Part shown: piece after piece, positions 1-64,000 of the stretch
Layout of the letters: every line of letters starts with the position of its first letter
Numbering within the stretch: position 1 is the first letter of the stretch
NCBI GenBank assembly: GCA_947476735.1
Contig: CANJRZ010000002.1
Span: forward strand, 1 to 64,000
DNA from: Sphingomonadaceae bacterium
Lineage (GTDB): Bacteria; Pseudomonadota; Alphaproteobacteria; Sphingomonadales; Sphingomonadaceae
DNA: 64,000 bases
Direction of reading: 5' to 3'
Translations under genes and position numbers: made by a program
Notes under the pieces: generated by a model
Seen by the model: only the letters and a program-made list of their open reading frames with translations
Database searches by the model: none
What the model was told of the DNA's origin: nothing

Positions 1-1049
1 CTCTCATAGACCGATCGGAAAGCCTGGGTCGCGTTCTTGATTTCTTCCGACGCGAGGATTGGCTTGCTCAGCAGAAAATTGGCGTACGTTGCCTGCATCA
101 TCTTCCACATGTCGTTCTCGCCGGGCTTGCTCGGTGAGAAGGCCGAACATACGATACGAATGAAGCCGTAATCGACCGGCGTTCCGTTGGCCTCTAGTAC
201 CTCGATATTCTCGGTGATCGTTTCCATGAAATGGATCGTGGAGAGATAATCGAGCTGGCGCGCCGGCACGGGAACAAGAAGCCCCGTAGCCGCCGCCATC
301 ACATTGAGCCCCAGGAATCCCATGGCGGGTGGCGGATCCAATAGGATCACGTCAAAATTCTTGATGACGCTCGATATGCCGATGCGCAGCCTTTGCAGTC
401 CTTCACGGACCGCCTGGCCGCCCTCACGCAGCGTGGCCGTCAGATCCCATTCGGCATCCTGAAGACCAAGGCTAGAGGGTACGATCTTGATGGTCGGCCA
501 CGCGGTGTCGCGAATGGCGAGCGGGAACTCGTCAAACGTACTCCGCGGCGACAGAAAATTCCCTAGCGTCTGCTCGTCGTCGAGCAACGACTCAGGCTGG
601 ATATCGAACATTGTGGTCGTTGACGCCTGTGGGTCGCAGTCGATCACGAGAACGCTGTAACCATGCAGCGCCAAGAAGTCGGCGAAATGCTTGGTGATTG
701 TGCTCTTTCCGACGCCGCCTTTAAAGTTCTGAATGGCAATGATCACTGCATCTTCGTCCGGAGCCTTGCCGGCATGAATACCGAGTGCTTCCCGGATCTG
801 TGTCAGATCTTCCAACGTGTAAAAGCGCCGACCATTGCCAAGCTGCTTGGGCGGGGCAAGGCGGCCTTCTTTCTCAGCCTTGGCCAACGCCTCGGGCGTG
901 CGACCGACAAGGTCTGCCGCCATCCCGGGGCCAAAAGTAAGATCCAGAACCTTTCGGTCCTCCGGTTTGAACACGATCGCCTTTACGCGGTCACGCATCT
1001 GCTCACACGACCGCGTCATGTTTCGCAGGGTGTTCACCGTATAGGACAT
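1..1049 (-). CDS. parA: ParA/RepA-type plasmid partition ATPase with N-terminal HTH-like region (C-terminus truncated by window edge)
   Basis: Reverse-strand translation from ATG at 1049: MSYTVNTLRNMTRSCEQMRDRVKAIVF...NGRRFYTLEDLTQIREALG...IIAIQNFKGGVGKSTITKHFADFLALHGYSVLVIDCDPQAS: deviant Walker A and upstream HTH-like segment; absent from ORF track because it runs off the left edge. Confidence 0.88.
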   Translation of the reverse strand, partial: MSYTVNTLRNMTRSCEQMRDRVKAIVFKPEDRKVLDLTFGPGMAADLVGRTPEALAKAEKEGRLAPPKQLGNGRRFYTLEDLTQIREALGIHAGKAPDEDAVIIAIQNFKGGVGKSTITKHFADFLALHGYSVLVIDCDPQASTTTMFDIQPESLLDDEQTLGNFLSPRSTFDEFPLAIRDTAWPTIKIVPSSLGLQDAEWDLTATLREGGQAVREGLQRLRIGISSVIKNFDVILLDPPPAMGFLGLNVMAAATGLLVPVPARQLDYLSTIHFMETITENIEVLEANGTPVDYGFIRIVCSAFSPSKPGENDMWKMMQATYANFLLSKPILASEEIKNATQAFRSVYE

Positions 1050-1493
1050 GCGCGGCCAGCTCCCCTTCCGAATCAGGGATTCCCAACTCGGTTAGTGTTC
1101 AATGGCGTTAAATCGTGGTGAATGTCAAACCGGTGCTTCAAACTCTCCCCGACTCTGAATCTGGCGGGGGTGGTCCCGAGCATTGCAAACCAGCTTCGGT
1201 TCGGTCGGTTCCAATGCTAATCGCGAGGTACGCGCAAAGTCGGAAGCCAACTGGCCAAACGCGACAGTACCATTTCAGCCCTGGTCGAAGTTGATAAACC
1301 CTTAGTCCGGAGCGAGCGGCCTCGAGCTGGCCCTCCCTCTATATGGGGGGATACCAGAGCGTTGACGCCTCACTGTAACATCAAGTCCCGCGCTCGTTGG
1401 CGATTCTTGGGGAACGGTCTTCGCTCGGTGAACCGACAGCGGATGGATCGCGGTTTTGGCCCTATTCCGGGTGGAAAATAGCGAGGAGGCGAC

Positions 1494-1814
1494 ATGATCA
1501 ATTACGCGAAGTTCGAGATCATCGGTCGAATCGGGGAGATCGACGCCAAGCCGAAGGTCACCAACATTTCGGTATGCGCGAACTACCGACGTCGAGGTGA
1601 AGGCGACCAGTGGATCGAGGACAGCTACTGGAACCGCGTTGTCATCTTCAGCGATGGCCAGCGCAAATATGTCGAGGAGAAAGCGCATGTTGGCGATCTG
1701 GTACGGATCGCGGGGCGCCTTCGCGACAGCTCCTACGAGCGTGACGGAACCACTCACTACACGACTGATCGAATTGTCGAGGAGTTCGGCGTCCTTGCCC
1801 CCAAGATAAATTAG
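1494..1814 (+). CDS. Single-stranded DNA-binding protein-like (OB fold), no acidic C-terminal tail
   Basis: MINYAKFEIIGRIGEIDAKPKVTNISVCANYRRRGEG...WNRVVIFSDGQRKYVEEKAHVGDLVRIAGRLRDSSYERDG: SSB-like N-terminus and WNRV/GDLVRIAGRLR motifs; RBS-like AGGAGG upstream. Confidence 0.75.
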   Translation: MINYAKFEIIGRIGEIDAKPKVTNISVCANYRRRGEGDQWIEDSYWNRVVIFSDGQRKYVEEKAHVGDLVRIAGRLRDSSYERDGTTHYTTDRIVEEFGVLAPKIN

Positions 1815-1925
1815 GCTTTCAGACGGCGGTCCCTGACGCAGAGGAGAGGGTGCCGATCGATCTTCGGTTCAATGTGACCGGAGACGACAATGATCGAATG
1901 CAATCAGACCGACAGGACGATCTCG

Positions 1926-2816
1926 ATGGCGAGACTACCGCTGGACGCTGAAATCCGGGCAAAGAACATCGTCGAAAAGCTCGGCGGGATTTGGCGCGGC
2001 TCCCGTGGTGAATGTCTCTGTCCCGCTCATGATGACAGCTCGCCGAGCTTGTCGGTCCGCCTGGGCAACACCGCCATTCTCTTTCACTGCTTCGCCGGTT
2101 GTACTCCCGTCGAGGTGATGAAGGCGCTCGAGCGCAATAAGCTTCACGACCGCACCGCGATGGAAATGCCCGAGGTAAAGTCCAAGCGCGACATGGGCGC
2201 CCTAGCCGTGCGGCTGTGGAAGGCCAGCGTGCCTATCGCCGGTACGCTCGCCGAGAAATATCTCCTCGCGCGCGGCCTGTCCCCCCCGTACTCCAAGGCG
2301 CTGCGCTTCAACCCTGCGACCATTCTCGGTTCCGGTCCGACTAAACGGATAATGCCCGCTATGATCGCCGCAGCCGAAAACGACATAGGCGTGACGGCCG
2401 TCCAGCGGACCTTTCTCGATCCCGAAGACGTGCTGCGCAAGCCCATCCCCAAACCCAAGGTGTCGCTTGGACTGATCGGCTCCGCGGCGATCCGGCTTGC
2501 CCCCGCCACCGACGAACTAGGTCTCGCCGAAGGGATTGAGGACGCTCTCTCGGCGATGGAATGGTTCGGTACGCCGACATGGGCGTTGGGCGGTGTCGAG
2601 CGCCTGGCATTCGTCGCGATCCCGGAGAGGGTCCGGCGTGTGATCGTCTATGCCGATCGCGGCCGAGCTGCCGAACGCCTGCTGGAAAAAGGGCGGGACC
2701 ACCTCACCGCCAATGGTCGCGAGCTCATCCCCCGTCTGCCACAGCATCACGATGACTGGAACGACGCCTGGAGAGCCCGCCTTCAGCGCACCGACGCCGC
2801 CGCCGGTCGGCCATGA
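1926..2816 (+). CDS. CHC2-type zinc finger / Toprim domain protein (plasmid primase-like)
   Basis: ORF 1890..2816; probable start ATG 1926 (MARLPLDAEIRAKNIVEKLGGIWRGSRGECLCPAHDDSSPSLSVR...FHCFAGCTPVEVMKAL) with CPAHDD and FHCFAGC motifs; Toprim-like C-terminal half (LAEGIEDALSAM, VIVYADRG). Confidence 0.78.
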   Translation: MARLPLDAEIRAKNIVEKLGGIWRGSRGECLCPAHDDSSPSLSVRLGNTAILFHCFAGCTPVEVMKALERNKLHDRTAMEMPEVKSKRDMGALAVRLWKASVPIAGTLAEKYLLARGLSPPYSKALRFNPATILGSGPTKRIMPAMIAAAENDIGVTAVQRTFLDPEDVLRKPIPKPKVSLGLIGSAAIRLAPATDELGLAEGIEDALSAMEWFGTPTWALGGVERLAFVAIPERVRRVIVYADRGRAAERLLEKGRDHLTANGRELIPRLPQHHDDWNDAWRARLQRTDAAAGRP

Positions 2817-2820
2817 CGTA

Positions 2821-2865
2821 GAGGAGAGGGAGCCTTCGGCCTGTTGATCCGGTGATGAGCACCGG
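2821..2865 (+). promoter_or_regulatory. Repeated leader element, copy 1
   Basis: GAGGAGAGGGAGCCTTCGGC then hairpin CCGGTG-atgag-CACCGG. Confidence 0.6.
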
Positions 2866-2886
2866 GCGACAGAACGGAGCACCTCG

Positions 2887-5800
2887 ATGCGCACCTCAGC
2901 CTCAGCCCTTGAACTCGATTTTACCGAACCTTCGATCACCGCCGCCAGGGCGGTAGCGGACACCATTGCCAGGAATGGCTCACTCACACGCGAGACGCTG
3001 CTGTGGGTCATGGAAACGGCCTATGGCTGCTCGTCCGCCGAGGGACGCTGGTCGCTCCGCGACGCTTACGACATGCTCGAACTCGCTCAAGTATTGTACC
3101 TTGAGGGAGCCGACCTGCCTACGGCCCCCCTCACCTGCTTAGCGGCACTGACGGATCTGGTTGCCGGTCTCCCGACGCACACGGTGCGCAGCGAGGAGCA
3201 GATCGCACTCCAGCAATTCTCCACACCCGTGCCGATCGCCTACCTCGCGACGCTCGCCGCCCGCATCGCCTCTACCGATGTGGTGTTGGAGCCCTCTGCC
3301 GGCACCGGCCTTCTTGCTGTCTTTGCGCGGCGCATCGGCGCTCGCCTCATCCTCAACGAGCTCGATCCAGCACGAGCCGGGATGCTCGAAGCAGCCTTCC
3401 CTGGGTTCCCGGTGAGCCGGCACGACGGTGAGCTGATCCACGATCTGCTGCCGCGATCGATCAGCCCAACCGCCGTTCTCGTCAACCCGCCCTTCTCGCG
3501 CAGCATTGGCCGCCATGCCGACCCGCTCGCCGCGTTCCGCCACCTTCGTGCCGCTCTCATGCGGCTCGCGCCGGGAGGCCGCTGCGCCGCCATCCTCCCT
3601 GATCGCGTCGATACATCGAGCCGCGCCTGGTCCAAGGCGATCGAGGGATGTGCTTTGACATTGCACCTCGAGCTGCCCGGAAACGCCTACGCGAAGCATG
3701 GCACTAGCCAGACCGTGAAGATCATGGTGCTCGAAAAGGGCACCGGGGATCATGCCGAGCTGATCCGATCCGGTTCGCTCGCCGAGGCTCTCGCGGCCAT
3801 CACCGCGCCGACCGCGCCTGTCAGGGTGCCGTCGGTGCAGCACCTCGCGCGCCCGAGCGCGCGTGGATCGCTGCTAGGCGGTCTCGCCAACAAACCGCGC
3901 CTAACGGCGCCTTCGCCCAAGGTCGCGCAGTCGCTCGCCGCGGTCGACATCACTTACACCGTCTTCGCCGAGCCCGTGTCGACGGGGGAGGCCGTCGGTG
4001 TCTACCTGCCCTATCGGCCGAGCCGCGTCGCGATCTCCTGCTCGTCCGCGCATCCGACCGCGCTGGTGGAATCGATCGCGATGGGATCGATCACCGCGCC
4101 CCGGCCATCCTACTTCCCTCGGCTCCCGACGCAGGTCGTCGACAGCAAGGTGCTCTCAGACGCTCAGCTCGAAACGCTGATCTACGCTGGCGACGCCTTC
4201 GAGCGCGACATCCCCGGCCTGTTCAAGCCCGTCGAAGCGGGCCTGTCGCTCACGCCCGATGAGGAAGGTCGCCCCTATCGGACCGGCTTCTTCCTCGGCG
4301 ACGGCACCGGCGCCGGCAAGGGCCGCCAGGTTGCCGCCATCATCCTCGATCAATGGCTTCGCGGACGCCGCAAGCATATCTGGATCTCCAAGACCGAGAC
4401 GCTGCTCGAGGATGCGCGTCGTGACTGGACTGCGGTCGGCGGTCTCGCGCTCGACATCCAGCATCTCAACCAGTGGAAACTCGGTATACCCGTCGGCGCA
4501 GCCGAAGGCGTCCTCTTCCTGACCTATGCGACGCTGCGCTCCAATCGCGGGGACAAGGGCACGCGGCTCCAGCAGATACTCGAATGGGTCGGCGACGATT
4601 ATGACGGCATGGTCGTGTTCGACGAGGCGCACGAGATGGCCGGTGTCGCGGGCGGCGAAGGCCGCTTCGGCACCAAGGACGGCTCCGACCAGGGCATCGC
4701 GGGCGTCCGCCTGCAGAACCTTCTGCCCCGCGCCCGCGTCCTCTACGTCTCCGCGACCGGCGCGTCGGACGTCAACAATTTTGCCTATGCCACTCGGCTC
4801 GGCCTGTGGGGACCGGGGACGGCGTTTGCCGATCGCCGCACGTTCGTCGACAGCCTGCGCCGTGGCGGTATCGCGGCAATGGAGCTGATTGCGCGCGATC
4901 TGAAGATGCAGGGCCTTTATGTCGCCCGTGCGCTCAGTTTCGCTGGTGTCGAGTACGACATCCTCGAACACCGCCTCACCCCCGACCAGATCGAGGTCTA
5001 TGACGCTTATGCGGACGCATGGGCGATCATTCATGCCAATTTGCGCGCCGCGCTCGACGCCACCCGCGTCACGGACAGCTTCTCCAACGACACCTATAAT
5101 AGCGGCGCCAAGGCTGCCGCACTGTCGATCTTCGAGTCCACCAAACAGCGCTTCTTCTGTCAGCTTCTGATCGGCATGAAGCTGCCCTCGCTTATCCCGG
5201 CGATGCACGCCGACCTGGCGCGCGGCGAGAGCGTCGTCATCCAGCTCGTTTCCACGTCCGAGGCGATGCTCAACCGGGCACTCGCCGCACTCAGCGTCGA
5301 AGAGCGCGCCAATCTCGACATCGAGCTTTCGCCGCGTGAGTTCGTCATGTCCTATCTGACGGCCGCCTTCCCGGTGCGGCAGATGAAGACCTATGTGGAT
5401 GATACCGGCAAGACCCGCTCCGAGCCGATGTCCGACGAGGATGGCCGCCCGGTGTTCAGTCAGGAAGCACTGGAGATGCGCGACAATCTGCTCGAGCAAC
5501 TCTGTGCCCTGCCCGTCGTCGGCTCCGCCCTTGATCATGTCATCGGCCATTTCGGGACGGACGCCGTGGCCGAGGTGACGGGGCGTAGCCGGCGTGTCAT
5601 CATGGACGCGCACGGCCGCCAGCGCGTCGAAAGCCGCTCATCCCGCACCAACCTTGCCGAAACCGACGCCTTCATGCGCGGCGCCAAGAAGATTCTGATC
5701 TTTTCCGATGCCGGCGGTACCGGCCGCAGCTACCATGCGAGCCTTACCGCCGAGAACCAGTCGCGCCGCAACCACTATCTCCTCGAGCCCGGTTGGCGGG

Positions 5801-7095
5801 CTGACGCCGCCATCCAGGGCCTCGGCCGCACACACCGCACACACCAGGCGACCGCGCCCCTGTTCCGGCCGGTGTCGACCGACTGCCGGGGCGAACGCCG
5901 CTTCATCTCGACGATCGCGCGCCGGCTCGACAGCCTGGGTGCGCTCACCCGCGGCCAGCGCCAGACGGGCGGACAGGGCCTGTTCGATCCGCGCGACAAT
6001 CTGGAAAGCGATTACGCCAAGGAGTCGCTGGAAACCTGGTTCCGCCTGCTCGCCGATGGCAAGCTGCGATCGACCACGCTCGACCAGTTCCAGAAGCTCA
6101 CCGGCCTGGAGCTGGAAGGCGAAGGCGGCGGCCTCAAGGAAGACCTGCCGCCCATCCAGCGCTGGCTCAACCGGATACTCGCGCTTCGCATCGCGCTCCA
6201 GAACGCGATCTTCGACGAATATCTTGGCCTGATCGAGGCCCGGATCGAAGCTGCCCGGGAAGCTGGCACGCTCGATCTCGGCGTGGAGAGCATCAATGCC
6301 GAGCGCATCACCATCCTCGATCGCACCGTCATCCGGCGCGACCAGACCAGCGGCGCCGAGACCGAGATCCTCCGGCTCGAAACCGAGGAGCGCTACAAGC
6401 CGGTCCCACTCGATCGCGCGTTGCAGATGCTCGGCGACGACTCGCGCCCGATCGTCAATCGCAAGTCGGGCAAGGCCGCGATCCGGTGCAACACCTATTC
6501 GCTGACCGACGACGATGGCGAGATCGTGCGCCGCTACGAGCTGGTCCGCCCGACCCGCACCGAGCGGATGCGCCAGGATCTTCTCCTCGAAACCATGTGG
6601 GAGGAGACGACCGAGGAGGAATTCTCGGCATTGTGGCAAGCCGAGGTCGAGGAGATGCAGGGCAAGATTCGCACCAGCACGCTCTACCTCGTCACCGGGC
6701 TTCTCCTTCCCGTTTGGGACCGGCTGCCCGACGATCACGTCCAGGTTTGGCGCCTGAACACCGAGGACGGGCAGTCCTTCCTCGGTCGCATCGTCCCCGC
6801 GCCGCTTGTCTCGAAACTTGCGGACGCCTTCGGGATCGCCGCGACGATCACGGTGTCGGGTGAAGAGACGGCCAAGCACGTCATGACGACGGGCGAGATC
6901 TCGAGCGTCGGCGCGTACCGGCTGAAGCGCAGCCTGGTCGCCGGTCAGCAGCGCCTCGAATTGCTCGATTGGCCGCACACGCGCCTTGCCGAGCTGAAGG
7001 CGGCCGGGTGCTTTACCGAGATCATCCAGCACAAGACCCGCCTGTTCGTTCCCGCCGCGACCGCCGTCGCAGTGATCGACCGCATCACAGCCTGA
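2887..7095 (+). CDS. Strawberry-notch-like NTPase/helicase with N-terminal N6-adenine-type methylase domain
   Basis: 1402 aa; VVLEPSAGTGLLAVFA and LVNPPFSRS (NPPF) methylase motifs; GDGTGAGKGRQ Walker A, VVFDEAHEMAG (DEAH), GGTGRSYHA, QGLGRTHRT helicase motifs. Confidence 0.85.
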   Translation: MRTSASALELDFTEPSITAARAVADTIARNGSLTRETLLWVMETAYGCSSAEGRWSLRDAYDMLELAQVLYLEGADLPTAPLTCLAALTDLVAGLPTHTVRSEEQIALQQFSTPVPIAYLATLAARIASTDVVLEPSAGTGLLAVFARRIGARLILNELDPARAGMLEAAFPGFPVSRHDGELIHDLLPRSISPTAVLVNPPFSRSIGRHADPLAAFRHLRAALMRLAPGGRCAAILPDRVDTSSRAWSKAIEGCALTLHLELPGNAYAKHGTSQTVKIMVLEKGTGDHAELIRSGSLAEALAAITAPTAPVRVPSVQHLARPSARGSLLGGLANKPRLTAPSPKVAQSLAAVDITYTVFAEPVSTGEAVGVYLPYRPSRVAISCSSAHPTALVESIAMGSITAPRPSYFPRLPTQVVDSKVLSDAQLETLIYAGDAFERDIPGLFKPVEAGLSLTPDEEGRPYRTGFFLGDGTGAGKGRQVAAIILDQWLRGRRKHIWISKTETLLEDARRDWTAVGGLALDIQHLNQWKLGIPVGAAEGVLFLTYATLRSNRGDKGTRLQQILEWVGDDYDGMVVFDEAHEMAGVAGGEGRFGTKDGSDQGIAGVRLQNLLPRARVLYVSATGASDVNNFAYATRLGLWGPGTAFADRRTFVDSLRRGGIAAMELIARDLKMQGLYVARALSFAGVEYDILEHRLTPDQIEVYDAYADAWAIIHANLRAALDATRVTDSFSNDTYNSGAKAAALSIFESTKQRFFCQLLIGMKLPSLIPAMHADLARGESVVIQLVSTSEAMLNRALAALSVEERANLDIELSPREFVMSYLTAAFPVRQMKTYVDDTGKTRSEPMSDEDGRPVFSQEALEMRDNLLEQLCALPVVGSALDHVIGHFGTDAVAEVTGRSRRVIMDAHGRQRVESRSSRTNLAETDAFMRGAKKILIFSDAGGTGRSYHASLTAENQSRRNHYLLEPGWRADAAIQGLGRTHRTHQATAPLFRPVSTDCRGERRFISTIARRLDSLGALTRGQRQTGGQGLFDPRDNLESDYAKESLETWFRLLADGKLRSTTLDQFQKLTGLELEGEGGGLKEDLPPIQRWLNRILALRIALQNAIFDEYLGLIEARIEAAREAGTLDLGVESINAERITILDRTVIRRDQTSGAETEILRLETEERYKPVPLDRALQMLGDDSRPIVNRKSGKAAIRCNTYSLTDDDGEIVRRYELVRPTRTERMRQDLLLETMWEETTEEEFSALWQAEVEEMQGKIRTSTLYLVTGLLLPVWDRLPDDHVQVWRLNTEDGQSFLGRIVPAPLVSKLADAFGIAATITVSGEETAKHVMTTGEISSVGAYRLKRSLVAGQQRLELLDWPHTRLAELKAAGCFTEIIQHKTRLFVPAATAVAVIDRITA

Positions 7096-7130
7096 CCGAT
7101 CAAGGGCGCTCTCTCTCCGCCCGCCAAAGG

Positions 7131-7177
7131 GAGGGGAGGGAGCCTTCGGCTTTGTGGGTCTGATGAGCAGGCTCGCG
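7131..7177 (+). promoter_or_regulatory. Repeated leader element, copy 2
   Basis: GAGGGGAGGGAGCCTTCGGCTTTGTGGGTCTGATGAGCAGGCTC; hairpin with loop ATGAG. Confidence 0.6.
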
Positions 7178-7219
7178 TGACCGTCTGACGGCTACGCATA
7201 TTCCAGATGGAGACGACCG

Positions 7220-9301
7220 ATGATCCAGTCCGTGAAGGTCAAGAACCTCTCGCTGTCGAAAGACAATGTCCGCAAAACCAACCGTGAAGCCGGCATCGAT
7301 ACCCTTGCCGCCAACATCGCCGCCCAGGGCCTGTTGCAGAACCTGATCGTCACGCCGCTCAAGAAGGCGGGCCATTTCACCGTGAAGGCGGGCGGACGTC
7401 GCCTGCGCGCTCTCCAGCTTCTGATCGAGCAGGGCACCCTCCCCGTGGATCATACCGTGCCCGTCCTGGTCCTCACCGACGATGACAATGCGATCGAGGC
7501 GAGCCTCGCCGAAAACTTCCAGCGCGTACCGATGAACCCGGCCGATGAATGCACCGCGTTCAATTTCCTGATCCAGAAGGGGATGACCGCCGAGGACGTC
7601 GCCAAGCGTCAGGGCGTGACCACCCGCTTCGTCGAACAGCGCGTGCGCCTCGCCGAGCTGGCGCCTTGCGTCTTCGAGGCGCTTGCCGCCGGCGAAATCA
7701 CCCTCGGCGTAGCGCAGGCATACGCCGTCACCAGCGACATCGACCGGCAGGCCCGCGTGTTCGCGCAGATGAGCACGTCCTACTATGGGGACACGCCCGA
7801 CAACATCCGTCGCGCCATCCTCAACGGCACGGTCAAAGCGAACGATGCCAAGGCCCGGTTCGTCGGTCGCGACGCCTATCTCGCCGCAGGCGGTCGCATC
7901 GAAGGTGACCTGTTCGCCACGGAAGGCGACGAAAACTGGATCGACGTCGACCTGATCGAGACGCTCGCCGCCAAGAAGCTGGAAGCTGCCGCGGTCGAAC
8001 TTGCGCAAGCCGAGGGTCTCGCGTTCGTGACGCCGATCGCGGCGACCCACGTCCCCTATGACCTCGAGCGCCAGCTTCATGAGTTTCATGCCCCTGCCCG
8101 CGCCCTCACCGAGGACGAGCAGACGCGCGTGGAAACGCTGGGGTACGAGAACGACCAGCTTGTCGAGCAGCTTGAATCCGTGCTGGCCGATGGCACCCCC
8201 GAAGCCCAGGCGGCGAACGATCGCATCGACGCGATCGAGCGCGAGTTGGAAACGATCGACGACGCCCGTCACGAGATCGATCCGGCGCTGAAGGCGCAGA
8301 TCGGGACGTTCATCTATATCGGTGGTGATGGCGAACCCCGCGTTCACACCCGCCTGTTCAGCGAGAAGCCGGTCGTGGATCCGAACGCTCCTCCCAAGAC
8401 GACGGGCGGAGAAACCGGCGAAGGCGCCGCCGGCGACGCCGAGCTGGGTTCGAAGCTCAGCGCTACGCTGATCGATGAATTGGCAACCCAGCGCCGCCAG
8501 ATCCTCGTCGCCCACATCGCCAGCGATCCGGCGATGGCGCTCGACCTGACCATCTTCCTGATGGCGCAGAACGTGGTGTTCGAGCAGCACCATGTTCCCA
8601 ACCACTCGACGCTGAAGTCGAGCGCCGCGGGCTTCCCGATCTTCGGGTTCCGGGACGAAGGCTCCATGGCGTCGCAGACCATCGACGATCAGCGCCAGCG
8701 GCTCGACACGAGCTGGGCGGGTCACACGACGATGACCGAGCGCTTTGACGCCTTCCGGGCGCTCGACGACGAGGCCCGGGGCGCCTGGGTCGCCTTCTCG
8801 ATCGCGCGCACGCTGGAGCCGACCCTCAACGTCGCCAAGGGCTACCGCCAAAACGCCTTCCACGACCATCTCGGTCGTACGCTCGACATCCAGGTTGCAC
8901 ATTGGTGGCGGCCCACGGCTGAAAACTTCTTCGGCCGGGTGAAGAAGGGCATCATGCTCGACGCGCTCGAGGAGATTGGCGGGCCGATCCTGCGCGGCCG
9001 CTACAAGGACGCCAAGAAGGGCGACCTTGCCGCGACATGCGCGTCGCTGTGCAACGGCCAGGGCATCGTCGAGGCTGAGATCCGCGAGAAGGCGACCGCC
9101 TGGTTGCCCGACGCGATGCGGTTCGACGCTGTCGAGAACCCGGCCAAGACGGCGCTGCGCTCCAGCTTCGTCGATGGCGATGACGGGAACGATCCCGCCG
9201 AGGACGAGGATACCGACATCGGCGACGTTGATGCCGATCTCGAGCCCGACGATCGCGCCGGCGATCAGGACGACGACCAGGATCTGAGCGAGGCGGCCTA
9301 G
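7220..9301 (+). CDS. ParB/RepB/Spo0J-family nuclease/partition-like protein (large, 693 aa)
   Basis: N-terminus MIQSVKVKNLSLSKDNVRKTNREAGIDTLAANIAAQGLLQNLIVTPLKKAGHFTVKAGGRRLRAL...IEASLAENFQRVPMNPADE: ParB N-terminal domain. Confidence 0.85.
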   Translation: MIQSVKVKNLSLSKDNVRKTNREAGIDTLAANIAAQGLLQNLIVTPLKKAGHFTVKAGGRRLRALQLLIEQGTLPVDHTVPVLVLTDDDNAIEASLAENFQRVPMNPADECTAFNFLIQKGMTAEDVAKRQGVTTRFVEQRVRLAELAPCVFEALAAGEITLGVAQAYAVTSDIDRQARVFAQMSTSYYGDTPDNIRRAILNGTVKANDAKARFVGRDAYLAAGGRIEGDLFATEGDENWIDVDLIETLAAKKLEAAAVELAQAEGLAFVTPIAATHVPYDLERQLHEFHAPARALTEDEQTRVETLGYENDQLVEQLESVLADGTPEAQAANDRIDAIERELETIDDARHEIDPALKAQIGTFIYIGGDGEPRVHTRLFSEKPVVDPNAPPKTTGGETGEGAAGDAELGSKLSATLIDELATQRRQILVAHIASDPAMALDLTIFLMAQNVVFEQHHVPNHSTLKSSAAGFPIFGFRDEGSMASQTIDDQRQRLDTSWAGHTTMTERFDAFRALDDEARGAWVAFSIARTLEPTLNVAKGYRQNAFHDHLGRTLDIQVAHWWRPTAENFFGRVKKGIMLDALEEIGGPILRGRYKDAKKGDLAATCASLCNGQGIVEAEIREKATAWLPDAMRFDAVENPAKTALRSSFVDGDDGNDPAEDEDTDIGDVDADLEPDDRAGDQDDDQDLSEAA

Positions 9302-9328
9302 CCCTCTCTACCGCAGTTCGAGGCGACT

Positions 9329-9364
9329 GGGGCGGCACTCTTCGCGGAGTGTCGCCCCTCTTTT
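9329..9364 (+). terminator. Rho-independent terminator-like hairpin
   Basis: GGGGCGGCACTC-ttcgcg-GAGTGTCGCCCC (12-bp stem, one G.T) followed by TCTTTT. Confidence 0.8.
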
Positions 9365-9440
9365 GTGACCCCGCGCCGCCCTCTCCCAGAGGAGAGGATG
9401 CTGACGCGGTTCGCCTCACTCGACATCAGGAGAACATGCC

Positions 9441-10364
9441 GTGGCCAAGACCACCGACAAACTGTCGCCTGCAGACATCATCACCAACACCATCATCGAC
9501 AAGCTCGAGTCCGGCGTGCGCCCATGGGTCAAGCCATGGCGCCCGGGCCTCGGCGGTCGTCCGCTGCGCGCGACCGGCGACCCGTACAAGGGCATCAACT
9601 GCTTCTGGCTGTGGCTCTGCGCCGAGGGCGCCGGCTACAACTCGCGCACCTGGATGACGTACAAGCAGGCGCAGGCACTTGGCGGCCAGGTCCGCGAGGG
9701 CGAACGCTCGCAGATCGCCATCTTTTACAAATCCTACAGCAAGACCGTGGAATCGCCCGTCACCGGTGACAGCTCGGACGAGATGCGCCGTGTGTTGCGC
9801 TCCTACGCAGTGTTCAATTGCGACCAAATCGACGGGCTCTCGGGCGACTTCTATCCGAGTCCCGTCAGCGCGGTGCCGCCCGCCGACGAACTGCCCGATC
9901 GCGCGCAGCGCTTCATCGATGCTTTGCCGGCCACGGTCCACATACGCGGCGATCGCGCCTTCTACGATCGTATCGCGGACAGCATCACGATGCCGCCGGT
10001 CGAGCTGTTTTCTACCCGCGCCTTTTTCGCTTCCACGCTGGCGCACGAGGCAGGTCATTGGAGCGGCCATCCCGACCGGCTCGACCGGGAGTTCGGCAAG
10101 CGGTTCGGCGATGACGCCTACGCTTTCGAGGAACTCTGTGCGGAGATGACTTCCGCGCTGATCGGTGCCGATCTCGGCCTGCCCACCTCGCACATCGACG
10201 ATCATGCAGCTTACATCGGCTCGTGGTTGAAGGTGCTGCGCAAGGATTCTCGCGCCATCATGACCGCAGCCGCCAAAGCGGAAGCTGCGGCCGGATACCT
10301 GCTGCGCGCGACAGGCCTCGCCGCCTCGGAGGAACCCGAGGAACAGATCCGTGAAGCGGCATGA
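9441..10364 (+). CDS. ardC: ArdC-family antirestriction protein with zincin-like peptidase domain
   Basis: MAKTTDKLSPADIITNTIIDKLESGVRPWVKPWRPG...YKGINCFWLW...THEAGH-type motif LAHEAGHWSGH; EELCAEM. Confidence 0.88.
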   Translation: MAKTTDKLSPADIITNTIIDKLESGVRPWVKPWRPGLGGRPLRATGDPYKGINCFWLWLCAEGAGYNSRTWMTYKQAQALGGQVREGERSQIAIFYKSYSKTVESPVTGDSSDEMRRVLRSYAVFNCDQIDGLSGDFYPSPVSAVPPADELPDRAQRFIDALPATVHIRGDRAFYDRIADSITMPPVELFSTRAFFASTLAHEAGHWSGHPDRLDREFGKRFGDDAYAFEELCAEMTSALIGADLGLPTSHIDDHAAYIGSWLKVLRKDSRAIMTAAAKAEAAAGYLLRATGLAASEEPEEQIREAA

Positions 10365-10514
10365 TCGGTCAGGCCGCCCGCCCCGACCTCGGCGCTTACC
10401 GGCGCTTCGTCGTGGCGCATTCCCATCCTGGCCCAGCCATGGGCGCTGCCTGCCGGTGCGTTCCGCGATAGCGCCGGGCCGATTTGAACGACTTTCCAAT
10501 GTCAGGAGATAACA

Positions 10515-10973
10515 ATGGTCGACCGTGTAGCAGCAACGATTACGATAGGAGGCACCCTCCCCTCCTCCCTTCTCGAAGCCTTCGTCGGACTCGTCGAGGA
10601 TGAGGCGCTAGCGCCCGAATGGGACGGCGACCCCTTCATCATCGCGGACCTCCCCGCAGATGGACCGCTCATGCTGATGGCGAGCGAGGTCGCGTGGGGC
10701 GAATTCAGGGAACTCGAAAGCTTCTGTGTCGAGCATCACCTGCCCTTCGCGCGCTGGCACCAGTCCAATTGCGGTTCCTGGGGTGCCGAACGGGCTGTTT
10801 TCATGGGCGAGGGCGGGGTGCGGCTCTACGCGGCGACCGACGATGATACCGTGGTGATCGACCGTGAAACCGTCGTTAGGCTGGGCTCGGCCGACGCGAT
10901 CGTCGAATATCTCGACATCGCTGATGCCGTCCCGCCCCGCTTCCAGGTCGTACCCGGTCGCGCAGCGTCCTAG
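10515..10973 (+). CDS. Hypothetical protein
   Basis: 152-aa ORF in the same-strand gene run with RBS (CAGGAGATAACAATG). Confidence 0.6.
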   Translation: MVDRVAATITIGGTLPSSLLEAFVGLVEDEALAPEWDGDPFIIADLPADGPLMLMASEVAWGEFRELESFCVEHHLPFARWHQSNCGSWGAERAVFMGEGGVRLYAATDDDTVVIDRETVVRLGSADAIVEYLDIADAVPPRFQVVPGRAAS

Positions 10974-11005
10974 CCGGCTGCTGGTCGGCCATCCGATGCC
11001 CGAGG

Positions 11006-11049
11006 GAGGAGAGGGAGCCTTCGGCCTTTGTGAGCGCGCCCCGGCGCTC
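11006..11049 (+). promoter_or_regulatory. Repeated leader element, copy 3
   Basis: GAGGAGAGGGAGCCTTCGGCCTTTGT then hairpin GAGCGC-gccccg-GCGCTC. Confidence 0.6.
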
Positions 11050-11064
11050 CGGAGGGTTTTTCCC

Positions 11065-11700
11065 ATGTTCTACGACACGCTCTACCGCCACAATCAGGCG
11101 CTCTCGCCCGCAGGTCTCGAGTCCGTTCCCAACGCGCTGCATGCGCTCAACGCCGCAGTCGACGACTGCCGGCGCGCAGGCAAGTCGATCGGCGACGATG
11201 CTTCGATCCTTTTGCTGATCCGGAACCTAGCCGACGTCGCCGAGCGCACGGCACCCAGCACGAGCGAACTGCGTCGCCGCTGCCAAATGGATCGCTCGGA
11301 CGTCGAGGCGTCGCCGGCGCTGCTCGACATCGCCGGCAACACGGTCGGCGGCAATTATCCCGCCAAGCGCACCTTCCACTATCAGGCGCGCCGTGCGCTC
11401 GCCCGTCTCGCTGAGGCGATCGGGCTCGATCCGGACGACGCGCGGATCAACACCGACATGGGTCGCGACGATGACGACGGCACCACCGAGTTGCGGCACG
11501 TGGACCTTCATATCCGCGTCGTGCCGCGCAGCTTCCTCCCCGACAGCGAGATCACTTTCAATTGCTGCCGGAACGGCGAACCCGCTGGACAGGTCCACCG
11601 GGCGCCGATCGCCGAGCTGCTGGACGCCCTGGCGTTCCAGCGTCGGCTCACCGCCACGATCGGCGACGTAGGCGCTCCCCGCCTCGCCGCCGCTGCCTGA
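11065..11700 (+). CDS. Hypothetical protein
   Basis: Within ORF 10864..11700; start chosen at ATG 11065 (MFYDTLYRHNQALSPAGLESVPNALHAL) after conserved leader element; C-terminal tail duplicated downstream. Confidence 0.6.
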   Translation: MFYDTLYRHNQALSPAGLESVPNALHALNAAVDDCRRAGKSIGDDASILLLIRNLADVAERTAPSTSELRRRCQMDRSDVEASPALLDIAGNTVGGNYPAKRTFHYQARRALARLAEAIGLDPDDARINTDMGRDDDDGTTELRHVDLHIRVVPRSFLPDSEITFNCCRNGEPAGQVHRAPIAELLDALAFQRRLTATIGDVGAPRLAAAA

Positions 11701-11728
11701 TCCCCCCGCATACGCTGGAGACGCCATC

Positions 11729-12259
11729 ATGGCCGATTATTATTCGCAATGCGTCGTATCGCCGACGCTACCGCTCGCCGATGTCACGACGGCCGAGCAG
11801 CTCATTCTCCGCAACATATTCGACTCCGAGGTCGACGGAGACGAACTCTACCTGTTCTCCGAAATCGGACGGCACACCATGATCGATCTCGAACTGCCCG
11901 ACATGCTGGCTGCACTGGCTGGGACGGGCGTCGCCTCGGCTGCCACGCGACTGCTCAGCAAGGCTGTCGCGGAATCTCCCGAGGGCGAGGGCTCCGCCGA
12001 AATCGAACTCGACGACGAGTGGATCGAGATTCTTCAGGAAATCGTCCGGCGGTCAAACGCACTGACGTTCGTCGCGATCGAGACCGGCTTCAACTGTTCA
12101 AAGATGCGCTCGGACGGTTTTGGCGGCGCGGCGATCGTCATCACGGCGGACACCGTCGACACCATGTCGACCAGCCAGTTCATCGACGAGACCCTGGCAT
12201 GGCGACTGGGGACAACCAACCGCTCGTCACCGCCCGAGGGAGGGGTATCCGCTCCCTGA
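11729..12259 (+). CDS. Hypothetical protein
   Basis: 176-aa ORF MADYYSQCVVSPTLPLADV...; ends exactly where a paralogous tail begins in another frame. Confidence 0.55.
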   Translation: MADYYSQCVVSPTLPLADVTTAEQLILRNIFDSEVDGDELYLFSEIGRHTMIDLELPDMLAALAGTGVASAATRLLSKAVAESPEGEGSAEIELDDEWIEILQEIVRRSNALTFVAIETGFNCSKMRSDGFGGAAIVITADTVDTMSTSQFIDETLAWRLGTTNRSSPPEGGVSAP

Positions 12260-12444
12260 GCGCATCGCCGCGCAGCTTCCTTGCTGCCGGCGATACCACT
12301 TTTAACGGCTGCCGAGGCGGCGAACCGGTCGGGGTAGGTTCCCCCGTCGCCAGTCGCGGAGCCGCGGGACCCCTTGTGTTCCGGCACCGGCCTATCGCGA
12401 CGATCGGCGTCATCGCCGCTTCGCGCGTCGCCGCTGCCGCCTGA
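12259..12444 (+). pseudogene. Diverged duplicate of the C-terminal 61 codons of the 11065-11700 gene
   Basis: Frame of ORF 11749..12444: SASPRSFLAAGDTTFNGCRGGEPVG...ATIGVIAASRVAAAA aligns without gaps to RVVPRSFLPDSEITFNCCRNGEPAG...ATIGDVGAPRLAAAA (27/61 identical by hand count). Confidence 0.6.
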
Positions 12445-12469
12445 TCCCCACAAACATCGGAGATAATTC

Positions 12470-13081
12470 ATGGGTTGGCTCTTCATGCGCGATATGGGCG
12501 GTCACGCTTCCCCGCGCTCCTATCTCGACAACCAGTTCACCTACACGCGCGATGATCACCGTCTCACGGTGCTGGCCTCGTCCATGGTTGGATCGACCTA
12601 TTACGCTGCGTGCGAGCGCCTCGAGACCAACAACGACCGGCAAGTCTTCGCCGTCGTGTGCCTGACCAAGCACAATCCCCGCGCTGCCGATGGCCACTCG
12701 TTTGGGTACAAGGACATGACCGAGCATATGGGGCCGTGCGAGAGCGATTGCCCGGCCGCGGTCCTGGACGAGCTGCCCGACACGGACAGCGAATATGCCA
12801 TGGCATGGCGCGCCCGCTGCCGCGCCAATCTGGTACGGCGCAAGCTGGAGCGGGCGAAGCCGAACCCCCGGCCCGGGCAGACTATCATTTTCGATGAGCC
12901 CATGCGGTTCAGCGACGGAAGCGACCGCACCCGCTTCGAGGTGGTCGCCAATCCGAACGGGAGGACTCCACTCTTCCGCGATCCGGAGAGCCGCGCGATC
13001 TGCCGCATTCCGGCATTCCGCAAGCGGAGCTATCGCATCGTCAACCCGGCGATCGTCCCGAAGGACGCGGCCAATGGCTGA
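12470..13081 (+). CDS. DUF6927-like protein
   Basis: MGWLFMRDMGGHASPRSYLDNQFTYTRDD...LASSMVGSTYYAACE...VFAVVCLTKHNPRAADGHSFGYKDMTEHMGPCESDCP. Confidence 0.72.
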   Translation: MGWLFMRDMGGHASPRSYLDNQFTYTRDDHRLTVLASSMVGSTYYAACERLETNNDRQVFAVVCLTKHNPRAADGHSFGYKDMTEHMGPCESDCPAAVLDELPDTDSEYAMAWRARCRANLVRRKLERAKPNPRPGQTIIFDEPMRFSDGSDRTRFEVVANPNGRTPLFRDPESRAICRIPAFRKRSYRIVNPAIVPKDAANG

Positions 13082-14018
13082 CCGCCCGCCCGTTGTCGCG
13101 GCATGGGGTGCAGGCGTCGATTCCACCGCCATGATCGTCGAACTCGCCGAGCGCGGCGATCCGATTGACATGGTATTGTTCGCCGATCCCGGCGCCGAGA
13201 AGTCCCGGACCTACGACTACATCCCGCTGTTCCGGCGCTGGATGGCGGACCGCGGCATCGCCTCCGAGATTGTCCGCTACCAGCCTCGCAACTTCAAGCA
13301 CTGGCCGCCCTATGCGGGCATTGCCGAGAACATGCTCACGAACGCCACCCTGCCGTCAGTGGTCTTTGGTGGGGGGTCGTGTTCGCAAAAATGGAAGGCG
13401 GCCCCGCAGGATGCGTGGACCGCCAGATGGGAACCGGCACGCCGCTGCTGGGACGAAGGCGGCCGTGTCGTCAAGCTGATCGGCTATGACGCCTCGGCGC
13501 GCGATACGCAGCGATATCACCACGCCATCGGATGCGAAGATCCGCGGTATGATTATCGCTATCCTTTGCGGGAATGGGGCTGGTCGCGCCCGGAATGCGA
13601 GGCCCGCATCGCGCGTGCGGGTTTGCCCGTGCCGCCCAAGTCGAGCTGCTTCTTCTGCGGTAGCATCAAGCCCAACGAGGTGCTGGAGCTTTCGGCCGAG
13701 GAGCTGCGCGTCATCGTGCTGATGGAGGCTCGGGCCAAGCCGCGTCTCCGCAACGTCGCCGGCCTCTGGCGCAAGCCGGTGCTGGGCCATCGCGGTGCGA
13801 CGCCGCGCCCCGGCAGCATCACCGAGTTCATCCGGACGCGCGGTCTGCTTCCTCCGGCCGAGATCGACCATATCGTCGAGACCGCGCCGATCGCGCTGCT
13901 CGACTTCCAGGCGGCACAGGCCGCCCTCCCCGTCGACCAACGCGCCCCGATGGGTCGCTGGCTCGACGACTTCCACCGCGCGGCCGACGCGCTCGAACGG
14001 AGACCCACCCATGCCTAA
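13074..14018 (+). CDS. Phosphoadenosine-phosphosulfate-reductase-like PP-loop protein
   Basis: Within ORF 12795..14018; start ATG 13074 overlaps preceding stop: MADRPPVVAAWGAGVDSTAMIVELAERGDPIDMVLFADPGAEKSRTYDY; Cys motifs GGSCSQKWK and SSCFFCG. Confidence 0.75.
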   Translation: MADRPPVVAAWGAGVDSTAMIVELAERGDPIDMVLFADPGAEKSRTYDYIPLFRRWMADRGIASEIVRYQPRNFKHWPPYAGIAENMLTNATLPSVVFGGGSCSQKWKAAPQDAWTARWEPARRCWDEGGRVVKLIGYDASARDTQRYHHAIGCEDPRYDYRYPLREWGWSRPECEARIARAGLPVPPKSSCFFCGSIKPNEVLELSAEELRVIVLMEARAKPRLRNVAGLWRKPVLGHRGATPRPGSITEFIRTRGLLPPAEIDHIVETAPIALLDFQAAQAALPVDQRAPMGRWLDDFHRAADALERRPTHA

Positions 14019-14075
14019 CCCGATCATCAAGCAATTCGTCGTCGGAGGCGTCTCCAGCTTCCTCCACTCCGATCA

Positions 14076-14228
14076 ATGCTGGCCCGCGCGCGCGGCCGAC
14101 GCAGCGGACGACTCAACGTCGCCGGCGATCCGCCTGCGCAACCGGCCAGGATCATCCTGGCGACGGCCGCCAAATACGCACCCAACCGTCAGCGCTGGAG
14201 CTCATTTGGTTGGCAAGTCATCGACTGA
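14076..14228 (+). CDS. Possible small protein (50 aa)
   Basis: ATG 14076: MLARARGRRSGRLNVAGDPPAQPARIILATAAKYAPNRQRWSSFGWQVID*, below ORF-track cutoff. Confidence 0.35.
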   Translation: MLARARGRRSGRLNVAGDPPAQPARIILATAAKYAPNRQRWSSFGWQVID

Positions 14229-14243
14229 CGATCACCGCCTTCG

Positions 14244-14286
14244 GAGGGGAGGCAGCCTTCGGCGCCGGTGAGCCTGGAAGCTCGCC
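14244..14286 (+). promoter_or_regulatory. Repeated leader element, copy 4
   Basis: GAGGGGAGGCAGCCTTCGGCGCC then hairpin GGTGAGC-ctggaa-GCTCGCC. Confidence 0.6.
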
Positions 14287-14304
14287 GACACGAAGGAGCC
14301 CAAC

Positions 14305-14616
14305 ATGCACAGCATTGCCGTCTATCTCGTCCAGCTCGCCTATGGCGGTCCTGAAGAGGGCGGTTGGTTTTACCAGACCGGCGAACTCTGCACGGATCCG
14401 GAGCTGACGGCCTTCGGCACCACCTTTGCCGATGGGCACGAAGCCCGGGCGAAAGCTATGTCGGACGAGGTTCAGGCCCACCTCGATCGCGACTGGAACA
14501 CCGGTGATCACGCGCGAGAGATCAGCAGCGTCCTTTCCGCCGGGCGCTTCGAGGCCCGCGTCCACGATGGCTGGCCCCCTCTCGCCTTCCTGGCAGAGCG
14601 TCCCTGCTACGAATGA
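14305..14616 (+). CDS. Hypothetical protein
   Basis: 103-aa ORF MHSIAVYLVQLAYGGPEEGGWFYQTGEL... preceded by leader element and GAAGGAG RBS. Confidence 0.6.
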   Translation: MHSIAVYLVQLAYGGPEEGGWFYQTGELCTDPELTAFGTTFADGHEARAKAMSDEVQAHLDRDWNTGDHAREISSVLSAGRFEARVHDGWPPLAFLAERPCYE

Positions 14617-14668
14617 CCCGGACCCGTTCGGGTTGCTCGATATCGCCAACTTTCAGGAGTCCGGTCCC

Positions 14669-15154
14669 ATGAAAACCTTCACTGTTCACTGCGAATACCC
14701 TGCCCATTACCGTGCGGAAATCACGGTCGAGGCGGGGGATCTCGTCGGCGCCTGTCGTGCCGCGATCGATGCGTCACATAAGGCCGACGGGTGGAAGAGC
14801 CTCGATACGGAGCATCCTACCTACGTCACCGCAATCGCCGAAGGGACGGACATCGACCCTTGGCGCTGTCCCCCCGAGGGTGCTGATACCTCCGTTCTCC
14901 CCGTCCCTCGCCTGTTCACGGATGTGGCGGCCCTCGCGGGCTATGCGGCGACCCGGAGTGACGATCTGGTCGACCAGCTCCGCATCATGGTCGATGCCAT
15001 CGGCGCCGATGGCGGCCCACGGATCACCCCAGCGGCGATGGTACGCTTGCGCGCGACCGGGAAAGCCATTCTCGACGACATCGCAGCGTTCGGGTTGAGC
15101 CCCACTCCAAGCGCAACGCCAAGCGTGTTCTCGGATGTGCCCGACGTTACCTGA
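14669..15154 (+). CDS. Hypothetical protein
   Basis: Within ORF 14426..15154; start ATG 14669 (MKTFTVHCEYPAHYRAEITVEAGDLVGACRAAIDAS) with CAGGAG RBS. Confidence 0.55.
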   Translation: MKTFTVHCEYPAHYRAEITVEAGDLVGACRAAIDASHKADGWKSLDTEHPTYVTAIAEGTDIDPWRCPPEGADTSVLPVPRLFTDVAALAGYAATRSDDLVDQLRIMVDAIGADGGPRITPAAMVRLRATGKAILDDIAAFGLSPTPSATPSVFSDVPDVT

Positions 15155-15213
15155 CGTCCGACAACCTTTCCGCCAGAGGATGCGGCATATGGGCGGCCGC
15201 GAGACACCCGCAA

Positions 15214-15274
15214 CCGCAAAAATCCGGGCCGAGTTGCCGCTTCGCGGCTGCCCGCTCCACCCCGGTTTTTGCGG
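15214..15274 (+). repeat. Second structured repeat, copy A (upstream of DUF2493 gene)
   Basis: Core CCGAGTTGCCGCTTCGCGGCTGCCCGC (15229-15255) enclosed by CCGCAAAAAtCCGGG / CCCGGTTTTTGCGG. Confidence 0.6.
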
Positions 15275-15379
15275 TTTCCCTCGGCTGCGCCTCGGTGCGG
15301 GCGCCTCTTATTCGGCCGCCCAGGAGATGCGCATCCGGCGGATAGGCCGCCGGCCCAGATCAGATGAAGGGCTTAACCC

Positions 15380-16330
15380 ATGACCACTTCCCTTGCCGCA
15401 GCACTTTCCGCACTGGAGCTTGGACACCTCGAACCACGCGCCGAAGATATCTCTGGGATGGCCCCTCCCCCGTCCGAAGCCCTTGAGCAGACCACCACCG
15501 CTATCTGGAGCGATTTGTTCGCAACCCTCCAGAATACGTCGCTCGAGCGTGACATCGAGGAGATGGGCTGGGGTCTCGTCAACCTCTTCCACCGTGCCGC
15601 GGCCAAGAAGCACGCGACGATCGACCGTCTCACCGATGAGATCAGGCTGCTGATTGCCGAGCAGGATGGTTCGGAGATCAACACCTCCAACCTCGAGGAG
15701 AAAATCGACCTCGCCAAGAAGATCGAGGAAGCCGCCTCTTGCTACGAGCTGATGCGCGACACCGCAGCCGCGCACTATATCCGCGAAACGGGCCGCTCCT
15801 GGATACCATCGACCGGCAACCGCATCTCGCTGGGAGTCACGTCCGCAATCGTCGATGGGCGAGCATTCCTCCGCGCTCGTCGCGAGCGGATCCGCGACGC
15901 GAATACAGCACAGGGTACGCCGGTCGTGTTCGCAGGCGGAAGGCTGACCTTCCGGACCGACGAGGACATGAAGGCGTTCGGCGACAATCTGCTGCGCACC
16001 CTGAATGCGGTCCGGGAGCGTGTCGGGGACATGTATCTCGTCCATGGCGGCGACATGAAGGGGATCGAGCGCATCGCCGCCTCCTGGGCCGAGCAGCACG
16101 GCATCCAGCAGGTCCGCTTCGGTCTCGATCGCAAGCTTGGGGACCGCGCTGGCTTCCGTCGCAACGAGCAGATGCTCTCGCTGAAGCCGCGCTACGTCAT
16201 CGCCTTCCAGGGCAACGGCGTGACCGAGCGTCTGGTGATCGATGCGAAGAAGGCGGGCATCCGGGTGGTCGATCGTCGCGGCCTATTGGGTACGCCCCCC
16301 GCTGCCCAGAACGACCGCAAGGTCGCCTGA
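15380..16330 (+). CDS. DUF2493 (YspA/SLOG-like) protein
   Basis: C-terminal VVFAGGRLTFRTDEDMKAF...MYLVHGGDMKGIERIAASWAEQHGIQQVRFGLDRKLGDRAGFRRNEQMLSLKPRYVIAFQGNGVTERLV. Confidence 0.8.
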   Translation: MTTSLAAALSALELGHLEPRAEDISGMAPPPSEALEQTTTAIWSDLFATLQNTSLERDIEEMGWGLVNLFHRAAAKKHATIDRLTDEIRLLIAEQDGSEINTSNLEEKIDLAKKIEEAASCYELMRDTAAAHYIRETGRSWIPSTGNRISLGVTSAIVDGRAFLRARRERIRDANTAQGTPVVFAGGRLTFRTDEDMKAFGDNLLRTLNAVRERVGDMYLVHGGDMKGIERIAASWAEQHGIQQVRFGLDRKLGDRAGFRRNEQMLSLKPRYVIAFQGNGVTERLVIDAKKAGIRVVDRRGLLGTPPAAQNDRKVA

Positions 16331-16341
16331 GCTTACGGCTC

Positions 16342-16363
16342 GGCCGCTGGCATGCCAGCGGCC
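16342..16363. repeat. 22-bp perfect palindrome (possible hairpin after DUF2493 gene)
   Basis: GGCCGCTGGCATGCCAGCGGCC equals its own reverse complement. Confidence 0.8.
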
Positions 16364-16438
16364 CTTCGCCGTTTGCGGCTTCGCCGCCGCCCGCGCCGAT
16401 GCGGCGCATCAACCATCAAACCGCCAAGGAGCGCCGCC

Positions 16439-16669
16439 ATGTCTCGCCCCAATCCGTTCCAGACCGCCGCCCATTGCTGGCGCTTCGCGCTGCGCCGCGC
16501 TTCGGAAGACGGCGATACTTTCCATGTGGTGATGACGGACAATCCCGCCGCTCCGCGTGCGGTCCTGTCCGACCGCGAGCTGTTCGCTCGCGAGGATCTC
16601 GCACCCGAAGACATCGAGGCGTCGTGCGACCCGTTCCTCCCCAGCATCGTCAGCGCTCGCGAGAGGTGA
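16439..16669 (+). CDS. Hypothetical protein (76 aa)
   Basis: ATG 16439 in ORF 16352..16669: MSRPNPFQTAAHCWRFALRRASEDGDTFHVVMTDNP; AAGGAG RBS. Confidence 0.5.
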   Translation: MSRPNPFQTAAHCWRFALRRASEDGDTFHVVMTDNPAAPRAVLSDRELFAREDLAPEDIEASCDPFLPSIVSARER

Positions 16670-16726
16670 GGAGGCTTTTCGTGGACTTGAGCGGTCCGAT
16701 TTCCGGTCCACCCCGGAGCCACCATC

Positions 16727-17185
16727 ATGTTCGAAACGACCATCCTCGGCGCCTGCCCGGCTGAAGAAGACACCGCGCAGCTTGGCCGCGCGCGTGATTT
16801 CGACCGGTTGAACCGCCTCGAAGTCGACTGCTACCAGGCCGCCCTTACCGCCCACTACGGCCCGCCCTCTGCCGGCGCCAGCTTCATTCGACACTGTTCC
16901 AACCACGATTTCGGCCGCTACACCGAGCTCGCGCTACGCTTCAATCCGAAGAACGAGGCAGAAGCTGCCTATGCCGCGTTCGTCGGCGAAGGGCTTGCCC
17001 GCTGGTTTCATGGCGGCTTCACGCCGCCCGTCGAATACCCTGACAGCGCGTCGCCGATGATCCGCCATGCTGATCTCGCGGCCGCGATCCGCTCCGCGAT
17101 CAGCATCATGCGCCCGCCGTTCCCCGAAGGCGAGCGCATGATCACGAACCTCCGCGCCAACTACCCCGATGCGGTCCCGGCCTGA
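16727..17185 (+). CDS. Hypothetical protein
   Basis: 152-aa ORF in the + strand run; stop overlaps next start. Confidence 0.55.
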   Translation: MFETTILGACPAEEDTAQLGRARDFDRLNRLEVDCYQAALTAHYGPPSAGASFIRHCSNHDFGRYTELALRFNPKNEAEAAYAAFVGEGLARWFHGGFTPPVEYPDSASPMIRHADLAAAIRSAISIMRPPFPEGERMITNLRANYPDAVPA

Positions 17186-17694
17186 TGGCCCGCGACTGCG
17201 TCCGGCACCCGCGCCACGTCATTCAGCCTCTCGTGATCGGACGACAGCCCGATCTCTTCGACGGCCCGACCGTGACACACGAGCGACCCGTCAAGCCCAC
17301 GCCCCAGACATGGGGACGCGACTTCCTCCGTTACCTCCGGGCCACCAGCCCGCACGCGGAATCCTCCACGGAGCAACCAAAAATGACCGACAAACTTCAC
17401 GATCACACTATGTCCAACGTCCCGGACAAGCCGGCCTGGACTGACGAGGAACTTCGCACCCTCATCGACTTCCGGCACCGCTATGGGCGCCGCTGGAAGA
17501 GCAAGCTGCTCGACCTCTATTTGTTCGGCAAGGATGACAGCGAGCCGAACGGCGCCGGCCTTCGGCACATCCGGAACCGCCAAGGCCCCAGCCGGGTGGA
17601 CGCTGTGACCAAGGCGATGCTCGACGAGGCCGAAGATCGGCTCGCGGCCCCGGCGCGCCCGCATCATCCGGGCCTGGTCGGCCCGTCCCGATAA
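17185..17694 (+). CDS. Hypothetical protein
   Basis: 169-aa ORF overlapping preceding stop (TGATG). Confidence 0.5.
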   Translation: MARDCVRHPRHVIQPLVIGRQPDLFDGPTVTHERPVKPTPQTWGRDFLRYLRATSPHAESSTEQPKMTDKLHDHTMSNVPDKPAWTDEELRTLIDFRHRYGRRWKSKLLDLYLFGKDDSEPNGAGLRHIRNRQGPSRVDAVTKAMLDEAEDRLAAPARPHHPGLVGPSR

Positions 17695-17703
17695 GGTGCT
17701 CAA

Positions 17704-18828
17704 GTGGAGCCCATCTACCTGGTCGCCTGCGTCTCGCAGAAGCTCGATCGGCGCGCCCGCGCCGCCGAGTTGTATCGATCCTACTGGTTCCGCAAGGTGC
17801 GAACCTATGTCGAAGAGACCGGCTCGCCTTGGTTCATCCTGTCGGCCGCCCATGGACTCGTGAGACCGAAAGATAGGCTCGAGCCCTACAACGTCACCCT
17901 CCGCGACTTCTCGTCCGCTGGACGGCGACTGTGGGGCGAGAAGACAGTTCGCCAGCTTCGGCAAGCAGTCGGCCCTCGCTCTGTCGGCCCGATCGTCTTT
18001 CTCGCAGGGCGGCTCTACCGGGAGCCCCTGCTCGACTTCGCCGGCGATTGGGCCGTCATACCCATGGCAGGTATGGGCATCGGCCAGCAAAAGGCATGGC
18101 TGGCGGCCCAGATCACCGCCGCCCGCAAGCGCGCTGCGCGCGCTGCTCAACTGGACTTTCCCCACGACTGCAGACGGAGGCTCGCATGTCGCGTTTCGCC
18201 ATCCGGCACCGCTATGCGGTGCCCCGCCCCTTCGTGCGCCATCCAGCGCAACTCGAGTTATTCGATTTTGTGGCGGATGCCACCGCCGCCGCCGGTATGC
18301 GGATTCTGCCGTGGCGGGGCCTTCCGGTCTGGCACTGCGAGCTCGATCGCCAAAGCGCGATCATGCGCCCTAGTCGCCCGCTCTATCACCGCTTCGAGAT
18401 CACGGCTCGCCAACTCACCGCAGAGCGGATCCGCGCGTGCCGCGACATGGCGGCGATCGCCCGTCTGGTCGAGCGCCTGTCGGCCGCCCGCTATCCCAGC
18501 GGCTACTTGCACGACCTCGACCGCGTCTGGTCGCGCGCGGAGCTCGGCGCGCTTCTCGTCGAGGCCACCAACCGCCGCACATTACTCGCGATGGGTAGGG
18601 ATCAACCTCGGGCAAAGGGTCCGGCCCTCGATCCACGACGCCTACCGGACGACCGGCTCGACCACCTTATTCAGACGCACCGGGACATCTCCGTCGTCGA
18701 GGCGCTGCGTGTCGAACGAGAACGTCGCGCCCGAGCCGCAGCTTCGATATATCTCCGCCGGACAGGAGCATAAACATGGATCAAGAGTCGCCGGCTCGCC
18801 GCCCCGCTATTCGCGCTGTGTCGTTTGA
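17704..18828 (+). CDS. DUF6884-like protein; ORF unusually reads through the following gene
   Basis: MEPIYLVACVSQKLDRRARAAELYRSYWFRKVRTYVEETGSPWFILSAAHGLV; domain-like part ends near codon 160, then low-information sequence in alternate frame of 18186..18773. Confidence 0.6.
   Translation: MEPIYLVACVSQKLDRRARAAELYRSYWFRKVRTYVEETGSPWFILSAAHGLVRPKDRLEPYNVTLRDFSSAGRRLWGEKTVRQLRQAVGPRSVGPIVFLAGRLYREPLLDFAGDWAVIPMAGMGIGQQKAWLAAQITAARKRAARAAQLDFPHDCRRRLACRVSPSGTAMRCPAPSCAIQRNSSYSILWRMPPPPPVCGFCRGGAFRSGTASSIAKARSCALVARSITASRSRLANSPQSGSARAATWRRSPVWSSACRPPAIPAATCTTSTASGRARSSARFSSRPPTAAHYSRWVGINLGQRVRPSIHDAYRTTGSTTLFRRTGTSPSSRRCVSNENVAPEPQLRYISAGQEHKHGSRVAGSPPRYSRCVV
18186..18773 (+). CDS. Hypothetical protein
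   Basis: Within ORF 17931..18773; start ATG 18186 (MSRFAIRHRYAVPRPFVRHPAQLELFDFVADATAAAGMRILPWRGLPVWHC) with GGAGGCTCGC RBS. Confidence 0.6.
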   Translation: MSRFAIRHRYAVPRPFVRHPAQLELFDFVADATAAAGMRILPWRGLPVWHCELDRQSAIMRPSRPLYHRFEITARQLTAERIRACRDMAAIARLVERLSAARYPSGYLHDLDRVWSRAELGALLVEATNRRTLLAMGRDQPRAKGPALDPRRLPDDRLDHLIQTHRDISVVEALRVERERRARAAASIYLRRTGA

Positions 18829-19114
18829 CGATGTCGGTGCCGCCCTTGCACGACTGGTTCCGATCGCACTGCCGCCCACCCGCGCCGCCGAAACAGGCGC
18901 ATCATCCAAGGTGGCCGACTTTCTCCTCGCCTGGTGGAACGGTGACGACACCGGCCAATTTCCGATCCTCCACCTGTGCAATGTCGATGCTGTGACCGCC
19001 GAGGATATGCTGATCATCATGGCCTATCTTGCCGAGAATTCGACGGTCTACGCCGACCGATGGGGCTATCGCGACACCATGGCCCAGATCTGGGAACGAT
19101 ATCGCGAACTATAG
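18776..19114 (+). CDS. DUF7673-like protein
   Basis: 112 aa; VADFLLAWWNGDDTGQFPILHLCNVDAVTAEDMLIIMAYLAE...ADRWGYRDTMAQIWERYR. Confidence 0.6.
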   Translation: MDQESPARRPAIRAVSFDDVGAALARLVPIALPPTRAAETGASSKVADFLLAWWNGDDTGQFPILHLCNVDAVTAEDMLIIMAYLAENSTVYADRWGYRDTMAQIWERYREL

Positions 19115-19708
19115 CGTCTCGCGCCCTATTCCGCTTGGCGCTTCACCGAGCCTCTGCGAGTCTCGGCCTATCTGGTCACGATCGACTGATGCGGGCGCTG
19201 CCGCGCCGCCGCTTATATCATGGTGCGGAGCCGTGCGATGGGCGAGACCCCGAGCCTGCACCCGCCATGCACCTCTAAGTCGGGCGGAAGCCTCAACGCA
19301 GCGGTGGCCGCGCGCCCTGCCCAGCGAGGCCCCGCGTGGAAGCCTTTATCGGCATCATGACGGCAGCGTTCAGCTCCTGCCGTCCCGGTGGTGGTTCTGG
19401 CACGACGAACCTTCCCATCATCCATCTCGCCCTGCACGAGGCGCGCGCGCCGTGGCAGTGAAGGCAGCACCCGGGTCCAACCCGCGAGATTCGACCTGCA
19501 TGATGGCCGTCCCGCGCCCGGCGCAACGGCGAGGCTGAGGCAATCAGAGCCGCATTATGGTGACGGATCGACGCATGGTGACGACGCCGGACGAGCGACG
19601 AGACAAGCGTGTCCTGCTTCTCGGATCCATGTCCATTGCCCGCCCGTGGGGGTCCATCCCCTCTCTTTCCTGAACGACCTAAGCCGGCCGTCCACCCCCT
19701 CCAACCCG

Positions 19709-19763
19709 CGATCATACGGACCGAGTTGCCGCTTCGCGGCTGCCCGCACCACTCCTTTGATCG
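19709..19763 (+). repeat. Second structured repeat, copy B (upstream of ssb)
   Basis: Identical 27-nt core (19721-19747) enclosed by CGATCA / TGATCG. Confidence 0.6.
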
Positions 19764-19870
19764 GGGTTCCCCTCCGCGTCTTCGCGCTCCGGTGGAGAGG
19801 TCGTCCTGGCCGTCTTTGACGGTGTTCAGTCGAGGGGACGGACCCCCGGCGAACAAAAAGGAACCTCGAA

Positions 19871-20284
19871 ATGCAGAACCTCGTCATCCTCGCCGGCAAC
19901 GTCGGCGCCACGCCTGAGACCCGCACCACCCAGGGCGGCACCAAGATCACCCAGTTCAGCCTTGCGACCTCACGCCCCAAGCGCGACAGCGACGGCAAGA
20001 CCATGAAGGATGGTGAAGGTCGCCGGGTCGAGGACACCGAGTGGCACCGCATCACCTGCTTCAACGGCATCGGCAAGACCGTCGCGCAGTATGTCGAGAC
20101 GGGCCAGAAGGTTATGGTTCGGGGCCGGATCCACTACACCCGCTGGACCGACCAGGAGAATATCGACCGCTACGGGGTCGAGATCATTGCCGACGAAGTG
20201 ACCTTCCTCTCCTACGGCAAATCCCGCCAGCAGAAGGGTGGCAGCCAAGACGACAACCTTGGGGATGATGATATCCCCTTCTGA
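19871..20284 (+). CDS. ssb: Single-stranded DNA-binding protein
   Basis: MQNLVILAGNVGATPETRTTQGGTKITQFSLATSRPKRD...TEWHRITCFNGIGKTVAQYVETGQKVMVRGRIHYTRWTDQ, acidic tail DDDIPF. Confidence 0.95.
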   Translation: MQNLVILAGNVGATPETRTTQGGTKITQFSLATSRPKRDSDGKTMKDGEGRRVEDTEWHRITCFNGIGKTVAQYVETGQKVMVRGRIHYTRWTDQENIDRYGVEIIADEVTFLSYGKSRQQKGGSQDDNLGDDDIPF

Positions 20285-20295
20285 GCGGGGCAGGA

Positions 20296-20321
20296 AGGCC
20301 CGGAGCTTCGGCTCCGGGCCT
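20296..20321 (+). terminator. Terminator-like hairpin after ssb
   Basis: AGGCCCGGAGC-TTCG-GCTCCGGGCCT, perfect 11-bp stem with TTCG loop. Confidence 0.75.
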
Positions 20322-20347
20322 CTCGCCGTTGGCCCCTTCCTTCCAAT

Positions 20348-20854
20348 CTAACAGCAATCGGTTTGCGCCGGATCGTAGATATAGCTGCCTACGAGGTCGA
20401 GGAGGCCTGCCATCGCTTGTGTTGCGGTATTTCGATCTGGCGCCGTCCAGCTCGAGCTTTGGGGGTATCGGAACAGCTGAAGCGCATGGGGTTGATCGAG
20501 AGCCTCTATGAGCCTGTCTATTGAAAGATCTTGGGCGGAATATAATCCCCCGCGGATCGCCTGGGCATAACAGCGTTCGAGGCTGTGGCCCATCATCATC
20601 AGCCATTCTTCATCATGGCCCTGGTGACTCAATGCGGCCTTAAGCGAAAGTTCAAGGGCATGGGCAATGAGCTGAAACAGGGGCCGCTCAATTGCCTGGT
20701 TCTCTGGCGCGTGCTCGCCCACCATTTTCGCTGCGTCGCCATAGGAGGCAGCCATCGAGAGATATTCACAGGCGCGGCGATTGGGATAGGTCCCTGCGGC
20801 AGCCGAAACGGACATCCCCTGAAGATGGCAGATTGGTGGGTGCAGCCAAGCCAA
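20348..20854 (-). CDS. HEPN-like domain protein
   Basis: LIAHALELSLKAALSHQGHDEEWLMMMGHSLERCYAQAIRGGL resembles HEPN-type LE.LKA..GH.L segments; lone reverse-strand gene. Confidence 0.5.
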   Translation of the reverse strand: MAWLHPPICHLQGMSVSAAAGTYPNRRACEYLSMAASYGDAAKMVGEHAPENQAIERPLFQLIAHALELSLKAALSHQGHDEEWLMMMGHSLERCYAQAIRGGLYSAQDLSIDRLIEALDQPHALQLFRYPQSSSWTAPDRNTATQAMAGLLDLVGSYIYDPAQTDCC

Positions 20855-21011
20855 AAAAATCCGAGGCTACCGGCGCGACCCTAGTGGCGAGCGCCGCTGG
20901 CCCCCCGTAATAGGTAGACACCGGCTTCTGGGCGCCTCGCGCATTGCAAATTGATAGCAGATAAGGTATATTGCCATCAACGATGTCAATCAAACCGGAG
21001 TGCGATCAGCT

Positions 21012-21266
21012 ATGGCAGCCGTCACGATTCGCAACTTGTCCGATGAAACATACCGTGCCTTGAAGGTAAGGGCAGCGCATCATGGGCGCAGTGCCGAGGC
21101 TGAGATGCGCGAAATTCTGGAACATGCCGCGCGACCGACCGACCGCGTCAAACTGGGATCGTTGCTGGTCTCCATCGGCCGGGAGGCCAGCATGAGCGAC
21201 GCAGAAGCAGAGCATTTTGCTCAGCTGCGTGACAAGACTCCTGCCGAGCCTATGAGGTTCGAGTGA
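21012..21266 (+). CDS. FitA-like ribbon-helix-helix antitoxin
   Basis: MAAVTIRNLSDETYRALKVRAAHHGRSAEAEMREILEHAARPTDRVKLGSLLVSIGREA. Confidence 0.85.
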   Translation: MAAVTIRNLSDETYRALKVRAAHHGRSAEAEMREILEHAARPTDRVKLGSLLVSIGREASMSDAEAEHFAQLRDKTPAEPMRFE

Positions 21267-21688
21267 TCCTGCTCGACACCAATGTAATCTCAGAGCTGTG
21301 GAAGCCCGTGCCTGACCCGCATGTCCTGGCATGGGTCGATGCTCAAGTGATCGACACACTCTATCTGTCGGCCATAACCGTGGCCGAGCTTCGTTTCGGC
21401 ATTGCCGCCATGCCGGCCGGCAAGCGACGTGAAACGCTTGATCGCCGGTTGGAACAGGAAGTGCTGCCCCTGTTTGACAGCCGCGTTCTGCCGTTCGACT
21501 TGGAAGCCTCGCGGGCTTTCGCCCACTTGATGGTGGTGGCGAAGGACGCGGGTAGAGCGGTTGGAACAGCTGACGGCTATATCGCGGCCACGGCTGCGGC
21601 AAGTCGCCTTATAGTCGCCACCCGAGACACGAATCCCTTCGAGGCGGCCGGAATAAGCACCGTCAATCCTTGGATGGCTTCACTCTAA
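21263..21688 (+). CDS. FitB/VapC-type PIN-domain toxin
   Basis: MILLDTNVISELWKPVPDPHVLAWVD...LSAITVAELRFGIAAMP...TADGYIAATAAASRLIVATRDTNPFEAAG; start overlaps antitoxin stop. Confidence 0.9.
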   Translation: MILLDTNVISELWKPVPDPHVLAWVDAQVIDTLYLSAITVAELRFGIAAMPAGKRRETLDRRLEQEVLPLFDSRVLPFDLEASRAFAHLMVVAKDAGRAVGTADGYIAATAAASRLIVATRDTNPFEAAGISTVNPWMASL

Positions 21689-21731
21689 ATTGGCCCGGAT
21701 CTAGCGATCTCACTTTGATCGCGGCAGCCGG

Positions 21732-22139
21732 TCAGGAACACCAATCCGGTTTGGGCCGATGGCGGAGCCAAGGTCGCGCGGCACCTGTGGCGATAAGCGC
21801 CTGGCCCAAGTCTCTGCCATCGACGCGGACGCGCGCCACCGTCCGGTTGTAACTGCGCCCTACCCGCTCGAACGTCACGACCTTGCCGTCGAGCAGCCCA
21901 CGCGCGCGCCGCGATGCGGCTTTGCCGCGCTCTATTTCAAGGCGACATTTCGCCTGGCGGGCGTGAATCTCGGGCGCATCGATATTGGCGATCCTGATGC
22001 GCTCGCCACTCGTCAGGCGGAAGGTGTCGCCATCGGTCACGTAACGGACCCGTCCGGTGTCGGACGGAGCCGATGCACCCGATGCCGCGCCGCTCATCGC
22101 CGTCAGGCAGATCAATATCGGAATATGCAACGAGGTCAT
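21732..22139 (-). CDS. Thermonuclease (SNase-like) family protein
   Basis: Within ORF 21732..22358; MTSLHIPILICLTAMSGAASG (signal peptide) ...VTDGDTFRLTSGERIRIANIDAPEIHARQAKC...GRSYNRTVARVRVDGRDLGQALIATGAARPW. Confidence 0.88.
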   Translation of the reverse strand: MTSLHIPILICLTAMSGAASGASAPSDTGRVRYVTDGDTFRLTSGERIRIANIDAPEIHARQAKCRLEIERGKAASRRARGLLDGKVVTFERVGRSYNRTVARVRVDGRDLGQALIATGAARPWLRHRPKPDWCS

Positions 22140-22439
22140 CGCCAGGACAGTAGCGCCTGAGATACGTAGAACAAGATGCGAACGGTTTGCCGGTTGTTCC
22201 TGCCCTTTTTGCGATCGACCTGGTGGGCAAGCGGCATCCGATACCGGCAGCTTCACCCCGCTCTTTGAGGCGCAATCCTTGGTCGCTCCCGCGGGCCTAA
22301 TGCGATCAACCCGTAAAGGGTCCGTACGCTTTGCTACGGCCTTTTGCCGTGCCGCCAAAAGGTGATCGCGGCCACGAGACCGACACTTCGGGCGCCAGTC
22401 GAGCGGGGATGAACCTGCCGGCTTGCAAGGAGCCTCGAT

Positions 22440-22604
22440 ATGTTCACCGACATCTGGACCGCCCGCAGAAGCGCACTCAGCCTTTCGAAAACCCTGATGG
22501 TCGCAACGATGGTCATCTCCATCGGAGCCCAGTTCGCCGTCATCACCGCCGACGACTTCGACGGCGACGTTGCGGTCATCAACGAATATGATCCCTTCGC
22601 CTAA
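22440..22604 (+). CDS. Small hydrophobic protein (54 aa)
   Basis: ATG 22440: MFTDIWTARRSALSLSKTLMVATMVISIGAQFAVITADDFDGDVAVINEYDPFA* with AAGGAG RBS; below ORF-track cutoff. Confidence 0.5.
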   Translation: MFTDIWTARRSALSLSKTLMVATMVISIGAQFAVITADDFDGDVAVINEYDPFA

Positions 22605-22610
22605 CCTCCA

Positions 22611-22631
22611 GGCGGGGGCTTCGCCCCCGCC
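22611..22631 (+). terminator. Terminator-like hairpin
   Basis: GGCGGGGGC-TTC-GCCCCCGCC followed by CCTTCTTT. Confidence 0.7.
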
Positions 22632-22643
22632 CCTTCTTTAGAG

Positions 22644-23171
22644 ATGCAGCCTTTGGATGACCTGACAGAGCAAGCCAGTGCCCATTACATCCACTCGACC
22701 CTGCGCGAACGCATCGTTGAACATGTGTTCGTAGGCGAGGCGCTGCGGCGGCTGTGGCAACGCGGCGTGACCGGGGTCGAGGTGCTGCGTTCCGAGTTCG
22801 ATGCCGGCGGCTACGATCTCGTAATGAGCTACAAGGCGATCACCCGGCACATCCAGTTCAAGACCGTGACACTGGGCGGGCGGGCGCCGCGTGTGACCGC
22901 AAGCCTGAAGTTGATGGAGAAGCCGAGCGGTTGCATCATCTGGATCGTGGTCTCGCCCGATCTCGATCTCGTTTCCTATCTCTGGTTCGGCAATGCACCA
23001 GATGTGCCCCTGCCCGATATCAGCGGCTTTCCCGTTGCTCGCCATGCCAAAGGGACATCGGCTGGCAAGAAGAACGAGCGGCCGATGCACCGGGTGATCG
23101 CCAAAGGAAAATTCGAAAATATCGCTTCGCTCGATCTGGTCCTGGGCAAGCTGTTTGGGCCGTTGCCGTAA
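22644..23171 (+). CDS. Putative PD-(D/E)XK-fold protein (DUF4365-like)
   Basis: HVFVGEALRRLWQRGVTGVEVLRSEFDAGGYDLVMSYKAITRHIQFKTVTL: E...D...QxK spacing. Confidence 0.5.
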   Translation: MQPLDDLTEQASAHYIHSTLRERIVEHVFVGEALRRLWQRGVTGVEVLRSEFDAGGYDLVMSYKAITRHIQFKTVTLGGRAPRVTASLKLMEKPSGCIIWIVVSPDLDLVSYLWFGNAPDVPLPDISGFPVARHAKGTSAGKKNERPMHRVIAKGKFENIASLDLVLGKLFGPLP

Positions 23172-23277
23172 GGGTTTTCGGGCACCGGCTGCGCCGGACC
23201 GGGCTCTAGGCTGACGCCCCGAGCCCCGTGCCGGGTCTCGGCCCTCCGGGTGACGATCCCTTGCTGAAGTGGATGCG

Positions 23278-23568
23278 CTACTCCGCGATGCCAGAGGCGA
23301 TCAACGTCTGGGCCGTGACCGGCGCCGGGCCATCGCCAAGCGTTTCGCGCAGCGCCGCCTCTTCGAGCAGCACGTGCCAGGGCGCGCCGTAGGTTCTGGC
23401 TGCCAGATAGAACGCCGCGCCATCGCACGCGACCATCCGGCACCGCTCCTGGGTGTCGATGAGCGACCACCCTGCCCCGTACCGCGCGACCAGATCGGCC
23501 GGATCGACCCGCATCAAGGCGCCGCAACGCCGGCATTGGCTGCGTATGAGGATGTTGCGGCTTGCCAT
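23278..23568 (-). CDS. Hypothetical protein with CxxC motif
   Basis: Within ORF 23278..23736; MASRNILIRSQCRRCGALMRVDPADLVARYGAGWSLIDTQERCRMVACDGAAFYLAARTYG. Confidence 0.5.
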   Translation of the reverse strand: MASRNILIRSQCRRCGALMRVDPADLVARYGAGWSLIDTQERCRMVACDGAAFYLAARTYGAPWHVLLEEAALRETLGDGPAPVTAQTLIASGIAE

Positions 23569-23885
23569 GACGCCGACGGTCTTTGTCCAGTTGGGCCAGA
23601 GAGTGTGGAGCGCAGCGGTCATCTCGGATGACGATAGTCCGCTTGTCCTCAGCCGGTCCAGAAGTCCTTGACGGCATGTGATGTCTTGGGTGCCGCAAGC
23701 CGCCGAAGTGACGGGATCATCACCATGTCCGGTCATTGCCGGGGCGCATCTCCGCGCAAGCCCGTAGCCGGGCTTCTCCTCTCACGTTTCGACCCTGCGG
23801 GTGCGCGCACCTGCTGTGCCCCGGCCAGCCGGTCCCTGTCGAAAGACCCCGATCGGCGGGGTTTGAGCAAGCACAGGATCAGCAC

Positions 23886-24278
23886 ATGTCCGATCGACCA
23901 ATCTCCCTTGCCCCAGCCATGGATCGTATCTCGACCATCGCGACCCTCAACGACGCGCTGCGGCAGAACCTCACTCAACCCGGCCATAACCGCGTGGTGA
24001 TGACCCTCGGCGTCCAGGATCTGATCGGCGACGTCAGCCTGTTCCGCAACTTCCATGCCCGAGCCGAATTGCTCCGCGCTATCCGGGATTATGATCAATT
24101 CGGCGTCGACGTGGATCCGCACGGCGAGCGGGATTTCGGCCGCTTCACGTTTCGCGACGCAGCGCTTTACTGGAAGATCGATTATTATGATCGCGCGCTC
24201 GACTTCGGCTCACCCGATCCTGCCGATCCGCAAGTCACCACCCGGGTGGTGACAATTCTCCTGACCAGCGAATATTGA
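23886..24278 (+). CDS. DUF3768-like protein
   Basis: Within ORF 23736..24278; MSDRPISLAPAMDRISTIATLNDALRQNLTQPGHNRVVMTLGVQDL...AIRDYDQFGVDVDPHGERDFGRFTF. Confidence 0.75.
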   Translation: MSDRPISLAPAMDRISTIATLNDALRQNLTQPGHNRVVMTLGVQDLIGDVSLFRNFHARAELLRAIRDYDQFGVDVDPHGERDFGRFTFRDAALYWKIDYYDRALDFGSPDPADPQVTTRVVTILLTSEY

Positions 24279-24283
24279 GATAG

Positions 24284-24310
24284 GCTGGCCCCGTCCCTCA
24301 CGGGGCCAGC
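24284..24310. terminator. Hairpin downstream of DUF3768 gene
   Basis: GCTGGCCCCGT-ccctc-ACGGGGCCAGC, perfect 11-bp stem, no T-tract. Confidence 0.6.
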
Positions 24311-24337
24311 TGACGCTCGACCGGTCGCTTGTCGCAA

Positions 24338-24355
24338 AGTCTGCTTGAGCAGACT
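24338..24355. repeat. 18-bp near-perfect palindrome, left copy
   Basis: AGTCTGCTTGAGCAGACT; matches 26998..27015 at 17/18. Confidence 0.85.
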
Positions 24356-24389
24356 TGCGTCAGACATCGTCGCAGGTCCGCATCAATTC

Positions 24390-24423
24390 GCCGCACCTGT
24401 ATTGAATTCAATACAGGTGCGGC
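24390..24423. promoter_or_regulatory. 34-bp perfect palindrome, candidate partition site or operator
   Basis: GCCGCACCTGTATTGAATTCAATACAGGTGCGGC; all 17 pairs checked by hand. Confidence 0.75.
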
Positions 24424-24457
24424 ATAGTCTTTCTACCTTGTTGTCTGGGAGGAGAGG

Positions 24458-24706
24458 GTGCCGGTGGGGGGTGCAGGGCAGGGGAGCGAAAGCAGGCGTT
24501 CCGCCTTTTTGCAGCTTCGGGTGACCCCGACGATGCACAGCGCGATCATGCGCCTGGCGCTCGACCACGACAATCTCACAGTCCGCGCGCTCGTCATGAA
24601 CGCACTCAAGCAAACCTATGGTCTCGATGTCCCTGACGAGGAGCTTCGCGACCGGCGCGGCCGTCAGGCACGACCAGCGCATTCCGAGGAGACCGACCAT
24701 GGCTGA
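24458..24706 (+). CDS. Small putative ribbon-helix-helix-type protein upstream of parA
   Basis: FLQLRVTPTMHSAIMRLALDHDNLTVRALVMNALKQTYGLDVPDEELRDRRG; GTG start at 24458 or 24464. Confidence 0.5.
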   Translation: MPVGGAGQGSESRRSAFLQLRVTPTMHSAIMRLALDHDNLTVRALVMNALKQTYGLDVPDEELRDRRGRQARPAHSEETDHG

Positions 24707-24872
24707 GTATTTTTCGCGGCATCCTGATCATGCCATCCTGTTTGCGTTCGCCTGCTTTGCGCTGACCGTCTATCTGTTCCGCTATGTCGGACCCCGGTTC
24801 GGCGCGCGCGGCGACTGGTCCGCGCGAGACCATTATGAGCGCAACCTTCGTAACGGCGGCGACGACTTTTGA
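24699..24872 (+). CDS. Small single-TM protein (57 aa)
   Basis: ATG 24699: MAEYFSRHPDHAILFAFACFALTVYLFRYVGPRFGARGDW. Confidence 0.5.
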   Translation: MAEYFSRHPDHAILFAFACFALTVYLFRYVGPRFGARGDWSARDHYERNLRNGGDDF

Positions 24873-24900
24873 GCGCGACTGAAGGGAACGGAATACAGAC

Positions 24901-25665
24901 GTGAAGACCATCGTGATCAGCCTGCTGAAAGGCGGCGTCGGCAAGACCTTCTTTGCAACCCATCTCGCCTGGTATCTCGCCGAGCAGGAAGGGCGGAGGG
25001 TCGCGTTTCTCGACCTGGATCCGCAGGGGAGCTCGACGCGGCGTTTGGCGAAAGAGCGGACGGGCCTGTTCTCGGCCGACCTGTTCGATCCCGAAGCGAA
25101 GCTGGCGGTCGGCGACACGGCGGGGATCACGGTATTTGGTGCCGACTCCCGGCTGCAGATGATCAAGGCCGCAGAGGATGTGCGTGATTTCATCGTCCGG
25201 TTTCGCGCGCTGCCCGAGCATTTCGACTATTGCGTGATCGACACCGGACCCAAGTGGGACGAACTCACCCTGAGCGCGATGGCGGTCGCCGATGAAGTCA
25301 TCGCGCCCGTCCAGGTCGCCGAAGACTCGATCGAGTGCGCCAAGATGCTGCTGACGGCACTGAAAAAGGCAGAAGCCGCGCGCGGCGGTCGCAAGGTCAA
25401 TTTCCTCGGGCTGTTGCCCTCGATGGTGAATGCCTTCGACAAGCGCGAGATGGACAATGCCGTGAAGCTCGCGACGGCGGTCGGGCCGACGATGATGTTC
25501 CCGGCGTTCGTGAAGGCCCGCCCGACCTACAAGCATTCGGCCGAGAACCACCATGCGGTCTGGCACGAGAAGGGAAGCGGCGCCAAGGCGGCATCGGAGG
25601 AAATCCGCAGCATCCTCGCCGAAGTGGAGCGCCGGGTAGAGGCGCGGACGAAGGAGACCGCCTGA
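24901..25665 (+). CDS. parA: ParA family ATPase
   Basis: MKTIVISLLKGGVGKTFFATHLAWYLAEQEGRRVAFLDLDPQGSSTRRL; start GTG. Confidence 0.93.
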   Translation: MKTIVISLLKGGVGKTFFATHLAWYLAEQEGRRVAFLDLDPQGSSTRRLAKERTGLFSADLFDPEAKLAVGDTAGITVFGADSRLQMIKAAEDVRDFIVRFRALPEHFDYCVIDTGPKWDELTLSAMAVADEVIAPVQVAEDSIECAKMLLTALKKAEAARGGRKVNFLGLLPSMVNAFDKREMDNAVKLATAVGPTMMFPAFVKARPTYKHSAENHHAVWHEKGSGAKAASEEIRSILAEVERRVEARTKETA

Positions 25666-26561
25666 TGGGCAAGTTCGACCAACGGGCCGAAGAATTCGGG
25701 ATGCTGGTCGGCGCGCACGAGAGTGCGCGCCGCGTCGAGGATTTGCCGCTTGAGTGGATAATCCCCGATCCCGGCAATCCTCGCACACAGTTTGACGAGA
25801 GCGAACTCGCCGAGTTGGCCGCGTCGATCGAGGCACGCGGCGTCCTGCAGCCGATCATCGTCCGGCCCAAGGATGCGGACGGCAAGCACATCATCCGCAT
25901 GGGCGAGCGGCGCTACCGCGCCTCGCTCACGGCTGGGAAGAAGACCATTCCCGCGATCGTCAGCGATGTGGGGGAGGGGGGCGATATCCTTGCCGACCAG
26001 ATCGTCGAGAACGACCAGCGTGCCGGCCTCTCCGCGCAGGAGCTTGCGCTTGGCGTCGAACGGATGCTGGCAGAGGGCAAGAACCAGGCCGACATCGCCA
26101 AGGCGCTTGGCCGCTCCAAGCAGTTCGTCTCGCTCTATGCGGCTTATGGCGAGATGGAGCCGTATCTGCGCGAGGCGATCGACAAGGCCCCCATCCGCGT
26201 CCTCTACGATTTGCACCGCGCTGCCCGAAAGCATCCGGTCGAGGTGCGCGCATTCGTCGGGAGCTTCGGCGATCGCGGCGTGACGCTTGCCGAGGGGACG
26301 AAGTTCGTGGCGTCGCTAAAAGCGCCGGTTGCAGTAGAGGATGTACCAGCCCGGACTGAGGCTCCTTCGGCGCCGATGGAGCCGACGCCGGCGAAGGGAG
26401 CGGGCAGGGGAGGGCGGTCCTCGACGCCTACCCAGGCAAGCCCGGTCAAGGTGATGGTCGGAAGCCGTCCCGCGCGCCTGGTCCTGCCCGAACGGGTCCG
26501 GGTCGTGTTCGATGACGGCGACGAGATTGAGGTGGCGTCGACCGACCTGTCGTTCGATTGA
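25665..26561 (+). CDS. parB: ParB family partition protein
   Basis: Within ORF 25335..26561; ATG 25665 overlaps parA stop; WIIPDPGNPRTQFDESELAELAASIEARGVLQPIIVRP...IIRMGERRYRAS...QIVENDQRAGLSAQELALGVERML...QADIAKALGRSKQFVSLYAAY. Confidence 0.93.
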   Translation: MGKFDQRAEEFGMLVGAHESARRVEDLPLEWIIPDPGNPRTQFDESELAELAASIEARGVLQPIIVRPKDADGKHIIRMGERRYRASLTAGKKTIPAIVSDVGEGGDILADQIVENDQRAGLSAQELALGVERMLAEGKNQADIAKALGRSKQFVSLYAAYGEMEPYLREAIDKAPIRVLYDLHRAARKHPVEVRAFVGSFGDRGVTLAEGTKFVASLKAPVAVEDVPARTEAPSAPMEPTPAKGAGRGGRSSTPTQASPVKVMVGSRPARLVLPERVRVVFDDGDEIEVASTDLSFD

Positions 26562-26623
26562 CACGAATAGGGTAGGGTGATGAACTGAGGTTCGTGAGTC
26601 CCTGTGGGAAGCTAGGATTGCCG

Positions 26624-26833
26624 ATGGCCGGTGAGTTGGACGATATCTGCGCGCAAGTGGATTGCCCGAAATGCGGGGCGGTCCTCAACGTGCCCTTCAG
26701 CCAGATACGCTTGCAGAAGGCTGCGGCCTGTTCGTGCGGCGCGATGATCCGCCTTGAGGACGACACTCCGATCGCGGCCATTCAACGACTGATCGATGAG
26801 GCCAACCCGCCATCATCGGCTAATGATGTCTAG
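26624..26833 (+). CDS. Small zinc-ribbon-like protein
   Basis: MAGELDDICAQVDCPKCGAVLNVPFSQIRLQKAAACSCGAMIRLEDD: CxxC...CxC. Confidence 0.5.
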   Translation: MAGELDDICAQVDCPKCGAVLNVPFSQIRLQKAAACSCGAMIRLEDDTPIAAIQRLIDEANPPSSANDV

Positions 26834-26895
26834 CGCTGGATCAACCACCAGAACCCCTCACTCCGCGAAGAGAAATCGCGTTTTCAGATAGAATG

Positions 26896-26929
26896 ATGGC
26901 GGCATCCCTTTTTCCAGGGATGCCGCCAT
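26896..26929. terminator. Strong terminator downstream of par operon
   Basis: ATGGCGGCATCCCT-tttttcc region-AGGGATGCCGCCAT, perfect 14-bp stem, followed by TTTTCATTTC. Confidence 0.85.
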
Positions 26930-26997
26930 TTTCATTTCATCGGGCATTTTCCCTTTCCTGATTATGCTTGGAAGACGATGCTTCGAGGAATGCGCCG

Positions 26998-27015
26998 AGT
27001 CTGCTTAAGCAGACT
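26998..27015. repeat. 18-bp perfect palindrome, right copy
   Basis: AGTCTGCTTAAGCAGACT; same element as 24338..24355. Confidence 0.85.
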
Positions 27016-27085
27016 GTCAGACGAGTGGTTTTAGGTGAGGGCCGGATAGGCTTGTCGCCGGGGATGTTTAACAATAGGGTGGCGC

Positions 27086-27616
27086 ATGGCGTTTTTCGGC
27101 CTCCGTCTGCCCGACGATCTCGCGGCGCGCTTCGATGCGATGGCGGCCTCCCACGGAGGTCGGTCGGCTCTCCTTCGCGGCCTGGTCGATCAGGCTTTGC
27201 GCCGGCCGGACGATGAGGTCACCGTGCCTTCGCCGCGGGAACGGACCACCGCACGCGTTGAGGTCCGACTGACCGCTACAGACGTGGAGCGGCTCGACGC
27301 CGCTGCCGACGAGCGGGGTCTCAAGCGTACCGAGTGGATCGTCGCGCTGCTGCGCCGTCGTCTGTACGGTAAGGCGCCGCCGCCGCGTGCGGATCGCCTG
27401 GCGATCTCGCAGTCCTGGCGGGAGCTGAACCGCATCGGCATCAACCTCAACCAGGCGGTACACGCGCTCAATGCCGCGACGATGGTGGACTCGCGTCTCG
27501 ACCTGGTTCGTGAAGCCGCCCGGGTCGCGTCGTTCAACACGGAGGTCCAGGGTCAACTCCGCGCGCTGGGCAAGGCACTCGCCGGCGACACGTCCTATTG
27601 GGACACGCCGTCGTGA
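27086..27616 (+). CDS. MobC-like relaxosome protein
   Basis: LRLPDDLAARFDAMAASHGGRSALLRGLVDQAL (RHH-like) and SWRELNRIGINLNQAVHALNAA; immediately upstream of relaxase. Confidence 0.75.
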   Translation: MAFFGLRLPDDLAARFDAMAASHGGRSALLRGLVDQALRRPDDEVTVPSPRERTTARVEVRLTATDVERLDAAADERGLKRTEWIVALLRRRLYGKAPPPRADRLAISQSWRELNRIGINLNQAVHALNAATMVDSRLDLVREAARVASFNTEVQGQLRALGKALAGDTSYWDTPS

Positions 27617-28740
27617 GCGATGACGACGACATCCTGCCGCTGCCGAGCCTGATGGAAGCGTGGCGACCGCCCACCGGTGGCAAGCGGACGCTAAAGGGCG
27701 GGACACTGCGGATATCGTCGGGCGGGAAGGGCAGGGGAGGGACGGGCACCTCGCCGAACCTGTCGCAGGCCGAGGCGCGCGCGAAGCTCGAGCGGATCGT
27801 GCGCAAGGCACCCGAGGTCATGGTCAAGATTTCGGGCAAGCAGCGCGGGGCGACCCACCTTGGTGAGCATTTCGGGTATGTCAGCCGGCACGGCAAACTT
27901 GAGGTGCGCAGCAGCGAGGGCGAGATCATCACGGACGAGAAGCGGCTCAAGGCCCTCGCCGGCGACTGGGAGATGCTCGACGAGGCGATGAATATCTACG
28001 GTAAGGACCGACCGATCTCGACATCGATGATTCTGTCGATGCCGGGCGGGACGACCGACGCCGCGACGATTGTCGATGCGGCGCAGGCGTTCGCCCGCGT
28101 GGAGTTCGAAGGTCAGTTTTCGTATACGATCGCGCTTCACACCGATACCGATCACCCACATGTTCATCTGACGGTCGCCAACCAGGGCGAGGACGGGTCG
28201 CGCTTCAATCCGCGAAAGGCCGACCTTCACCATTTCCGCGAGAGCTTCGCCCATGAACTCCGAGCGCGCGGTATCGCGGCGGAGGCCACACCACGGCGGG
28301 CGCGCGGGCATGTCCAAAAAAGGGTTCGTTCATCGGCCCGGCATTTGGAAGCCCGTACGGCCGGGCAGGGCAGGGGGCTCGACATCAGCCGGCTGACCGA
28401 AGAGCGCGCAGCCGAGTTTGCGCGCTCGGCGAATCCTGAGCGGCGACCGGAGGATGTGGCGGCGCTCGGCCGTCAGAAACTCATTCGTGGCGCCTACCGC
28501 CAAGCGGCCGCCGCGCTTGCGGCCACCGGCAAGGAAGAAGACCTCGCGCTTGCGGAGGATGTGACCAGCTTCGTGGCGGCGATGCCGCCCGCGGTCTCGC
28601 GGCGCCTTCAGCGTGCGCGCGAAATCATGATGGAGGAGCGAGCGGCATCGAGTGGGGTCAACCGCGCACGCGGCCGGCCGCAGGCTGATGATCCCTCACC
28701 AGATCGCGGCCCGCCGAAACCTCGTGATCGCGAGCGCTAA
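27613..28740 (+). CDS. Relaxase/mobilization protein, VirD2/MOBP-like
   Basis: GTG 27613 overlaps mobC stop; FSYTIALHTDTDHPHVHLTVANQGEDGSRFNPRKADLHHFRESFAHELRARGI: HxDxxHPHVH motif. Confidence 0.88.
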   Translation: MSDDDDILPLPSLMEAWRPPTGGKRTLKGGTLRISSGGKGRGGTGTSPNLSQAEARAKLERIVRKAPEVMVKISGKQRGATHLGEHFGYVSRHGKLEVRSSEGEIITDEKRLKALAGDWEMLDEAMNIYGKDRPISTSMILSMPGGTTDAATIVDAAQAFARVEFEGQFSYTIALHTDTDHPHVHLTVANQGEDGSRFNPRKADLHHFRESFAHELRARGIAAEATPRRARGHVQKRVRSSARHLEARTAGQGRGLDISRLTEERAAEFARSANPERRPEDVAALGRQKLIRGAYRQAAAALAATGKEEDLALAEDVTSFVAAMPPAVSRRLQRAREIMMEERAASSGVNRARGRPQADDPSPDRGPPKPRDRER

Positions 28741-28856
28741 GATGAAGTCCATTGCGACGGCCGGCGAAGCCAATCCCTGTTACGCGCTCCTGAAGGCATT
28801 GAGCTCTTCGGCGCTTTGTTCCCGACCGTACGCGCACGCACCATGCAGCGCGTCGG

Positions 28857-29612
28857 TTAGAGACGATAGGCCGCTTGTAGACGGGATACGACGATGTCGC
28901 GCGTCATGTTCACGCCGAACTGCTTTGGATCGAAATCCTCTTGGCCCGCCAGTGCTGTGACGAAATCGGTCATGTCACTTTGTACCGTTGATGGCAGCGC
29001 ATAACTTGCATCCGTGGCGAGCAGCTGCAGCATTCGGGCGACATCGTTACGATGTTTGCGAACGTCCTTTTCGTCGATCCTCTCGCCGGCGGCGCGCCGT
29101 GAGCTGAGATCGAGCCAGGCACGCGCTTTGAACGGAATGATGGCTGCCTCATCGAGCACCGGAATCCCGTCGAGCGGGCGCACCATGGTCTTGAGGAACT
29201 CGTAATAGCCGCTGTCGAGGAGGATCGCCGACAGGCTGGCGGCCTCCTCATCGATCGGGAGCGGGGTCAGATGGCTATCCTCGGCGAGCGAAATCCCCTC
29301 CGGCTTTCTGGAGAAGAGTTCGAGCATGGCAGGATAGGCTTTGTTCGCGGGTTTCTGGAATCGATAGAGGACGCGCGTTCCTTGGCTGTGTTGGCGAATT
29401 TCATATCCACCGTCCTCGACAAAGCTCAGGAAGCGCTCGGAGAACGCTGCGTCGAGAGCCTCTACGATCAGGACGATGTCGAGATCCTTGGTTGCTCGAA
29501 AATCGAGGCCTGCCGCATCCATCAGCAGCTCGCATGCCGCTCCGCCGATCAGCACATATTGACTGTCATACCCCTCAAAATGCGCGCGAAAACGATCGAT
29601 ACCAGTTACCAT
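28857..29612 (-). CDS. AbiEii-like nucleotidyltransferase (putative toxin)
   Basis: YVLIGGAACELLMDAAGLDFRATKDLDIVLIVEAL: GG...DxD motif. Confidence 0.72.
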   Translation of the reverse strand: MVTGIDRFRAHFEGYDSQYVLIGGAACELLMDAAGLDFRATKDLDIVLIVEALDAAFSERFLSFVEDGGYEIRQHSQGTRVLYRFQKPANKAYPAMLELFSRKPEGISLAEDSHLTPLPIDEEAASLSAILLDSGYYEFLKTMVRPLDGIPVLDEAAIIPFKARAWLDLSSRRAAGERIDEKDVRKHRNDVARMLQLLATDASYALPSTVQSDMTDFVTALAGQEDFDPKQFGVNMTRDIVVSRLQAAYRL

Positions 29613-30625
29613 CCAAAGGGCTCCAAAAGTTGCTGTGCTGCCTGTGCCACGCGCTCATCAGGGTCATTTCGCATGCTAAGATACAGTGAGAGCCGGTCGA
29701 CGACCGGCTCTCGTGTCAACGAACGTGGATCATAGCTCCAGGTCTCGAGTTCGGCTCGATCGTCATCGTCGAACTCAAATCCGACTCTAAGCTCCAGAGT
29801 CTGTTGGAGTTGTTTCCACCGTGCCGCCGGGACGGCCCGATGCGGGAAACGCGGCTCGGCCAACATCGTGTAATGAGCAAGCGCGCTTTCACCCGCGAGG
29901 GGTGCAACCTCGCTGGGCAGGGTTCCTCTTACGGTGCGGACCTTGCGCACGGGCGATTGCAACCGTCCCTCCACCGCCTGCCATAGCTCTCGATCGCGCA
30001 CGACAAACTGTAGGCGGCGTTGACGGCCGACATGGCGCGCCTTGGCGATTTGAAGCGCCTCAAGTTCGTCCAGGGTGCGGCTCATGGTCATGATTGCCAC
30101 CTGGAAGCGTTCCGCCAGCTGGGTCAGATTCACGTCGTTGAGATCTTCGCCGAGAAGGCTCGCGAGGATGAGGAGCTGGGTACCCGGGCCGAATTGCTCG
30201 TTCGCGGTTGCAAGATTAGGCGGCGTGCGCTCGCGCAGATCGAGCAACGCTTCGGGAACGTACAGCTGCGCGCCCGGAGCCAAAAACCCGATCTGACGCT
30301 CCACCATCTGACGACGAACGACGGCTGACACATGCTCCAGCAGCAGGAGGACCAGGCGGACGCCTAACTGTCGTCGGAGCAGGTCGCGATGCTTGATGAA
30401 GTTGGCGGTGGCGCCTTGTCCGGGCGTTCGCATCGCCACGAGAAGTGCCGGCTCACCATTCAGCTGGCCTCGCCAGATTCGATAGCGATCAAGGAGGAAA
30501 TGGGGGAGACCTTTGCCGTCCGCAGGCTCTAGCCCCATACGTATGCCAAACGCCGTCTCGACATAGGCATCGGCGGCTGCGGCCAGCGCATCAGGATCGG
30601 CATAGGTTCGCTTATCTAACATCAC
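29606..30625 (-). CDS. AbiEi-like winged-helix regulator (putative antitoxin)
   Basis: MLDKRTYADPDALAAAADAYVETAFG...LNDVNLTQLAERFQVAIMTMSRTLDELEALQIAKARHVGRQRRLQF (wHTH); overlaps the downstream nucleotidyltransferase by 7 nt. Confidence 0.6.
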   Translation of the reverse strand: MMLDKRTYADPDALAAAADAYVETAFGIRMGLEPADGKGLPHFLLDRYRIWRGQLNGEPALLVAMRTPGQGATANFIKHRDLLRRQLGVRLVLLLLEHVSAVVRRQMVERQIGFLAPGAQLYVPEALLDLRERTPPNLATANEQFGPGTQLLILASLLGEDLNDVNLTQLAERFQVAIMTMSRTLDELEALQIAKARHVGRQRRLQFVVRDRELWQAVEGRLQSPVRKVRTVRGTLPSEVAPLAGESALAHYTMLAEPRFPHRAVPAARWKQLQQTLELRVGFEFDDDDRAELETWSYDPRSLTREPVVDRLSLYLSMRNDPDERVAQAAQQLLEPFGW

Positions 30626-30673
30626 ACACGCTATCTAACATTACTACTGTTAAAAAGATACCTGCTGTTAGAT
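30613..30673. promoter_or_regulatory. Candidate operator cluster for AbiE-like operon
   Basis: TATCTAACAT at 30613-30622 and 30632-30641 (direct repeats) and inverted TGTTAGAT at 30666-30673. Confidence 0.55.
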
Positions 30674-31002
30674 GGCTGGCATAGAGTGTCGTCTTGGACC
30701 AAGGGGACTGCATTGTGCCATACGAACTGGGTATCCCCCGGTGGTCCCTGCCAGCATACCGCCGGGGTAGAGACCTCCCACACAAATTGGCTAGGTCGTG
30801 CTTCGCACCTCGACATTACCGTGCGCGGTCACCGGGCAGCTTCGCTCGCGCCGACGCTCAGGCTCGTCGGGACCGTGATCTGGCATCTGCGTCCAGGCGG
30901 CCGCCGGCGACGAGTTGCCGCGTCTACTGCGTTTATGATGCGTCGATTATGTTCGTGCAGGGCGAACAATCGCGATGAATTGCAAACTCTCCCGCTAGCT
31001 TC

Positions 31003-31938
31003 TCACCGCGAGCGATTGCGTTCCGGCGGCTTGTGGTCCCGGCCCTGCCGAACTGGCGCGACACGCGATTGCCCGGTCGCGGGCTCGGCCCCGCGTTGCA
31101 TTGATGCGCTTGTATCCCGGACGATGGCCGGGCGGATAGTGCGGCCGGCGGCAACATGGGCATCGAGCTGCGCGCGCGCCACTGTCATCACGCGGCCCAC
31201 GGCTTCCGGATTATCGAACAATGTCCGCCGGATCACGGCTTCCATCACCCGCAATTGGCTGTCGACCGCCCGGTCATTGGGTAGTGATCGTTCATCCGCG
31301 CGACCTCCGCTTTGTCGCCCAGACGCTCCGGGGTCGTTCGACGAACGCGCGGGCGTCGCCTGACGGGCATCGGCGGCATCGCGGCCGATCATTGGCGCGA
31401 TCGTGTTCCTGCTGGCATTGCTACGCAGTCGGTCAAGTTCCTGAAGATCGCGATCGTTCGGCTTGTAGCCTCTGACCTCAAGGCCCTTTTGGGCGGCTTC
31501 GAGCCAGACTGATCGCCGGAATGCTTCGGTCCCTGTGACATGGATCCGCTCCCAACCGCGGTGCTGCGCGATGGCGACCAAATCCTTCACAACCTCCTGA
31601 CTTTCCGTCGCTGTGACGAGCCGGCGACCCTGATCGCGAAACGCCGGATCCTTCATCTCGGCCGAGGTAAAGAACGCTGGCTCGCCCGACCATTTGGCCT
31701 TGTCTGCATAGTAGCGCTTTCGCACTGCCTCGGGCAGATCGCCGGCCTCCACCGAGGGAGCTTTTGGTTTCTGGGCGGGCTCACCCCCGCGCCCTTCGGC
31801 AACCGCAGGGCCGACCGGTTTGGGCTCGGGCGTTTGCCCCGCTGGCGCGGGCGCCTTGCCGCGCTCTTTATCGTCAACGGCGACGCTGTTGGCCTTGGCG
31901 CGGGGCTTGGGCGCCACTGCCTTGTCCTCATCGGCCAT
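31003..31938 (-). CDS. LPD7-domain protein linked to conjugation
   Basis: Within ORF 31003..31944; MADEDKAVAPKPRAK...VRKRYYADKAKWSGEPAFFTSAEMKDPAFRDQGRRLVTATESQEVVKDLVAIAQHRGWERIHVTGTEAFRRSVWLEAAQKGLEVRGYKPNDRDLQEL. Confidence 0.78.
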   Translation of the reverse strand: MADEDKAVAPKPRAKANSVAVDDKERGKAPAPAGQTPEPKPVGPAVAEGRGGEPAQKPKAPSVEAGDLPEAVRKRYYADKAKWSGEPAFFTSAEMKDPAFRDQGRRLVTATESQEVVKDLVAIAQHRGWERIHVTGTEAFRRSVWLEAAQKGLEVRGYKPNDRDLQELDRLRSNASRNTIAPMIGRDAADARQATPARSSNDPGASGRQSGGRADERSLPNDRAVDSQLRVMEAVIRRTLFDNPEAVGRVMTVARAQLDAHVAAGRTIRPAIVRDTSASMQRGAEPATGQSRVAPVRQGRDHKPPERNRSR

Positions 31939-33925
31939 GATCATGCCTTTCCGTCACTAGAGCCTTGGATGGTTCGGGATCGTCATCGGGTTCGAGGACC
32001 GCGCGCGCCGTCATTGCTATCACGAAAGCGAGCGCCGCCTTTTCGTCCCCGGGGGGCGGAAGTTCCTCGAGCTCGCCCAGGACGAGCATGTCGTCAGTGA
32101 TTTCGGCATAGCCGGACAGTTCATCATCGGTCAGCGTACGAGTCACAGCTGGCTCTTCCTCGGTGGGGGGCAGGGTGAGGAGGGCCGCGCGCTTCGCCTC
32201 GATCGCTTGGCCAAGCACATCCGAACCGGCAGCTCCGGTGGCCGTCGCCGACCCTTGCTTCGTTTGCGGGATCACGATCGGGCGCGGCGCTACCTTGGGC
32301 GGTTCGGAGATCCGGCTCGTGAACCGGCGCGACCGGAAATATTCGATCTTGCGCGCCCGGACCGGGGGGATACCGCCACGCAGCAACAGCAGTTCGCCCT
32401 TTGGCATCTGCATCAGTTCCTGTGGCATCATCAACGCCCGGCGCTGATCCGACTCTGAAATGCTGCGATTGGCGAGCATGCCATGGATAGTCCGGCTCTT
32501 CGATTTTACGTTCATCGTGAAGAACCCGAGCCGCTCGGAGAGTTCATTGGCGACCCTCAGCTCCTTCGGTGTGAAAACCACCTCCAGACCGCAGTTGGCG
32601 ATAATCTCGTCGGTGACGTCCGCACCGTAGATCCCGCGCGGTTGCGACCGGCTCTGGATCACCGGCAACAAGCGTAGCCCGTAGCCGGCGACATAGGAAA
32701 AGGCCGACGCGATCACCGGTGCCTTGCCCAGTCGAGCGAATTCATCGAGCAGCAGTAGGACGGGCACCTGGCCCCCTGAGTCCGGCAGCTCCCGTGTGTT
32801 GAGGTCGATCAGCTGCTGCAGGAAGAGATTATACACCGGCGCGATGCGGTCGATGTTGTCTGGCGATACGCCCAGATAGATCGAGATCCGCTCGCGGCGG
32901 ACCTGGCGCAGATCGAAGTCGGTCTCCGACGTCGCTGCATCGACATACGGGTTAAGCCAGAGGCTGAGCTTCGAGGTGATCGTCTGCTTGATACCGGAGA
33001 AGGTGTTGTCGGACGCGGAGGTGAAGTCGCTCAGCGCCGAGACGCACGCCTGGCTGAGCCGCTGCCCGCGCTTCTGCGCTTCCTCGACAACCTTGGGCAG
33101 CTCGACCTTCGGGTCGCCCGCCGTCAGCCGCCGGTAGATTTCGCCGATCGTGAAGGGGAGGGCGGGGTTGGCCGCAACAAGGGCGCCGACGCCGACGAAG
33201 GCGGCGCGCGCGGCTTCAGCCCAGAAGGGGTCGGCCTTCTCGGGAGCCGGAAATAACATGCCGCCGATCTTCTGGAGCTCGTTGACCACATCGACGTCGT
33301 CGAGACGATCGATGAAGCTCAGCGGATTGTACCGCGCGGTCCGCCCTTCGGGATCGAGCGGGTCGAACAGATAGACGGCTTGGCCATGGCGCGCCCGGAA
33401 GCCGGCTGTGATGTCCCAGTTCTCGCGCTTCACGTCGAGCACCACGACCGAGTCCGCCCAACTCAGAAGATTGGGGATCACGACACCGACGCCCTTGCCG
33501 GCACGCGTGGGCGCCTCGAGCAGAACATGCTCGGTCCCGCCGAACACAAGATAGCGGCCGCCCTTCTGGCCGACGATGATGCCGCTCTTGCTGCGCAGCT
33601 GTTCTTGCCGGATCTCGCTTTCACGCGCGAACCGCGCCTCGCCATGCAGTGAGCGCCCCCGTTTCAGGATGACGAGCAAAATGACGAAGGCGACTGCGCC
33701 GCTGACCAACGCGCCCCGCTGCAGCCACAGGTGGAGGAGCGGATCGCCGCGATAGTACCAGAGCCATGCTGGCACCGCCGTGATCTGCATTCGCGGCCCG
33801 ATTTGCTTCAAGCCGACAAGCGCCACCAGCACCGCGCACAGGGCGCAGAGGATGAGCACCGCCGCGAGGACCCCCGCGATGATCGCGACCTTAGTGAGCG
33901 GTCGTGCGTCCGACAGGCGGGTCAA
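31928..33925 (-). CDS. virD4: VirD4/TraG-type coupling protein
   Basis: Real coding part of ORF 31928..34306; GGTEHVLLEAPTRAGKGVGVVIPNLLSWADSVVVLDVKRENWDITAGFR...VPVLLLLDEFARLGK; TTG start at 33925 proposed. Confidence 0.88.
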   Translation of the reverse strand: MTRLSDARPLTKVAIIAGVLAAVLILCALCAVLVALVGLKQIGPRMQITAVPAWLWYYRGDPLLHLWLQRGALVSGAVAFVILLVILKRGRSLHGEARFARESEIRQEQLRSKSGIIVGQKGGRYLVFGGTEHVLLEAPTRAGKGVGVVIPNLLSWADSVVVLDVKRENWDITAGFRARHGQAVYLFDPLDPEGRTARYNPLSFIDRLDDVDVVNELQKIGGMLFPAPEKADPFWAEAARAAFVGVGALVAANPALPFTIGEIYRRLTAGDPKVELPKVVEEAQKRGQRLSQACVSALSDFTSASDNTFSGIKQTITSKLSLWLNPYVDAATSETDFDLRQVRRERISIYLGVSPDNIDRIAPVYNLFLQQLIDLNTRELPDSGGQVPVLLLLDEFARLGKAPVIASAFSYVAGYGLRLLPVIQSRSQPRGIYGADVTDEIIANCGLEVVFTPKELRVANELSERLGFFTMNVKSKSRTIHGMLANRSISESDQRRALMMPQELMQMPKGELLLLRGGIPPVRARKIEYFRSRRFTSRISEPPKVAPRPIVIPQTKQGSATATGAAGSDVLGQAIEAKRAALLTLPPTEEEPAVTRTLTDDELSGYAEITDDMLVLGELEELPPPGDEKAALAFVIAMTARAVLEPDDDPEPSKALVTERHDHGR

Positions 33926-34895
33926 AATATACCTCCTCGACTTCGAACTTTCCGGCGTGCTTGCGGGTCTGGACGACGACGTCGACCAGCATGCGAAGCA
34001 GCCCGCGGATGTCGTCGCGGGCGAGATCCCGTCCGCCCTCCGATTCCTTGACCAGCAAGGTGAGCTGCTCGAACGCTCCCATGGCCGAGCCGGCATGGAC
34101 GGTCGTGATCGAGCCAGGATGCCCCGAGTTGACGTTGCGCAGATAGAAGAAGGCGGTGCCGTCGCGCAGCTCCTGCAGCAGGATGCGATCGGGGCGCATG
34201 CGAAGCGCGCTTTCGAGCAATTGCTTGGGGCCGACCTTGGCGAGGCCCTGCCGCTCGCTCGAATAGACCATATGCACGACGTTGCGATGCTCGACGACGA
34301 GCTCACGCGTATCCTCGATCGTCAGCAGCCGCTCATGGGGCGGGATCAGCTGGATGAGCGCCTTGGCGAAGGTGGTCTTGCCTGACCCGGTCGCGCCGCT
34401 CACCAGGATGTTCTTGCGGGCAGCAACTGCGGTCCTGAAGAAGGACGGCCAGTCACCGGCATCGCGTTGCGCTACCAGCTGTGCATCGACCCCGCCGAGA
34501 CCGCGCGCAGCAGAGCGTGTGCCCTTGAACAGTCCCGTGTTGGCGAGTTGATCGATTGCGAGGTTCACGCGCGACGGCTTGCGCACCGTGAAGGATGGCG
34601 CTCCGCTCGGCGTCACCGACGGTATGACGATCTGGCAGCGTTCGCCGCCAGGCAATATCGTCGAGCAGATCGGAGTTTCTGCATTGACGTCCTGCCGGGT
34701 GAAACTCGCGGCGGCAACGGCGAGCGTCGCGAGCCATTCGCTGTCGAGTTCGGCGACATCATGCCAATGCCAGCCCTGATGATCCTCGATGCCGACCTCG
34801 CCGGGCTTGTTGATCACAAGCTCCGTCACCTCGACCGGCTCCAGCAGTGGCAGGATCGGTGCCAGGTAGTGGCGCAGGACAGCGGTATCGCTCAC
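33891..34895 (-). CDS. virB11: VirB11-type ATPase
   Basis: ILVSGATGSGKTTFAKALIQLIPPHERLLTIEDTREL...LRMRPDRILLQELRDGTAFFYLRNVNSGHPGSITTVHA. Confidence 0.93.
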   Translation of the reverse strand: MSDTAVLRHYLAPILPLLEPVEVTELVINKPGEVGIEDHQGWHWHDVAELDSEWLATLAVAAASFTRQDVNAETPICSTILPGGERCQIVIPSVTPSGAPSFTVRKPSRVNLAIDQLANTGLFKGTRSAARGLGGVDAQLVAQRDAGDWPSFFRTAVAARKNILVSGATGSGKTTFAKALIQLIPPHERLLTIEDTRELVVEHRNVVHMVYSSERQGLAKVGPKQLLESALRMRPDRILLQELRDGTAFFYLRNVNSGHPGSITTVHAGSAMGAFEQLTLLVKESEGGRDLARDDIRGLLRMLVDVVVQTRKHAGKFEVEEVYFDPPVGRTTAH

Positions 34896-34896
34896 G

Positions 34897-36126
34897 TCAG
34901 CGCCGCAGCTCGAGATTGTAGACGTCGGCGAAATTGAAGTCTTTGGCGACGAAGATCCCGACTTCCTCGCCCTGGTTCTTTTTGAGCACGGGGCGGATGT
35001 TGATGCTGTTCTGGAGTGCTATGCCCGCGCCTTCGCTCGGCGTGCGCGTCGTGTTGTTGAAGTTGTTGCTGCCGCCCGACACCGATTGACCGGCGATATA
35101 GGCGGCGTCGTCGACCAGTGAGAGCAGCAATGCGCTGCCGAACCGTGCCCAGAAGAATGTGTCGACCGATCCGGCTATTCCCGCTCGGCCGAGCGCGTCC
35201 GAGCCGGGCGACGCCAAGTCGATGCGGACCCCCTGAGGTGTGACCGCTCTCGTCCATAGAACGAAAAGGCGGTTCTGGCCCTGCTGAATGCCGCCATGAT
35301 ATTCGCCGAGCACCTTCGTGCCTTTCTCCATCAGCACGACCCGGCCATTTTCGGAATAGACGTCGCGCGGGATCAAACAGGAGGTGTAGCCGGGCTGCGC
35401 CGAGTTCATGGCAGTCTGGAGGATACACGGGATCAGCGTTCCGGCGGTCACGAGATAGTTGCGGTTCGGCAGCATCGAGGCCCGCGCTTCGCCGACCGCG
35501 GAACTCTGTCGAAGCGCGTCCAGCGCATTGGGCGTGCCGTGGGCGGCCCGGCCCGCAGATCCATCGCCGGCTGTTTCTGGCTGGTCGGGATCGGCGCTGG
35601 TCCCGGCTCCCGAAGCGGGCATCGCGTCCCGGCCGCCATAGGCGATCAATGTCGATCGCCGCGCCTGGTCGGCGAGGTTCTGGCGATTGTTCTGCGGTGT
35701 CGCGGCGGGGGCCGCTCCCGGTTGAATTGCTGGTACGATCTGGCCATCAGGGCCGACGACCTGTGCACCAGGCGGTGGGTTGATGACCGGCGCGTTGGGA
35801 TCAACAGCTGCTAGGCCGAGCGGCTTGGCCTTTGCAGCGACAGCATCATAAGCGACCGTCTCGCGCGCCGCGAGATCGGGTCGCCGCGCCATTGCTTCGG
35901 GTTTCGCCATCAAGCTGCTGACATTCTTACTCGGTCCCGAGTTCACCCACAGAATGCCGAGCACCATCGCCGTGCCGGCGAAGATCAGCGCTGTGTTGCG
36001 CTTCGCCGGCGTCATGCCCCCGATCGGGTCGATACCGCGTTCGCGGATGATCTCGTCGCGCTCGGGCGTGGGATCGCCATGCGGGCGACGACGGTCCTCA
36101 GGCGCAGATTCGTCCATCGCGCTCAC
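34897..36126 (-). CDS. virB10: VirB10/TrbI family protein
   Basis: TLIPCILQTAMNSAQPGYTSCLIPRDVYSENGRVVLMEKGTKVLGEYHGGIQQGQNRLFVLWTRAVTPQGVRIDLASPGSDALGRAGIAG. Confidence 0.93.
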   Translation of the reverse strand: MSAMDESAPEDRRRPHGDPTPERDEIIRERGIDPIGGMTPAKRNTALIFAGTAMVLGILWVNSGPSKNVSSLMAKPEAMARRPDLAARETVAYDAVAAKAKPLGLAAVDPNAPVINPPPGAQVVGPDGQIVPAIQPGAAPAATPQNNRQNLADQARRSTLIAYGGRDAMPASGAGTSADPDQPETAGDGSAGRAAHGTPNALDALRQSSAVGEARASMLPNRNYLVTAGTLIPCILQTAMNSAQPGYTSCLIPRDVYSENGRVVLMEKGTKVLGEYHGGIQQGQNRLFVLWTRAVTPQGVRIDLASPGSDALGRAGIAGSVDTFFWARFGSALLLSLVDDAAYIAGQSVSGGSNNFNNTTRTPSEGAGIALQNSINIRPVLKKNQGEEVGIFVAKDFNFADVYNLELRR

Positions 36127-36980
36127 TCCTTCGGGTCTTGAATGGTGCGCTCGACATGCGGCGACGCAGTGTTGGTGCCGTAGTCGACACCGTAAGGGGT
36201 CGGTGCCAGATTATAGATGCACAGCACCTCTCGGTTACGGCGCAGTCGGAGTTGAGCCGCAACAGCATGCACCACAACGAATTCGTCTCGCACATCGAAC
36301 GGGACCAGGCTTTCCGAGCCATCCGGCCGAACAAGGTAGATCGCCGGAATCTCATGGTTGCCTGGAAAGCGCAGGACCGTGAACTGGCCGTTGTCGGAGA
36401 TCTCCGACGGCTGGAGGTCGCTTGAGCCCTGGACTTTGTAGTTCAGGTTCCGCGGCCCCTCGATCACACCATGGTCGAGCGCGCCGCGAACGACGCTCGC
36501 CTGAAGCGCCGCGATGCGCTGCGCCTCCTGGGTCGCCCGCATCCGGGCGGCGCGGTCTGCCTCGTCACGCGGGTAGCGGAAGCGGACCTGGAAGAAGGTG
36601 TCGCTGCTGCCGCGACCGATCGGCCCCCGGCGCGTAGTCAACTCGAACGCGTAGTTGCGAAGCTCGCCGCCGCGATTGGTCGTGACGATAAGGTTGGTTG
36701 GACCTGCGCGCTCGCGTGGCTTCAGGAAGAGGATGTGACCGGCGACCGCCACTTCCCACGACACCGTGTCCCCTAGCGCGACATGCTCGATCGTCTCGTC
36801 GGCGCCCAGTACGACCTGCGTCGCCGTGCGGAACGTGCCGACGATACGGTAGACCTGCGTCTCCTGATATTCGACGAACTTCACGCGCTGGTCTGCCGGT
36901 CCCGCGCGCGGCGTATCCTCGGCCAACGCGGGCGCTGCAATGAGCGCGAAGATGCCTGCGATATGGATCAGCCGCTTCAC
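36123..36980 (-). CDS. virB9: VirB9 family protein
   Basis: VYRIVGTFRTATQVVLGADETIEHVALGDTVSWEVAVAGHILFLKPRERAGPTNLIVTTNRGGELRNYAFEL...LNYKVQGSSDLQPSEISDNGQFTVLRFPGNHEIPAIY. Confidence 0.92.
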   Translation of the reverse strand: MKRLIHIAGIFALIAAPALAEDTPRAGPADQRVKFVEYQETQVYRIVGTFRTATQVVLGADETIEHVALGDTVSWEVAVAGHILFLKPRERAGPTNLIVTTNRGGELRNYAFELTTRRGPIGRGSSDTFFQVRFRYPRDEADRAARMRATQEAQRIAALQASVVRGALDHGVIEGPRNLNYKVQGSSDLQPSEISDNGQFTVLRFPGNHEIPAIYLVRPDGSESLVPFDVRDEFVVVHAVAAQLRLRRNREVLCIYNLAPTPYGVDYGTNTASPHVERTIQDPKE

Positions 36981-37675
36981 CGCACCACCTCCGGGTCGGC
37001 GCGGTAGTTCTGGACCTGAAACCCAAGCGGGTTACGGTACCGGTCGCCCTCCGCCATCGGCGCGTTGGTGTACTGGAATGTCACCGTCGCGATCCAATCA
37101 CTGCTCTGCGTATCAGTGTCAGTCTGCACGGTGCGGGTGAAGCGCACGTTGGCAACACGGTCATTGATGAAGGCGATGTTGCGGACACGGGCCTGGACCA
37201 CCGCGCCCTTGCCCCAGACGACCTGCGGACTCGCCGCATTATTCGAGCTGAAGAAGCGGCCCCAGCGTTGCTGCTCGCCCGGTTCGGACAGGATGGTGAC
37301 GGCCCTGAAATTCTCTTCGGCCGCCGCCGGCAACCAGCTCTCGCGTTGCCTGACATATTGCGCGAGGAAGAACTTCGTGACTGCCTCATCGTAGCGCATC
37401 GGCTTCTGGGTGAGGGTGGTCTGGACATCCACCGCACCCGTCGTCTGGTTGACCCGGATGATATACGGCATGACGGTTTTCAGCGGGGCAAGGCCCGCGA
37501 GCGCGAACCCCTCCGCAGCTGACACAATCATCGCCAGGCCTGCCACGATCCACGCTATGCGCTCGGATCGAAGCGACTTGCGCTGGCGATCCTGATCCCA
37601 GGATCGTGCCTGCCCGAAATAGAGTTCAGCGTCCTTTGCCGGCACGCCCTCAGCCTGGCTGCGCATGGTCAGCAA
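36977..37675 (-). CDS. virB8: VirB8 family protein
   Basis: ELYFGQARSWDQDRQRKSLRSERIAWIVAGLAMIVSAAEGFALAGLAPLKTVMPYIIRVNQTTGAVDV...FTRTVQTDTDTQSSDWIATVTFQY. Confidence 0.92.
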   Translation of the reverse strand: MLTMRSQAEGVPAKDAELYFGQARSWDQDRQRKSLRSERIAWIVAGLAMIVSAAEGFALAGLAPLKTVMPYIIRVNQTTGAVDVQTTLTQKPMRYDEAVTKFFLAQYVRQRESWLPAAAEENFRAVTILSEPGEQQRWGRFFSSNNAASPQVVWGKGAVVQARVRNIAFINDRVANVRFTRTVQTDTDTQSSDWIATVTFQYTNAPMAEGDRYRNPLGFQVQNYRADPEVVR

Positions 37676-37986
37676 CTCCCGTAGGATCGAAAATCTGCCC
37701 GCGCGGACGTCTTTTCAGACGCGGGGTTGGGGACAGGCGGCGGCGGAGTCCCGCCTTCGATCGGTTGCTTGATCTGCGGCACAGGTGGCGGGGCAGGGGG
37801 CGCCACTACGGCCGGGATCGGTGAACCCGGCAGAACGCTTCCATAGATGTTCGCGTCACGCAGGTGCTTGCCGTTGCAAACCGGCAGCTTCTTTGGCCCT
37901 GATGCCCCGCTCGCCAACGCCGGGAGCAGAACGATGACCAATGTCGATCGACGAAGCCATCGCACTATCGAGGAGGACCTCGTCAT
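37669..37986 (-). CDS. Small secreted Pro-rich T4SS-locus protein between virB6 and virB8 (VirB7 position)
   Basis: Within ORF 37669..38148; MTRSSSIVRWLRRSTLVIVLLPALASGASGPKKLPVCNGKHLRDANIYGSVLPGSPIPAVVAPPAPPPVPQIKQPIEGG. Confidence 0.6.
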   Translation of the reverse strand: MTRSSSIVRWLRRSTLVIVLLPALASGASGPKKLPVCNGKHLRDANIYGSVLPGSPIPAVVAPPAPPPVPQIKQPIEGGTPPPPVPNPASEKTSARADFRSYGSC

Positions 37987-37999
37987 AGGTTTTTCCTTG

Positions 38000-38944
38000 T
38001 CATGCGCGGCTGACCGAACCGCCGCGCTGAGCGGCCCGTTCAAGGTTGCGACTGTTGCGGGCGATGCGGCTCTGCTGAAACGGCGCCGCCATCGTTCCCC
38101 AGGCCGAGCCGGCGAAGGCGCCGACACCGGCGGCGGCACCGCCGGCAATGCCGGTGGCGATCGAAGGCGCCTGGAAGAAGAAGATCGTTCCCAGGAAGAT
38201 GTAGACCGAGAACAGGACCGCTCCGATCGTCACGTCGGGAGTGCCTTCGGCGGTTGCCAGTGCAGTCGCGCCGAGATCGGTAATGAGGGTAGTGATGGCG
38301 ATGATCACCGCCATCAGCACGATGTAATTGAACACCTGTCCCAGCCAGCCGTAGAAGAAGCGGCGGGTTGTCTCAAAGAGCGAGAGCGCAATGAAGATCG
38401 GGCCGAGCGCGATCACCACGGCGAGCGCGACTTTTGCGAAGACAGTGATTGCAAAGCCGATCGCTGCCGATAGCCCGGCAAGACCGTAGATCAGGATCGC
38501 CAACGTCAGCAGGACGAGCTTCCACGGGTTGATATCGAGATATGTTTCGGCCTCGGTCCGGATGATCCGGACGATATTGTCGACCTGACCGAAATAGTCG
38601 TCGAACACGGCGCCCACGCTGGTGATGGTTTTGCCGGCAAGCGCTTGCGAGATCGTGTCCGGCATCCCGTGAAAGAGCGGGTTGGTTATCCAATCAGAAT
38701 AGGCAACCGTGGTCGCCGCGACGTACAGGAGGCAGAGCTTCACCATCCGGTAGAAGAGTTCGCCCCACGGCTCACTGACGATACCGCGCATGACCATGTA
38801 ACCGAACAAGGCGATATAGATCACGAGCCCCAGCGCCAGCGGTCCCCGCACAACGTCGATCACATTGTTAAGGCGCTCGTTCAGGAAAAGATCGAGCTTG
38901 CCGTCGATGTTGGTGTAGATATCCGCGAAGAGTGTGGACGCCAT
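38000..38944 (-). CDS. virB6: VirB6/TrbL family protein
   Basis: Within ORF 38000..39055; multi-TM protein MASTLFADIYTNIDGKLDLFLNERLNNVIDVVRGPLALGLVIYIALFGYMVMRGIVSEPWGELFYRMVKLCLLY. Confidence 0.9.
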   Translation of the reverse strand: MASTLFADIYTNIDGKLDLFLNERLNNVIDVVRGPLALGLVIYIALFGYMVMRGIVSEPWGELFYRMVKLCLLYVAATTVAYSDWITNPLFHGMPDTISQALAGKTITSVGAVFDDYFGQVDNIVRIIRTEAETYLDINPWKLVLLTLAILIYGLAGLSAAIGFAITVFAKVALAVVIALGPIFIALSLFETTRRFFYGWLGQVFNYIVLMAVIIAITTLITDLGATALATAEGTPDVTIGAVLFSVYIFLGTIFFFQAPSIATGIAGGAAAGVGAFAGSAWGTMAAPFQQSRIARNSRNLERAAQRGGSVSRA

Positions 38945-38958
38945 GACCGAGCCTTCGC

Positions 38959-39177
38959 CTATTTGGGACCAAGCGAGCGATCGAGTTTGTCCGCGTTCTC
39001 GATCGCCTTTGCGTTGCTGCACTCTTGCGTGTCGGTATGAGTGCCGTCCGCGCACGCCGCGAGGATCTGCGACCGAAGCTTAGGATCGGACTTCAATTCC
39101 GCCTTGCCGGCTGGCTGTCCACAGCCGGTGACCAGGATCGTCAGTAAGATCGCGGAGGTGCCGGCGGCACGCTTCAT
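38959..39177 (-). CDS. EexN-like entry-exclusion lipoprotein
   Basis: MKRAAGTSAILLTILVTGCGQPAGKAELKSDPKLRSQILAACADGTHTDTQECSNAKAIENA: lipobox LVTGC, EexN-like Cys pattern, located between virB5 and virB6. Confidence 0.65.
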   Translation of the reverse strand: MKRAAGTSAILLTILVTGCGQPAGKAELKSDPKLRSQILAACADGTHTDTQECSNAKAIENADKLDRSLGPK

Positions 39178-39890
39178 GGCCGGCTACCCAGGCTCTGTTC
39201 GAGCTTTGCCAGGCCAGCCTCACCTTCGCGCTGAGAGCGGAGCCGCGCTTCGGCCGCTTGCCGCATTTGGAGCGCCTGCAACTGAACAGCATCATTCTGG
39301 ATGTGCGCGTTCTCGACCCCAATCCGGGCCTGGATATCCATCACGTCCTTGGCGTCCGATGCCGTGTCGAGCGACGATCGAAGCTCCTCCAGACCCGCTG
39401 TTCGCTTGGTAGTCACACCATAGGCCGCCTCTGCGATCGCGGCATCGCGCGCGGCCATGTCCCCGTTGCGCGAGATGGCATCGCGGTTCGTCCGTTCGAA
39501 GGCGGTGGCATCGGGGCGAAGGTCGGGCAATGCAACGCGGTTGCTGCTGCGGATCCGATTTGCTGCCGATCCGAGGCTGCCGAGCCCAGCCATGTCCGAG
39601 GACATCAGGCGCTGGATGTCGCGCGCCTCACTCGGGAGGAGGTGGCGCACCGCGTCGGTGTTCAGCGACGATGCGATCTGGTTGACGTTCGTCAGCTTGT
39701 TGACGCTGTCGAACATATCGGTCGCTTGGGAGATCTGCTGCTTGCCCTGCTCGATCATCGCAAGCGTGTTCTTCACCGTCGATAGCGTTTGCAGGAACGT
39801 GCTGGAGTCATAGACCGGGATACCCTGCGCATAAGCCGGCACCGACGCTGCCAGTCCGCTTGCGATCGCCAACACTCGAATTGCTCTCAT
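39174..39890 (-). CDS. virB5: VirB5 family protein
   Basis: Signal peptide; GIPVYDSSTFLQTLSTVKNTLAMIEQGKQQISQATDMFDSVNKLTNVNQIASSLN. Confidence 0.85.
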   Translation of the reverse strand: MRAIRVLAIASGLAASVPAYAQGIPVYDSSTFLQTLSTVKNTLAMIEQGKQQISQATDMFDSVNKLTNVNQIASSLNTDAVRHLLPSEARDIQRLMSSDMAGLGSLGSAANRIRSSNRVALPDLRPDATAFERTNRDAISRNGDMAARDAAIAEAAYGVTTKRTAGLEELRSSLDTASDAKDVMDIQARIGVENAHIQNDAVQLQALQMRQAAEARLRSQREGEAGLAKLEQSLGSRP

Positions 39891-39894
39891 GACT

Positions 39895-42312
39895 TTATCC
39901 TTTCCTTCGGATGGTAGCGCGACGACGCTCGTGGAAGATGGGCAACCATATGGCGGGGTCGTCGCCGTGCTCGCGCCGGACCTGATCGAGGATGCCGACA
40001 GTTTCCGTAGTGCCTGAAAGGACCGCGAGTTCGTCCGACAGCCCGCCGAGGTCGAGTTCGACGACGATGGAATCGTGACCCTGCTTGACGAGAAAGCGGC
40101 GGCTTTCCGGTATAAGATCGTTCCTGATCAGCTTGAATTCGGCGCGGGTGAGGCCGAGGCCGTCGATATAGTCCACCTCGCGGCCGTGAGGGTTCGGCAG
40201 GAGGATCTTGGTCGCGACCTGCTCCATGATGCTATGCGAGATGTCGGACCGCAGCGCGTCGGCCGGGCTTTGCGTGCCGAACACCAGGAAGGCATTCTGC
40301 TTGCGATAGGTCTTGAGGCCATCCTGGGCGAAAGCGCGGAACGCATCGTCGCCGAGCGCCTTCCAGAATTCATCGATGTCGATAACCAGGCGCCGGCCGT
40401 CGAGCAGCGCGTCGATGCGGTGGAACATGTACATCATGAGCGGGGTGCGGATCTCGGGATTGTCGAGAAAGTCCGTCATGTCGAAACCGATGAATCTGGC
40501 CTCAAGCGTCAGCTCGTCCCGGTCATTGTCGAATACCCAGCCGAGCGCGCCGCCCCGCGACCATTTTTCGAGCCGGGCGCCAATCCCCTCCGGATCGCGC
40601 TGTCCGAGCAGTTGGCGCAAGGCGAGGATGGACCGCTCGTCCGGGGGAAGCCGTCCGATCGAGAGGATTCCCTCGTCGATCATTCGCTCCTGCGTAACCC
40701 CGAGCTGGCTGCCCGCAGGCGTTACGAGATGCCGGATCAGCCGCCCCAAGAACACGATATTCCCGGGAGTCTGCTCGAGCGCGCGGAGCGGTGCGAACCC
40801 GGTGGGCACACCGTTCCTCAAGGCGAGGTAAGTGCCGCCCGACGACCGCACATAGATCTCGGCGCCGCGGTCCTTATCGATGAAGATTTGCTGCGCGCCG
40901 GTTTTTTCGAGCTGCGCCATCAGGAAATTCTGGACGACGGTCTTGCCGCCGCCCGAGGGTCCGATGATCAGCGTGTGGCCGAGATCGTTGACATGGAAAT
41001 TGAAGTAGAAGGGCGACTGTGCCGCCGTTTTCATGAGCGCGATCGCCGCGCCCCAATGGTTGCCGTCGGGCTTGCCCGCGGGGAAGGTATGGAACGGGGA
41101 GAGGGCGGCGAAATTTCGCGAGGTGATAGCAGCGGGCCGGGCGCGCCACGCGAAGTTGCCCGGAAGCTGCGACCAGAACGCGGCCTCGAGTGCCGGGCCT
41201 TCCCGTGCCGCCACGAGACCGGCATCGGCTAACGCAGCCCGCGCCGTCGAGAGATTCTCGGCAAGACGCTTCTGATTTTCTCCGAAGACGGCGAGTGAGA
41301 AATGGTGCTCGCCCAAGACGAAACGATTGCTCTGCAGATCATCGGCGGCATCCGCCAGCTCGAGAGCCTGGCTGGCTGCGGCGTCTTCGGTCGAAGCCAT
41401 TTGATTCTGGCGACGACGGAGGCGCTCCGACGCCCGCGCCTTTCCCATGAACGCGAAGGACTGCGTAACGACAAAGGCGAAGTCCTGCGAGAGGAGGGCG
41501 TTCATCTGGCCAGGGCGGGTCATCGCCGGATACTCGCGAATGCCGAACAGGCCAACGAAGCGGCTTTCATCATGCGCACGTACTTCCACCGTCTCTCGGC
41601 CGAAGATGACGCGCTCGCCGTAGATGGCGGAACCAAGATGACCGCGGACCAGCGGCACCCGGGCCGCGCGACCCATCATTACGAGTTCGAGCACCTCGAG
41701 TGGCTGCGAAAACATCAGGCCTTTATGCTCATAGAGGCTGAGGCGCTGGGGTCGGCATCGGGCCAGCAGCTTCTCGATGTCGCGGGACTTGTCCTCGAAA
41801 CGGGCGAGTTCGTCCTCGTCGACCTCCTGACCTTCCTTTCGCGCTGTCGACAGGCGTCGAAGCAGGACGCCGGTGCGATCTGCCGAGCCTACCGAAGGAC
41901 GCATGATCATCGTCAGGTATAGCTCGTTGACGAACAGGCGCTTGGCGGTGACGCGCGCCCTGTACTTTGCGTCCAAATCGGCTGCGAAGGCCGACCGGAA
42001 CTCGCCTTCCGGGTAATCGGTGATGGGTCGGCGGACGATGTGCGTCCAGATTGCGAGGCGATCGTCCGCGATATTGCGCAGCGTGCCGTTCAGTTTCTCG
42101 TGCCAGTCGTTGAGATGCACGGGATCGGCTGTTTCGAAGGCGAGACCGTCGAGCTGGAACATCATCATGAGATCGCGGCCGTCGAGCGCGATCACGTGGT
42201 CGTTGATATGGCGAGCATAGGGCAGGTAGCGCGCGGGGTCGGCCTCGTTCTTGAGGATCCGCCAAGGCGTCCGGGCTGAAGCTCCGCCCAACGAGGAGGC
42301 GCGACTAGCCAC
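39895..42312 (-). CDS. virB4: VirB4 family ATPase
   Basis: Within ORF 39895..42435, GTG 42312; LGHTLIIGPSGGGKTVVQNFLMAQLEKTGAQQIFIDKDRGAEIYVRSSGGTYLAL. Confidence 0.92.
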   Translation of the reverse strand: MASRASSLGGASARTPWRILKNEADPARYLPYARHINDHVIALDGRDLMMMFQLDGLAFETADPVHLNDWHEKLNGTLRNIADDRLAIWTHIVRRPITDYPEGEFRSAFAADLDAKYRARVTAKRLFVNELYLTMIMRPSVGSADRTGVLLRRLSTARKEGQEVDEDELARFEDKSRDIEKLLARCRPQRLSLYEHKGLMFSQPLEVLELVMMGRAARVPLVRGHLGSAIYGERVIFGRETVEVRAHDESRFVGLFGIREYPAMTRPGQMNALLSQDFAFVVTQSFAFMGKARASERLRRRQNQMASTEDAAASQALELADAADDLQSNRFVLGEHHFSLAVFGENQKRLAENLSTARAALADAGLVAAREGPALEAAFWSQLPGNFAWRARPAAITSRNFAALSPFHTFPAGKPDGNHWGAAIALMKTAAQSPFYFNFHVNDLGHTLIIGPSGGGKTVVQNFLMAQLEKTGAQQIFIDKDRGAEIYVRSSGGTYLALRNGVPTGFAPLRALEQTPGNIVFLGRLIRHLVTPAGSQLGVTQERMIDEGILSIGRLPPDERSILALRQLLGQRDPEGIGARLEKWSRGGALGWVFDNDRDELTLEARFIGFDMTDFLDNPEIRTPLMMYMFHRIDALLDGRRLVIDIDEFWKALGDDAFRAFAQDGLKTYRKQNAFLVFGTQSPADALRSDISHSIMEQVATKILLPNPHGREVDYIDGLGLTRAEFKLIRNDLIPESRRFLVKQGHDSIVVELDLGGLSDELAVLSGTTETVGILDQVRREHGDDPAIWLPIFHERRRATIRRKG

Positions 42313-42640
42313 GGGCAAATCCCCTACGCTTGGCGCCATCGACGGGCAGCGGTGAATAGGAGCTTCCTCCCCACCAACCGCGGTTGCGACAACGGGCCTT
42401 GGTCGTCGTCCATAGCCACAAGAGGCGAAACGCATTGGCGTCGTGGCGCACGATCAGCCTGGCGATCGCCAGAAAAGCGCCGGCCAGCGCCAATGCGTAG
42501 AGAGGGTTGCCGGTGATAATGAGGGTCAGGCACGCGGCCAGCGCGATGGGCAGCGACGCCTCGATCGGCACCCCGAGCCACATCGTCGGCCGCGTCACGG
42601 CGAGAAAGAGGGTCTCTTCCCTAAGCTTTTCGTCGTCCAC
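42305..42640 (-). CDS. virB3: VirB3 family protein
   Basis: Within ORF 42305..42715, GTG 42640; DDEKLREETLFLAVTRPTMWLGVPIEASLPIALAACLTLIITGNPLYALALAG. Confidence 0.85.
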   Translation of the reverse strand: MDDEKLREETLFLAVTRPTMWLGVPIEASLPIALAACLTLIITGNPLYALALAGAFLAIARLIVRHDANAFRLLWLWTTTKARCRNRGWWGGSSYSPLPVDGAKRRGFARG

Positions 42641-42650
42641 CGCCGCGTAC

Positions 42651-42992
42651 TCACGCGCCGCCGGTGATGGTATCGACGATCCACTGCGCGCTGAACACGA
42701 TGAAGATGCCGACAATGACCGTGACTAACAGCCCGAGGCTTGCTCGACCCGTGAAGAACATGAAACCGACGATGACGACGGCGATCACCGCGATCGTCTT
42801 CGCGAACGTGCCGGTCAGCCAGGTCTTGATGTTCTCCGCCATCGACGTGATACCATCGGCTGATTGGGCATAAGCCGGATCGGTAAGCAGCAACGACACT
42901 GCGCAAACGGCGACGAACAGCGCGAGATATTGCGCGATCGAGCGGCGGCGCGGTGTGAGCCATGACCCTGGGGCAGTAGCTTGGGCGGTCAT
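42651..42992 (-). CDS. virB2: VirB2-type pilin
   Basis: In ORF 42651..43622 from ATG 42992; ...LLLTDPAYAQSADGITSMAENIKTWLTGTFAKTIAVIAVVIVGFMFFTGRASLGLLVTVIVGIFIVFSAQWIVDTITGG. Confidence 0.9.
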   Translation of the reverse strand: MTAQATAPGSWLTPRRRSIAQYLALFVAVCAVSLLLTDPAYAQSADGITSMAENIKTWLTGTFAKTIAVIAVVIVGFMFFTGRASLGLLVTVIVGIFIVFSAQWIVDTITGGA

Positions 42993-43663
42993 TCGACTTG
43001 TCCTTTCGGTGAAATGCTGGAGGCCCCCCCGAACACCATCAATGCCGCTGTCTGCGCGCCTGCAGTCGTGTCCCATGGCATCCGAGTGTCCGGGGTACGC
43101 GCAACCTCTGCCGCTGCCGCTAGCGTCACCGCGACCGGAGGATGGGCAGTCGACGGCCCTGTGACCTCGGTGACCCCATTCCGGATCGCCGGTACGACAA
43201 TGCTCGATGACGCGTAGACACGGCTGACGTAGCCGTTGCCAAAGCCACGCGAACGGCTGCCCGTGTTGTACATCGACATGGCCGTCGCGATGGCCGCTTC
43301 GGTCGTAGGGCTCGACTGCGCGACGGACAGGTAGTTGCTCGAAAGCACGCGCGCGGAGGCGGCAAGGTTGCGGCAGGGATCGAAAGCGTCTTCGACAGAA
43401 AGTCCGAGCCATCGCAGGTTGGCGCTGTTGATTTGGCCAAGGCCGAGGTCGATGTTGTAGCCTCGGGCAATCAGCGATCGGGCGGCTGCGGTCGCCGAAA
43501 GGCGATCGACCGGGTGGGGCGCGTTCACCCCCTTGGCGTTGACGCCGATCGCGTAGGGATTGAAGCGGCTCTCGGTGTGGACCAAAGAAACTAGGGTCTC
43601 CACCGCAACCGATGGGGCGCATTGGCGCGACAAGGCGACCACGGTTGCGATTTCGAGGATCAC
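42989..43663 (-). CDS. virB1: VirB1-type lytic transglycosylase
   Basis: VETLVSLVHTESRFNPYAIGVN...IARGYNIDLGLGQINSANLRWLGLSVEDAFDPCRNLAASARVL...AMSMYNTGS. Confidence 0.9.
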   Translation of the reverse strand: MILEIATVVALSRQCAPSVAVETLVSLVHTESRFNPYAIGVNAKGVNAPHPVDRLSATAAARSLIARGYNIDLGLGQINSANLRWLGLSVEDAFDPCRNLAASARVLSSNYLSVAQSSPTTEAAIATAMSMYNTGSRSRGFGNGYVSRVYASSSIVVPAIRNGVTEVTGPSTAHPPVAVTLAAAAEVARTPDTRMPWDTTAGAQTAALMVFGGASSISPKGQVE

Positions 43664-44022
43664 TGTGGCGTGGTCCCCGGCTCAGTCGCGGCTGCCGGCA
43701 GGCCTTCGATGTTCGCCAACGAATATGTCTGCTGACGCCCGTCGTTGAACGTCATCACGACTCGGCGGCGGGTCGCGGAATCACGATCATACACTTTGGT
43801 CTTGGCAACGCCGCCACCCGAGCAACCGGGGAACGAGCCCCCGGTTGCCAGGCGTTGCCATAGCTTCGTCATGGGAGGAATGCAGGCGCCGTATTGCGTC
43901 GCGCCACCAGGATTGGAGAGGCACAACAGAACCTGGCAACCGAGATCGTTTGCCTGCGCAGGCGCTATCGGCAAGCAGATCGCCAACAAGGGCGCGGCTA
44001 AGGCGGGACGCCAGCGCTGCAT
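43660..44022 (-). CDS. TrbM-like periplasmic conjugation protein
   Basis: Signal peptide; CQVLLCLSNPGGATQYGACIPPMTKLWQRLATGGSFPGCSGG; first gene of virB cluster. Confidence 0.65.
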   Translation of the reverse strand: MQRWRPALAAPLLAICLPIAPAQANDLGCQVLLCLSNPGGATQYGACIPPMTKLWQRLATGGSFPGCSGGGVAKTKVYDRDSATRRRVVMTFNDGRQQTYSLANIEGLPAAATEPGTTPQ

Positions 44023-44151
44023 CTTATCCTCCTTGTCGTAGCACCGTGCAAAGCAATGGCGGCGACGTTTATCCTCTGAAAATCACTACTCTTTTGAGCC
44101 CGGCGCGCGCATTTTGAGCAATCCCCCCACAAAGGGGGATGGCTACCAGCA

Positions 44152-45063
44152 TCATGCGCCATGCAGAGCGGCGCCAATCTGGCGCTGCTCCTTCAGGAAT
44201 TCGGCGAGCGCTGCCTCTTGGTCAGGGCGCAGGGCGTCCACCGCGCCCAGACGCTCCGGCGTGTTTGGGCTGAGCAGGATCGAGGGGCAGCGTCCTTCAT
44301 AATTTCCCAGATTGGGCCTGTGTTGCTGGTATCCGACCAACGCCGCAAGATCAGGGGCGAATGTCCGCGCCACATTCGGGGGATATACCAGCCACTGGTT
44401 TTCATAGGGCTTGAGCCACCCAAGACAGTAGCTGACGATCATTCCCTGGCGCACGTTAGCCGACCGATTTCCACCGGCCCCGTGAAGGGTTGATCCGAGA
44501 AATACAATTGCAGATCCTGGACCACATTCCACTGCAACCGGCGCTTCCGGCGGATCGGATAATAACGCGTTTGCGCCATGGCTGCGCGGCCATATGAGCG
44601 TCGTGCCGTTGTCCCGCCGGTAGTCGGTGAACGGCCACATCACGTTGATTAGATACTCAACTTCGCCGGTCTGTCCGCGCCACATGTCCTGATCGCGGTG
44701 AGGAAACTGGGGGAGGGCACCGGGATGCAGCTCGAGGGCCTGAGCGAGGTTGAGCTGGATCGTATCACACCATGGGCCGAGTATCGTCTCAGCCAGCGCA
44801 ATGATCTGTTGGTGCTGGATGAATCCGGCCGCATGCGGTGACCGCTTAAGCAGGCTTCCGAAGCGCTTTGTTCGACTGCCATAGAAGCCTCCTGAGCAAA
44901 AGGGCGTCGCCTCGAATTGCGGGGCCAAATCGTCAGCGAGCGACTCTATGTCGGCCAGTGGCTTGAGATCGGGCATGACGCAGAAGCCGTCTCTCAACAG
45001 CGCCTCGCAAGACCGCCGCTGGACGTCGGAACCGGGCGTCACGTATTTCAAGTTGGTAGGCAT
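44152..45063 (-). CDS. Phytanoyl-CoA dioxygenase (PhyH) family 2-OG/Fe(II) oxygenase
   Basis: LLRDGFCVMPDL...PQFPHRDQDMWRGQTGEVEYLINVMWPFTDYRRDNGTTLIWPRSH...GSAIVFLGSTLHGAGGNRS: HxD and distal His/Arg. Confidence 0.85.
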   Translation of the reverse strand: MPTNLKYVTPGSDVQRRSCEALLRDGFCVMPDLKPLADIESLADDLAPQFEATPFCSGGFYGSRTKRFGSLLKRSPHAAGFIQHQQIIALAETILGPWCDTIQLNLAQALELHPGALPQFPHRDQDMWRGQTGEVEYLINVMWPFTDYRRDNGTTLIWPRSHGANALLSDPPEAPVAVECGPGSAIVFLGSTLHGAGGNRSANVRQGMIVSYCLGWLKPYENQWLVYPPNVARTFAPDLAALVGYQQHRPNLGNYEGRCPSILLSPNTPERLGAVDALRPDQEAALAEFLKEQRQIGAALHGA

Positions 45064-45081
45064 GTAGTGATCTCCGGTGTC

Positions 45082-45699
45082 TCAGGCGGCCGCACGATCC
45101 AGATCCATCAGATGGATCGGCTCGAATGTCCCGGATTGGCGAAGGAGGCGAGGCGTCTCCGGTGAAATATCGATCCGCATCGCCGATAGGCTGTGAGGAT
45201 CGTTGACGCTCGGCAGCCCCAGCGGGACGCATACCCAACCGAAGGCGAGAATTTGTTGGAACCATGCCCACTCGGCGACGCCAGTATAGGCCGTGATGCC
45301 GTGACGCAGCGCATGCTGAACAAGAGCGGATATGAGGCGGTTTCGGGTGACGAGGCGGTCGCGCGCGCGCAACCGGCGCGCCAGACAGAAACGTGTGATC
45401 TCCCGAACGACCGGCCCCGCCGGCGGCCCATCCTCGCATAAATGAGGGAAAATTGTATCGAGAATGTGCGGTCGGTCGGTTCGAAGCAGCCGGGCAGATC
45501 CGCAATGTTCTCCGCTGTCGTCAGTAATGACGATGTAGACCGCTTCATCATCATCGAATTGGTCTATTTCGTATCGGCCGGCGAGGATTGGGATGTCCCA
45601 TCCGAGCAAATCGACGAACACGCGCTTACGTTCTTCAAACATCGATCGGAACACTCGGTCGCCCAGTGCCTGTTCGATCCCATTTCCAGTAACAAACAT
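45082..45699 (-). CDS. LuxI-family acyl-homoserine-lactone synthase
   Basis: MFEERKRVFVDLLGWDIPILAGRYEIDQFDDDEAVYIVITDDSGEHCGSARLLRTDRPHILDTIFPHLCEDGPPAGPVVREITRFCL. Confidence 0.95.
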   Translation of the reverse strand: MFVTGNGIEQALGDRVFRSMFEERKRVFVDLLGWDIPILAGRYEIDQFDDDEAVYIVITDDSGEHCGSARLLRTDRPHILDTIFPHLCEDGPPAGPVVREITRFCLARRLRARDRLVTRNRLISALVQHALRHGITAYTGVAEWAWFQQILAFGWVCVPLGLPSVNDPHSLSAMRIDISPETPRLLRQSGTFEPIHLMDLDRAAA

Positions 45700-45754
45700 G
45701 ATCTACCTCCTTGTCAGAGGCGATCATTCGATCAGCTTGTCGTGGTTTCCGTTA

Positions 45755-45770
45755 TCCCCAGAACTGGGGA
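45755..45770. promoter_or_regulatory. Palindrome upstream of luxI, candidate lux-box-like site
   Basis: TCCCCAG-AA-CTGGGGA, about 55 bp upstream of luxI start. Confidence 0.5.
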
Positions 45771-45772
45771 GA

Positions 45773-46522
45773 TCATCGCCGCAGGATATCGGCAAAGCTG
45801 ATCGCTCCGTCGAACAACGCCCGGATCGCGAGCATTGTCCGCTTGGTCACGCCGTAGCGATCACGAGCGTCCTTCAGGTGTTGCGTAACGGTTTCCGCCC
45901 CGACGCCGAGAATTCTGGCAATTTCCCAATCGGTCTTACCGCGCGCCACGAGAGCTACGCATTCAATTTGGCGATCAGTGAGCTGCGGCACGGCCCGGAT
46001 CGGCGCGGCGGCCGCGTGGGCAATCTTGCGAGCCGCTTCAAACGCGAAGCTGCCGATCAACTGGACGAGCGGTAGTTGTGCATCATCCATATCGTCACCT
46101 TCGCCCATGGCAAATGAACAGGAACCATTGGTTTCGCCGGGAATGTGCGCTGGAATCGTAAAGCCATTTCCAAGGCCGGCGATCCTGGCCGCTGCAAGCA
46201 CCGCGCGATCTTTCGCATTGAGAGTGATCATGCTCGCAACTTTGGACCATGCGAAACCGACATTCGTCGTTTGGCTGGCGCGATGGATCGGGTCCGAAGC
46301 GTACAGGCGGCCCTCTTCGAAAGCCTCAGCCCATTCGTGGGGATAATGAACCAGGCGAATGCCCGTGCCGTCGGGCGCGAGGAGATCGATATGATGCACC
46401 AAGGCGAAATATCGAAATCCCATCCGTGCCGTTATCTCGTGGACAGCATGCATGAGGGTTTGCGGGGTCGAGGCGGCATTCGCCGCCGTGCAGAATGCCT
46501 GAACTTCGGCAAGAGTGATCAT
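45773..46522 (-). CDS. LuxR-family quorum-sensing regulator
   Basis: Autoinducer-binding domain (YPHEWAEAFEEGRLYASDPIHRASQTTNVGFAWSKV) plus LTDRQIECVALVARGKTDWEIARILGVGAETVTQHLKDARDRYGVTKRTMLA. Confidence 0.92.
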   Translation of the reverse strand: MITLAEVQAFCTAANAASTPQTLMHAVHEITARMGFRYFALVHHIDLLAPDGTGIRLVHYPHEWAEAFEEGRLYASDPIHRASQTTNVGFAWSKVASMITLNAKDRAVLAAARIAGLGNGFTIPAHIPGETNGSCSFAMGEGDDMDDAQLPLVQLIGSFAFEAARKIAHAAAAPIRAVPQLTDRQIECVALVARGKTDWEIARILGVGAETVTQHLKDARDRYGVTKRTMLAIRALFDGAISFADILRR

Positions 46523-46540
46523 GGGCGGCCGAAATATTTG

Positions 46541-47302
46541 CTACACGAGGGCGTCAATATTGAGATGTCCGTCGCGGACGGCACGAAGCACCAATTGCGT
46601 GCGTCGGCGCACGCCATATCGCCTACGCGCGGCCTCTACATATTCGTGGACCGTATCTCGGCTCAAGCCGAGGATTTGTGCAATCTCCCAATCGCTCTTG
46701 CCCTGCGCGACCAGAGCTATGCAATCGATCTGCCGCGGGCTGAGCGGCACCGGCACATTCGAGAGTGCGTCAGTGTCGAGCAGATCACGGGCACGCTCGA
46801 ACGCGGTGGTCCCAATCAGGCGGGCCGTCAGCATGTCTTCACCCGACAATGCATGACCAGATTGGCGCGCCACGGTAAACATCGCGTCAGGTTCGGCAGC
46901 CATCCTGATCGGCATCGAATAGCCTGAAGCCAGGCCATGGGCTCGACCCCGTTCAAGGATCGTTATCTGACGGGCAGTCGGCAGAATGAAGTCGCCGATC
47001 CGGTCCCAGGTCAAACCTGAGACCGATCGCGCGCAGGCCGCGTGAACCGGGTCGTCCATATAGAGCCGCGTCTCGATGATCTCCTCAATCCACCGCGCCG
47101 GATAGGTCGTGAGCATCAATGCGTTCTTGCTACGTCGCTTCAAATCAACATTGTGGAGCAGGGCAAACCACCGAAATCCGAACTGGCGAATGGTTGCATC
47201 AATCAGAGCAGTGAGTTGATCGAGGGTGGTTGCCGTTCGGGATTGTTCCTCGAAAGCGCTGATGTCGCCAAGGCGACCCTGATCCCGAGACATTCCCATC
47301 AT
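46541..47302 (-). CDS. LuxR-family quorum-sensing regulator (second)
   Basis: YPARWIEEIIETRLYMDDPVHAACARSVSGLTWDRI and LSPRQIDCIALVAQGKSDWEIAQILGLSRDTVHEYVEAARRRYGVRRRTQLV. Confidence 0.92.
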   Translation of the reverse strand: MMGMSRDQGRLGDISAFEEQSRTATTLDQLTALIDATIRQFGFRWFALLHNVDLKRRSKNALMLTTYPARWIEEIIETRLYMDDPVHAACARSVSGLTWDRIGDFILPTARQITILERGRAHGLASGYSMPIRMAAEPDAMFTVARQSGHALSGEDMLTARLIGTTAFERARDLLDTDALSNVPVPLSPRQIDCIALVAQGKSDWEIAQILGLSRDTVHEYVEAARRRYGVRRRTQLVLRAVRDGHLNIDALV

Positions 47303-47444
47303 GCGAACGTGGCGACGTTCGTATCTCCCTCCAGCCCCTATTCGATGAACCTATTGAAAAATGGGTCCAGTTGCCTCTCAAATGCCTTCCCTCGCAACCA
47401 AGGCTCCGTTCATCGCTTCGCGCCCGTCTCATGAAATGCTCAGC

Positions 47445-47474
47445 GTGACACTTTACCCCGAGCCAAAGTGTCAC
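47445..47474. promoter_or_regulatory. Inverted repeat between luxR and wHTH regulator gene
   Basis: GTGACACTTT-accccgagcc-AAAGTGTCAC, 10-bp perfect arms in a divergent intergenic region. Confidence 0.65.
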
Positions 47475-47547
47475 AGCCGACAATACGGGTACCGATGCCG
47501 TTTAGGGATTCACTTCAATCCCCATATGTGCTTGATTCATACCTGCT

Positions 47548-48114
47548 ATGTTGCATGCCCCCGCCACCGAGTTTTCGCATTCCAACCTGGACCTGCCGTC
47601 CTTGCTGGAGGTGCTGGCGCGAACTTCATCGCGTCCGCGCTACGCTTTCATGGTGCTCAATTTGATAGCGCAGGTCGCCCGGAGCGATGGCAGCGCCGGG
47701 CCGCTTATCGCTAAAAAGGGTGCACTGATTCCACTACGCGAATGGCTGTGCGATGCACTGTCACCCATGGGTCAACGCGATCCTCGCAGACTGTCCCTCG
47801 AGCAGCGCGTGTACGATGAGCTTGCCGCCGCGGGATCCTTGCCGTCATCTCAAGACGCTGCCGCGGCAATGGTCGAGGACGAAGTGCGCCTGCGCGTCCG
47901 CGCATCCGGTAAAGCAAATATCAGCCGCGCTGTGTCGGAGCTGGTGAAAGCCGGTTTGCTCCGTCGCCACTATCAGGGATATCGCGTCGATCATCATAAT
48001 CGCGGCGCGCAGCGTCAGGTTGTTTACAGCCTCACCACGGCCGCGAAGTCAGTGCTCATAGGTTCGCGGGCGGATAGCACTAGCATCGCACGGCAAGCCG
48101 AGTTATTTTCATAA
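47548..48114 (+). CDS. Putative winged-helix DNA-binding protein
   Basis: 188 aa; C-terminal GKANISRAVSELVKAGLLRRHYQGYRVDHHNRGAQRQVVYSLT resembles MarR-like wHTH. Confidence 0.55.
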   Translation: MLHAPATEFSHSNLDLPSLLEVLARTSSRPRYAFMVLNLIAQVARSDGSAGPLIAKKGALIPLREWLCDALSPMGQRDPRRLSLEQRVYDELAAAGSLPSSQDAAAAMVEDEVRLRVRASGKANISRAVSELVKAGLLRRHYQGYRVDHHNRGAQRQVVYSLTTAAKSVLIGSRADSTSIARQAELFS

Positions 48115-48176
48115 CCTATTGGAAACAATAGATAACTTAACATAAGATATATTATCAATCTGAGATACTGTAGGCG

Positions 48177-48440
48177 CTAAATAGAAATGTCCCATCCCGC
48201 TATTTAGAAATGTCCCATCTCGATGGGCGCTCGCGGGCCCCGGTGGCATGGTCATCCTTCGCTCTGGAGGATACGCTGATGACGGTGTTGGCGATGAGCC
48301 GAGGCGAACTTTCGCGGTTCGATAGGTTGATGCGCCTAGTGGTGAGCAGCGGGTTAACGCTCGGTCTAGTACTCGCGCGCCAGCGAATAGTGACCGCTTC
48401 CCGGTTCCTCAATTGCAACTCCAGTGCGATCGTTCCCAAG
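48177..48440 (+). mobile_element. Probable truncated IS remnant (transposase N-terminus fragment)
   Basis: Two TAGAAATGTCCCATC direct repeats (48182-48196, 48205-48219) followed by LMTVLAMSRGELSRFDRLMRLVVSSGLTLGLVLARQRIVT, like the N-terminus of ISNCY-type transposases but cut short. Confidence 0.4.
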
Positions 48441-48470
48441 ATATATAGGTCCGTTTGGTGTCTCCCGCGC

Positions 48471-49220
48471 TTAGCGCTTCATGCAGGCAATGATCGCCGA
48501 CACGACTGCCGCGGTTTCCGCCACATCGCGGACCTTCACCGTATCCACGCCGATTCCGGCGGCGGGATAGTCGTTGCCGCCCGGGTAGATCGCGTCGCCG
48601 AGGAAAAGCATCCCGGCCAGCGGCACGCCGCTTTCTTTGCTCAATCGTTTCAGACCATAGCCTTTGTCGACGCCCGCGCGGGTGACATCGATCGATGTCG
48701 TGCCGCCTAGGTTGATCGCGAGGCCGGGCAGCGCTGCCCGTAAGATTGTCTGGAGAGCGGTTCGCTTGGCTCGATCGGGATCCCATCCCACCTTCGCCTC
48801 CAGCGGCGCGTCCTGGCCGAGGCCGGAAAATGTAATCTGGCTTCCGCGATCCTCGATCCGTTCCCCCCAAATGCGCTCGTCGGCGAGCCCCGCTTCCGAG
48901 AGCGCGCGGTCGAAGGCCGCGCGGATGCTCGCTTTCTCCCCGTCGTCAAACAGCTCAGCATAGACCCTGCGCCATCCGTCGTCGACGAAACGGTAGAGCT
49001 TCGTGCCAGTGGTCGGCATCAACCACAGCCGCTCCCGCGCTGCATCACCCGGTAGCCGAGAGGCGACTTGCCGGTCAAATTGCGGCCAGTCGCCGCCCGA
49101 TATTATAGCCACGTCGACCACGGCGAGCAGGCCCCCAAGCATCGCCGCCATCTCGGCGGACAAGGGTCGCTTACTCTCCGCAAGCGTTCCATCGAGATCG
49201 AACGCGATAAGGCACTTCAT
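48471..49220 (-). CDS. HAD-superfamily hydrolase, phosphomannomutase-like (HAD-IIB)
   Basis: MKCLIAFDLDGTLAESKRPLSAEMAAMLGGLLAVVDVAIISGGDWPQF...TRAGVDKGYGLKRLSKESGVPLAGMLFLGDAIYPGGNDYPA. Confidence 0.85.
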   Translation of the reverse strand: MKCLIAFDLDGTLAESKRPLSAEMAAMLGGLLAVVDVAIISGGDWPQFDRQVASRLPGDAARERLWLMPTTGTKLYRFVDDGWRRVYAELFDDGEKASIRAAFDRALSEAGLADERIWGERIEDRGSQITFSGLGQDAPLEAKVGWDPDRAKRTALQTILRAALPGLAINLGGTTSIDVTRAGVDKGYGLKRLSKESGVPLAGMLFLGDAIYPGGNDYPAAGIGVDTVKVRDVAETAAVVSAIIACMKR

Positions 49221-51727
49221 GCCGACCCGGTCCGATCCTTAAAAGCAAGCAGGCGAAGGGCGTTGAACACAACCAGCAGCGTCGAGCCTTCGTGCATCGC
49301 CACCGCCGGGCCGATGCCCAGGCCGAGGATCGTCGCGGGCACAAGGAAAGCGACGACGCCGAGACTGACGAACACGTTCTGGCGGATGATGCTGCGGGTG
49401 TGGCGGCTTAAGCCGACCGCGAACGGCAGATGCGCAAGATCGTCGGCCATAAGCGCAACGTCGGCCGTTTCCAGCGCCACGTCCGAGCCCGCAGCGCCCA
49501 TTGCGATGCCGACCGTCGCACTCGCCATCGCCGGCGCATCATTGACCCCATCGCCGACCATCGCAACCTTGTCCTCCCCGGCCAGTTTCTTGATCGCCGC
49601 CACCTTGTCCTCTGGCATGAGGTCGCCCCATGCCTCATCGAGACCCACATCCCTGGCGATGGCGTCAGCGACCTTCTGATGATCGCCCGAAATCATTATC
49701 ATCCGGGTGATTCCCATCTCGCGCAGACGCTTCAGCGCGACCTTGGCCGCCTCGCGCGGCGTGTCCATCAGCCCGATCGCGCCGATGTCCCGATCGCCCT
49801 TGCGCACCACCATCGTGGTGCGCCCACCCTCGCGCAGGGTGGCGATGGCGTCGGTTGCGGCCGCGTTCAGCGTGGGGATGCCCTCCACGCCGAACATCTC
49901 GGCCTTGCCGATCCATACCGTCTCGCCATCGACGGTTGCGGTAACGCCGCGTCCCGTCAGGCTTTTGAGATCGGTCGCGGTCGGCAGCTCGCGCCCGCCC
50001 AGGCGCTCGCGTCCGTCCTTCACGATCGCCTGTGCCAGCGGGTGATCGCTCAAGCCCTCAACCGCGACGGCGAGCGCCAACAGATCCTCTTCGCTCGCCC
50101 CCTCGACAGGCACGACATCGGTGATGCGGGGCCGGCCTTCCGTTAGCGTCCCCGTCTTGTCGAACGCGATCGCCTTTAGCGAGCCGAGGTTTTCGAGCGG
50201 CGCGCCGCCCTTCACCAACACGCCGCCGCGCGCGGCACGCGCGACGCCGGACAGCACCGCGCTCGGGGTGGCGATCGCCAGCGCACACGGGCTGGCGGCG
50301 ACCAGCACCGCCATCGCGCGATAAAAGCTGTCGCGGAACGGCTCGTCGATCACGACCCATGCGAACAGCAGGATGAACGAGAGGGCCAGCACCGCCGGCA
50401 CGAAGATGCGTTCGAACCGATCGGTAAAGCGTTGTGTGGGCGACTTCTGCGTCTCCGCCTCGCTCACCATCTTCACGACCTTGGCGAGCGCGCTTTCATT
50501 GGAGCGGCGCGTCACCTCGATCTCGATCGCGGCTCCGCCGTTGATCGTGCCGGCGAACACCCGCGACGTCCCCTCGACAGAATCGGGCTTCGCACGGGCC
50601 GCTTCGACATCGGCGACAGGTTCCTTGTCGACGGGGATGCTCTCGCCGGTGACGGGGGCCTGGTTGATCGCACTCGATCCCTTGATGACGAAGCCATCAG
50701 CAGGCAGGCGCTCGTTCGGACGCACGATCACGACGTCGCCGACCACCAACTCCTCAACGGGCAGTTCCGTGGTCTGGCCGTCGCGGCGCACCGTCGCTTT
50801 GTCGGGCGCAAGTTCGGCCAGAGCCTCGATCGCGCGCTTGGCGCGCCCCATCGCGTAATGCTCGAGCGCATGGCCGAGGCTGAACAGGAACAGCAACAGC
50901 GCGCCTTCCGCCCAGGCCCCTAGCGCCGCGGCGCCCGCGGCCGCGACGAGCATCAGCGTGTCGATCTCGAATTTCTTGAGCCTCAGGTTGTCGATGGCCT
51001 CGCGCAGCGTGAAGAAGCCGCCAAAGACATAGGCGCCCACATAGAGGGCGGTTGGTAGCCAGTCGGGCGCGCCGGCAACTAGCTTCTCGAGTCCGAAGCC
51101 GATCGCCAGCAGCGCGCCGCCCGCGAGCGCGAAGATCAGCTCGGTATTAGGACCGAGGAAATTGGCATGCGCGTGATCGTGGCCATCACCCGGCCCATGC
51201 TTCTCCGCGCCTTCGGCATGGCTGCCATCGCCGTGATCGTGCCCGGTATGGTCGCCGGCCTGATCGGAGCCAGTCCGCTTGCCCGGCTTGACCTTGAGCT
51301 TGCCCAATGCCGCGAGGATCGCCGCCTCGTCGATGCGCTCCTTGTCATATTCGACGCGGACGCTGCCCGAGGCGCTGGCATCGGCCTGTAGCACGCCGGG
51401 CATCTGGCACAGGGTCTCGCCGACGGTGCGGGCGCGGCGTTCGTGGCCGATTCCTTCGACCTGCCATGTCGCATGACCGTATCGCCCGCTGATATCGGCG
51501 CCTGCCGCCCGCACCATGTCGCGCACGCGTGACAGCGGCAGCGCTTCGCCGTCGAAATGGATACACAGCTTCGCAGGCGTGTCGCCATCGGCGGGCAGGA
51601 CGTGCGCGCGCTCGACGCCGGGCTTGGCGCTCAACGTCGAGACAAGGCGGCCCACACAGGCATCGGCCGCGTCTGAAACCTCCGGCAGGAGGACGGGAAT
51701 ATCGAGTTCGAGCTTTTCGGTCATCAC
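49217..51727 (-). CDS. Heavy-metal P1B-type ATPase with SPC motif and His-rich linker
   Basis: AFDKTGTLTEGRP, VAASPCALAIATPSA (SPC), MVGDGVNDAPAMA, MHEGSTLLVVFNALRLL; HTGHDHGDGSHAEGAEKHGPGDGHDHAHANF. Confidence 0.92.
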   Translation of the reverse strand: MMTEKLELDIPVLLPEVSDAADACVGRLVSTLSAKPGVERAHVLPADGDTPAKLCIHFDGEALPLSRVRDMVRAAGADISGRYGHATWQVEGIGHERRARTVGETLCQMPGVLQADASASGSVRVEYDKERIDEAAILAALGKLKVKPGKRTGSDQAGDHTGHDHGDGSHAEGAEKHGPGDGHDHAHANFLGPNTELIFALAGGALLAIGFGLEKLVAGAPDWLPTALYVGAYVFGGFFTLREAIDNLRLKKFEIDTLMLVAAAGAAALGAWAEGALLLFLFSLGHALEHYAMGRAKRAIEALAELAPDKATVRRDGQTTELPVEELVVGDVVIVRPNERLPADGFVIKGSSAINQAPVTGESIPVDKEPVADVEAARAKPDSVEGTSRVFAGTINGGAAIEIEVTRRSNESALAKVVKMVSEAETQKSPTQRFTDRFERIFVPAVLALSFILLFAWVVIDEPFRDSFYRAMAVLVAASPCALAIATPSAVLSGVARAARGGVLVKGGAPLENLGSLKAIAFDKTGTLTEGRPRITDVVPVEGASEEDLLALAVAVEGLSDHPLAQAIVKDGRERLGGRELPTATDLKSLTGRGVTATVDGETVWIGKAEMFGVEGIPTLNAAATDAIATLREGGRTTMVVRKGDRDIGAIGLMDTPREAAKVALKRLREMGITRMIMISGDHQKVADAIARDVGLDEAWGDLMPEDKVAAIKKLAGEDKVAMVGDGVNDAPAMASATVGIAMGAAGSDVALETADVALMADDLAHLPFAVGLSRHTRSIIRQNVFVSLGVVAFLVPATILGLGIGPAVAMHEGSTLLVVFNALRLLAFKDRTGSA

Positions 51728-52329
51728 GCCGTCTCCGCATTGGTCTTGGTTTCTGCCCGCGCATCGCGCAGGATTTCGATGCCGCCCTTGATCGCGATAA
51801 GTGCGTTAGCCAGGCCGACCAGAAGGTCGGGCCAGTTCGTCCCCAGCCAAAGCACCAGCGCGCCCGCGATCAGGATGCCGCCGTTGGAGATGAAATCGTT
51901 GTAACTGAAGGTGGTCGCCGCACGCAGATTTACGTCGGGCTGTTTGATCCGCTGGAGTAGGCGCAGGCAGACATAGTTCACGACGCCAGCGATCGCCGAC
52001 ATGACCATCATCATTGGCCCGATCGGGTCGCTGCCCTGAACATAGCGGCGGCCAACGTCGAGCAGGATACCGCCGGCGAAAATGAGTAGCATCACGCCGG
52101 ACACCATCGCGGCCCGGGTCTTCCACGTGCGCCCGCGGCTGAGCGCGACGAGGCTCAGACCATAAACCGCAGTATCGGAGAGGTTGTCGACGCCGTTGGC
52201 GATAAGGGCGCTGGAATCGGCGATCAGGCCGGTGGCGAAGAAGCCGGCGGCGATCGCCGCGTTGAGCAGCAGCACAATCCAGAGCGTGCGACGCTCGTCT
52301 AACCCCTGCCCGTTCGGTGAAGCGGTCAT
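51724..52329 (-). CDS. Cation diffusion facilitator-like transporter
   Basis: LLLNAAIAAGFFATGLIADSSALIANGVDNLSDTAVYGLSLVAL...TFSYNDFISNGGILIAG. Confidence 0.8.
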   Translation of the reverse strand: MTASPNGQGLDERRTLWIVLLLNAAIAAGFFATGLIADSSALIANGVDNLSDTAVYGLSLVALSRGRTWKTRAAMVSGVMLLIFAGGILLDVGRRYVQGSDPIGPMMMVMSAIAGVVNYVCLRLLQRIKQPDVNLRAATTFSYNDFISNGGILIAGALVLWLGTNWPDLLVGLANALIAIKGGIEILRDARAETKTNAETA

Positions 52330-53009
52330 GCCATGATTTCCTCAATCAGGAGGAGTGCCAGGAAGCCGACGAAAAACATCGCGCTGATGAGCGGTGAGTC
52401 CGGCTTCTCGTGCGCCTCGACCAGCAGCTCTTCGGTGACGAGGTAGAGCAGCGCCATCAGGCCGAAGCTCAGGAATCCGGTAATCCACACCGGCGTCAGC
52501 AGCGCCACCGGCTGTGCGATCAGCGCGCCGATCGGCACCAGCACCGCCAGCGCGCAGGTGAGGCCTATCGCCTTCGCCTTGCGATATCGGCCCGCCAGAT
52601 CGTTGGTGAGGGTCAAGGCCAAAAACAGCACTTCGAGGGTCAGCGCGACGGCCAGCAGCGAACCCGCCTTCTCGCCGGCGATGAAGGCAAGGCCGAGAAC
52701 CAGGCCGTCTATCGCCAGATCAAGACCGATCGCGGCGAGCAGCGCGACAGGCCCCTCAAACCGGCTTTCCGCCGCCTTGAGCCCCAACATCACGGCGACG
52801 CCCAGCGCCCCGCCGATCAGCGTCGCAGTCGGAGAACCGCCGTGCATCACCAGCGGCAGAATCTCCGTCGCAGCGGCGGCGAACACCACGCCCGCCGCGA
52901 GATGCTGCATGGCCGCGACCAGCTTCTCGCCGGGCGTGCGCCATCCGGCGATCAGCGCGCCGATCATGATCGCGAGCATGGGGATCAGGGAGAATTTGAG
53001 CGCTGCCAT
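52326..53009 (-). CDS. ZIP-family metal transporter
   Basis: Within ORF 52326..53123; MAALKFSLIPMLAIMIGALIAG...MQHLAAGVVFAAAATEILP...AAIGLDLAIDGLVLGLAFIAGEKAG. Confidence 0.78.
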   Translation of the reverse strand: MAALKFSLIPMLAIMIGALIAGWRTPGEKLVAAMQHLAAGVVFAAAATEILPLVMHGGSPTATLIGGALGVAVMLGLKAAESRFEGPVALLAAIGLDLAIDGLVLGLAFIAGEKAGSLLAVALTLEVLFLALTLTNDLAGRYRKAKAIGLTCALAVLVPIGALIAQPVALLTPVWITGFLSFGLMALLYLVTEELLVEAHEKPDSPLISAMFFVGFLALLLIEEIMA

Positions 53010-53040
53010 CGTCAGCGCTCCCCTGTGCCGGATCGATTGG

Positions 53041-53415
53041 TCACAGGTTCGTTGCCTTCCTGCATAGGACAGGACGCTTGTCCCCTTCCTCGATCTTGAT
53101 TTCGTTGCCCGTGAAGGTCGCACTCATCGTGTCGCCGACATATTGCAGCCCAGGCGCGGGCGCGGTCAGGACAACCGGCACCGTGCCTGTGTCGCGCCGC
53201 AACTCAAGGGTCAGCCCCTCATCCTTGAAGTCGATGAGGAGCGGGCGATTATCGTCGCACCGATACGGGTGACGTCCGGGGGCTCCACTCACGTCCCCGC
53301 TATCGTCAGCGTGAATTTCCTGTTCGGTTCGAGGCGCCTTGCGAGGCTGCTCAGAACAGCCCGACGACGCCAGTAAGGCCCCCATGCCAATGATCCCGAT
53401 CCGAAACGGTGTCAT
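53041..53415 (-). CDS. Putative lipoprotein, paralog of 54465..54905
   Basis: MTPFRIGIIGMGALLASSGCSEQ (lipobox-like) ...HPYRCDDNRPLLIDFKDEGLTLELRRDTGTVPVVLTAPAPGLQYVGDTMSATFTGNEIKIEEGDKRPVLCRK. Confidence 0.6.
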   Translation of the reverse strand: MTPFRIGIIGMGALLASSGCSEQPRKAPRTEQEIHADDSGDVSGAPGRHPYRCDDNRPLLIDFKDEGLTLELRRDTGTVPVVLTAPAPGLQYVGDTMSATFTGNEIKIEEGDKRPVLCRKATNL

Positions 53416-53527
53416 TTGCGCCTCCGTGTTTTCTTGGCGTCGCGACAAGCAGTCAGTGCGAGCGCTATCGGCCCAAGGCCGGTGGCGGGCATAAACTCGG
53501 TCATTGTGACCCTCGAAAATCTGATAA

Positions 53528-54013
53528 TCACCCAAGCCATTGCGCAGCTCCGAGGACGATGGCGATCATGGCTATGACGCCAACCAGGAGCAGCTTTTCT
53601 TGGCGGGTATCGGCGACGTTGCGTATTCGCACCGCGACCTGCCAAGCAGGGCGCAGCGGGACGCGCCAAGACCCAGCCGCGATCCGGTCCAGCTCGGTAT
53701 CCGAGAGATGGAAAAACGATTTCACGTCAGCTCGAGAGCGTCCCTTGAGACCTGTCACGCGAAAAACCGGGTCGGCCCAAGCCAGGTCGATGGCACTTGG
53801 GCTCGATGCCAACGGTGAGGTGTCGTCGCCCGCTGCCCATGACGGACGTAAAAGCGTGATAAGCTGATGAGGGTGGCGTTCGAACAGAGATGCCCAGCGC
53901 GCCAAGCGCGAACGACGGTCGTCGCTCGAAAGTGCAGACACGGGCTCGGATTGGGCTCCACTCTTCGGCCATCGCCATTTCGCGCGCGTGTCTGTGGGAT
54001 GATTGTGCCTCAT
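53528..54013 (-). CDS. Hypothetical protein with C-terminal TM segment
   Basis: 161-aa ORF in same-strand run overlapping mgtC stop region; ends EKLLLVGVIAMIAIVLGAAQWLG. Confidence 0.5.
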   Translation of the reverse strand: MRHNHPTDTRAKWRWPKSGAQSEPVSALSSDDRRSRLARWASLFERHPHQLITLLRPSWAAGDDTSPLASSPSAIDLAWADPVFRVTGLKGRSRADVKSFFHLSDTELDRIAAGSWRVPLRPAWQVAVRIRNVADTRQEKLLLVGVIAMIAIVLGAAQWLG

Positions 54014-54468
54014 TGCCGGTCAACCGGCTCGCCCCGATCTTCGGAGGCACGCTTCAGCGGACGAGAGCAGTGCAACGTCAGAAAGGTCGTCAGGCTGAGA
54101 ACCGCCGCGATGTCATAGAGACCATAGCCGACTGCGGCCCCCAGCGCTCCGGTCGCCCAGAGGCTTGCAGCGGTAGCGGTCCCAGAAGCCTTCCCGCCAT
54201 GCTTCAATATGGCGCCGCCGCCGATGAACCCGACGCCGGTGATCAATCCTTCGAGCAGACGTGCTTGGGCAGGAGACGTGCGTCCTAGAATTGCGATGCC
54301 GACAAGCACGAACCCGCAACTGGCGATGGCGACCAGCGGAAAGGTTCGGATGCCAGCGCTGCGTTCGTCCTTCTCCCGGTCCCAACCAACCGGAAGCGCT
54401 AGCGCATAGGCCAGCGCGAGGCTGACGATATGGGAAAGGGTTTCCCACAGTGGCGGCATCATCATCAT
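54010..54468 (-). CDS. MgtC/SapB-family protein
   Basis: LALAYALALPVGWDREKDERSAGIRTFPLVAIASCGFVLVG...GLITGVGFIGGGAILKHGGKASGTATAASLWATGALGAAVGYG. Confidence 0.92.
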   Translation of the reverse strand: MMMMPPLWETLSHIVSLALAYALALPVGWDREKDERSAGIRTFPLVAIASCGFVLVGIAILGRTSPAQARLLEGLITGVGFIGGGAILKHGGKASGTATAASLWATGALGAAVGYGLYDIAAVLSLTTFLTLHCSRPLKRASEDRGEPVDRQ

Positions 54469-54905
54469 GCGGCCGACCCTGCGGCTTGTCCGCTTGCCAC
54501 CTTGTCTGCTGACTCTCGATAGGCGAGCACTCTCTTGCAGGCCATGGCCCGCGCGCCGGGACGCTTGAGTGTAATCCGGTCGCCGCCTGAGATCGACACG
54601 TTGAGATTTGGGCCAACGTAGGTCAGCCCGCTTGCCGGCGAAGTCACTCGCACCGGGGTGGCGTTCGGTTTTGTCTTTATGTCGAGGGTCAGACCATCAC
54701 CGAGGAAGTCGACATCGAGGCGTGAACCATCAGGACAGGCGTAGAAATGCTCACCAATGAAGTCGGGCATTTGCCGATCACGGGATGCTTCGGCCTCGCT
54801 CTCGCTGATCGATGGCGAGCAGCCGAGCAGGCTCGGCGCCAGAGCAAGCCCGGTTGCGAGGATAATCCATCTAACCGGGCCGCTCTTGGGTCGCCGAGCT
54901 GCCAT
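54465..54905 (-). CDS. Putative lipoprotein, paralog of 53041..53415
   Basis: Within ORF 54465..55016; LAPSLLGCSPS lipobox; HFYACPDGSRLDVDFLGDGLTLDIKTKPNATPVRVTSPASGLTYVGPNLNVSISGGDRITLKRPGARAMACKR. Confidence 0.6.
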   Translation of the reverse strand: MAARRPKSGPVRWIILATGLALAPSLLGCSPSISESEAEASRDRQMPDFIGEHFYACPDGSRLDVDFLGDGLTLDIKTKPNATPVRVTSPASGLTYVGPNLNVSISGGDRITLKRPGARAMACKRVLAYRESADKVASGQAAGSAA

Positions 54906-55022
54906 CTCCCCATATTTCCATGATCTTTCGCCATGGGCGTTCAGGGGTGCACGCCCATGGCGCGGGCCGTTCTCACACGGACACCCGAAGGACTCGTTGT
55001 GCGGCGGCCGATCCACAGTAGT

Positions 55023-55325
55023 TCAGTCGAATAATTCGCGCAGGAAGCCCTTGCGGCGACCATGTTGGCCCCGCTCGTAGCCCTGCTTCCCGCCATGATC
55101 GCCATGGCCCCGCTCGTCGAACGCCCCGGTGCGACCGCCGCCCGATGGCCGCGCGCTGTCGTCGCCGGCGCTGCGCTCTATGATCTTGTCGAGTTCGCCG
55201 CGATCGAGCCAGACCCCACGACATTGCGGGCAATAGTCGATCTCAATGCCCTGGCGCTCGCTCATGACGAGATCGACCTTACAAGTCGGGCACAACAGAC
55301 CTTGTGAAGTTCGGTTCTCTACCAT
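55023..55325 (-). CDS. zf-TFIIB-domain protein
   Basis: MVENRTSQGLLCPTCKVDLVMSERQGIEIDYCPQCRGVWLDRGELDKIIERS. Confidence 0.85.
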   Translation of the reverse strand: MVENRTSQGLLCPTCKVDLVMSERQGIEIDYCPQCRGVWLDRGELDKIIERSAGDDSARPSGGGRTGAFDERGHGDHGGKQGYERGQHGRRKGFLRELFD

Positions 55326-55400
55326 GGTGACACACTTTCTTTTGGATTGGATGAGCAAATGACTATCGCGCTCATGCCGTCCGCGTTCGATGCAGCTACG

Positions 55401-55898
55401 TCAGTCATTGGCGGCATCCCTGGGGGGTGGCTTGATTGGTCGGCGACGTTGCCGCGTGGTCTGTCCTGGCAGCCGAGATTGGCGGCGCAGGAACGCGAGA
55501 AAGGCGGCATCGTGATGCCGCATGTTGCGGCGCAGCCCTTTGCGCATCAATCGGCCGATCAGGACGCCGACGATCCCCCTGCAGTCGATCGAATGATGAA
55601 TGCGGACGCCGTTCGCGATGGGCTCGATCTCGTAGCGCTCGTCGAGCGTCAGGAAGCCCCGAACGCCCATCTGCCATCCGATCAGCTCGGATTTGACGAG
55701 CCTGTTGACGACCATCTGGGTCGTCAGCTTGCGATCGCCACCGAACAGGAGCCATGTCACGTCTATTTCGGCACCCGGCTCTGCCGCGCCGGCGATGCGA
55801 TACATTGGATGCCAGCGCGCAAAGCCCTTGAGATCGGAAAGCAGGGACCAGACCCGGAGCGCCGACATGGTGAATTCGATCGTTGTTTCTTCTTTCAT
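55401..55898 (-). CDS. SRPBCC-like protein
   Basis: Within ORF 55401..56051; MKEETTIEFTMSALRVWSLLSDLKGFARWHPMYRIAGAAEPGAEIDVTWLLFGGDRKLTTQMVVNRLVKSELIGWQ. Confidence 0.65.
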   Translation of the reverse strand: MKEETTIEFTMSALRVWSLLSDLKGFARWHPMYRIAGAAEPGAEIDVTWLLFGGDRKLTTQMVVNRLVKSELIGWQMGVRGFLTLDERYEIEPIANGVRIHHSIDCRGIVGVLIGRLMRKGLRRNMRHHDAAFLAFLRRQSRLPGQTTRQRRRPIKPPPRDAAND

Positions 55899-56047
55899 GG
55901 CTGCCTGTCCTGTCCGACCATGCCGCGGGCAAACCGGAGGCCGCGCACAGGCGGCCTCCCTCCCGCTTTGCCGGGCAATAGATGAGCGATGGCGGAGCGG
56001 CGGGGGGGCTTGCTTGGTGCAAGCCTCCCCGCGTGCCGGGCACGTGA

Positions 56048-56392
56048 TCATCGGCTCTGGCTTTCCAGCATCTGACCGGCCTTACCGCCAAGCACCTCCA
56101 CAGCCTCCAGGGTCATCAGTCCGATGCCTGGAATTTCGGAGAGGCCGTCGACAAAGGCGCGCAGATTCGAGTCGAGATCGACAATCTCGATCACGACCGC
56201 CCGATCGCTCTCAAGGACATGGCGTCGATGCACATGGGCTGATCGGCCGAACCCCACCATTGCCTCCAGGATGGTGGCACCCGCCATCTTCATGTCGCGG
56301 GCGCGAGAGGCGACAACCTCGAATACCTTGCGGTCACCGAAATACGCTGCCTCATCAGTGTAGATGCGCAGCAATTTTGCTTGTTCGCTCAT
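56048..56392 (-). CDS. DUF190 family protein
   Basis: MSEQAKLLRIYTDEAAYFGDRKVFEVVASRARDMKMAGATILEAMVGFGRSAHVHRRHVLE. Confidence 0.85.
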   Translation of the reverse strand: MSEQAKLLRIYTDEAAYFGDRKVFEVVASRARDMKMAGATILEAMVGFGRSAHVHRRHVLESDRAVVIEIVDLDSNLRAFVDGLSEIPGIGLMTLEAVEVLGGKAGQMLESQSR

Positions 56393-56406
56393 GTTTATAT
56401 CCTCTC

Positions 56407-59400
56407 TCAAACTGCTGCCGGGGGTGCGTCAGCGATTTCCCCGCCCTGCTGATGGTCAGAGCGGCGCCCGAAGCGCTCTCCGAGCCCGAGCACGACCTTG
56501 CTGATTGCAGGGAGCACAAGCAGGGTGAGAATTGTCGCCGCGATGAGGCCACCGATCACTACTGTCGCGAGAGGCTTCTGAACCTCAGCGCCTGTGCCAT
56601 GCGCCAAGGCCATGGGTATGAAGCCGATTGCCGGAACGAACCCGGTCATGACGACGGCACGCATCTTTTCGCGGCAACCGTCGATGATTGCTTCGCTCAA
56701 CTCGACACCGGCCTCGAGTCGCTCACGGATCGCCGTCATGACGACGAGCCCGTTCAGCACGGCCACGCCAGCAAGGCAGATGAACCCGACCGCCGCCGAT
56801 ACCGAGAAGGAGATCCCGGTCAGCCATAGCGTGTAGACGCCGCCTGCAAGACCCAGCGGCACCGCCAGGAACACAGCCGATGCGCGCGCGAGTCCGCCAA
56901 GCGCCATGTAGAGCAGTCCGAAGATCGCCAGGAAGCAGAGCGGTACGACGATCGACAGTCTGTCGGACGCCGCCTGCAGGTTCTGAAACTGCCCACCCCA
57001 TTCGAGGTATGACCCGGTCGGCAAGGCAACCGCATCTACTTTTTTCTGCGCCTCCGCGACGAAGGATCCGATGTCTCGGCCACGCACGTTGGTCTGGATC
57101 ACTACCCGACGTTTGCCATTCTCACGGCTGATCTGATTCAGTCCCTCGCTGAACCGGAACTGCGCGACCTGCGACAGAGGGACGGAGCCGCGAACCGCAT
57201 CACCGTCTTGCGGGAGCAAGATCGGAAGCGCGGCCAGGGCGTCGAGACTGACGCGTGTCGATTCCGGCACCCGGACCGTTACTTCGAAGCGCCGATCGCC
57301 TTCGAACAACAGCCCGGCGTCGCGGCCACCCATGGCAGCCGCCACCGTGTCCGCCACCTCCTCGAGCGTGAGGCCATAGCGTGCGATGGCGCCGCGATCG
57401 AACTTCACGTCCAACGTCGGCGATCCGCTAGTCTGCTCGGCCTTGACGTCCGCGGCACCGGGTACCGACTGCAGTGCCCGGACAATCTGCTGAGCGGCAG
57501 CACCCATCTTGTCGAGATCATCGCCATACATCTTGATCGCCACATCACCGCGTACGCCCGCGATCAACTCGTTGAATCGGAGCTGGATGGGCTGGCTGAC
57601 CTCAAAGGCATTGCCAATCTTAGCGCCGGACTTTTCTTCGATCCGCTTGAGGACGTCGGCCTTGGTCTTTACGCCTTCGGGCCACTCCTCCTGCGGCTTG
57701 AGGATGACGAAGCCGTCCGAAACGTTCGGTGGCATCGGGTCGGTCGCCACTTCGGCCGTGCCCGTCTTGGAAAACATCAATTCGACTTCGGGTAGGCTGA
57801 TGACCGCACGCTCCACATCGCGCTGCATCTTGAGCGACTGTTCAAGCGAGACCGAGGGAACCCTTGTCGAAGCAAGTGCTACGTTTTTCTCATCCAGCTG
57901 CGGAATGAATTCCTGGCCGAGCAGGCCGAACACGAGTGCCGAAGCCGCGAAAAAAGCAAAGCCCGCCCCAATGAACGGCCAAGGCTTTGCCACTGCCTTT
58001 TCGAGCAGCGGCAGATAGCGGGCTTTGGTTTTCGCGATGATCCAGACCTCTTTTTCAGAGACCCGGCCCCGGATCAGGAGCGCGACCATTGCCGGCACGA
58101 AGGTCAAAGCCAGTATGAAGGCCGCGACGAGAGCGAGCATAATCGTGATCGCCATCGGCGAGAAGGTTTTGCCCTCGACGCCGGTGAACATCAGCAATGG
58201 TGCAAAGGCGAGCAAAATGATCCCCTGACCGAACACCGTCGGCTTGATCATCTCCTGGCTTGCGCGCATCGTCTCTTCAAGCCGCTCACGCAGCGACAGA
58301 AGCCGGCCCTCATGCTCCTGGCGATGCGCCAGGCGTGACAGGCAATTCTCGATGATGATCACCGCACCATCGACGATGAGTCCGAAATCCAGCGCTCCAA
58401 GGCTCATCAAATTGCCGGGCACGCGGAAGGCATTCATGCCGATCGCCATCATGAGGAACGAGAACGGGATAATCAGGACTGCGATGATGGCGGCGCGGGC
58501 ATTGCCGAGCAGCAGAAAGAGCGCAGCCGCGACGAGGACAGCGCCTTCAATCAGGTTCTTCTGCACGGTGCCGACGGTTGCGTTGACGAGTTTCGAGCGG
58601 TCTAGGACTGTCGTAACCTTGATGCCAGCTGGCAGTGATTTACCGATGCCATCCAACTTTTCACCTACATTGCGTGCGACGACGCGGCTGTTTTCGCCGA
58701 TCAGCATCAGCGCGGTGCCGATCACGGCCTCATGGCCATTTTGACTTGCGGCGCCGGTGCGAAGCTCGCCACCAATTTTGACATTGGCGATGTCTTTGAC
58801 CGAGATCGGCAATCCACCCCGGGTCGCCACGATAGCATCCGCTATTTCATCGATGTCCCGGATACGAGCATCCGCGCGGACGAGGTAAGCCTCGCCGCCC
58901 TTGTTGAAGTAATTGGCGCCAACGGCGAGATTCGCCGCTTCAAGTGCTTTGGCGAGTTCCGAGTAGGAGATGCCGTAGGATGAGAGCTTAACCGGATCTG
59001 GCTCGACGACATATTGCTTTGCGTAACCCCCGATCGAGTCGATGCCGGCTACGCCCTGGACGGTCCGAAGCTGTGGACGGATGATCCAATCCTGCACCGT
59101 TCGCAGATATGCGGCGCGTCCCACTTCGTCCGTCAGGCGGGCACCCTCTGGAGTGAGGAAGCTGCCGTCCGATTGCCAGCCAGGCTGACCGTTACGGATG
59201 GTCGCGCCCTTGCCCCCGGGATTGGCGAAGTCGACCGAATACATCAGCACTTCGCCAAGGCCCGTGGTGACCGGACCGATCTGCGGCTGCACACCGGCCG
59301 GCAAGCTGTCGCGCGCCTGGGTGAGACGTTCGCTCACCTGCTGGCGGGCAAAGTAGAGGTCGGTCTTGTCGGTGAAAATCGCCGAGACCTGGCTGAATCC

Positions 59401-59664
59401 GTTGCGCGAGAGCGAGCGTGTGGTTTCAAGGCCGGGAATGCCCGCGAGGGCGGTTTCGATCGGGAAGGTTACGCGCTTTTCGATTTCGATCGGTGATAGC
59501 CCGCGCTCGATGGTGTTGATCTGGACCTGATTGTTAGTGATGTCGGGCACCGCGTCGATCGGCAGCTTGGAGAGTTGCCACCCACCGAAACCAGCGACGA
59601 CGAGGAAGAGAAGGAGTACCGCCCAGCGTGCGCGGACGGAGAGCGCCATAAGATTTGCGATCAT
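56407..59664 (-). CDS. czcA: CzcA/CusA-family heavy-metal RND efflux pump
   Basis: 1085 aa; MIANLMALSVRARWAVLLLFLVVAGFGGWQLSKLPIDAVPDITNNQVQINT...LDFGLIVDGAVIIIENCLSRLAHRQ. Confidence 0.95.
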   Translation of the reverse strand: MIANLMALSVRARWAVLLLFLVVAGFGGWQLSKLPIDAVPDITNNQVQINTIERGLSPIEIEKRVTFPIETALAGIPGLETTRSLSRNGFSQVSAIFTDKTDLYFARQQVSERLTQARDSLPAGVQPQIGPVTTGLGEVLMYSVDFANPGGKGATIRNGQPGWQSDGSFLTPEGARLTDEVGRAAYLRTVQDWIIRPQLRTVQGVAGIDSIGGYAKQYVVEPDPVKLSSYGISYSELAKALEAANLAVGANYFNKGGEAYLVRADARIRDIDEIADAIVATRGGLPISVKDIANVKIGGELRTGAASQNGHEAVIGTALMLIGENSRVVARNVGEKLDGIGKSLPAGIKVTTVLDRSKLVNATVGTVQKNLIEGAVLVAAALFLLLGNARAAIIAVLIIPFSFLMMAIGMNAFRVPGNLMSLGALDFGLIVDGAVIIIENCLSRLAHRQEHEGRLLSLRERLEETMRASQEMIKPTVFGQGIILLAFAPLLMFTGVEGKTFSPMAITIMLALVAAFILALTFVPAMVALLIRGRVSEKEVWIIAKTKARYLPLLEKAVAKPWPFIGAGFAFFAASALVFGLLGQEFIPQLDEKNVALASTRVPSVSLEQSLKMQRDVERAVISLPEVELMFSKTGTAEVATDPMPPNVSDGFVILKPQEEWPEGVKTKADVLKRIEEKSGAKIGNAFEVSQPIQLRFNELIAGVRGDVAIKMYGDDLDKMGAAAQQIVRALQSVPGAADVKAEQTSGSPTLDVKFDRGAIARYGLTLEEVADTVAAAMGGRDAGLLFEGDRRFEVTVRVPESTRVSLDALAALPILLPQDGDAVRGSVPLSQVAQFRFSEGLNQISRENGKRRVVIQTNVRGRDIGSFVAEAQKKVDAVALPTGSYLEWGGQFQNLQAASDRLSIVVPLCFLAIFGLLYMALGGLARASAVFLAVPLGLAGGVYTLWLTGISFSVSAAVGFICLAGVAVLNGLVVMTAIRERLEAGVELSEAIIDGCREKMRAVVMTGFVPAIGFIPMALAHGTGAEVQKPLATVVIGGLIAATILTLLVLPAISKVVLGLGERFGRRSDHQQGGEIADAPPAAV

Positions 59665-60083
59665 GGGTTCATTCCCCGGATCGTGCCAGCTACGTCAGCG
59701 GTTGGTGCGTAGGACACGGTGAGGTGGGAGACAGCGGCAGCGTCCGCGATCGGCAACCGCACGGCGTATGAACCTGTGCGTGAGCCTCGAGGGGCGATCC
59801 TGCTCCAACGGGTGTCGGCGATCACCTCGGGTCGACCGTCTGAAAAGCGGGCAACTACATGAAGATGCCCGTCGAGCATGCCACGTGCTAATGCGGGCCG
59901 CCGGACCAGTCCGCGAACCAGAACAGTGTCGCCGTCGTCCTCGGCATGGATGCTCCAGATCTTGAGCGATTTGCCCGAACTCGCTTCGGGCGTGATGGCG
60001 AGCGCTGGATTGTTCGCGCAGGCTGACGTCAGAAGGCCGGCGGCGCCTCCCGCAGCGATCTGCAGGGCTATGGCGCGCCTCAT
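59661..60083 (-). CDS. Uncharacterised lipoprotein between czcB and czcA
   Basis: LLTSACANNP lipobox; overlaps czcA start and czcB stop by 4 nt each. Confidence 0.65.
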   Translation of the reverse strand: MRRAIALQIAAGGAAGLLTSACANNPALAITPEASSGKSLKIWSIHAEDDGDTVLVRGLVRRPALARGMLDGHLHVVARFSDGRPEVIADTRWSRIAPRGSRTGSYAVRLPIADAAAVSHLTVSYAPTADVAGTIRGMNP

Positions 60084-61249
60084 TCCTCTTCCCCCGCACC
60101 CTTGCCGAGTTCGGCTTTGAGCAAGAAAGCGTTGCGAGTAGCGATCGCTCGACCGGCTTCGAGGCCAGACGCGATTTCGATACGCCCGGCACTTCGCTGG
60201 CCCGTCGTTATCGGCGTCGCCCTGAATCCGTTAGCGGTCCGCACGAAAACGACATCGCGGCCGTTGACCGATTGCACGGCTTCCTCTGGGACGACGATTG
60301 CGTTGGTCGTGGCGCTTCGGCTGGGCATCATGCGCACCCGCACGGCGAGACCAGGCTGAAGTACACCGCCCGCTACGTCGAGCACAGCCGTCGCAGCGCG
60401 CGTTTCTCCGCTGAGCGTCGGCGTAACCGCCCGCACCCGCGCCTCGACGGTGCGACCGTCTGGGAGCTCCACGAGGGCCTTGTCACCCGCCGCAAGTCGC
60501 GATGCATCGGCGGCCCCGACTGCTGCATCGATCTGGATCTGACGTGGATCGGCGACGCGAAAAAGCTCGGTCTCCGGCTGAACAAAAGCGCCGAGACTGA
60601 CCTTCATCGACGTCACGCGACCTGAGATCGGACTGGCAAGCACCACGCCGCGTCCATCCGATGTTATGTTAGCGGCGCCTGCCGCCACGCGCGCGCGCTG
60701 TGCCTCGGCAGCAGCCGAAGCCGCCTCAGCTTGCGCCTGTTCCAAATCCACCCTCGCCGAGACCTTCTGGTCATAGAGGTAGCGTTCGCGCGCGAGAGAT
60801 TTTTGCGCCAGCACCGCTTTGGCGCCGGCCGCAGTCCGGTCCGCAGCGATCTGCGCTGCGTCCCGGCTTTCGACCACGGCGAGCGCCTCACCGGCACGAA
60901 CGGGATCACCGAGACGTTTCAGGATGCGCGTCACCGCACCACCGGCGCGGGCAGTTACTATCGCTTCGCCCGTCGGTGAGGGGCTAACGATCGCCTGGCT
61001 CACAATCTCCGCACCAAGGCCACCGGCGGTGATGGTTTCTGTCACTACGCCGGCGTCCTTGATCGCGGCGGGTGTCATGACCAGCGTGTCAGCAGAGGCG
61101 GCATTCTTTGCTTCTTCGGGCTTGGTTGATGTCTCCGTGGCGGTGGGCGGTGTGTCCGCCGTGCATCGTGCCACGCCAAAGCCACCGAGGGCCGCAACCA
61201 GCACTGCGGCGGCAACACCGCCGTAAAGGCGCTTGTCCTGTTGAATCAT
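60080..61249 (-). CDS. czcB: RND periplasmic adaptor (CzcB-like)
   Basis: Within ORF 60080..61282; AGGAVTRILKRLGDPVRAGEALAVVESRDAAQIAADRTAAGAKAVLAQKSLARERYLYDQKVSARVDLEQAQAEAASA. Confidence 0.9.
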   Translation of the reverse strand: MIQQDKRLYGGVAAAVLVAALGGFGVARCTADTPPTATETSTKPEEAKNAASADTLVMTPAAIKDAGVVTETITAGGLGAEIVSQAIVSPSPTGEAIVTARAGGAVTRILKRLGDPVRAGEALAVVESRDAAQIAADRTAAGAKAVLAQKSLARERYLYDQKVSARVDLEQAQAEAASAAAEAQRARVAAGAANITSDGRGVVLASPISGRVTSMKVSLGAFVQPETELFRVADPRQIQIDAAVGAADASRLAAGDKALVELPDGRTVEARVRAVTPTLSGETRAATAVLDVAGGVLQPGLAVRVRMMPSRSATTNAIVVPEEAVQSVNGRDVVFVRTANGFRATPITTGQRSAGRIEIASGLEAGRAIATRNAFLLKAELGKGAGEEE

Positions 61250-61371
61250 AGGAACTCTCCGGAATGGGGTAGACCAGGGCATCGGAGCCCCTTGGTCGGA
61301 ATCGGGGCAGCGGCCCTCGTGAATGGAAGAAATGTGCGTGCGCGCAGCGCAGCTGACAGAAGCGCCATGAT

Positions 61372-62637
61372 CTATCGCCCTCCCAGTTCAGGAGCTGGTG
61401 CGGTCAAACGTTCAAGCCTCGCTTCGGCATCATGATAAGCAGCGAGCGCATCGGTGTACGCTGCGCGCGTCTCAGCCAAAGTCCGCTCCGCCTCCAGAAG
61501 ATCAAGTTGGCTGAACTTACCCTGCGCGTAGCCGACACGTGCGATACGAGCAGCTTCGGATGCCGCGGCAAGACCGGGGCCGCCGGCCGATCGGGCGGTG
61601 GCACCAGCATTGGCCAACTCCGCCTGCGCGCTCGCAATCGCTTGCTGGGCCTCGATGATAGCGACGCGCCGGTTTGCATCAGCCCGGGTCTGCTCGGCGC
61701 GGGCCTGACTTACGGCCGCTGTGCCGTTATTGAAAAGTGGGAACGGGATAGCAATTCCCACCACTGCGGCGGTGTCGTTGGTCTGCGACAGTCGGCGAGC
61801 GCCCGCGCTGATCGTGATATCGGGAATGCGCTGGGATCTGGCGAGACGGACCTGTGCATTCGCGGTGTTGAGGTCCGCCTGCGCGGCGGCCAAAGCCAAA
61901 GTTCCGCTTGGTTCAACTGGCATCGTAGGCCCGTAGCCACCCACGCGGTCGAACCATCCAAGGTCAAGCGATCCGTCGATCGGCTGAGCCATGAGCCGTT
62001 CGAGGTTACCCCTTGCAACAGCAGCCTCTCTTATCGCACGCTCGAGACCGACCTCGGCGTTGACCCTTAGAACGTCGGCTCGCTGCTGATCGATTGGCGC
62101 ACCAGCGCCCGCCGTCACGCGTATGCGGGCTGCCCTGAAAGCATTTCCCGCAATCTCCGCTTGTTGCCGCGCGACCTCGACCCTGCGTTCTGCCGCGGCG
62201 GCCGCGATGTACGTCTGCGAAATACGAAGATTGAGATCGGCGAGAGCGATCGCAGCATCGATTTGCGCACGCGCGCTCCGAGAGTCGGCGACGGCAATGC
62301 GTGCGGATCGCTTTCCGCCAAGTTCAATGGGTAAGGCAAGCGTAGCGGTTGTCTCCGCGCTGCGCGTGCCACGATAAAGACCGGATCCTGCGATATTCTC
62401 TGTCTGTACCTGGATCTCGGGATTGGGACGGAGACCGGCAATCGTCTGGCCGGCAGCTGCGGAGCGAACCCCTGCGGCGGCCGACTCTATGCTTGGAGAG
62501 CTCCCCCCGGCGATTGTACGTGCGCGTTCAAGCGTGAAGATGGATTGACTGGCAGATGGTGGCGATGGCGCCGTCTGCGCCTGCGCGATCGACGCGCAGG
62601 ACGTGACGGCCAGTAAGGCCGCAATGACACGGTGCAT
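61372..62637 (-). CDS. czcC: TolC-family outer-membrane efflux protein (CzcC-like)
   Basis: Signal peptide; repeated TolC-type helices (LRPNPEIQVQTENIAGSGLYRG...QARAEQTRADANRRVAIIEAQQAIASAQAEL). Confidence 0.9.
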   Translation of the reverse strand: MHRVIAALLAVTSCASIAQAQTAPSPPSASQSIFTLERARTIAGGSSPSIESAAAGVRSAAAGQTIAGLRPNPEIQVQTENIAGSGLYRGTRSAETTATLALPIELGGKRSARIAVADSRSARAQIDAAIALADLNLRISQTYIAAAAAERRVEVARQQAEIAGNAFRAARIRVTAGAGAPIDQQRADVLRVNAEVGLERAIREAAVARGNLERLMAQPIDGSLDLGWFDRVGGYGPTMPVEPSGTLALAAAQADLNTANAQVRLARSQRIPDITISAGARRLSQTNDTAAVVGIAIPFPLFNNGTAAVSQARAEQTRADANRRVAIIEAQQAIASAQAELANAGATARSAGGPGLAAASEAARIARVGYAQGKFSQLDLLEAERTLAETRAAYTDALAAYHDAEARLERLTAPAPELGGR

Positions 62638-62701
62638 AAACGATGGACTCCTGACGAACCTGGAAACCCCATCGGCATTGCCGACAGGTGTTAGGGATTC
62701 G

Positions 62702-63040
62702 TCAGGCTATCGGAGGGCGCAATCCTGGGTCGGACGGTGCTCGCGCCAGCCGGCTGTGATCGAACGGGCGAGGCAACACAGGTGCGATGCTGGTCTGATC
62801 GACAGAGGTCAGCTTGATGGGAACACCTATATGATGCCCATGGCATCCGCCGTGGTGATGCGGGTAGCCTTTCTCGGCATCGGCGGGCACTTGATCGCCA
62901 TCCCCATCGACATGGGATGTGGCCGCGTCCGCCGCCGAGACTTCGATGCACGTCACGCCCTCGGCTGCATGCGCAACCGAGCCCAGCCCCAGCGAAAGGG
63001 CTACCGCGAGATACATCAAAAAGGCGGCGAAACGGGACAT
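62702..63040 (-). CDS. His-rich secreted protein, CzcI-like
   Basis: Signal peptide then KGYPHHHGGCHGHHIGVPIKLTSVD; directly upstream of czcCBA. Confidence 0.6.
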   Translation of the reverse strand: MSRFAAFLMYLAVALSLGLGSVAHAAEGVTCIEVSAADAATSHVDGDGDQVPADAEKGYPHHHGGCHGHHIGVPIKLTSVDQTSIAPVLPRPFDHSRLARAPSDPGLRPPIA

Positions 63041-63178
63041 GCGATAAACCCTGTATCAGCTACGTGCCGGTTTGTAACTTCAAATGCGAGGTCTCATGAA
63101 ACTTCGCAGGCACGGCTGCAATTACTTGAATTATTTCCATCATGTTGCTCCCAGGCAAGATGACGTGAAGGCGAGGGC

Positions 63179-63853
63179 TCACCTTTGTCGCCCTACAAGT
63201 GGCAAAACGGTCAGTCCTCGGCGCACTGGCTCAAGCAGTTCCTTGCGCGCCTGACTGACGATCTGCAGACCGCCCCAAACGCCCAGGCCCGCCATGATCA
63301 GGGCAACCGCGAGATCCGGCCAGGCGGTGCCTGTACCGACCACGCCCGCTGCCGCGAGCAGGACGGCAAGATTGCCGATCGCATCGTTGCGTGAACAGAT
63401 CCAGACCGAGCGCATGTTCGCGTCGCCGCTCCGGTACCGATAGAGCATGAGTGCGACGCTGCCGTTGGCTATGAGCGCAATCACCCCGACGATCCCCATT
63501 GTCTCAGCTTGCGGCACGCCCCGGCCCAGCGCCGCAAGCACGGTCGTGATGAGAACATAGAGGCCGAAGGCGAGGATCGTCCCGCCCTTGAGCAAAGCGG
63601 CACGCGACCGCCAGCCTAGCGCCATGCCGGCGACCCCGAGGCTGATCGCATAGTTAGCGGAATCGCCGAGAAAATCCAGCGCGTCCGCCTGCAGCGAGCG
63701 CGATCCCGAGGCGATACCCGCGACGATCTCGCCCGCGAACATCGCCAGATTGATCGCAAGCGCGATCCACAACATGCGGCGCCAACGCGGATCGGGGGTC
63801 GGCGGCGCGTCCGACTGGCAGCTGTTACAGACCATGACCATGTACTCGCGCAA
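63179..63853 (-). CDS. Cation diffusion facilitator family transporter
   Basis: CNSCQSDAPPTPDPRWRRMLWIALAINLAMFAGEIVAGIASGSRSLQADALDFLGDSANYAISLGVAGMAL. Confidence 0.88.
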   Translation of the reverse strand: MREYMVMVCNSCQSDAPPTPDPRWRRMLWIALAINLAMFAGEIVAGIASGSRSLQADALDFLGDSANYAISLGVAGMALGWRSRAALLKGGTILAFGLYVLITTVLAALGRGVPQAETMGIVGVIALIANGSVALMLYRYRSGDANMRSVWICSRNDAIGNLAVLLAAAGVVGTGTAWPDLAVALIMAGLGVWGGLQIVSQARKELLEPVRRGLTVLPLVGRQR

Positions 63854-63873
63854 ACATCATGAGACCCCTATGC

Positions 63874-63897
63874 ACCCTCTAGTAACTAGAGGGTCAA
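63874..63897 (-). promoter_or_regulatory. MerR-type operator/promoter upstream of CDF transporter gene
   Basis: ACCCTCTAG-taa-CTAGAGGGT; on the minus strand TTGACC-(19 nt)-CATAGG, a long MerR-type spacer containing the dyad. Confidence 0.75.
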
Positions 63898-63927
63898 GGC
63901 GAATATTGCGCGTCGGCGACAACCGCA

Positions 63928-64000
63928 TCAGCCGGCTGCCACGGCGGATCGGCGCCGGTTGAGGAGGAATCCCGCGACCACCGCGACGAGCATGAGCAAC
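63928..64000 (-). CDS. C-terminal fragment of a membrane protein (edge-truncated)
   Basis: Reverse-strand translation LLMLVAVVAGFLLNRRRSAVAAG* ending at 63928. Confidence 0.3.
   Translation of the reverse strand, partial: LLMLVAVVAGFLLNRRRSAVAAG

Follow-up and report, generated by a model that had tools for sequence, protein, structure and literature searches.

The small RNA (sRNA) SuhB of Sphingopyxis granuli TFA is reported in a review (PMC6563040) to bind the 5' untranslated region (UTR) of thnR and to lower its translation, with Hfq, at high growth rate. A suhB mutant of this strain has been reported. The partly homologous alphaproteobacterial sRNAs AbcR1/2 and MmgR (alpha-r15 and alpha-r8) of Sinorhizobium carry CU-rich anti-Shine-Dalgarno motifs, and the AbcR sRNAs control many mRNAs (PMC7143759). 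Repeats ahead of mobile-element genes have been described in cluster K mycobacteriophages, where the start-associated sequences (SAS/ESAS; GGGATAGGAGCCC) lie directly upstream of the start, are accompanied by an inverted repeat in about half of the cases and are suspected of a role in translation (PMC3203893), while the Frpo/ssi single-strand promoters of F-type leading regions hold their -35/-10 elements in a DNA hairpin (PMC11541004). Outside the F group, little is known about the control of plasmid establishment genes, and few targets of SuhB have been named in sphingomonads.

The locus described here resembles the SuhB-thnR case in that the sRNA family (RF00519) is present in the host and the candidate target lies in an mRNA 5' UTR, but a single catabolic regulator is concerned there, whereas here one type of site stands over many plasmid backbone genes, 50–90 nt before their starts and within a conserved leader structure. 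It differs from the AbcR and MmgR systems in that the GGCAUCCUCUCC seed is missing from the non-Sphingomonadaceae suhB copies examined, which read GUUUCCUCCC almost without exception, and no plasmid leader array is described in the review of those sRNAs (PMC7143759). As with SAS/ESAS, a single asymmetric purine-rich repeat occurs in one orientation ahead of many mobile-element genes; however, the box differs in sequence from GGGATAGGAGCCC and lies 49–89 nt upstream, whereas SAS abuts the start, has its inverted repeat upstream of itself and has no known sRNA partner. Like Frpo/ssi, the elements bear hairpins and precede leading-region genes, SSB included, but they are intercistronic, and no promoter hexamers were predicted beside the boxes scanned (bases 1200–21000).

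The window analyzed is a 64,000-nt stretch of a Sphingomonadaceae genome, for which an initial annotation had listed a purine-rich box at seven positions, all of them exact when checked against the sequence (Table 1). Six are perfect + strand matches to GAGGRGAGGSWGCC (1841, 2821, 7131, 11006, 14244, and 24449), and a further perfect match is found on the – strand within a coding frame (10551–10564). The copy at 9389, previously described as weaker, indeed has two mismatches to GAGGRGAGGSWGCC, yet it is among the best SuhB matches. Bases 1–27000 hold seven perfect copies, compared with 0.00 expected from Markov order 1 and 3 shuffles and 0.045 (maximum 1 in 200) from order 5 shuffles, and no perfect copy was found in the remainder of the 4.58 Mb assembly beyond the first 25 kb of the window. 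A pattern allowing three mismatches was uninformative, without enrichment (52 found, 53 expected). All seven listed sites are non-coding, though ~86% of the stretch is coding (~14% non-coding), and with gene starts assigned by inference from open reading frames and homologues they lie 49, 66, 89, 52, 59, 61, and 84 nt (in site order from 1841 to 24449) ahead of the following start. The genes behind them are Toprim/primase-like, methylase-strawberry-notch helicase, large ParB-like and ArdC genes, two genes for proteins of unknown family, and a small gene that precedes parA/parB. A MobP1-like relaxase gene is located downstream of the island, whose main genes point toward it.

Table 1 Features of the boxes and leaders in the window (kcal/mol, pairing and sequestration are predicted values)
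Feature	Position	Strand	Description
Box GAGGAGAGGGTGCC	1841..1854	+	Ahead of Toprim/primase-like gene (1890); predicted SuhB site, 13/13 positions pair (one G:U)
CUUCGG (1862-1867) with CCGGAG (1878-1883)	1862..1883	+	Predicted pairing; Shine-Dalgarno of 1890 sequestered (predicted)
Box GAGGAGAGGGAGCC	2821..2834	+	Ahead of methylase/strawberry-notch helicase gene (2887)
Helicase leader, remainder	2832..2879	+	GCCUUCGG segment 2832-2839; hairpin 2848-2854/2860-2866
Helicase Shine-Dalgarno CGGAG	2875-2879	+	Pairs with GCCUUCGG segment (predicted)
Box GAGGGGAGGGAGCC	7131..7144	+	Ahead of large ParB-like gene (7220)
ParB leader helix 1, GCC-UUC-GGC	7142-7150	+	Within leader part 7142..7175; compensatory changes in relatives
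ParB leader hairpin 2	7155-7162 with 7168-7175	+	Compensatory changes in relatives
Box GAGGAGAGGATGCT	9389..9402	+	Ahead of ArdC (9441); seed duplex -25.5 kcal/mol
Box GAGGAGAGGGAGCC	11006..11019	+	Ahead of conserved 211-aa gene (11065)
211-aa leader	11017..11056	+	Helix 1 11017-11025; hairpin GAGCGC/GCGCUC 11032-11037 with 11044-11049
211-aa Shine-Dalgarno GGAGGG	11051-11056	+	Mostly paired (predicted)
Box GAGGGGAGGCAGCC	14244..14257	+	Ahead of 103-aa gene (14305); poorest SuhB match among the seven
103-aa leader	14255..14286	+	Helix 1 14255-14263; hairpin GGUGAGC/GCUCGCC 14267-14273 with 14280-14286
Box GAGGAGAGGGTGCC	24449..24462	+	Ahead of small gene (start near 24533) and parA-region genes; 13/13 SuhB positions pair, one G:U
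Extra predicted SuhB site GTTTTAGGTGAGGGCC	27028..27043	+	~58 nt ahead of mobilization-accessory-like gene (27086)

The box opens a longer element, which had not been reported for this locus: four copies (2821, 7131, 11006, and 14244) continue with TTCGGC, followed by a hairpin. A single scan of a genome collection with GAGGRGAGGSWGCCTTCGG as query returned 72 loci, ~50 of which belong to Sphingomonadales and have the element nearly always ahead of the helicase, the ParB-like or the 211-aa gene, while the loci outside this order were mostly chance-like and without downstream structure. The same gaps carry the element in annotated plasmids of Sphingomonas, Sphingobium, and Rhizorhabdus, and the position of the box, whose conservation in relatives the initial annotation had proposed to check, is kept across plasmids. 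Rhizorhabdus wittichii MPO218, with pUPO218, is a laboratory strain that bears a plasmid of this kind. The suggestion that it would occur only before establishment genes held broadly on this contig but not beyond it, as related elements precede chromosomal ParB-like genes in other Sphingomonadaceae. A covariance model of the leader recovered the four window copies with E ~1e-8 or better. Of 301 genomes of the family, a minority had strong matches to it; hits weaker than ~E = 1e-6 in these genomes are mostly unverified, although some of them (L126, L127, and L128) do precede ParB-like genes. No copies were found in the viral contigs searched, a search of Rfam 15 with the window and six related loci gave no relevant match above the gathering score, and no description of these leaders was found in the open-access literature. 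In its extended form, the element is characteristic of Sphingomonadales.

Compensatory changes in two hairpins argue that the element works as RNA. In hairpin 2, pairs are swapped between classes (G-C/C-G/U-G and U-A/C-G at two adjacent pairs), and none of 500 shuffles reached the observed score, although A4 had been fitted to the model, which qualifies this result. Helix 1 (GCC-UUC-GGC) was invariant in the first alignment, and compensated variants were recognized by eye in separate lineages: CUCCC-UUU-GGGA in L108/L122, GGC-UUC-GCC in L114, and GCCC-UUU-GGGC in L128. Leaders of the helicase class are conserved from the box onward; the box can follow the upstream stop codon by as little as 4 nt, and the sequence 5' of it is unrelated between plasmids, which makes a promoter that ends at the box improbable. 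In addition, a sigma-70-like promoter scan of bases 1200–21000, based on a simple consensus from which host promoters may differ, found none adjoining the 1841–14244 boxes. Among the roles first proposed for this mark over unrelated genes, a leader or regulator gained support from the conserved position across plasmids, the covarying RNA pairs and the match to a host sRNA, whereas a common promoter did not.

The helix 1 segment of helicase leaders can alternatively pair with the Shine-Dalgarno sequence, and the core of this pairing (columns 15–17 with 57–59) is kept in 95–100% of 21 sequences. Predicted Shine-Dalgarno accessibility was lower than in shuffled sequences for the helicase (0.16 vs. 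0.40), 211-aa (0.05 vs. 0.30), and Toprim (0.20 vs. 0.42) leaders and at chance level for the ParB and ArdC leaders; according to these models the Shine-Dalgarno sequence is sequestered beyond chance in three leader classes, and sequestration as a universal role was rejected since it fails for ParB and ArdC. When the box was blocked in the model, helicase Shine-Dalgarno accessibility increased from 0.19 to 0.35 (raised in 20/33); release of the Shine-Dalgarno sequence by box blocking was also rejected as a universal function, the shift being clear in the helicase class alone. The box pairs with an upstream CU tract in many ParB and some ArdC leaders, a pairing that is absent in helicase leaders and was discarded as the role of the box.

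SuhB (RF00519) was the first candidate tried when seeking a CU-rich host sRNA. Three suhB loci in the host genome score above the Rfam cut-off, all sharing GGCCUUUCAGGCAUCCUCUCCUAA and all containing the seed GGCAUCCUCUCCU, which is the reverse complement of AGGAGAGGAUGCC and pairs at 12–13 of 13 positions with most plasmid copies of the box. The ArdC box differs from the full complement in its last letter alone, where U wobbles with G, and the common GGGAGCC form has one mismatch to the seed (A:A). Opposite U, at its variable R, the box has A or G, both of which pair (A:U or G:U), and opposite C it has G with few exceptions. Where helix 1 is lacking (ArdC and most Toprim leaders), the full complement AGGRGAGGAUGCY, ending in GAUGCY, is frequent, so that helix 1 by itself does not account for the box tail. 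In L108/L122, the GCC portion tracks helix 1 and not SuhB. Of the Sphingomonadaceae suhB sequences examined, 33/33 contain the seed, and it is in this group that the element occurs. The seed is unpaired in the predicted SuhB fold, while the box has a predicted unpaired probability of 0.2–0.65 depending on class and context, and its opening costs 7–15 kcal/mol in the models.

Among the best 12 seed duplexes in bases 1–28600 (both strands), eight are + strand sites located 30–105 nt before a start, as against a mean of 0.8 and a maximum of 3 for 100 shuffled seeds, which retain composition only; the seed being CU-rich, some affinity for any purine-rich box is expected. These eight include 9389 and the new site at 27028, ahead of the gene at 27086, which had not been noticed before; the homologue of this gene in L105 is also preceded by a predicted SuhB site. 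Folding of whole-SuhB duplexes without intramolecular structure was uninformative, and seed duplexes together with hybridization energies were used instead. The modelled energy of full SuhB-leader hybridization, unfolding included, averaged -12.4 for eight boxed leaders and -6.1 for 23 other gene starts (p = 3e-5), with the ParB leader (net -6.9) no better than background and the unboxed start at 25665 also scoring -15.7. The boxes pair with the SuhB seed far better than with the 16S anti-Shine-Dalgarno (-20 to -28 vs. -10 to -17). With a control seed from other alphaproteobacteria, the best sites were not before starts, and in three non-sphingomonad plasmids the best sites of neither seed clustered near starts. 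Several enzyme-like genes of the host chromosome have ribosome-binding sites that coincide with near-perfect complements of the seed, as expected for SuhB, the reported thnR repressor.

We regard it as reasonably probable that the box is a SuhB target site, with pairing as predicted, and that it marks plasmid genes as a regulon controlled post-transcriptionally by this host sRNA. The box would head a structured intercistronic 5' leader that recurs ahead of seven or more genes on a conjugative plasmid or element, and the island targeted would be that of the SSB/primase/helicase/ParB/ArdC genes. SuhB, encoded by the chromosome, would act in trans, its unpaired GGCAUCCUCUCCU pairing with AGGRGAGGNNGCC, probably with Hfq. 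The usual outcome would be reduced translation, as SuhB would occupy the place where the ribosome waits, the box being the best Shine-Dalgarno-like landing site in leaders that are predicted to bury the true Shine-Dalgarno in structure (the helicase, 211-aa, and Toprim classes), and the island would come under the growth-rate/carbon signal carried by SuhB. We infer the actual pairing, the Hfq dependence, the direction of control and the leading-region role. Control is probably repressive, a first choice that rests on the analogy with thnR and on the box being the place in the leader where a ribosome would land best. An sRNA repressor normally covers the ribosome-binding site, and sites 50–90 nt upstream are unusual. 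Activation may be possible in the helicase leader, since box blocking raises predicted Shine-Dalgarno accessibility there.

It is unlikely that the box is instead a ribosome standby or Shine-Dalgarno-like landing site before a structured ribosome-binding site, with the SuhB match arising as a by-product of SuhB being an anti-Shine-Dalgarno-type sRNA. Pairing with the 16S anti-Shine-Dalgarno is indeed stronger for the box (-10 to -17) than for real Shine-Dalgarno sites (-7 to -10), AGGAGAGGRTGCC serves as a ribosome-binding site in the host chromosome, and sequestration beyond chance is predicted in three classes, but it is lacking in the ParB and ArdC classes, and the optimal 16S match would be AGGAGGU, whereas the consensus AGGRGAGG..GCC follows SuhB, including GAUGC in the leaders free of helix 1. 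There is little likelihood of translational coupling, in which a short upstream reading frame, starting with K-TG past helix 1, would use the box as its ribosome-binding site and open the downstream structure on being translated. An NTG does occur at a fixed place past helix 1 in 80 matched leaders (TTG 41, GTG 35, ATG 3, and CTG 1), and helix 1 would reduce the spacing; however, ATG is rare, members of one class differ in the frame relative to the main start, stops lie at varying distances or are absent, the hairpin loops have 1-nt indels, and the layout is missing from Toprim and ArdC leaders. A leader-peptide attenuator was rejected, as the start-like NTG is conserved but frame and length are not. 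Finally, a DNA element, be it a promoter part, a transcription-factor site or a Frpo-like single-strand promoter used on strand entry into the recipient, is similarly improbable: although the island genes all run in one direction, toward the presumed oriT and relaxase, like described leading regions (PMC11541004), and a single regulon-like box stands over several transcripts, the consensus scan found no -35/-10 at the 1841–14244 boxes, conservation starts at the box near the upstream stop, compensatory changes follow RNA pairs, and positions facing a SuhB U vary between A and G as RNA wobble permits.

The predicted pairing with SuhB suggests that a host signal acts on these plasmid genes collectively, and the conserved leader is an RNA element absent from Rfam 15. 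More tentatively, a conjugative plasmid lineage may have put its whole entry/establishment set under one host core sRNA, by way of a near-perfect SuhB site repeated in the structured leader that these genes share, and establishment would then be set by host growth rate; the pooled mRNAs may also soak up SuhB and thereby loosen host catabolite repression. If the pairing is true, SuhB would gain a large conserved target set, and plasmids would be using a host sRNA as the common signal for a multi-gene regulon. It would also offer a testable handle on plasmid transfer in degradative sphingomonads, whose plasmids bear pollutant-degradation genes.

Near-perfect complements of the seed of SuhB, the host small RNA (RF00519) predicted to pair with the box, lie right on ribosome-binding sites at host chromosomal loci L203, L211, L218, L220 and L224, which are candidate SuhB targets on the basis of this sequence match. 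Assigned solely from N-termini, the genes at these loci include a predicted molybdopterin-type oxidoreductase, a short-chain dehydrogenase and two amidohydrolase-like genes. Strong seed sites were also located on two related plasmids, approximately 155–160 nt upstream of another hypothetical gene.

Sequence features in the window and on related plasmids.
Feature	Location	Context
Second repeated leader, copy 1	window 15214-15300	before DUF2493/SLOG gene
Second repeated leader, copy 2	window 19706-19792	before ssb2
Perfect palindrome CACCTGTATTGAATTCAATACAGGTG	window 24396-24421	close upstream of 24449 box
Inverted repeat GGCGGCATCCC..GGGATGCCGCC	window 26898-26930	between parB-type gene and mobilization-accessory-like plus relaxase genes
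Strong intrinsic-terminator-like hairpin	window 9329-9358	parB-ardC gap
Similar segment pair	window 11523-11705 and 12267-12449	spacing 744 nt, identity 77-78%
Strong SuhB-seed site GAGAGGGGAGGRTGCC	L105 14923	related plasmid
Strong SuhB-seed site GAGAGGGGAGGRTGCC	L111 29317	related plasmid

The two copies of the second repeated leader (87 nt, 75% identity) share an unchanged core, CCGAGTTGCCGCTTCGCGGCTGCCCGC, flanked by long hairpin arms whose sequence has diverged between the copies with complementarity kept, and related plasmids carry similar sequence; the leader may function either as structured RNA or as a single-strand promoter. The palindrome is likely an operator for the parA-region transcript. 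The inverted repeat near the relaxase gene may be a terminator or else part of an oriT. The hairpin (13 pairs, directly followed by TCTTTTG), also present in several related plasmids, lies about 30 nt upstream of the ardC box. In the segment pair, the end of the 211-aa gene is partly duplicated.

Among sphingomonad plasmids, suhB-like sequences were found in 62 records, the majority of them large plasmids, including pSWIT01 of Rhizorhabdus wittichii RW1 (an example sequence is CP000700.1 35562-35620).

Follow-up and report, generated by a model that had tools for sequence, protein, structure and literature searches.

The 34-bp perfect palindrome at positions 24390-24423 of the window (the whole stretch of 64,000 nucleotides analyzed here) is best explained, with a probability that we put at about 0.8 from sequence comparison, as the operator of an RHH-like autorepressor that would control an rhh-orf-parA-parB operon. 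According to the mechanism that we propose, dimers of the RHH-like protein, whose gene lies 35-41 bp downstream, would occupy the 16-bp core GTATTGAATTCAATAC (24399-24414), probably as a dimer of dimers. The centre of the core would provide the -35 box, and the bound protein would exclude RNA polymerase. This would repress rhh, the gene of a small membrane protein, parA and parB, the repressor's own gene being included, and the partition proteins would be held at a low level. In large sphingomonad plasmids, a 16-bp operator of the par operons and a small protein without a name are given a likely function in this way, and the operator is set apart from the probable centromere.

The palindrome, GCCGCACCTGTATTGAATTCAATACAGGTGCGGC, is made of 17 complementary pairs out of 17 with no spacer, as the initial annotation of this DNA had described it. 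It is present in a single copy in the 4.58-Mb assembly, even when up to three mismatches are allowed, and is longer than every other perfect palindrome of the window, the runner-up being 22 bp long. With the composition of the window the chance expectation for perfect palindromes of 34 bp is about 1.2e-5 per 64 kb, and 30 order-2 Markov simulations gave a longest half-arm of 11, as compared to 17 in the palindrome. Conservation is however concentrated in its centre. The related par loci fall into two lineages, lineage I, which includes the window, and lineage II, which comprises pHSL1, pDS1, pCFD-1-1 and two draft genomes. When 8 distinct lineage-I sequences were aligned on the palindrome centre the core was 100% identical, and identity outside it was 43% in the outer arms, 37% in the left flank and 44% in the right flank. 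In lineage II the core is found in the degenerate form GTATTGAgTTCAtTA. The full 34-bp perfect symmetry is restricted to the window and Novosphingobium lentum, whose palindromes differ at one position that is changed on both arms, and some relatives retain just a palindrome of 16-18 bp. The conserved signal is consequently the 16-bp core, which we predict to be the functional part of the operator, and the longer symmetric arms that bring the palindrome to 34 bp are an extension peculiar to the lineage. Complementarity of the outer arms in the 8 sequences exceeds the row-permuted expectation (39 vs 28 of 72 cells), with a P of about 0.001 that is indicative only because these sequences are related. 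Such symmetric change is not accounted for by simple base-specific binding and could reflect either template switching at quasi-palindromes or selection for symmetry.

The palindrome stands at the head of a par locus. About 35 sphingomonad plasmids, pSWIT02 of Rhizorhabdus wittichii RW1 among them, have a homologous locus, with ParA 76-90% identical, and the majority of those examined were typed as conjugative (MOBP, MPF_T). The gene order is a DUF3768 gene, the RHH-like gene where it is present, the gene of a 57-aa probable membrane protein, parA, parB with a KorB domain, mobC/nikA and a relaxase gene. Both open reading frames that the initial annotation had relied on, 24458-24706 and the ParB frame 25665-26561, were found in the window. 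The first of these, on the forward strand like the three genes that follow it, encodes the RHH-like DNA-binding protein that we predict to be the autorepressor, and its start may alternatively be the GTG at 24464. It shares 8 nucleotides with the next gene (24699-24872), which encodes the 57-aa probable single-pass membrane protein, is conserved between the RHH slot and parA, and had no family in a Pfam search. This gene is also retained in plasmids lacking the RHH gene. After a gap of 28 nucleotides comes parA (24901-25665), which encodes a Walker-type ATPase (Pfam AAA_31, 9e-21) with homologues 76-90% identical on sphingomonad plasmids, and which overlaps parB (25665-26561; Pfam KorB 2.5e-23 and ParB_N 3e-23, NCBIfam TIGR00180 4.3e-34). 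Since the genes overlap or nearly abut, they likely form a single rhh-orf-parA-parB operon. Three other features of the window were observed in passing: a FitA/VapB-type antitoxin with a PIN-domain toxin look-alike, recognized by eye (21000-21688); a 20-bp perfect palindrome, GTCACCACCCGGGTGGTGAC, within the 3' end of the DUF3768 gene (24234-24253), to which pSWIT02 and pTB1 have near-perfect counterparts; and, after a small zinc-ribbon ORF, a 14-bp inverted repeat with a 6-nt spacer and a T-rich tail (26896-26929) that is likely an intrinsic terminator.

The RHH-like protein is 82 aa long and is encoded by the first gene of the par operon. Pfam and NCBIfam searches returned no family of its own, and a Pfam 'Pop8' match, which was under its cut-off, was taken as chance. 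Comparison by hhalign aligned the protein with Arc/HicB-like proteins (Prob 95, E 3.4e-8), and these profile relatives themselves pass the Pfam HicB cut-off, one of them also passing that of Arc. The monomer model (pLDDT 70) has an extended segment followed by helices at residues 24-36 and 42-54, and this strand-helix-helix pattern, in a model of moderate confidence, would be that of an RHH monomer. Neither a Foldseek search with the model nor a sequence search of the PDB with the protein gave a match. The RHH assignment is thus indirect, through a transitive profile match together with the helices of the model.

To what extent the core accompanies this gene can be judged from its distribution. 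Out of 401 genomes of the family, three contain the exact core, and these are also the three with a close orthologue of the RHH-like protein (at least 78% identical), core and gene being adjacent each time. Among 26 par loci the core was present in all 17 that carry the RHH gene, 12 times in its exact form and five times as GTATTGAgTTCAtTA, and in none of the 9 that lack it. Searches of whole plasmids lacking the RHH gene, allowing up to two mismatches, did not find the core anywhere, and where it does occur there is one copy per replicon, invariably upstream of the RHH gene. On a tree of ParA and ParB two changes suffice to explain the gain and loss of the core, which means that the independent events behind the co-occurrence are few. 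The palindrome therefore has two of the features expected of an autoregulatory operator, in that it lies directly upstream of the gene of its own proposed regulator and is conserved together with it. Autoregulation by the RHH protein had been one of several options in the initial annotation, and it is now well supported by this co-occurrence, by the conservation of the core and by its overlap with a candidate promoter.

The candidate promoter, TTGAAT-N17-TAGTCT (24402-24430, forward strand), would have its -35 box at the palindrome centre. Relatives have TAGTTT, TAGCCC, TAAGGG or GATCAT as -10 boxes at equal spacing, and lineage II has TTGAGT-N17-TATGGT. The geometry of a TTGAAT or TTGAGT box followed after 17 nucleotides by a TA box is accordingly found in most lineages, with -10 boxes that are weak. 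A strict generic sigma-70 scan did not call TTGAAT-N17-TAGTCT, and the promoter therefore remains a proposal, in which it is plausible that the core centre doubles as a -35 box.

Two further palindromes, which the initial annotation had omitted, flank the par genes. The left copy, AGTCTGCTTGAGCAGACT (24338-24355), is the best candidate for a parS site or ParB operator, and such a palindrome flanks par throughout the lineage-I plasmids tested; the right copy, AGTCTGCTTAAGCAGACT (26998-27015), another such candidate, lies upstream of the mobC/nikA-relaxase genes, where it perhaps links the control of partition to that of transfer. The chance expectation for matches to these palindromes is 0.02. 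Sites of this type, AGTCTGCTTRAGCAGACT, occur twice in each lineage-I plasmid searched, one on either side of parAB, except in pSWIT02, which has four. The extra pair of pSWIT02 (CP000701.1, at 82188 and 84446) lies at a distance of about 33 kb, where it seems to surround a second par locus. Lineage II has a ParB 42% identical to that of the window, with the recognition helix SCKPAEITQFAA in place of the GRSKQFVSLYAA found in all lineage-I ParBs aligned. Its plasmids carry four CTATGCAYRTGCATAG palindromes each, two per side of parAB (at 2454, 2915, 5267 and 5348 in locus L013, and also in L042-L045), and a search of the pHSL1 plasmid for the AGTCTGCT palindrome found none. The RHH protein of lineage II is 54-56% identical over the matched core, and its gene retains the core-like GTATTGAGTTCATTA in the equivalent position. 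From centre to centre, the core-type site is 63 bp from the nearest ParB-type palindrome in lineage II and 60 bp in the window. As lineage II has kept the core in spite of an altered ParB helix and altered flanking palindromes, the core goes with the RHH gene, and the other palindromes go with ParB. The two par lineages thus represent a natural specificity swap, in which ParB helix and palindrome change and the RHH operator stays constant, and this makes the assignments of the ParB site and the RHH site directly testable.

These observations bear on the proposal, also made in the initial annotation, that the 34-bp palindrome is the parS centromere or an operator of the KorB-like ParB. Such a role would fit a palindrome that is located upstream of parAB and conserved among close relatives. 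A parS site is however expected wherever its cognate ParB occurs, and the palindrome is missing from 9 par loci whose ParB is 57-63% identical and has the same recognition-helix stretch where aligned. In these loci, as in the window, AGTCTGCTTRAGCAGACT flanks par. A parS site should also change with the specificity of ParB, and upon the change of the helix it is the AGTCTGCTTRAGCAGACT palindrome that changes, not the 34-bp site, whose core persists in lineage II. AGTCTGCTTRAGCAGACT is for these reasons a better parS/ParB candidate than the 34-bp palindrome, which we find improbable in this role, and the AGTCTGCTTRAGCAGACT palindromes on either side of parAB are probably where ParB acts. The initial annotation had named absence of the palindrome from otherwise conserved par loci as the result that would speak against its reading; the nine loci do so for parS, and they leave a role as RHH operator unharmed. 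That the adjacent RHH protein is not the ligand, and that the operator belongs to another plasmid or host regulator, is unlikely. The link between protein and site is drawn from their sequences, which leaves some room for this idea, but site and RHH gene are gained and lost jointly, stay adjacent and occur in one copy per replicon. Sites elsewhere, or in plasmids without the RHH gene, would be the expected trace of a host or global regulator, and a global regulator was rejected because the core is single in each plasmid or genome.

The palindrome might instead act as RNA, as a leader hairpin, an attenuator or an intrinsic terminator of the par transcript. The predicted hairpin is very stable (z -5.7), the outer arms show symmetric changes and a scan returned a weak terminator-like call. 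This call was made solely via ATAGTCTTTC, so that the statement in the initial annotation that there is no T-tract is roughly right. What is conserved, however, is an invariant sequence rather than a mere pairing pattern, and the palindrome is reduced to 16-18 bp in some relatives and is imperfect in lineage II. As compared to an intrinsic terminator, which combines a stem-loop with a conserved T-tract, the stem is long and the T-tract is weak, and the T-rich tail is not conserved among relatives. An Rfam search gave no match at the palindrome and one sub-threshold match elsewhere, and we regard a function as RNA as quite improbable. Long perfect palindromes also occur at replication, resolution and recombination sites, and this general resemblance is what speaks for such a site here. 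We consider it very improbable, given that neither in the window nor in relatives does a recombinase or replication gene adjoin the palindrome, and that related plasmids without the palindrome do not need it; the replication or resolution option of the initial annotation is left with no evidence. A phage origin was rejected after a viral pattern scan and a search of a phage collection gave no match.

The arrangement can be compared to three kinds of known systems; in the open-access literature searched, both the core and the flanking-palindrome motifs were unreported, and none of the papers listed was a study of this par family. RHH autorepressors such as ParG, omega, CopG and Arc/HicB-like proteins control plasmid par, copy-number and antitoxin operons. 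The locus described here has in common with them a small RHH-like protein encoded by the first gene of the operon and a predicted palindromic operator over a candidate promoter. In the ParG and omega systems the RHH protein doubles as the centromere-binding protein, whereas here a full KorB-type ParB is also present and the small protein matches no named family.

In the korA-incC-korB operon of RK2 (IncP-1), KorA, sitting at OA within the core promoter, stalls a KorB clamp that was loaded at a separate OB and locks it, with OB-distal spacings of 45 bp to more than 1 kb (PMC11790492). As in RK2, the ParB of the window has a KorB domain (Pfam KorB 2.5e-23), the gene of a small and here predicted DNA-binding repressor precedes parA-parB, and a candidate operator in what would be the core promoter is accompanied by a separate KorB/ParB-type palindrome upstream. 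Unlike in RK2, the small regulator is RHH-like, which KorA is not known to be; the small protein belongs to no Pfam or NCBIfam family and its profile relatives are Arc/HicB-like, so it does not qualify as a KorA homologue. In addition the operator is found once per plasmid and not at many promoters, its sequence is unrelated, and a membrane-protein gene intervenes. It is conceivable, though doubtful, that the RHH protein at the palindrome stalls and locks a KorB-like ParB clamp that was loaded at AGTCTGCTTRAGCAGACT, about 60 bp upstream, and that par is thereby repressed cooperatively. If so, a protein of unrelated fold would have taken over the role of KorA as clamp lock, and sister plasmids would have lost both it and its operator. 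The parCAB locus of Myxococcus pMF1 is likewise a three-gene par operon in which a small gene before parA helps to repress the operon, and a ParA-like protein of Sphingobium was reported to resemble its ParA most closely (PMC3235114). The extra small gene preceding parA is common to both loci. According to the report on pMF1, its ParC does not itself bind DNA and its ParB binds iterons (PMC3235114), whereas in the window the small protein is RHH-like and predicted to bind DNA, and the candidate ParB site is a pair of palindromes.
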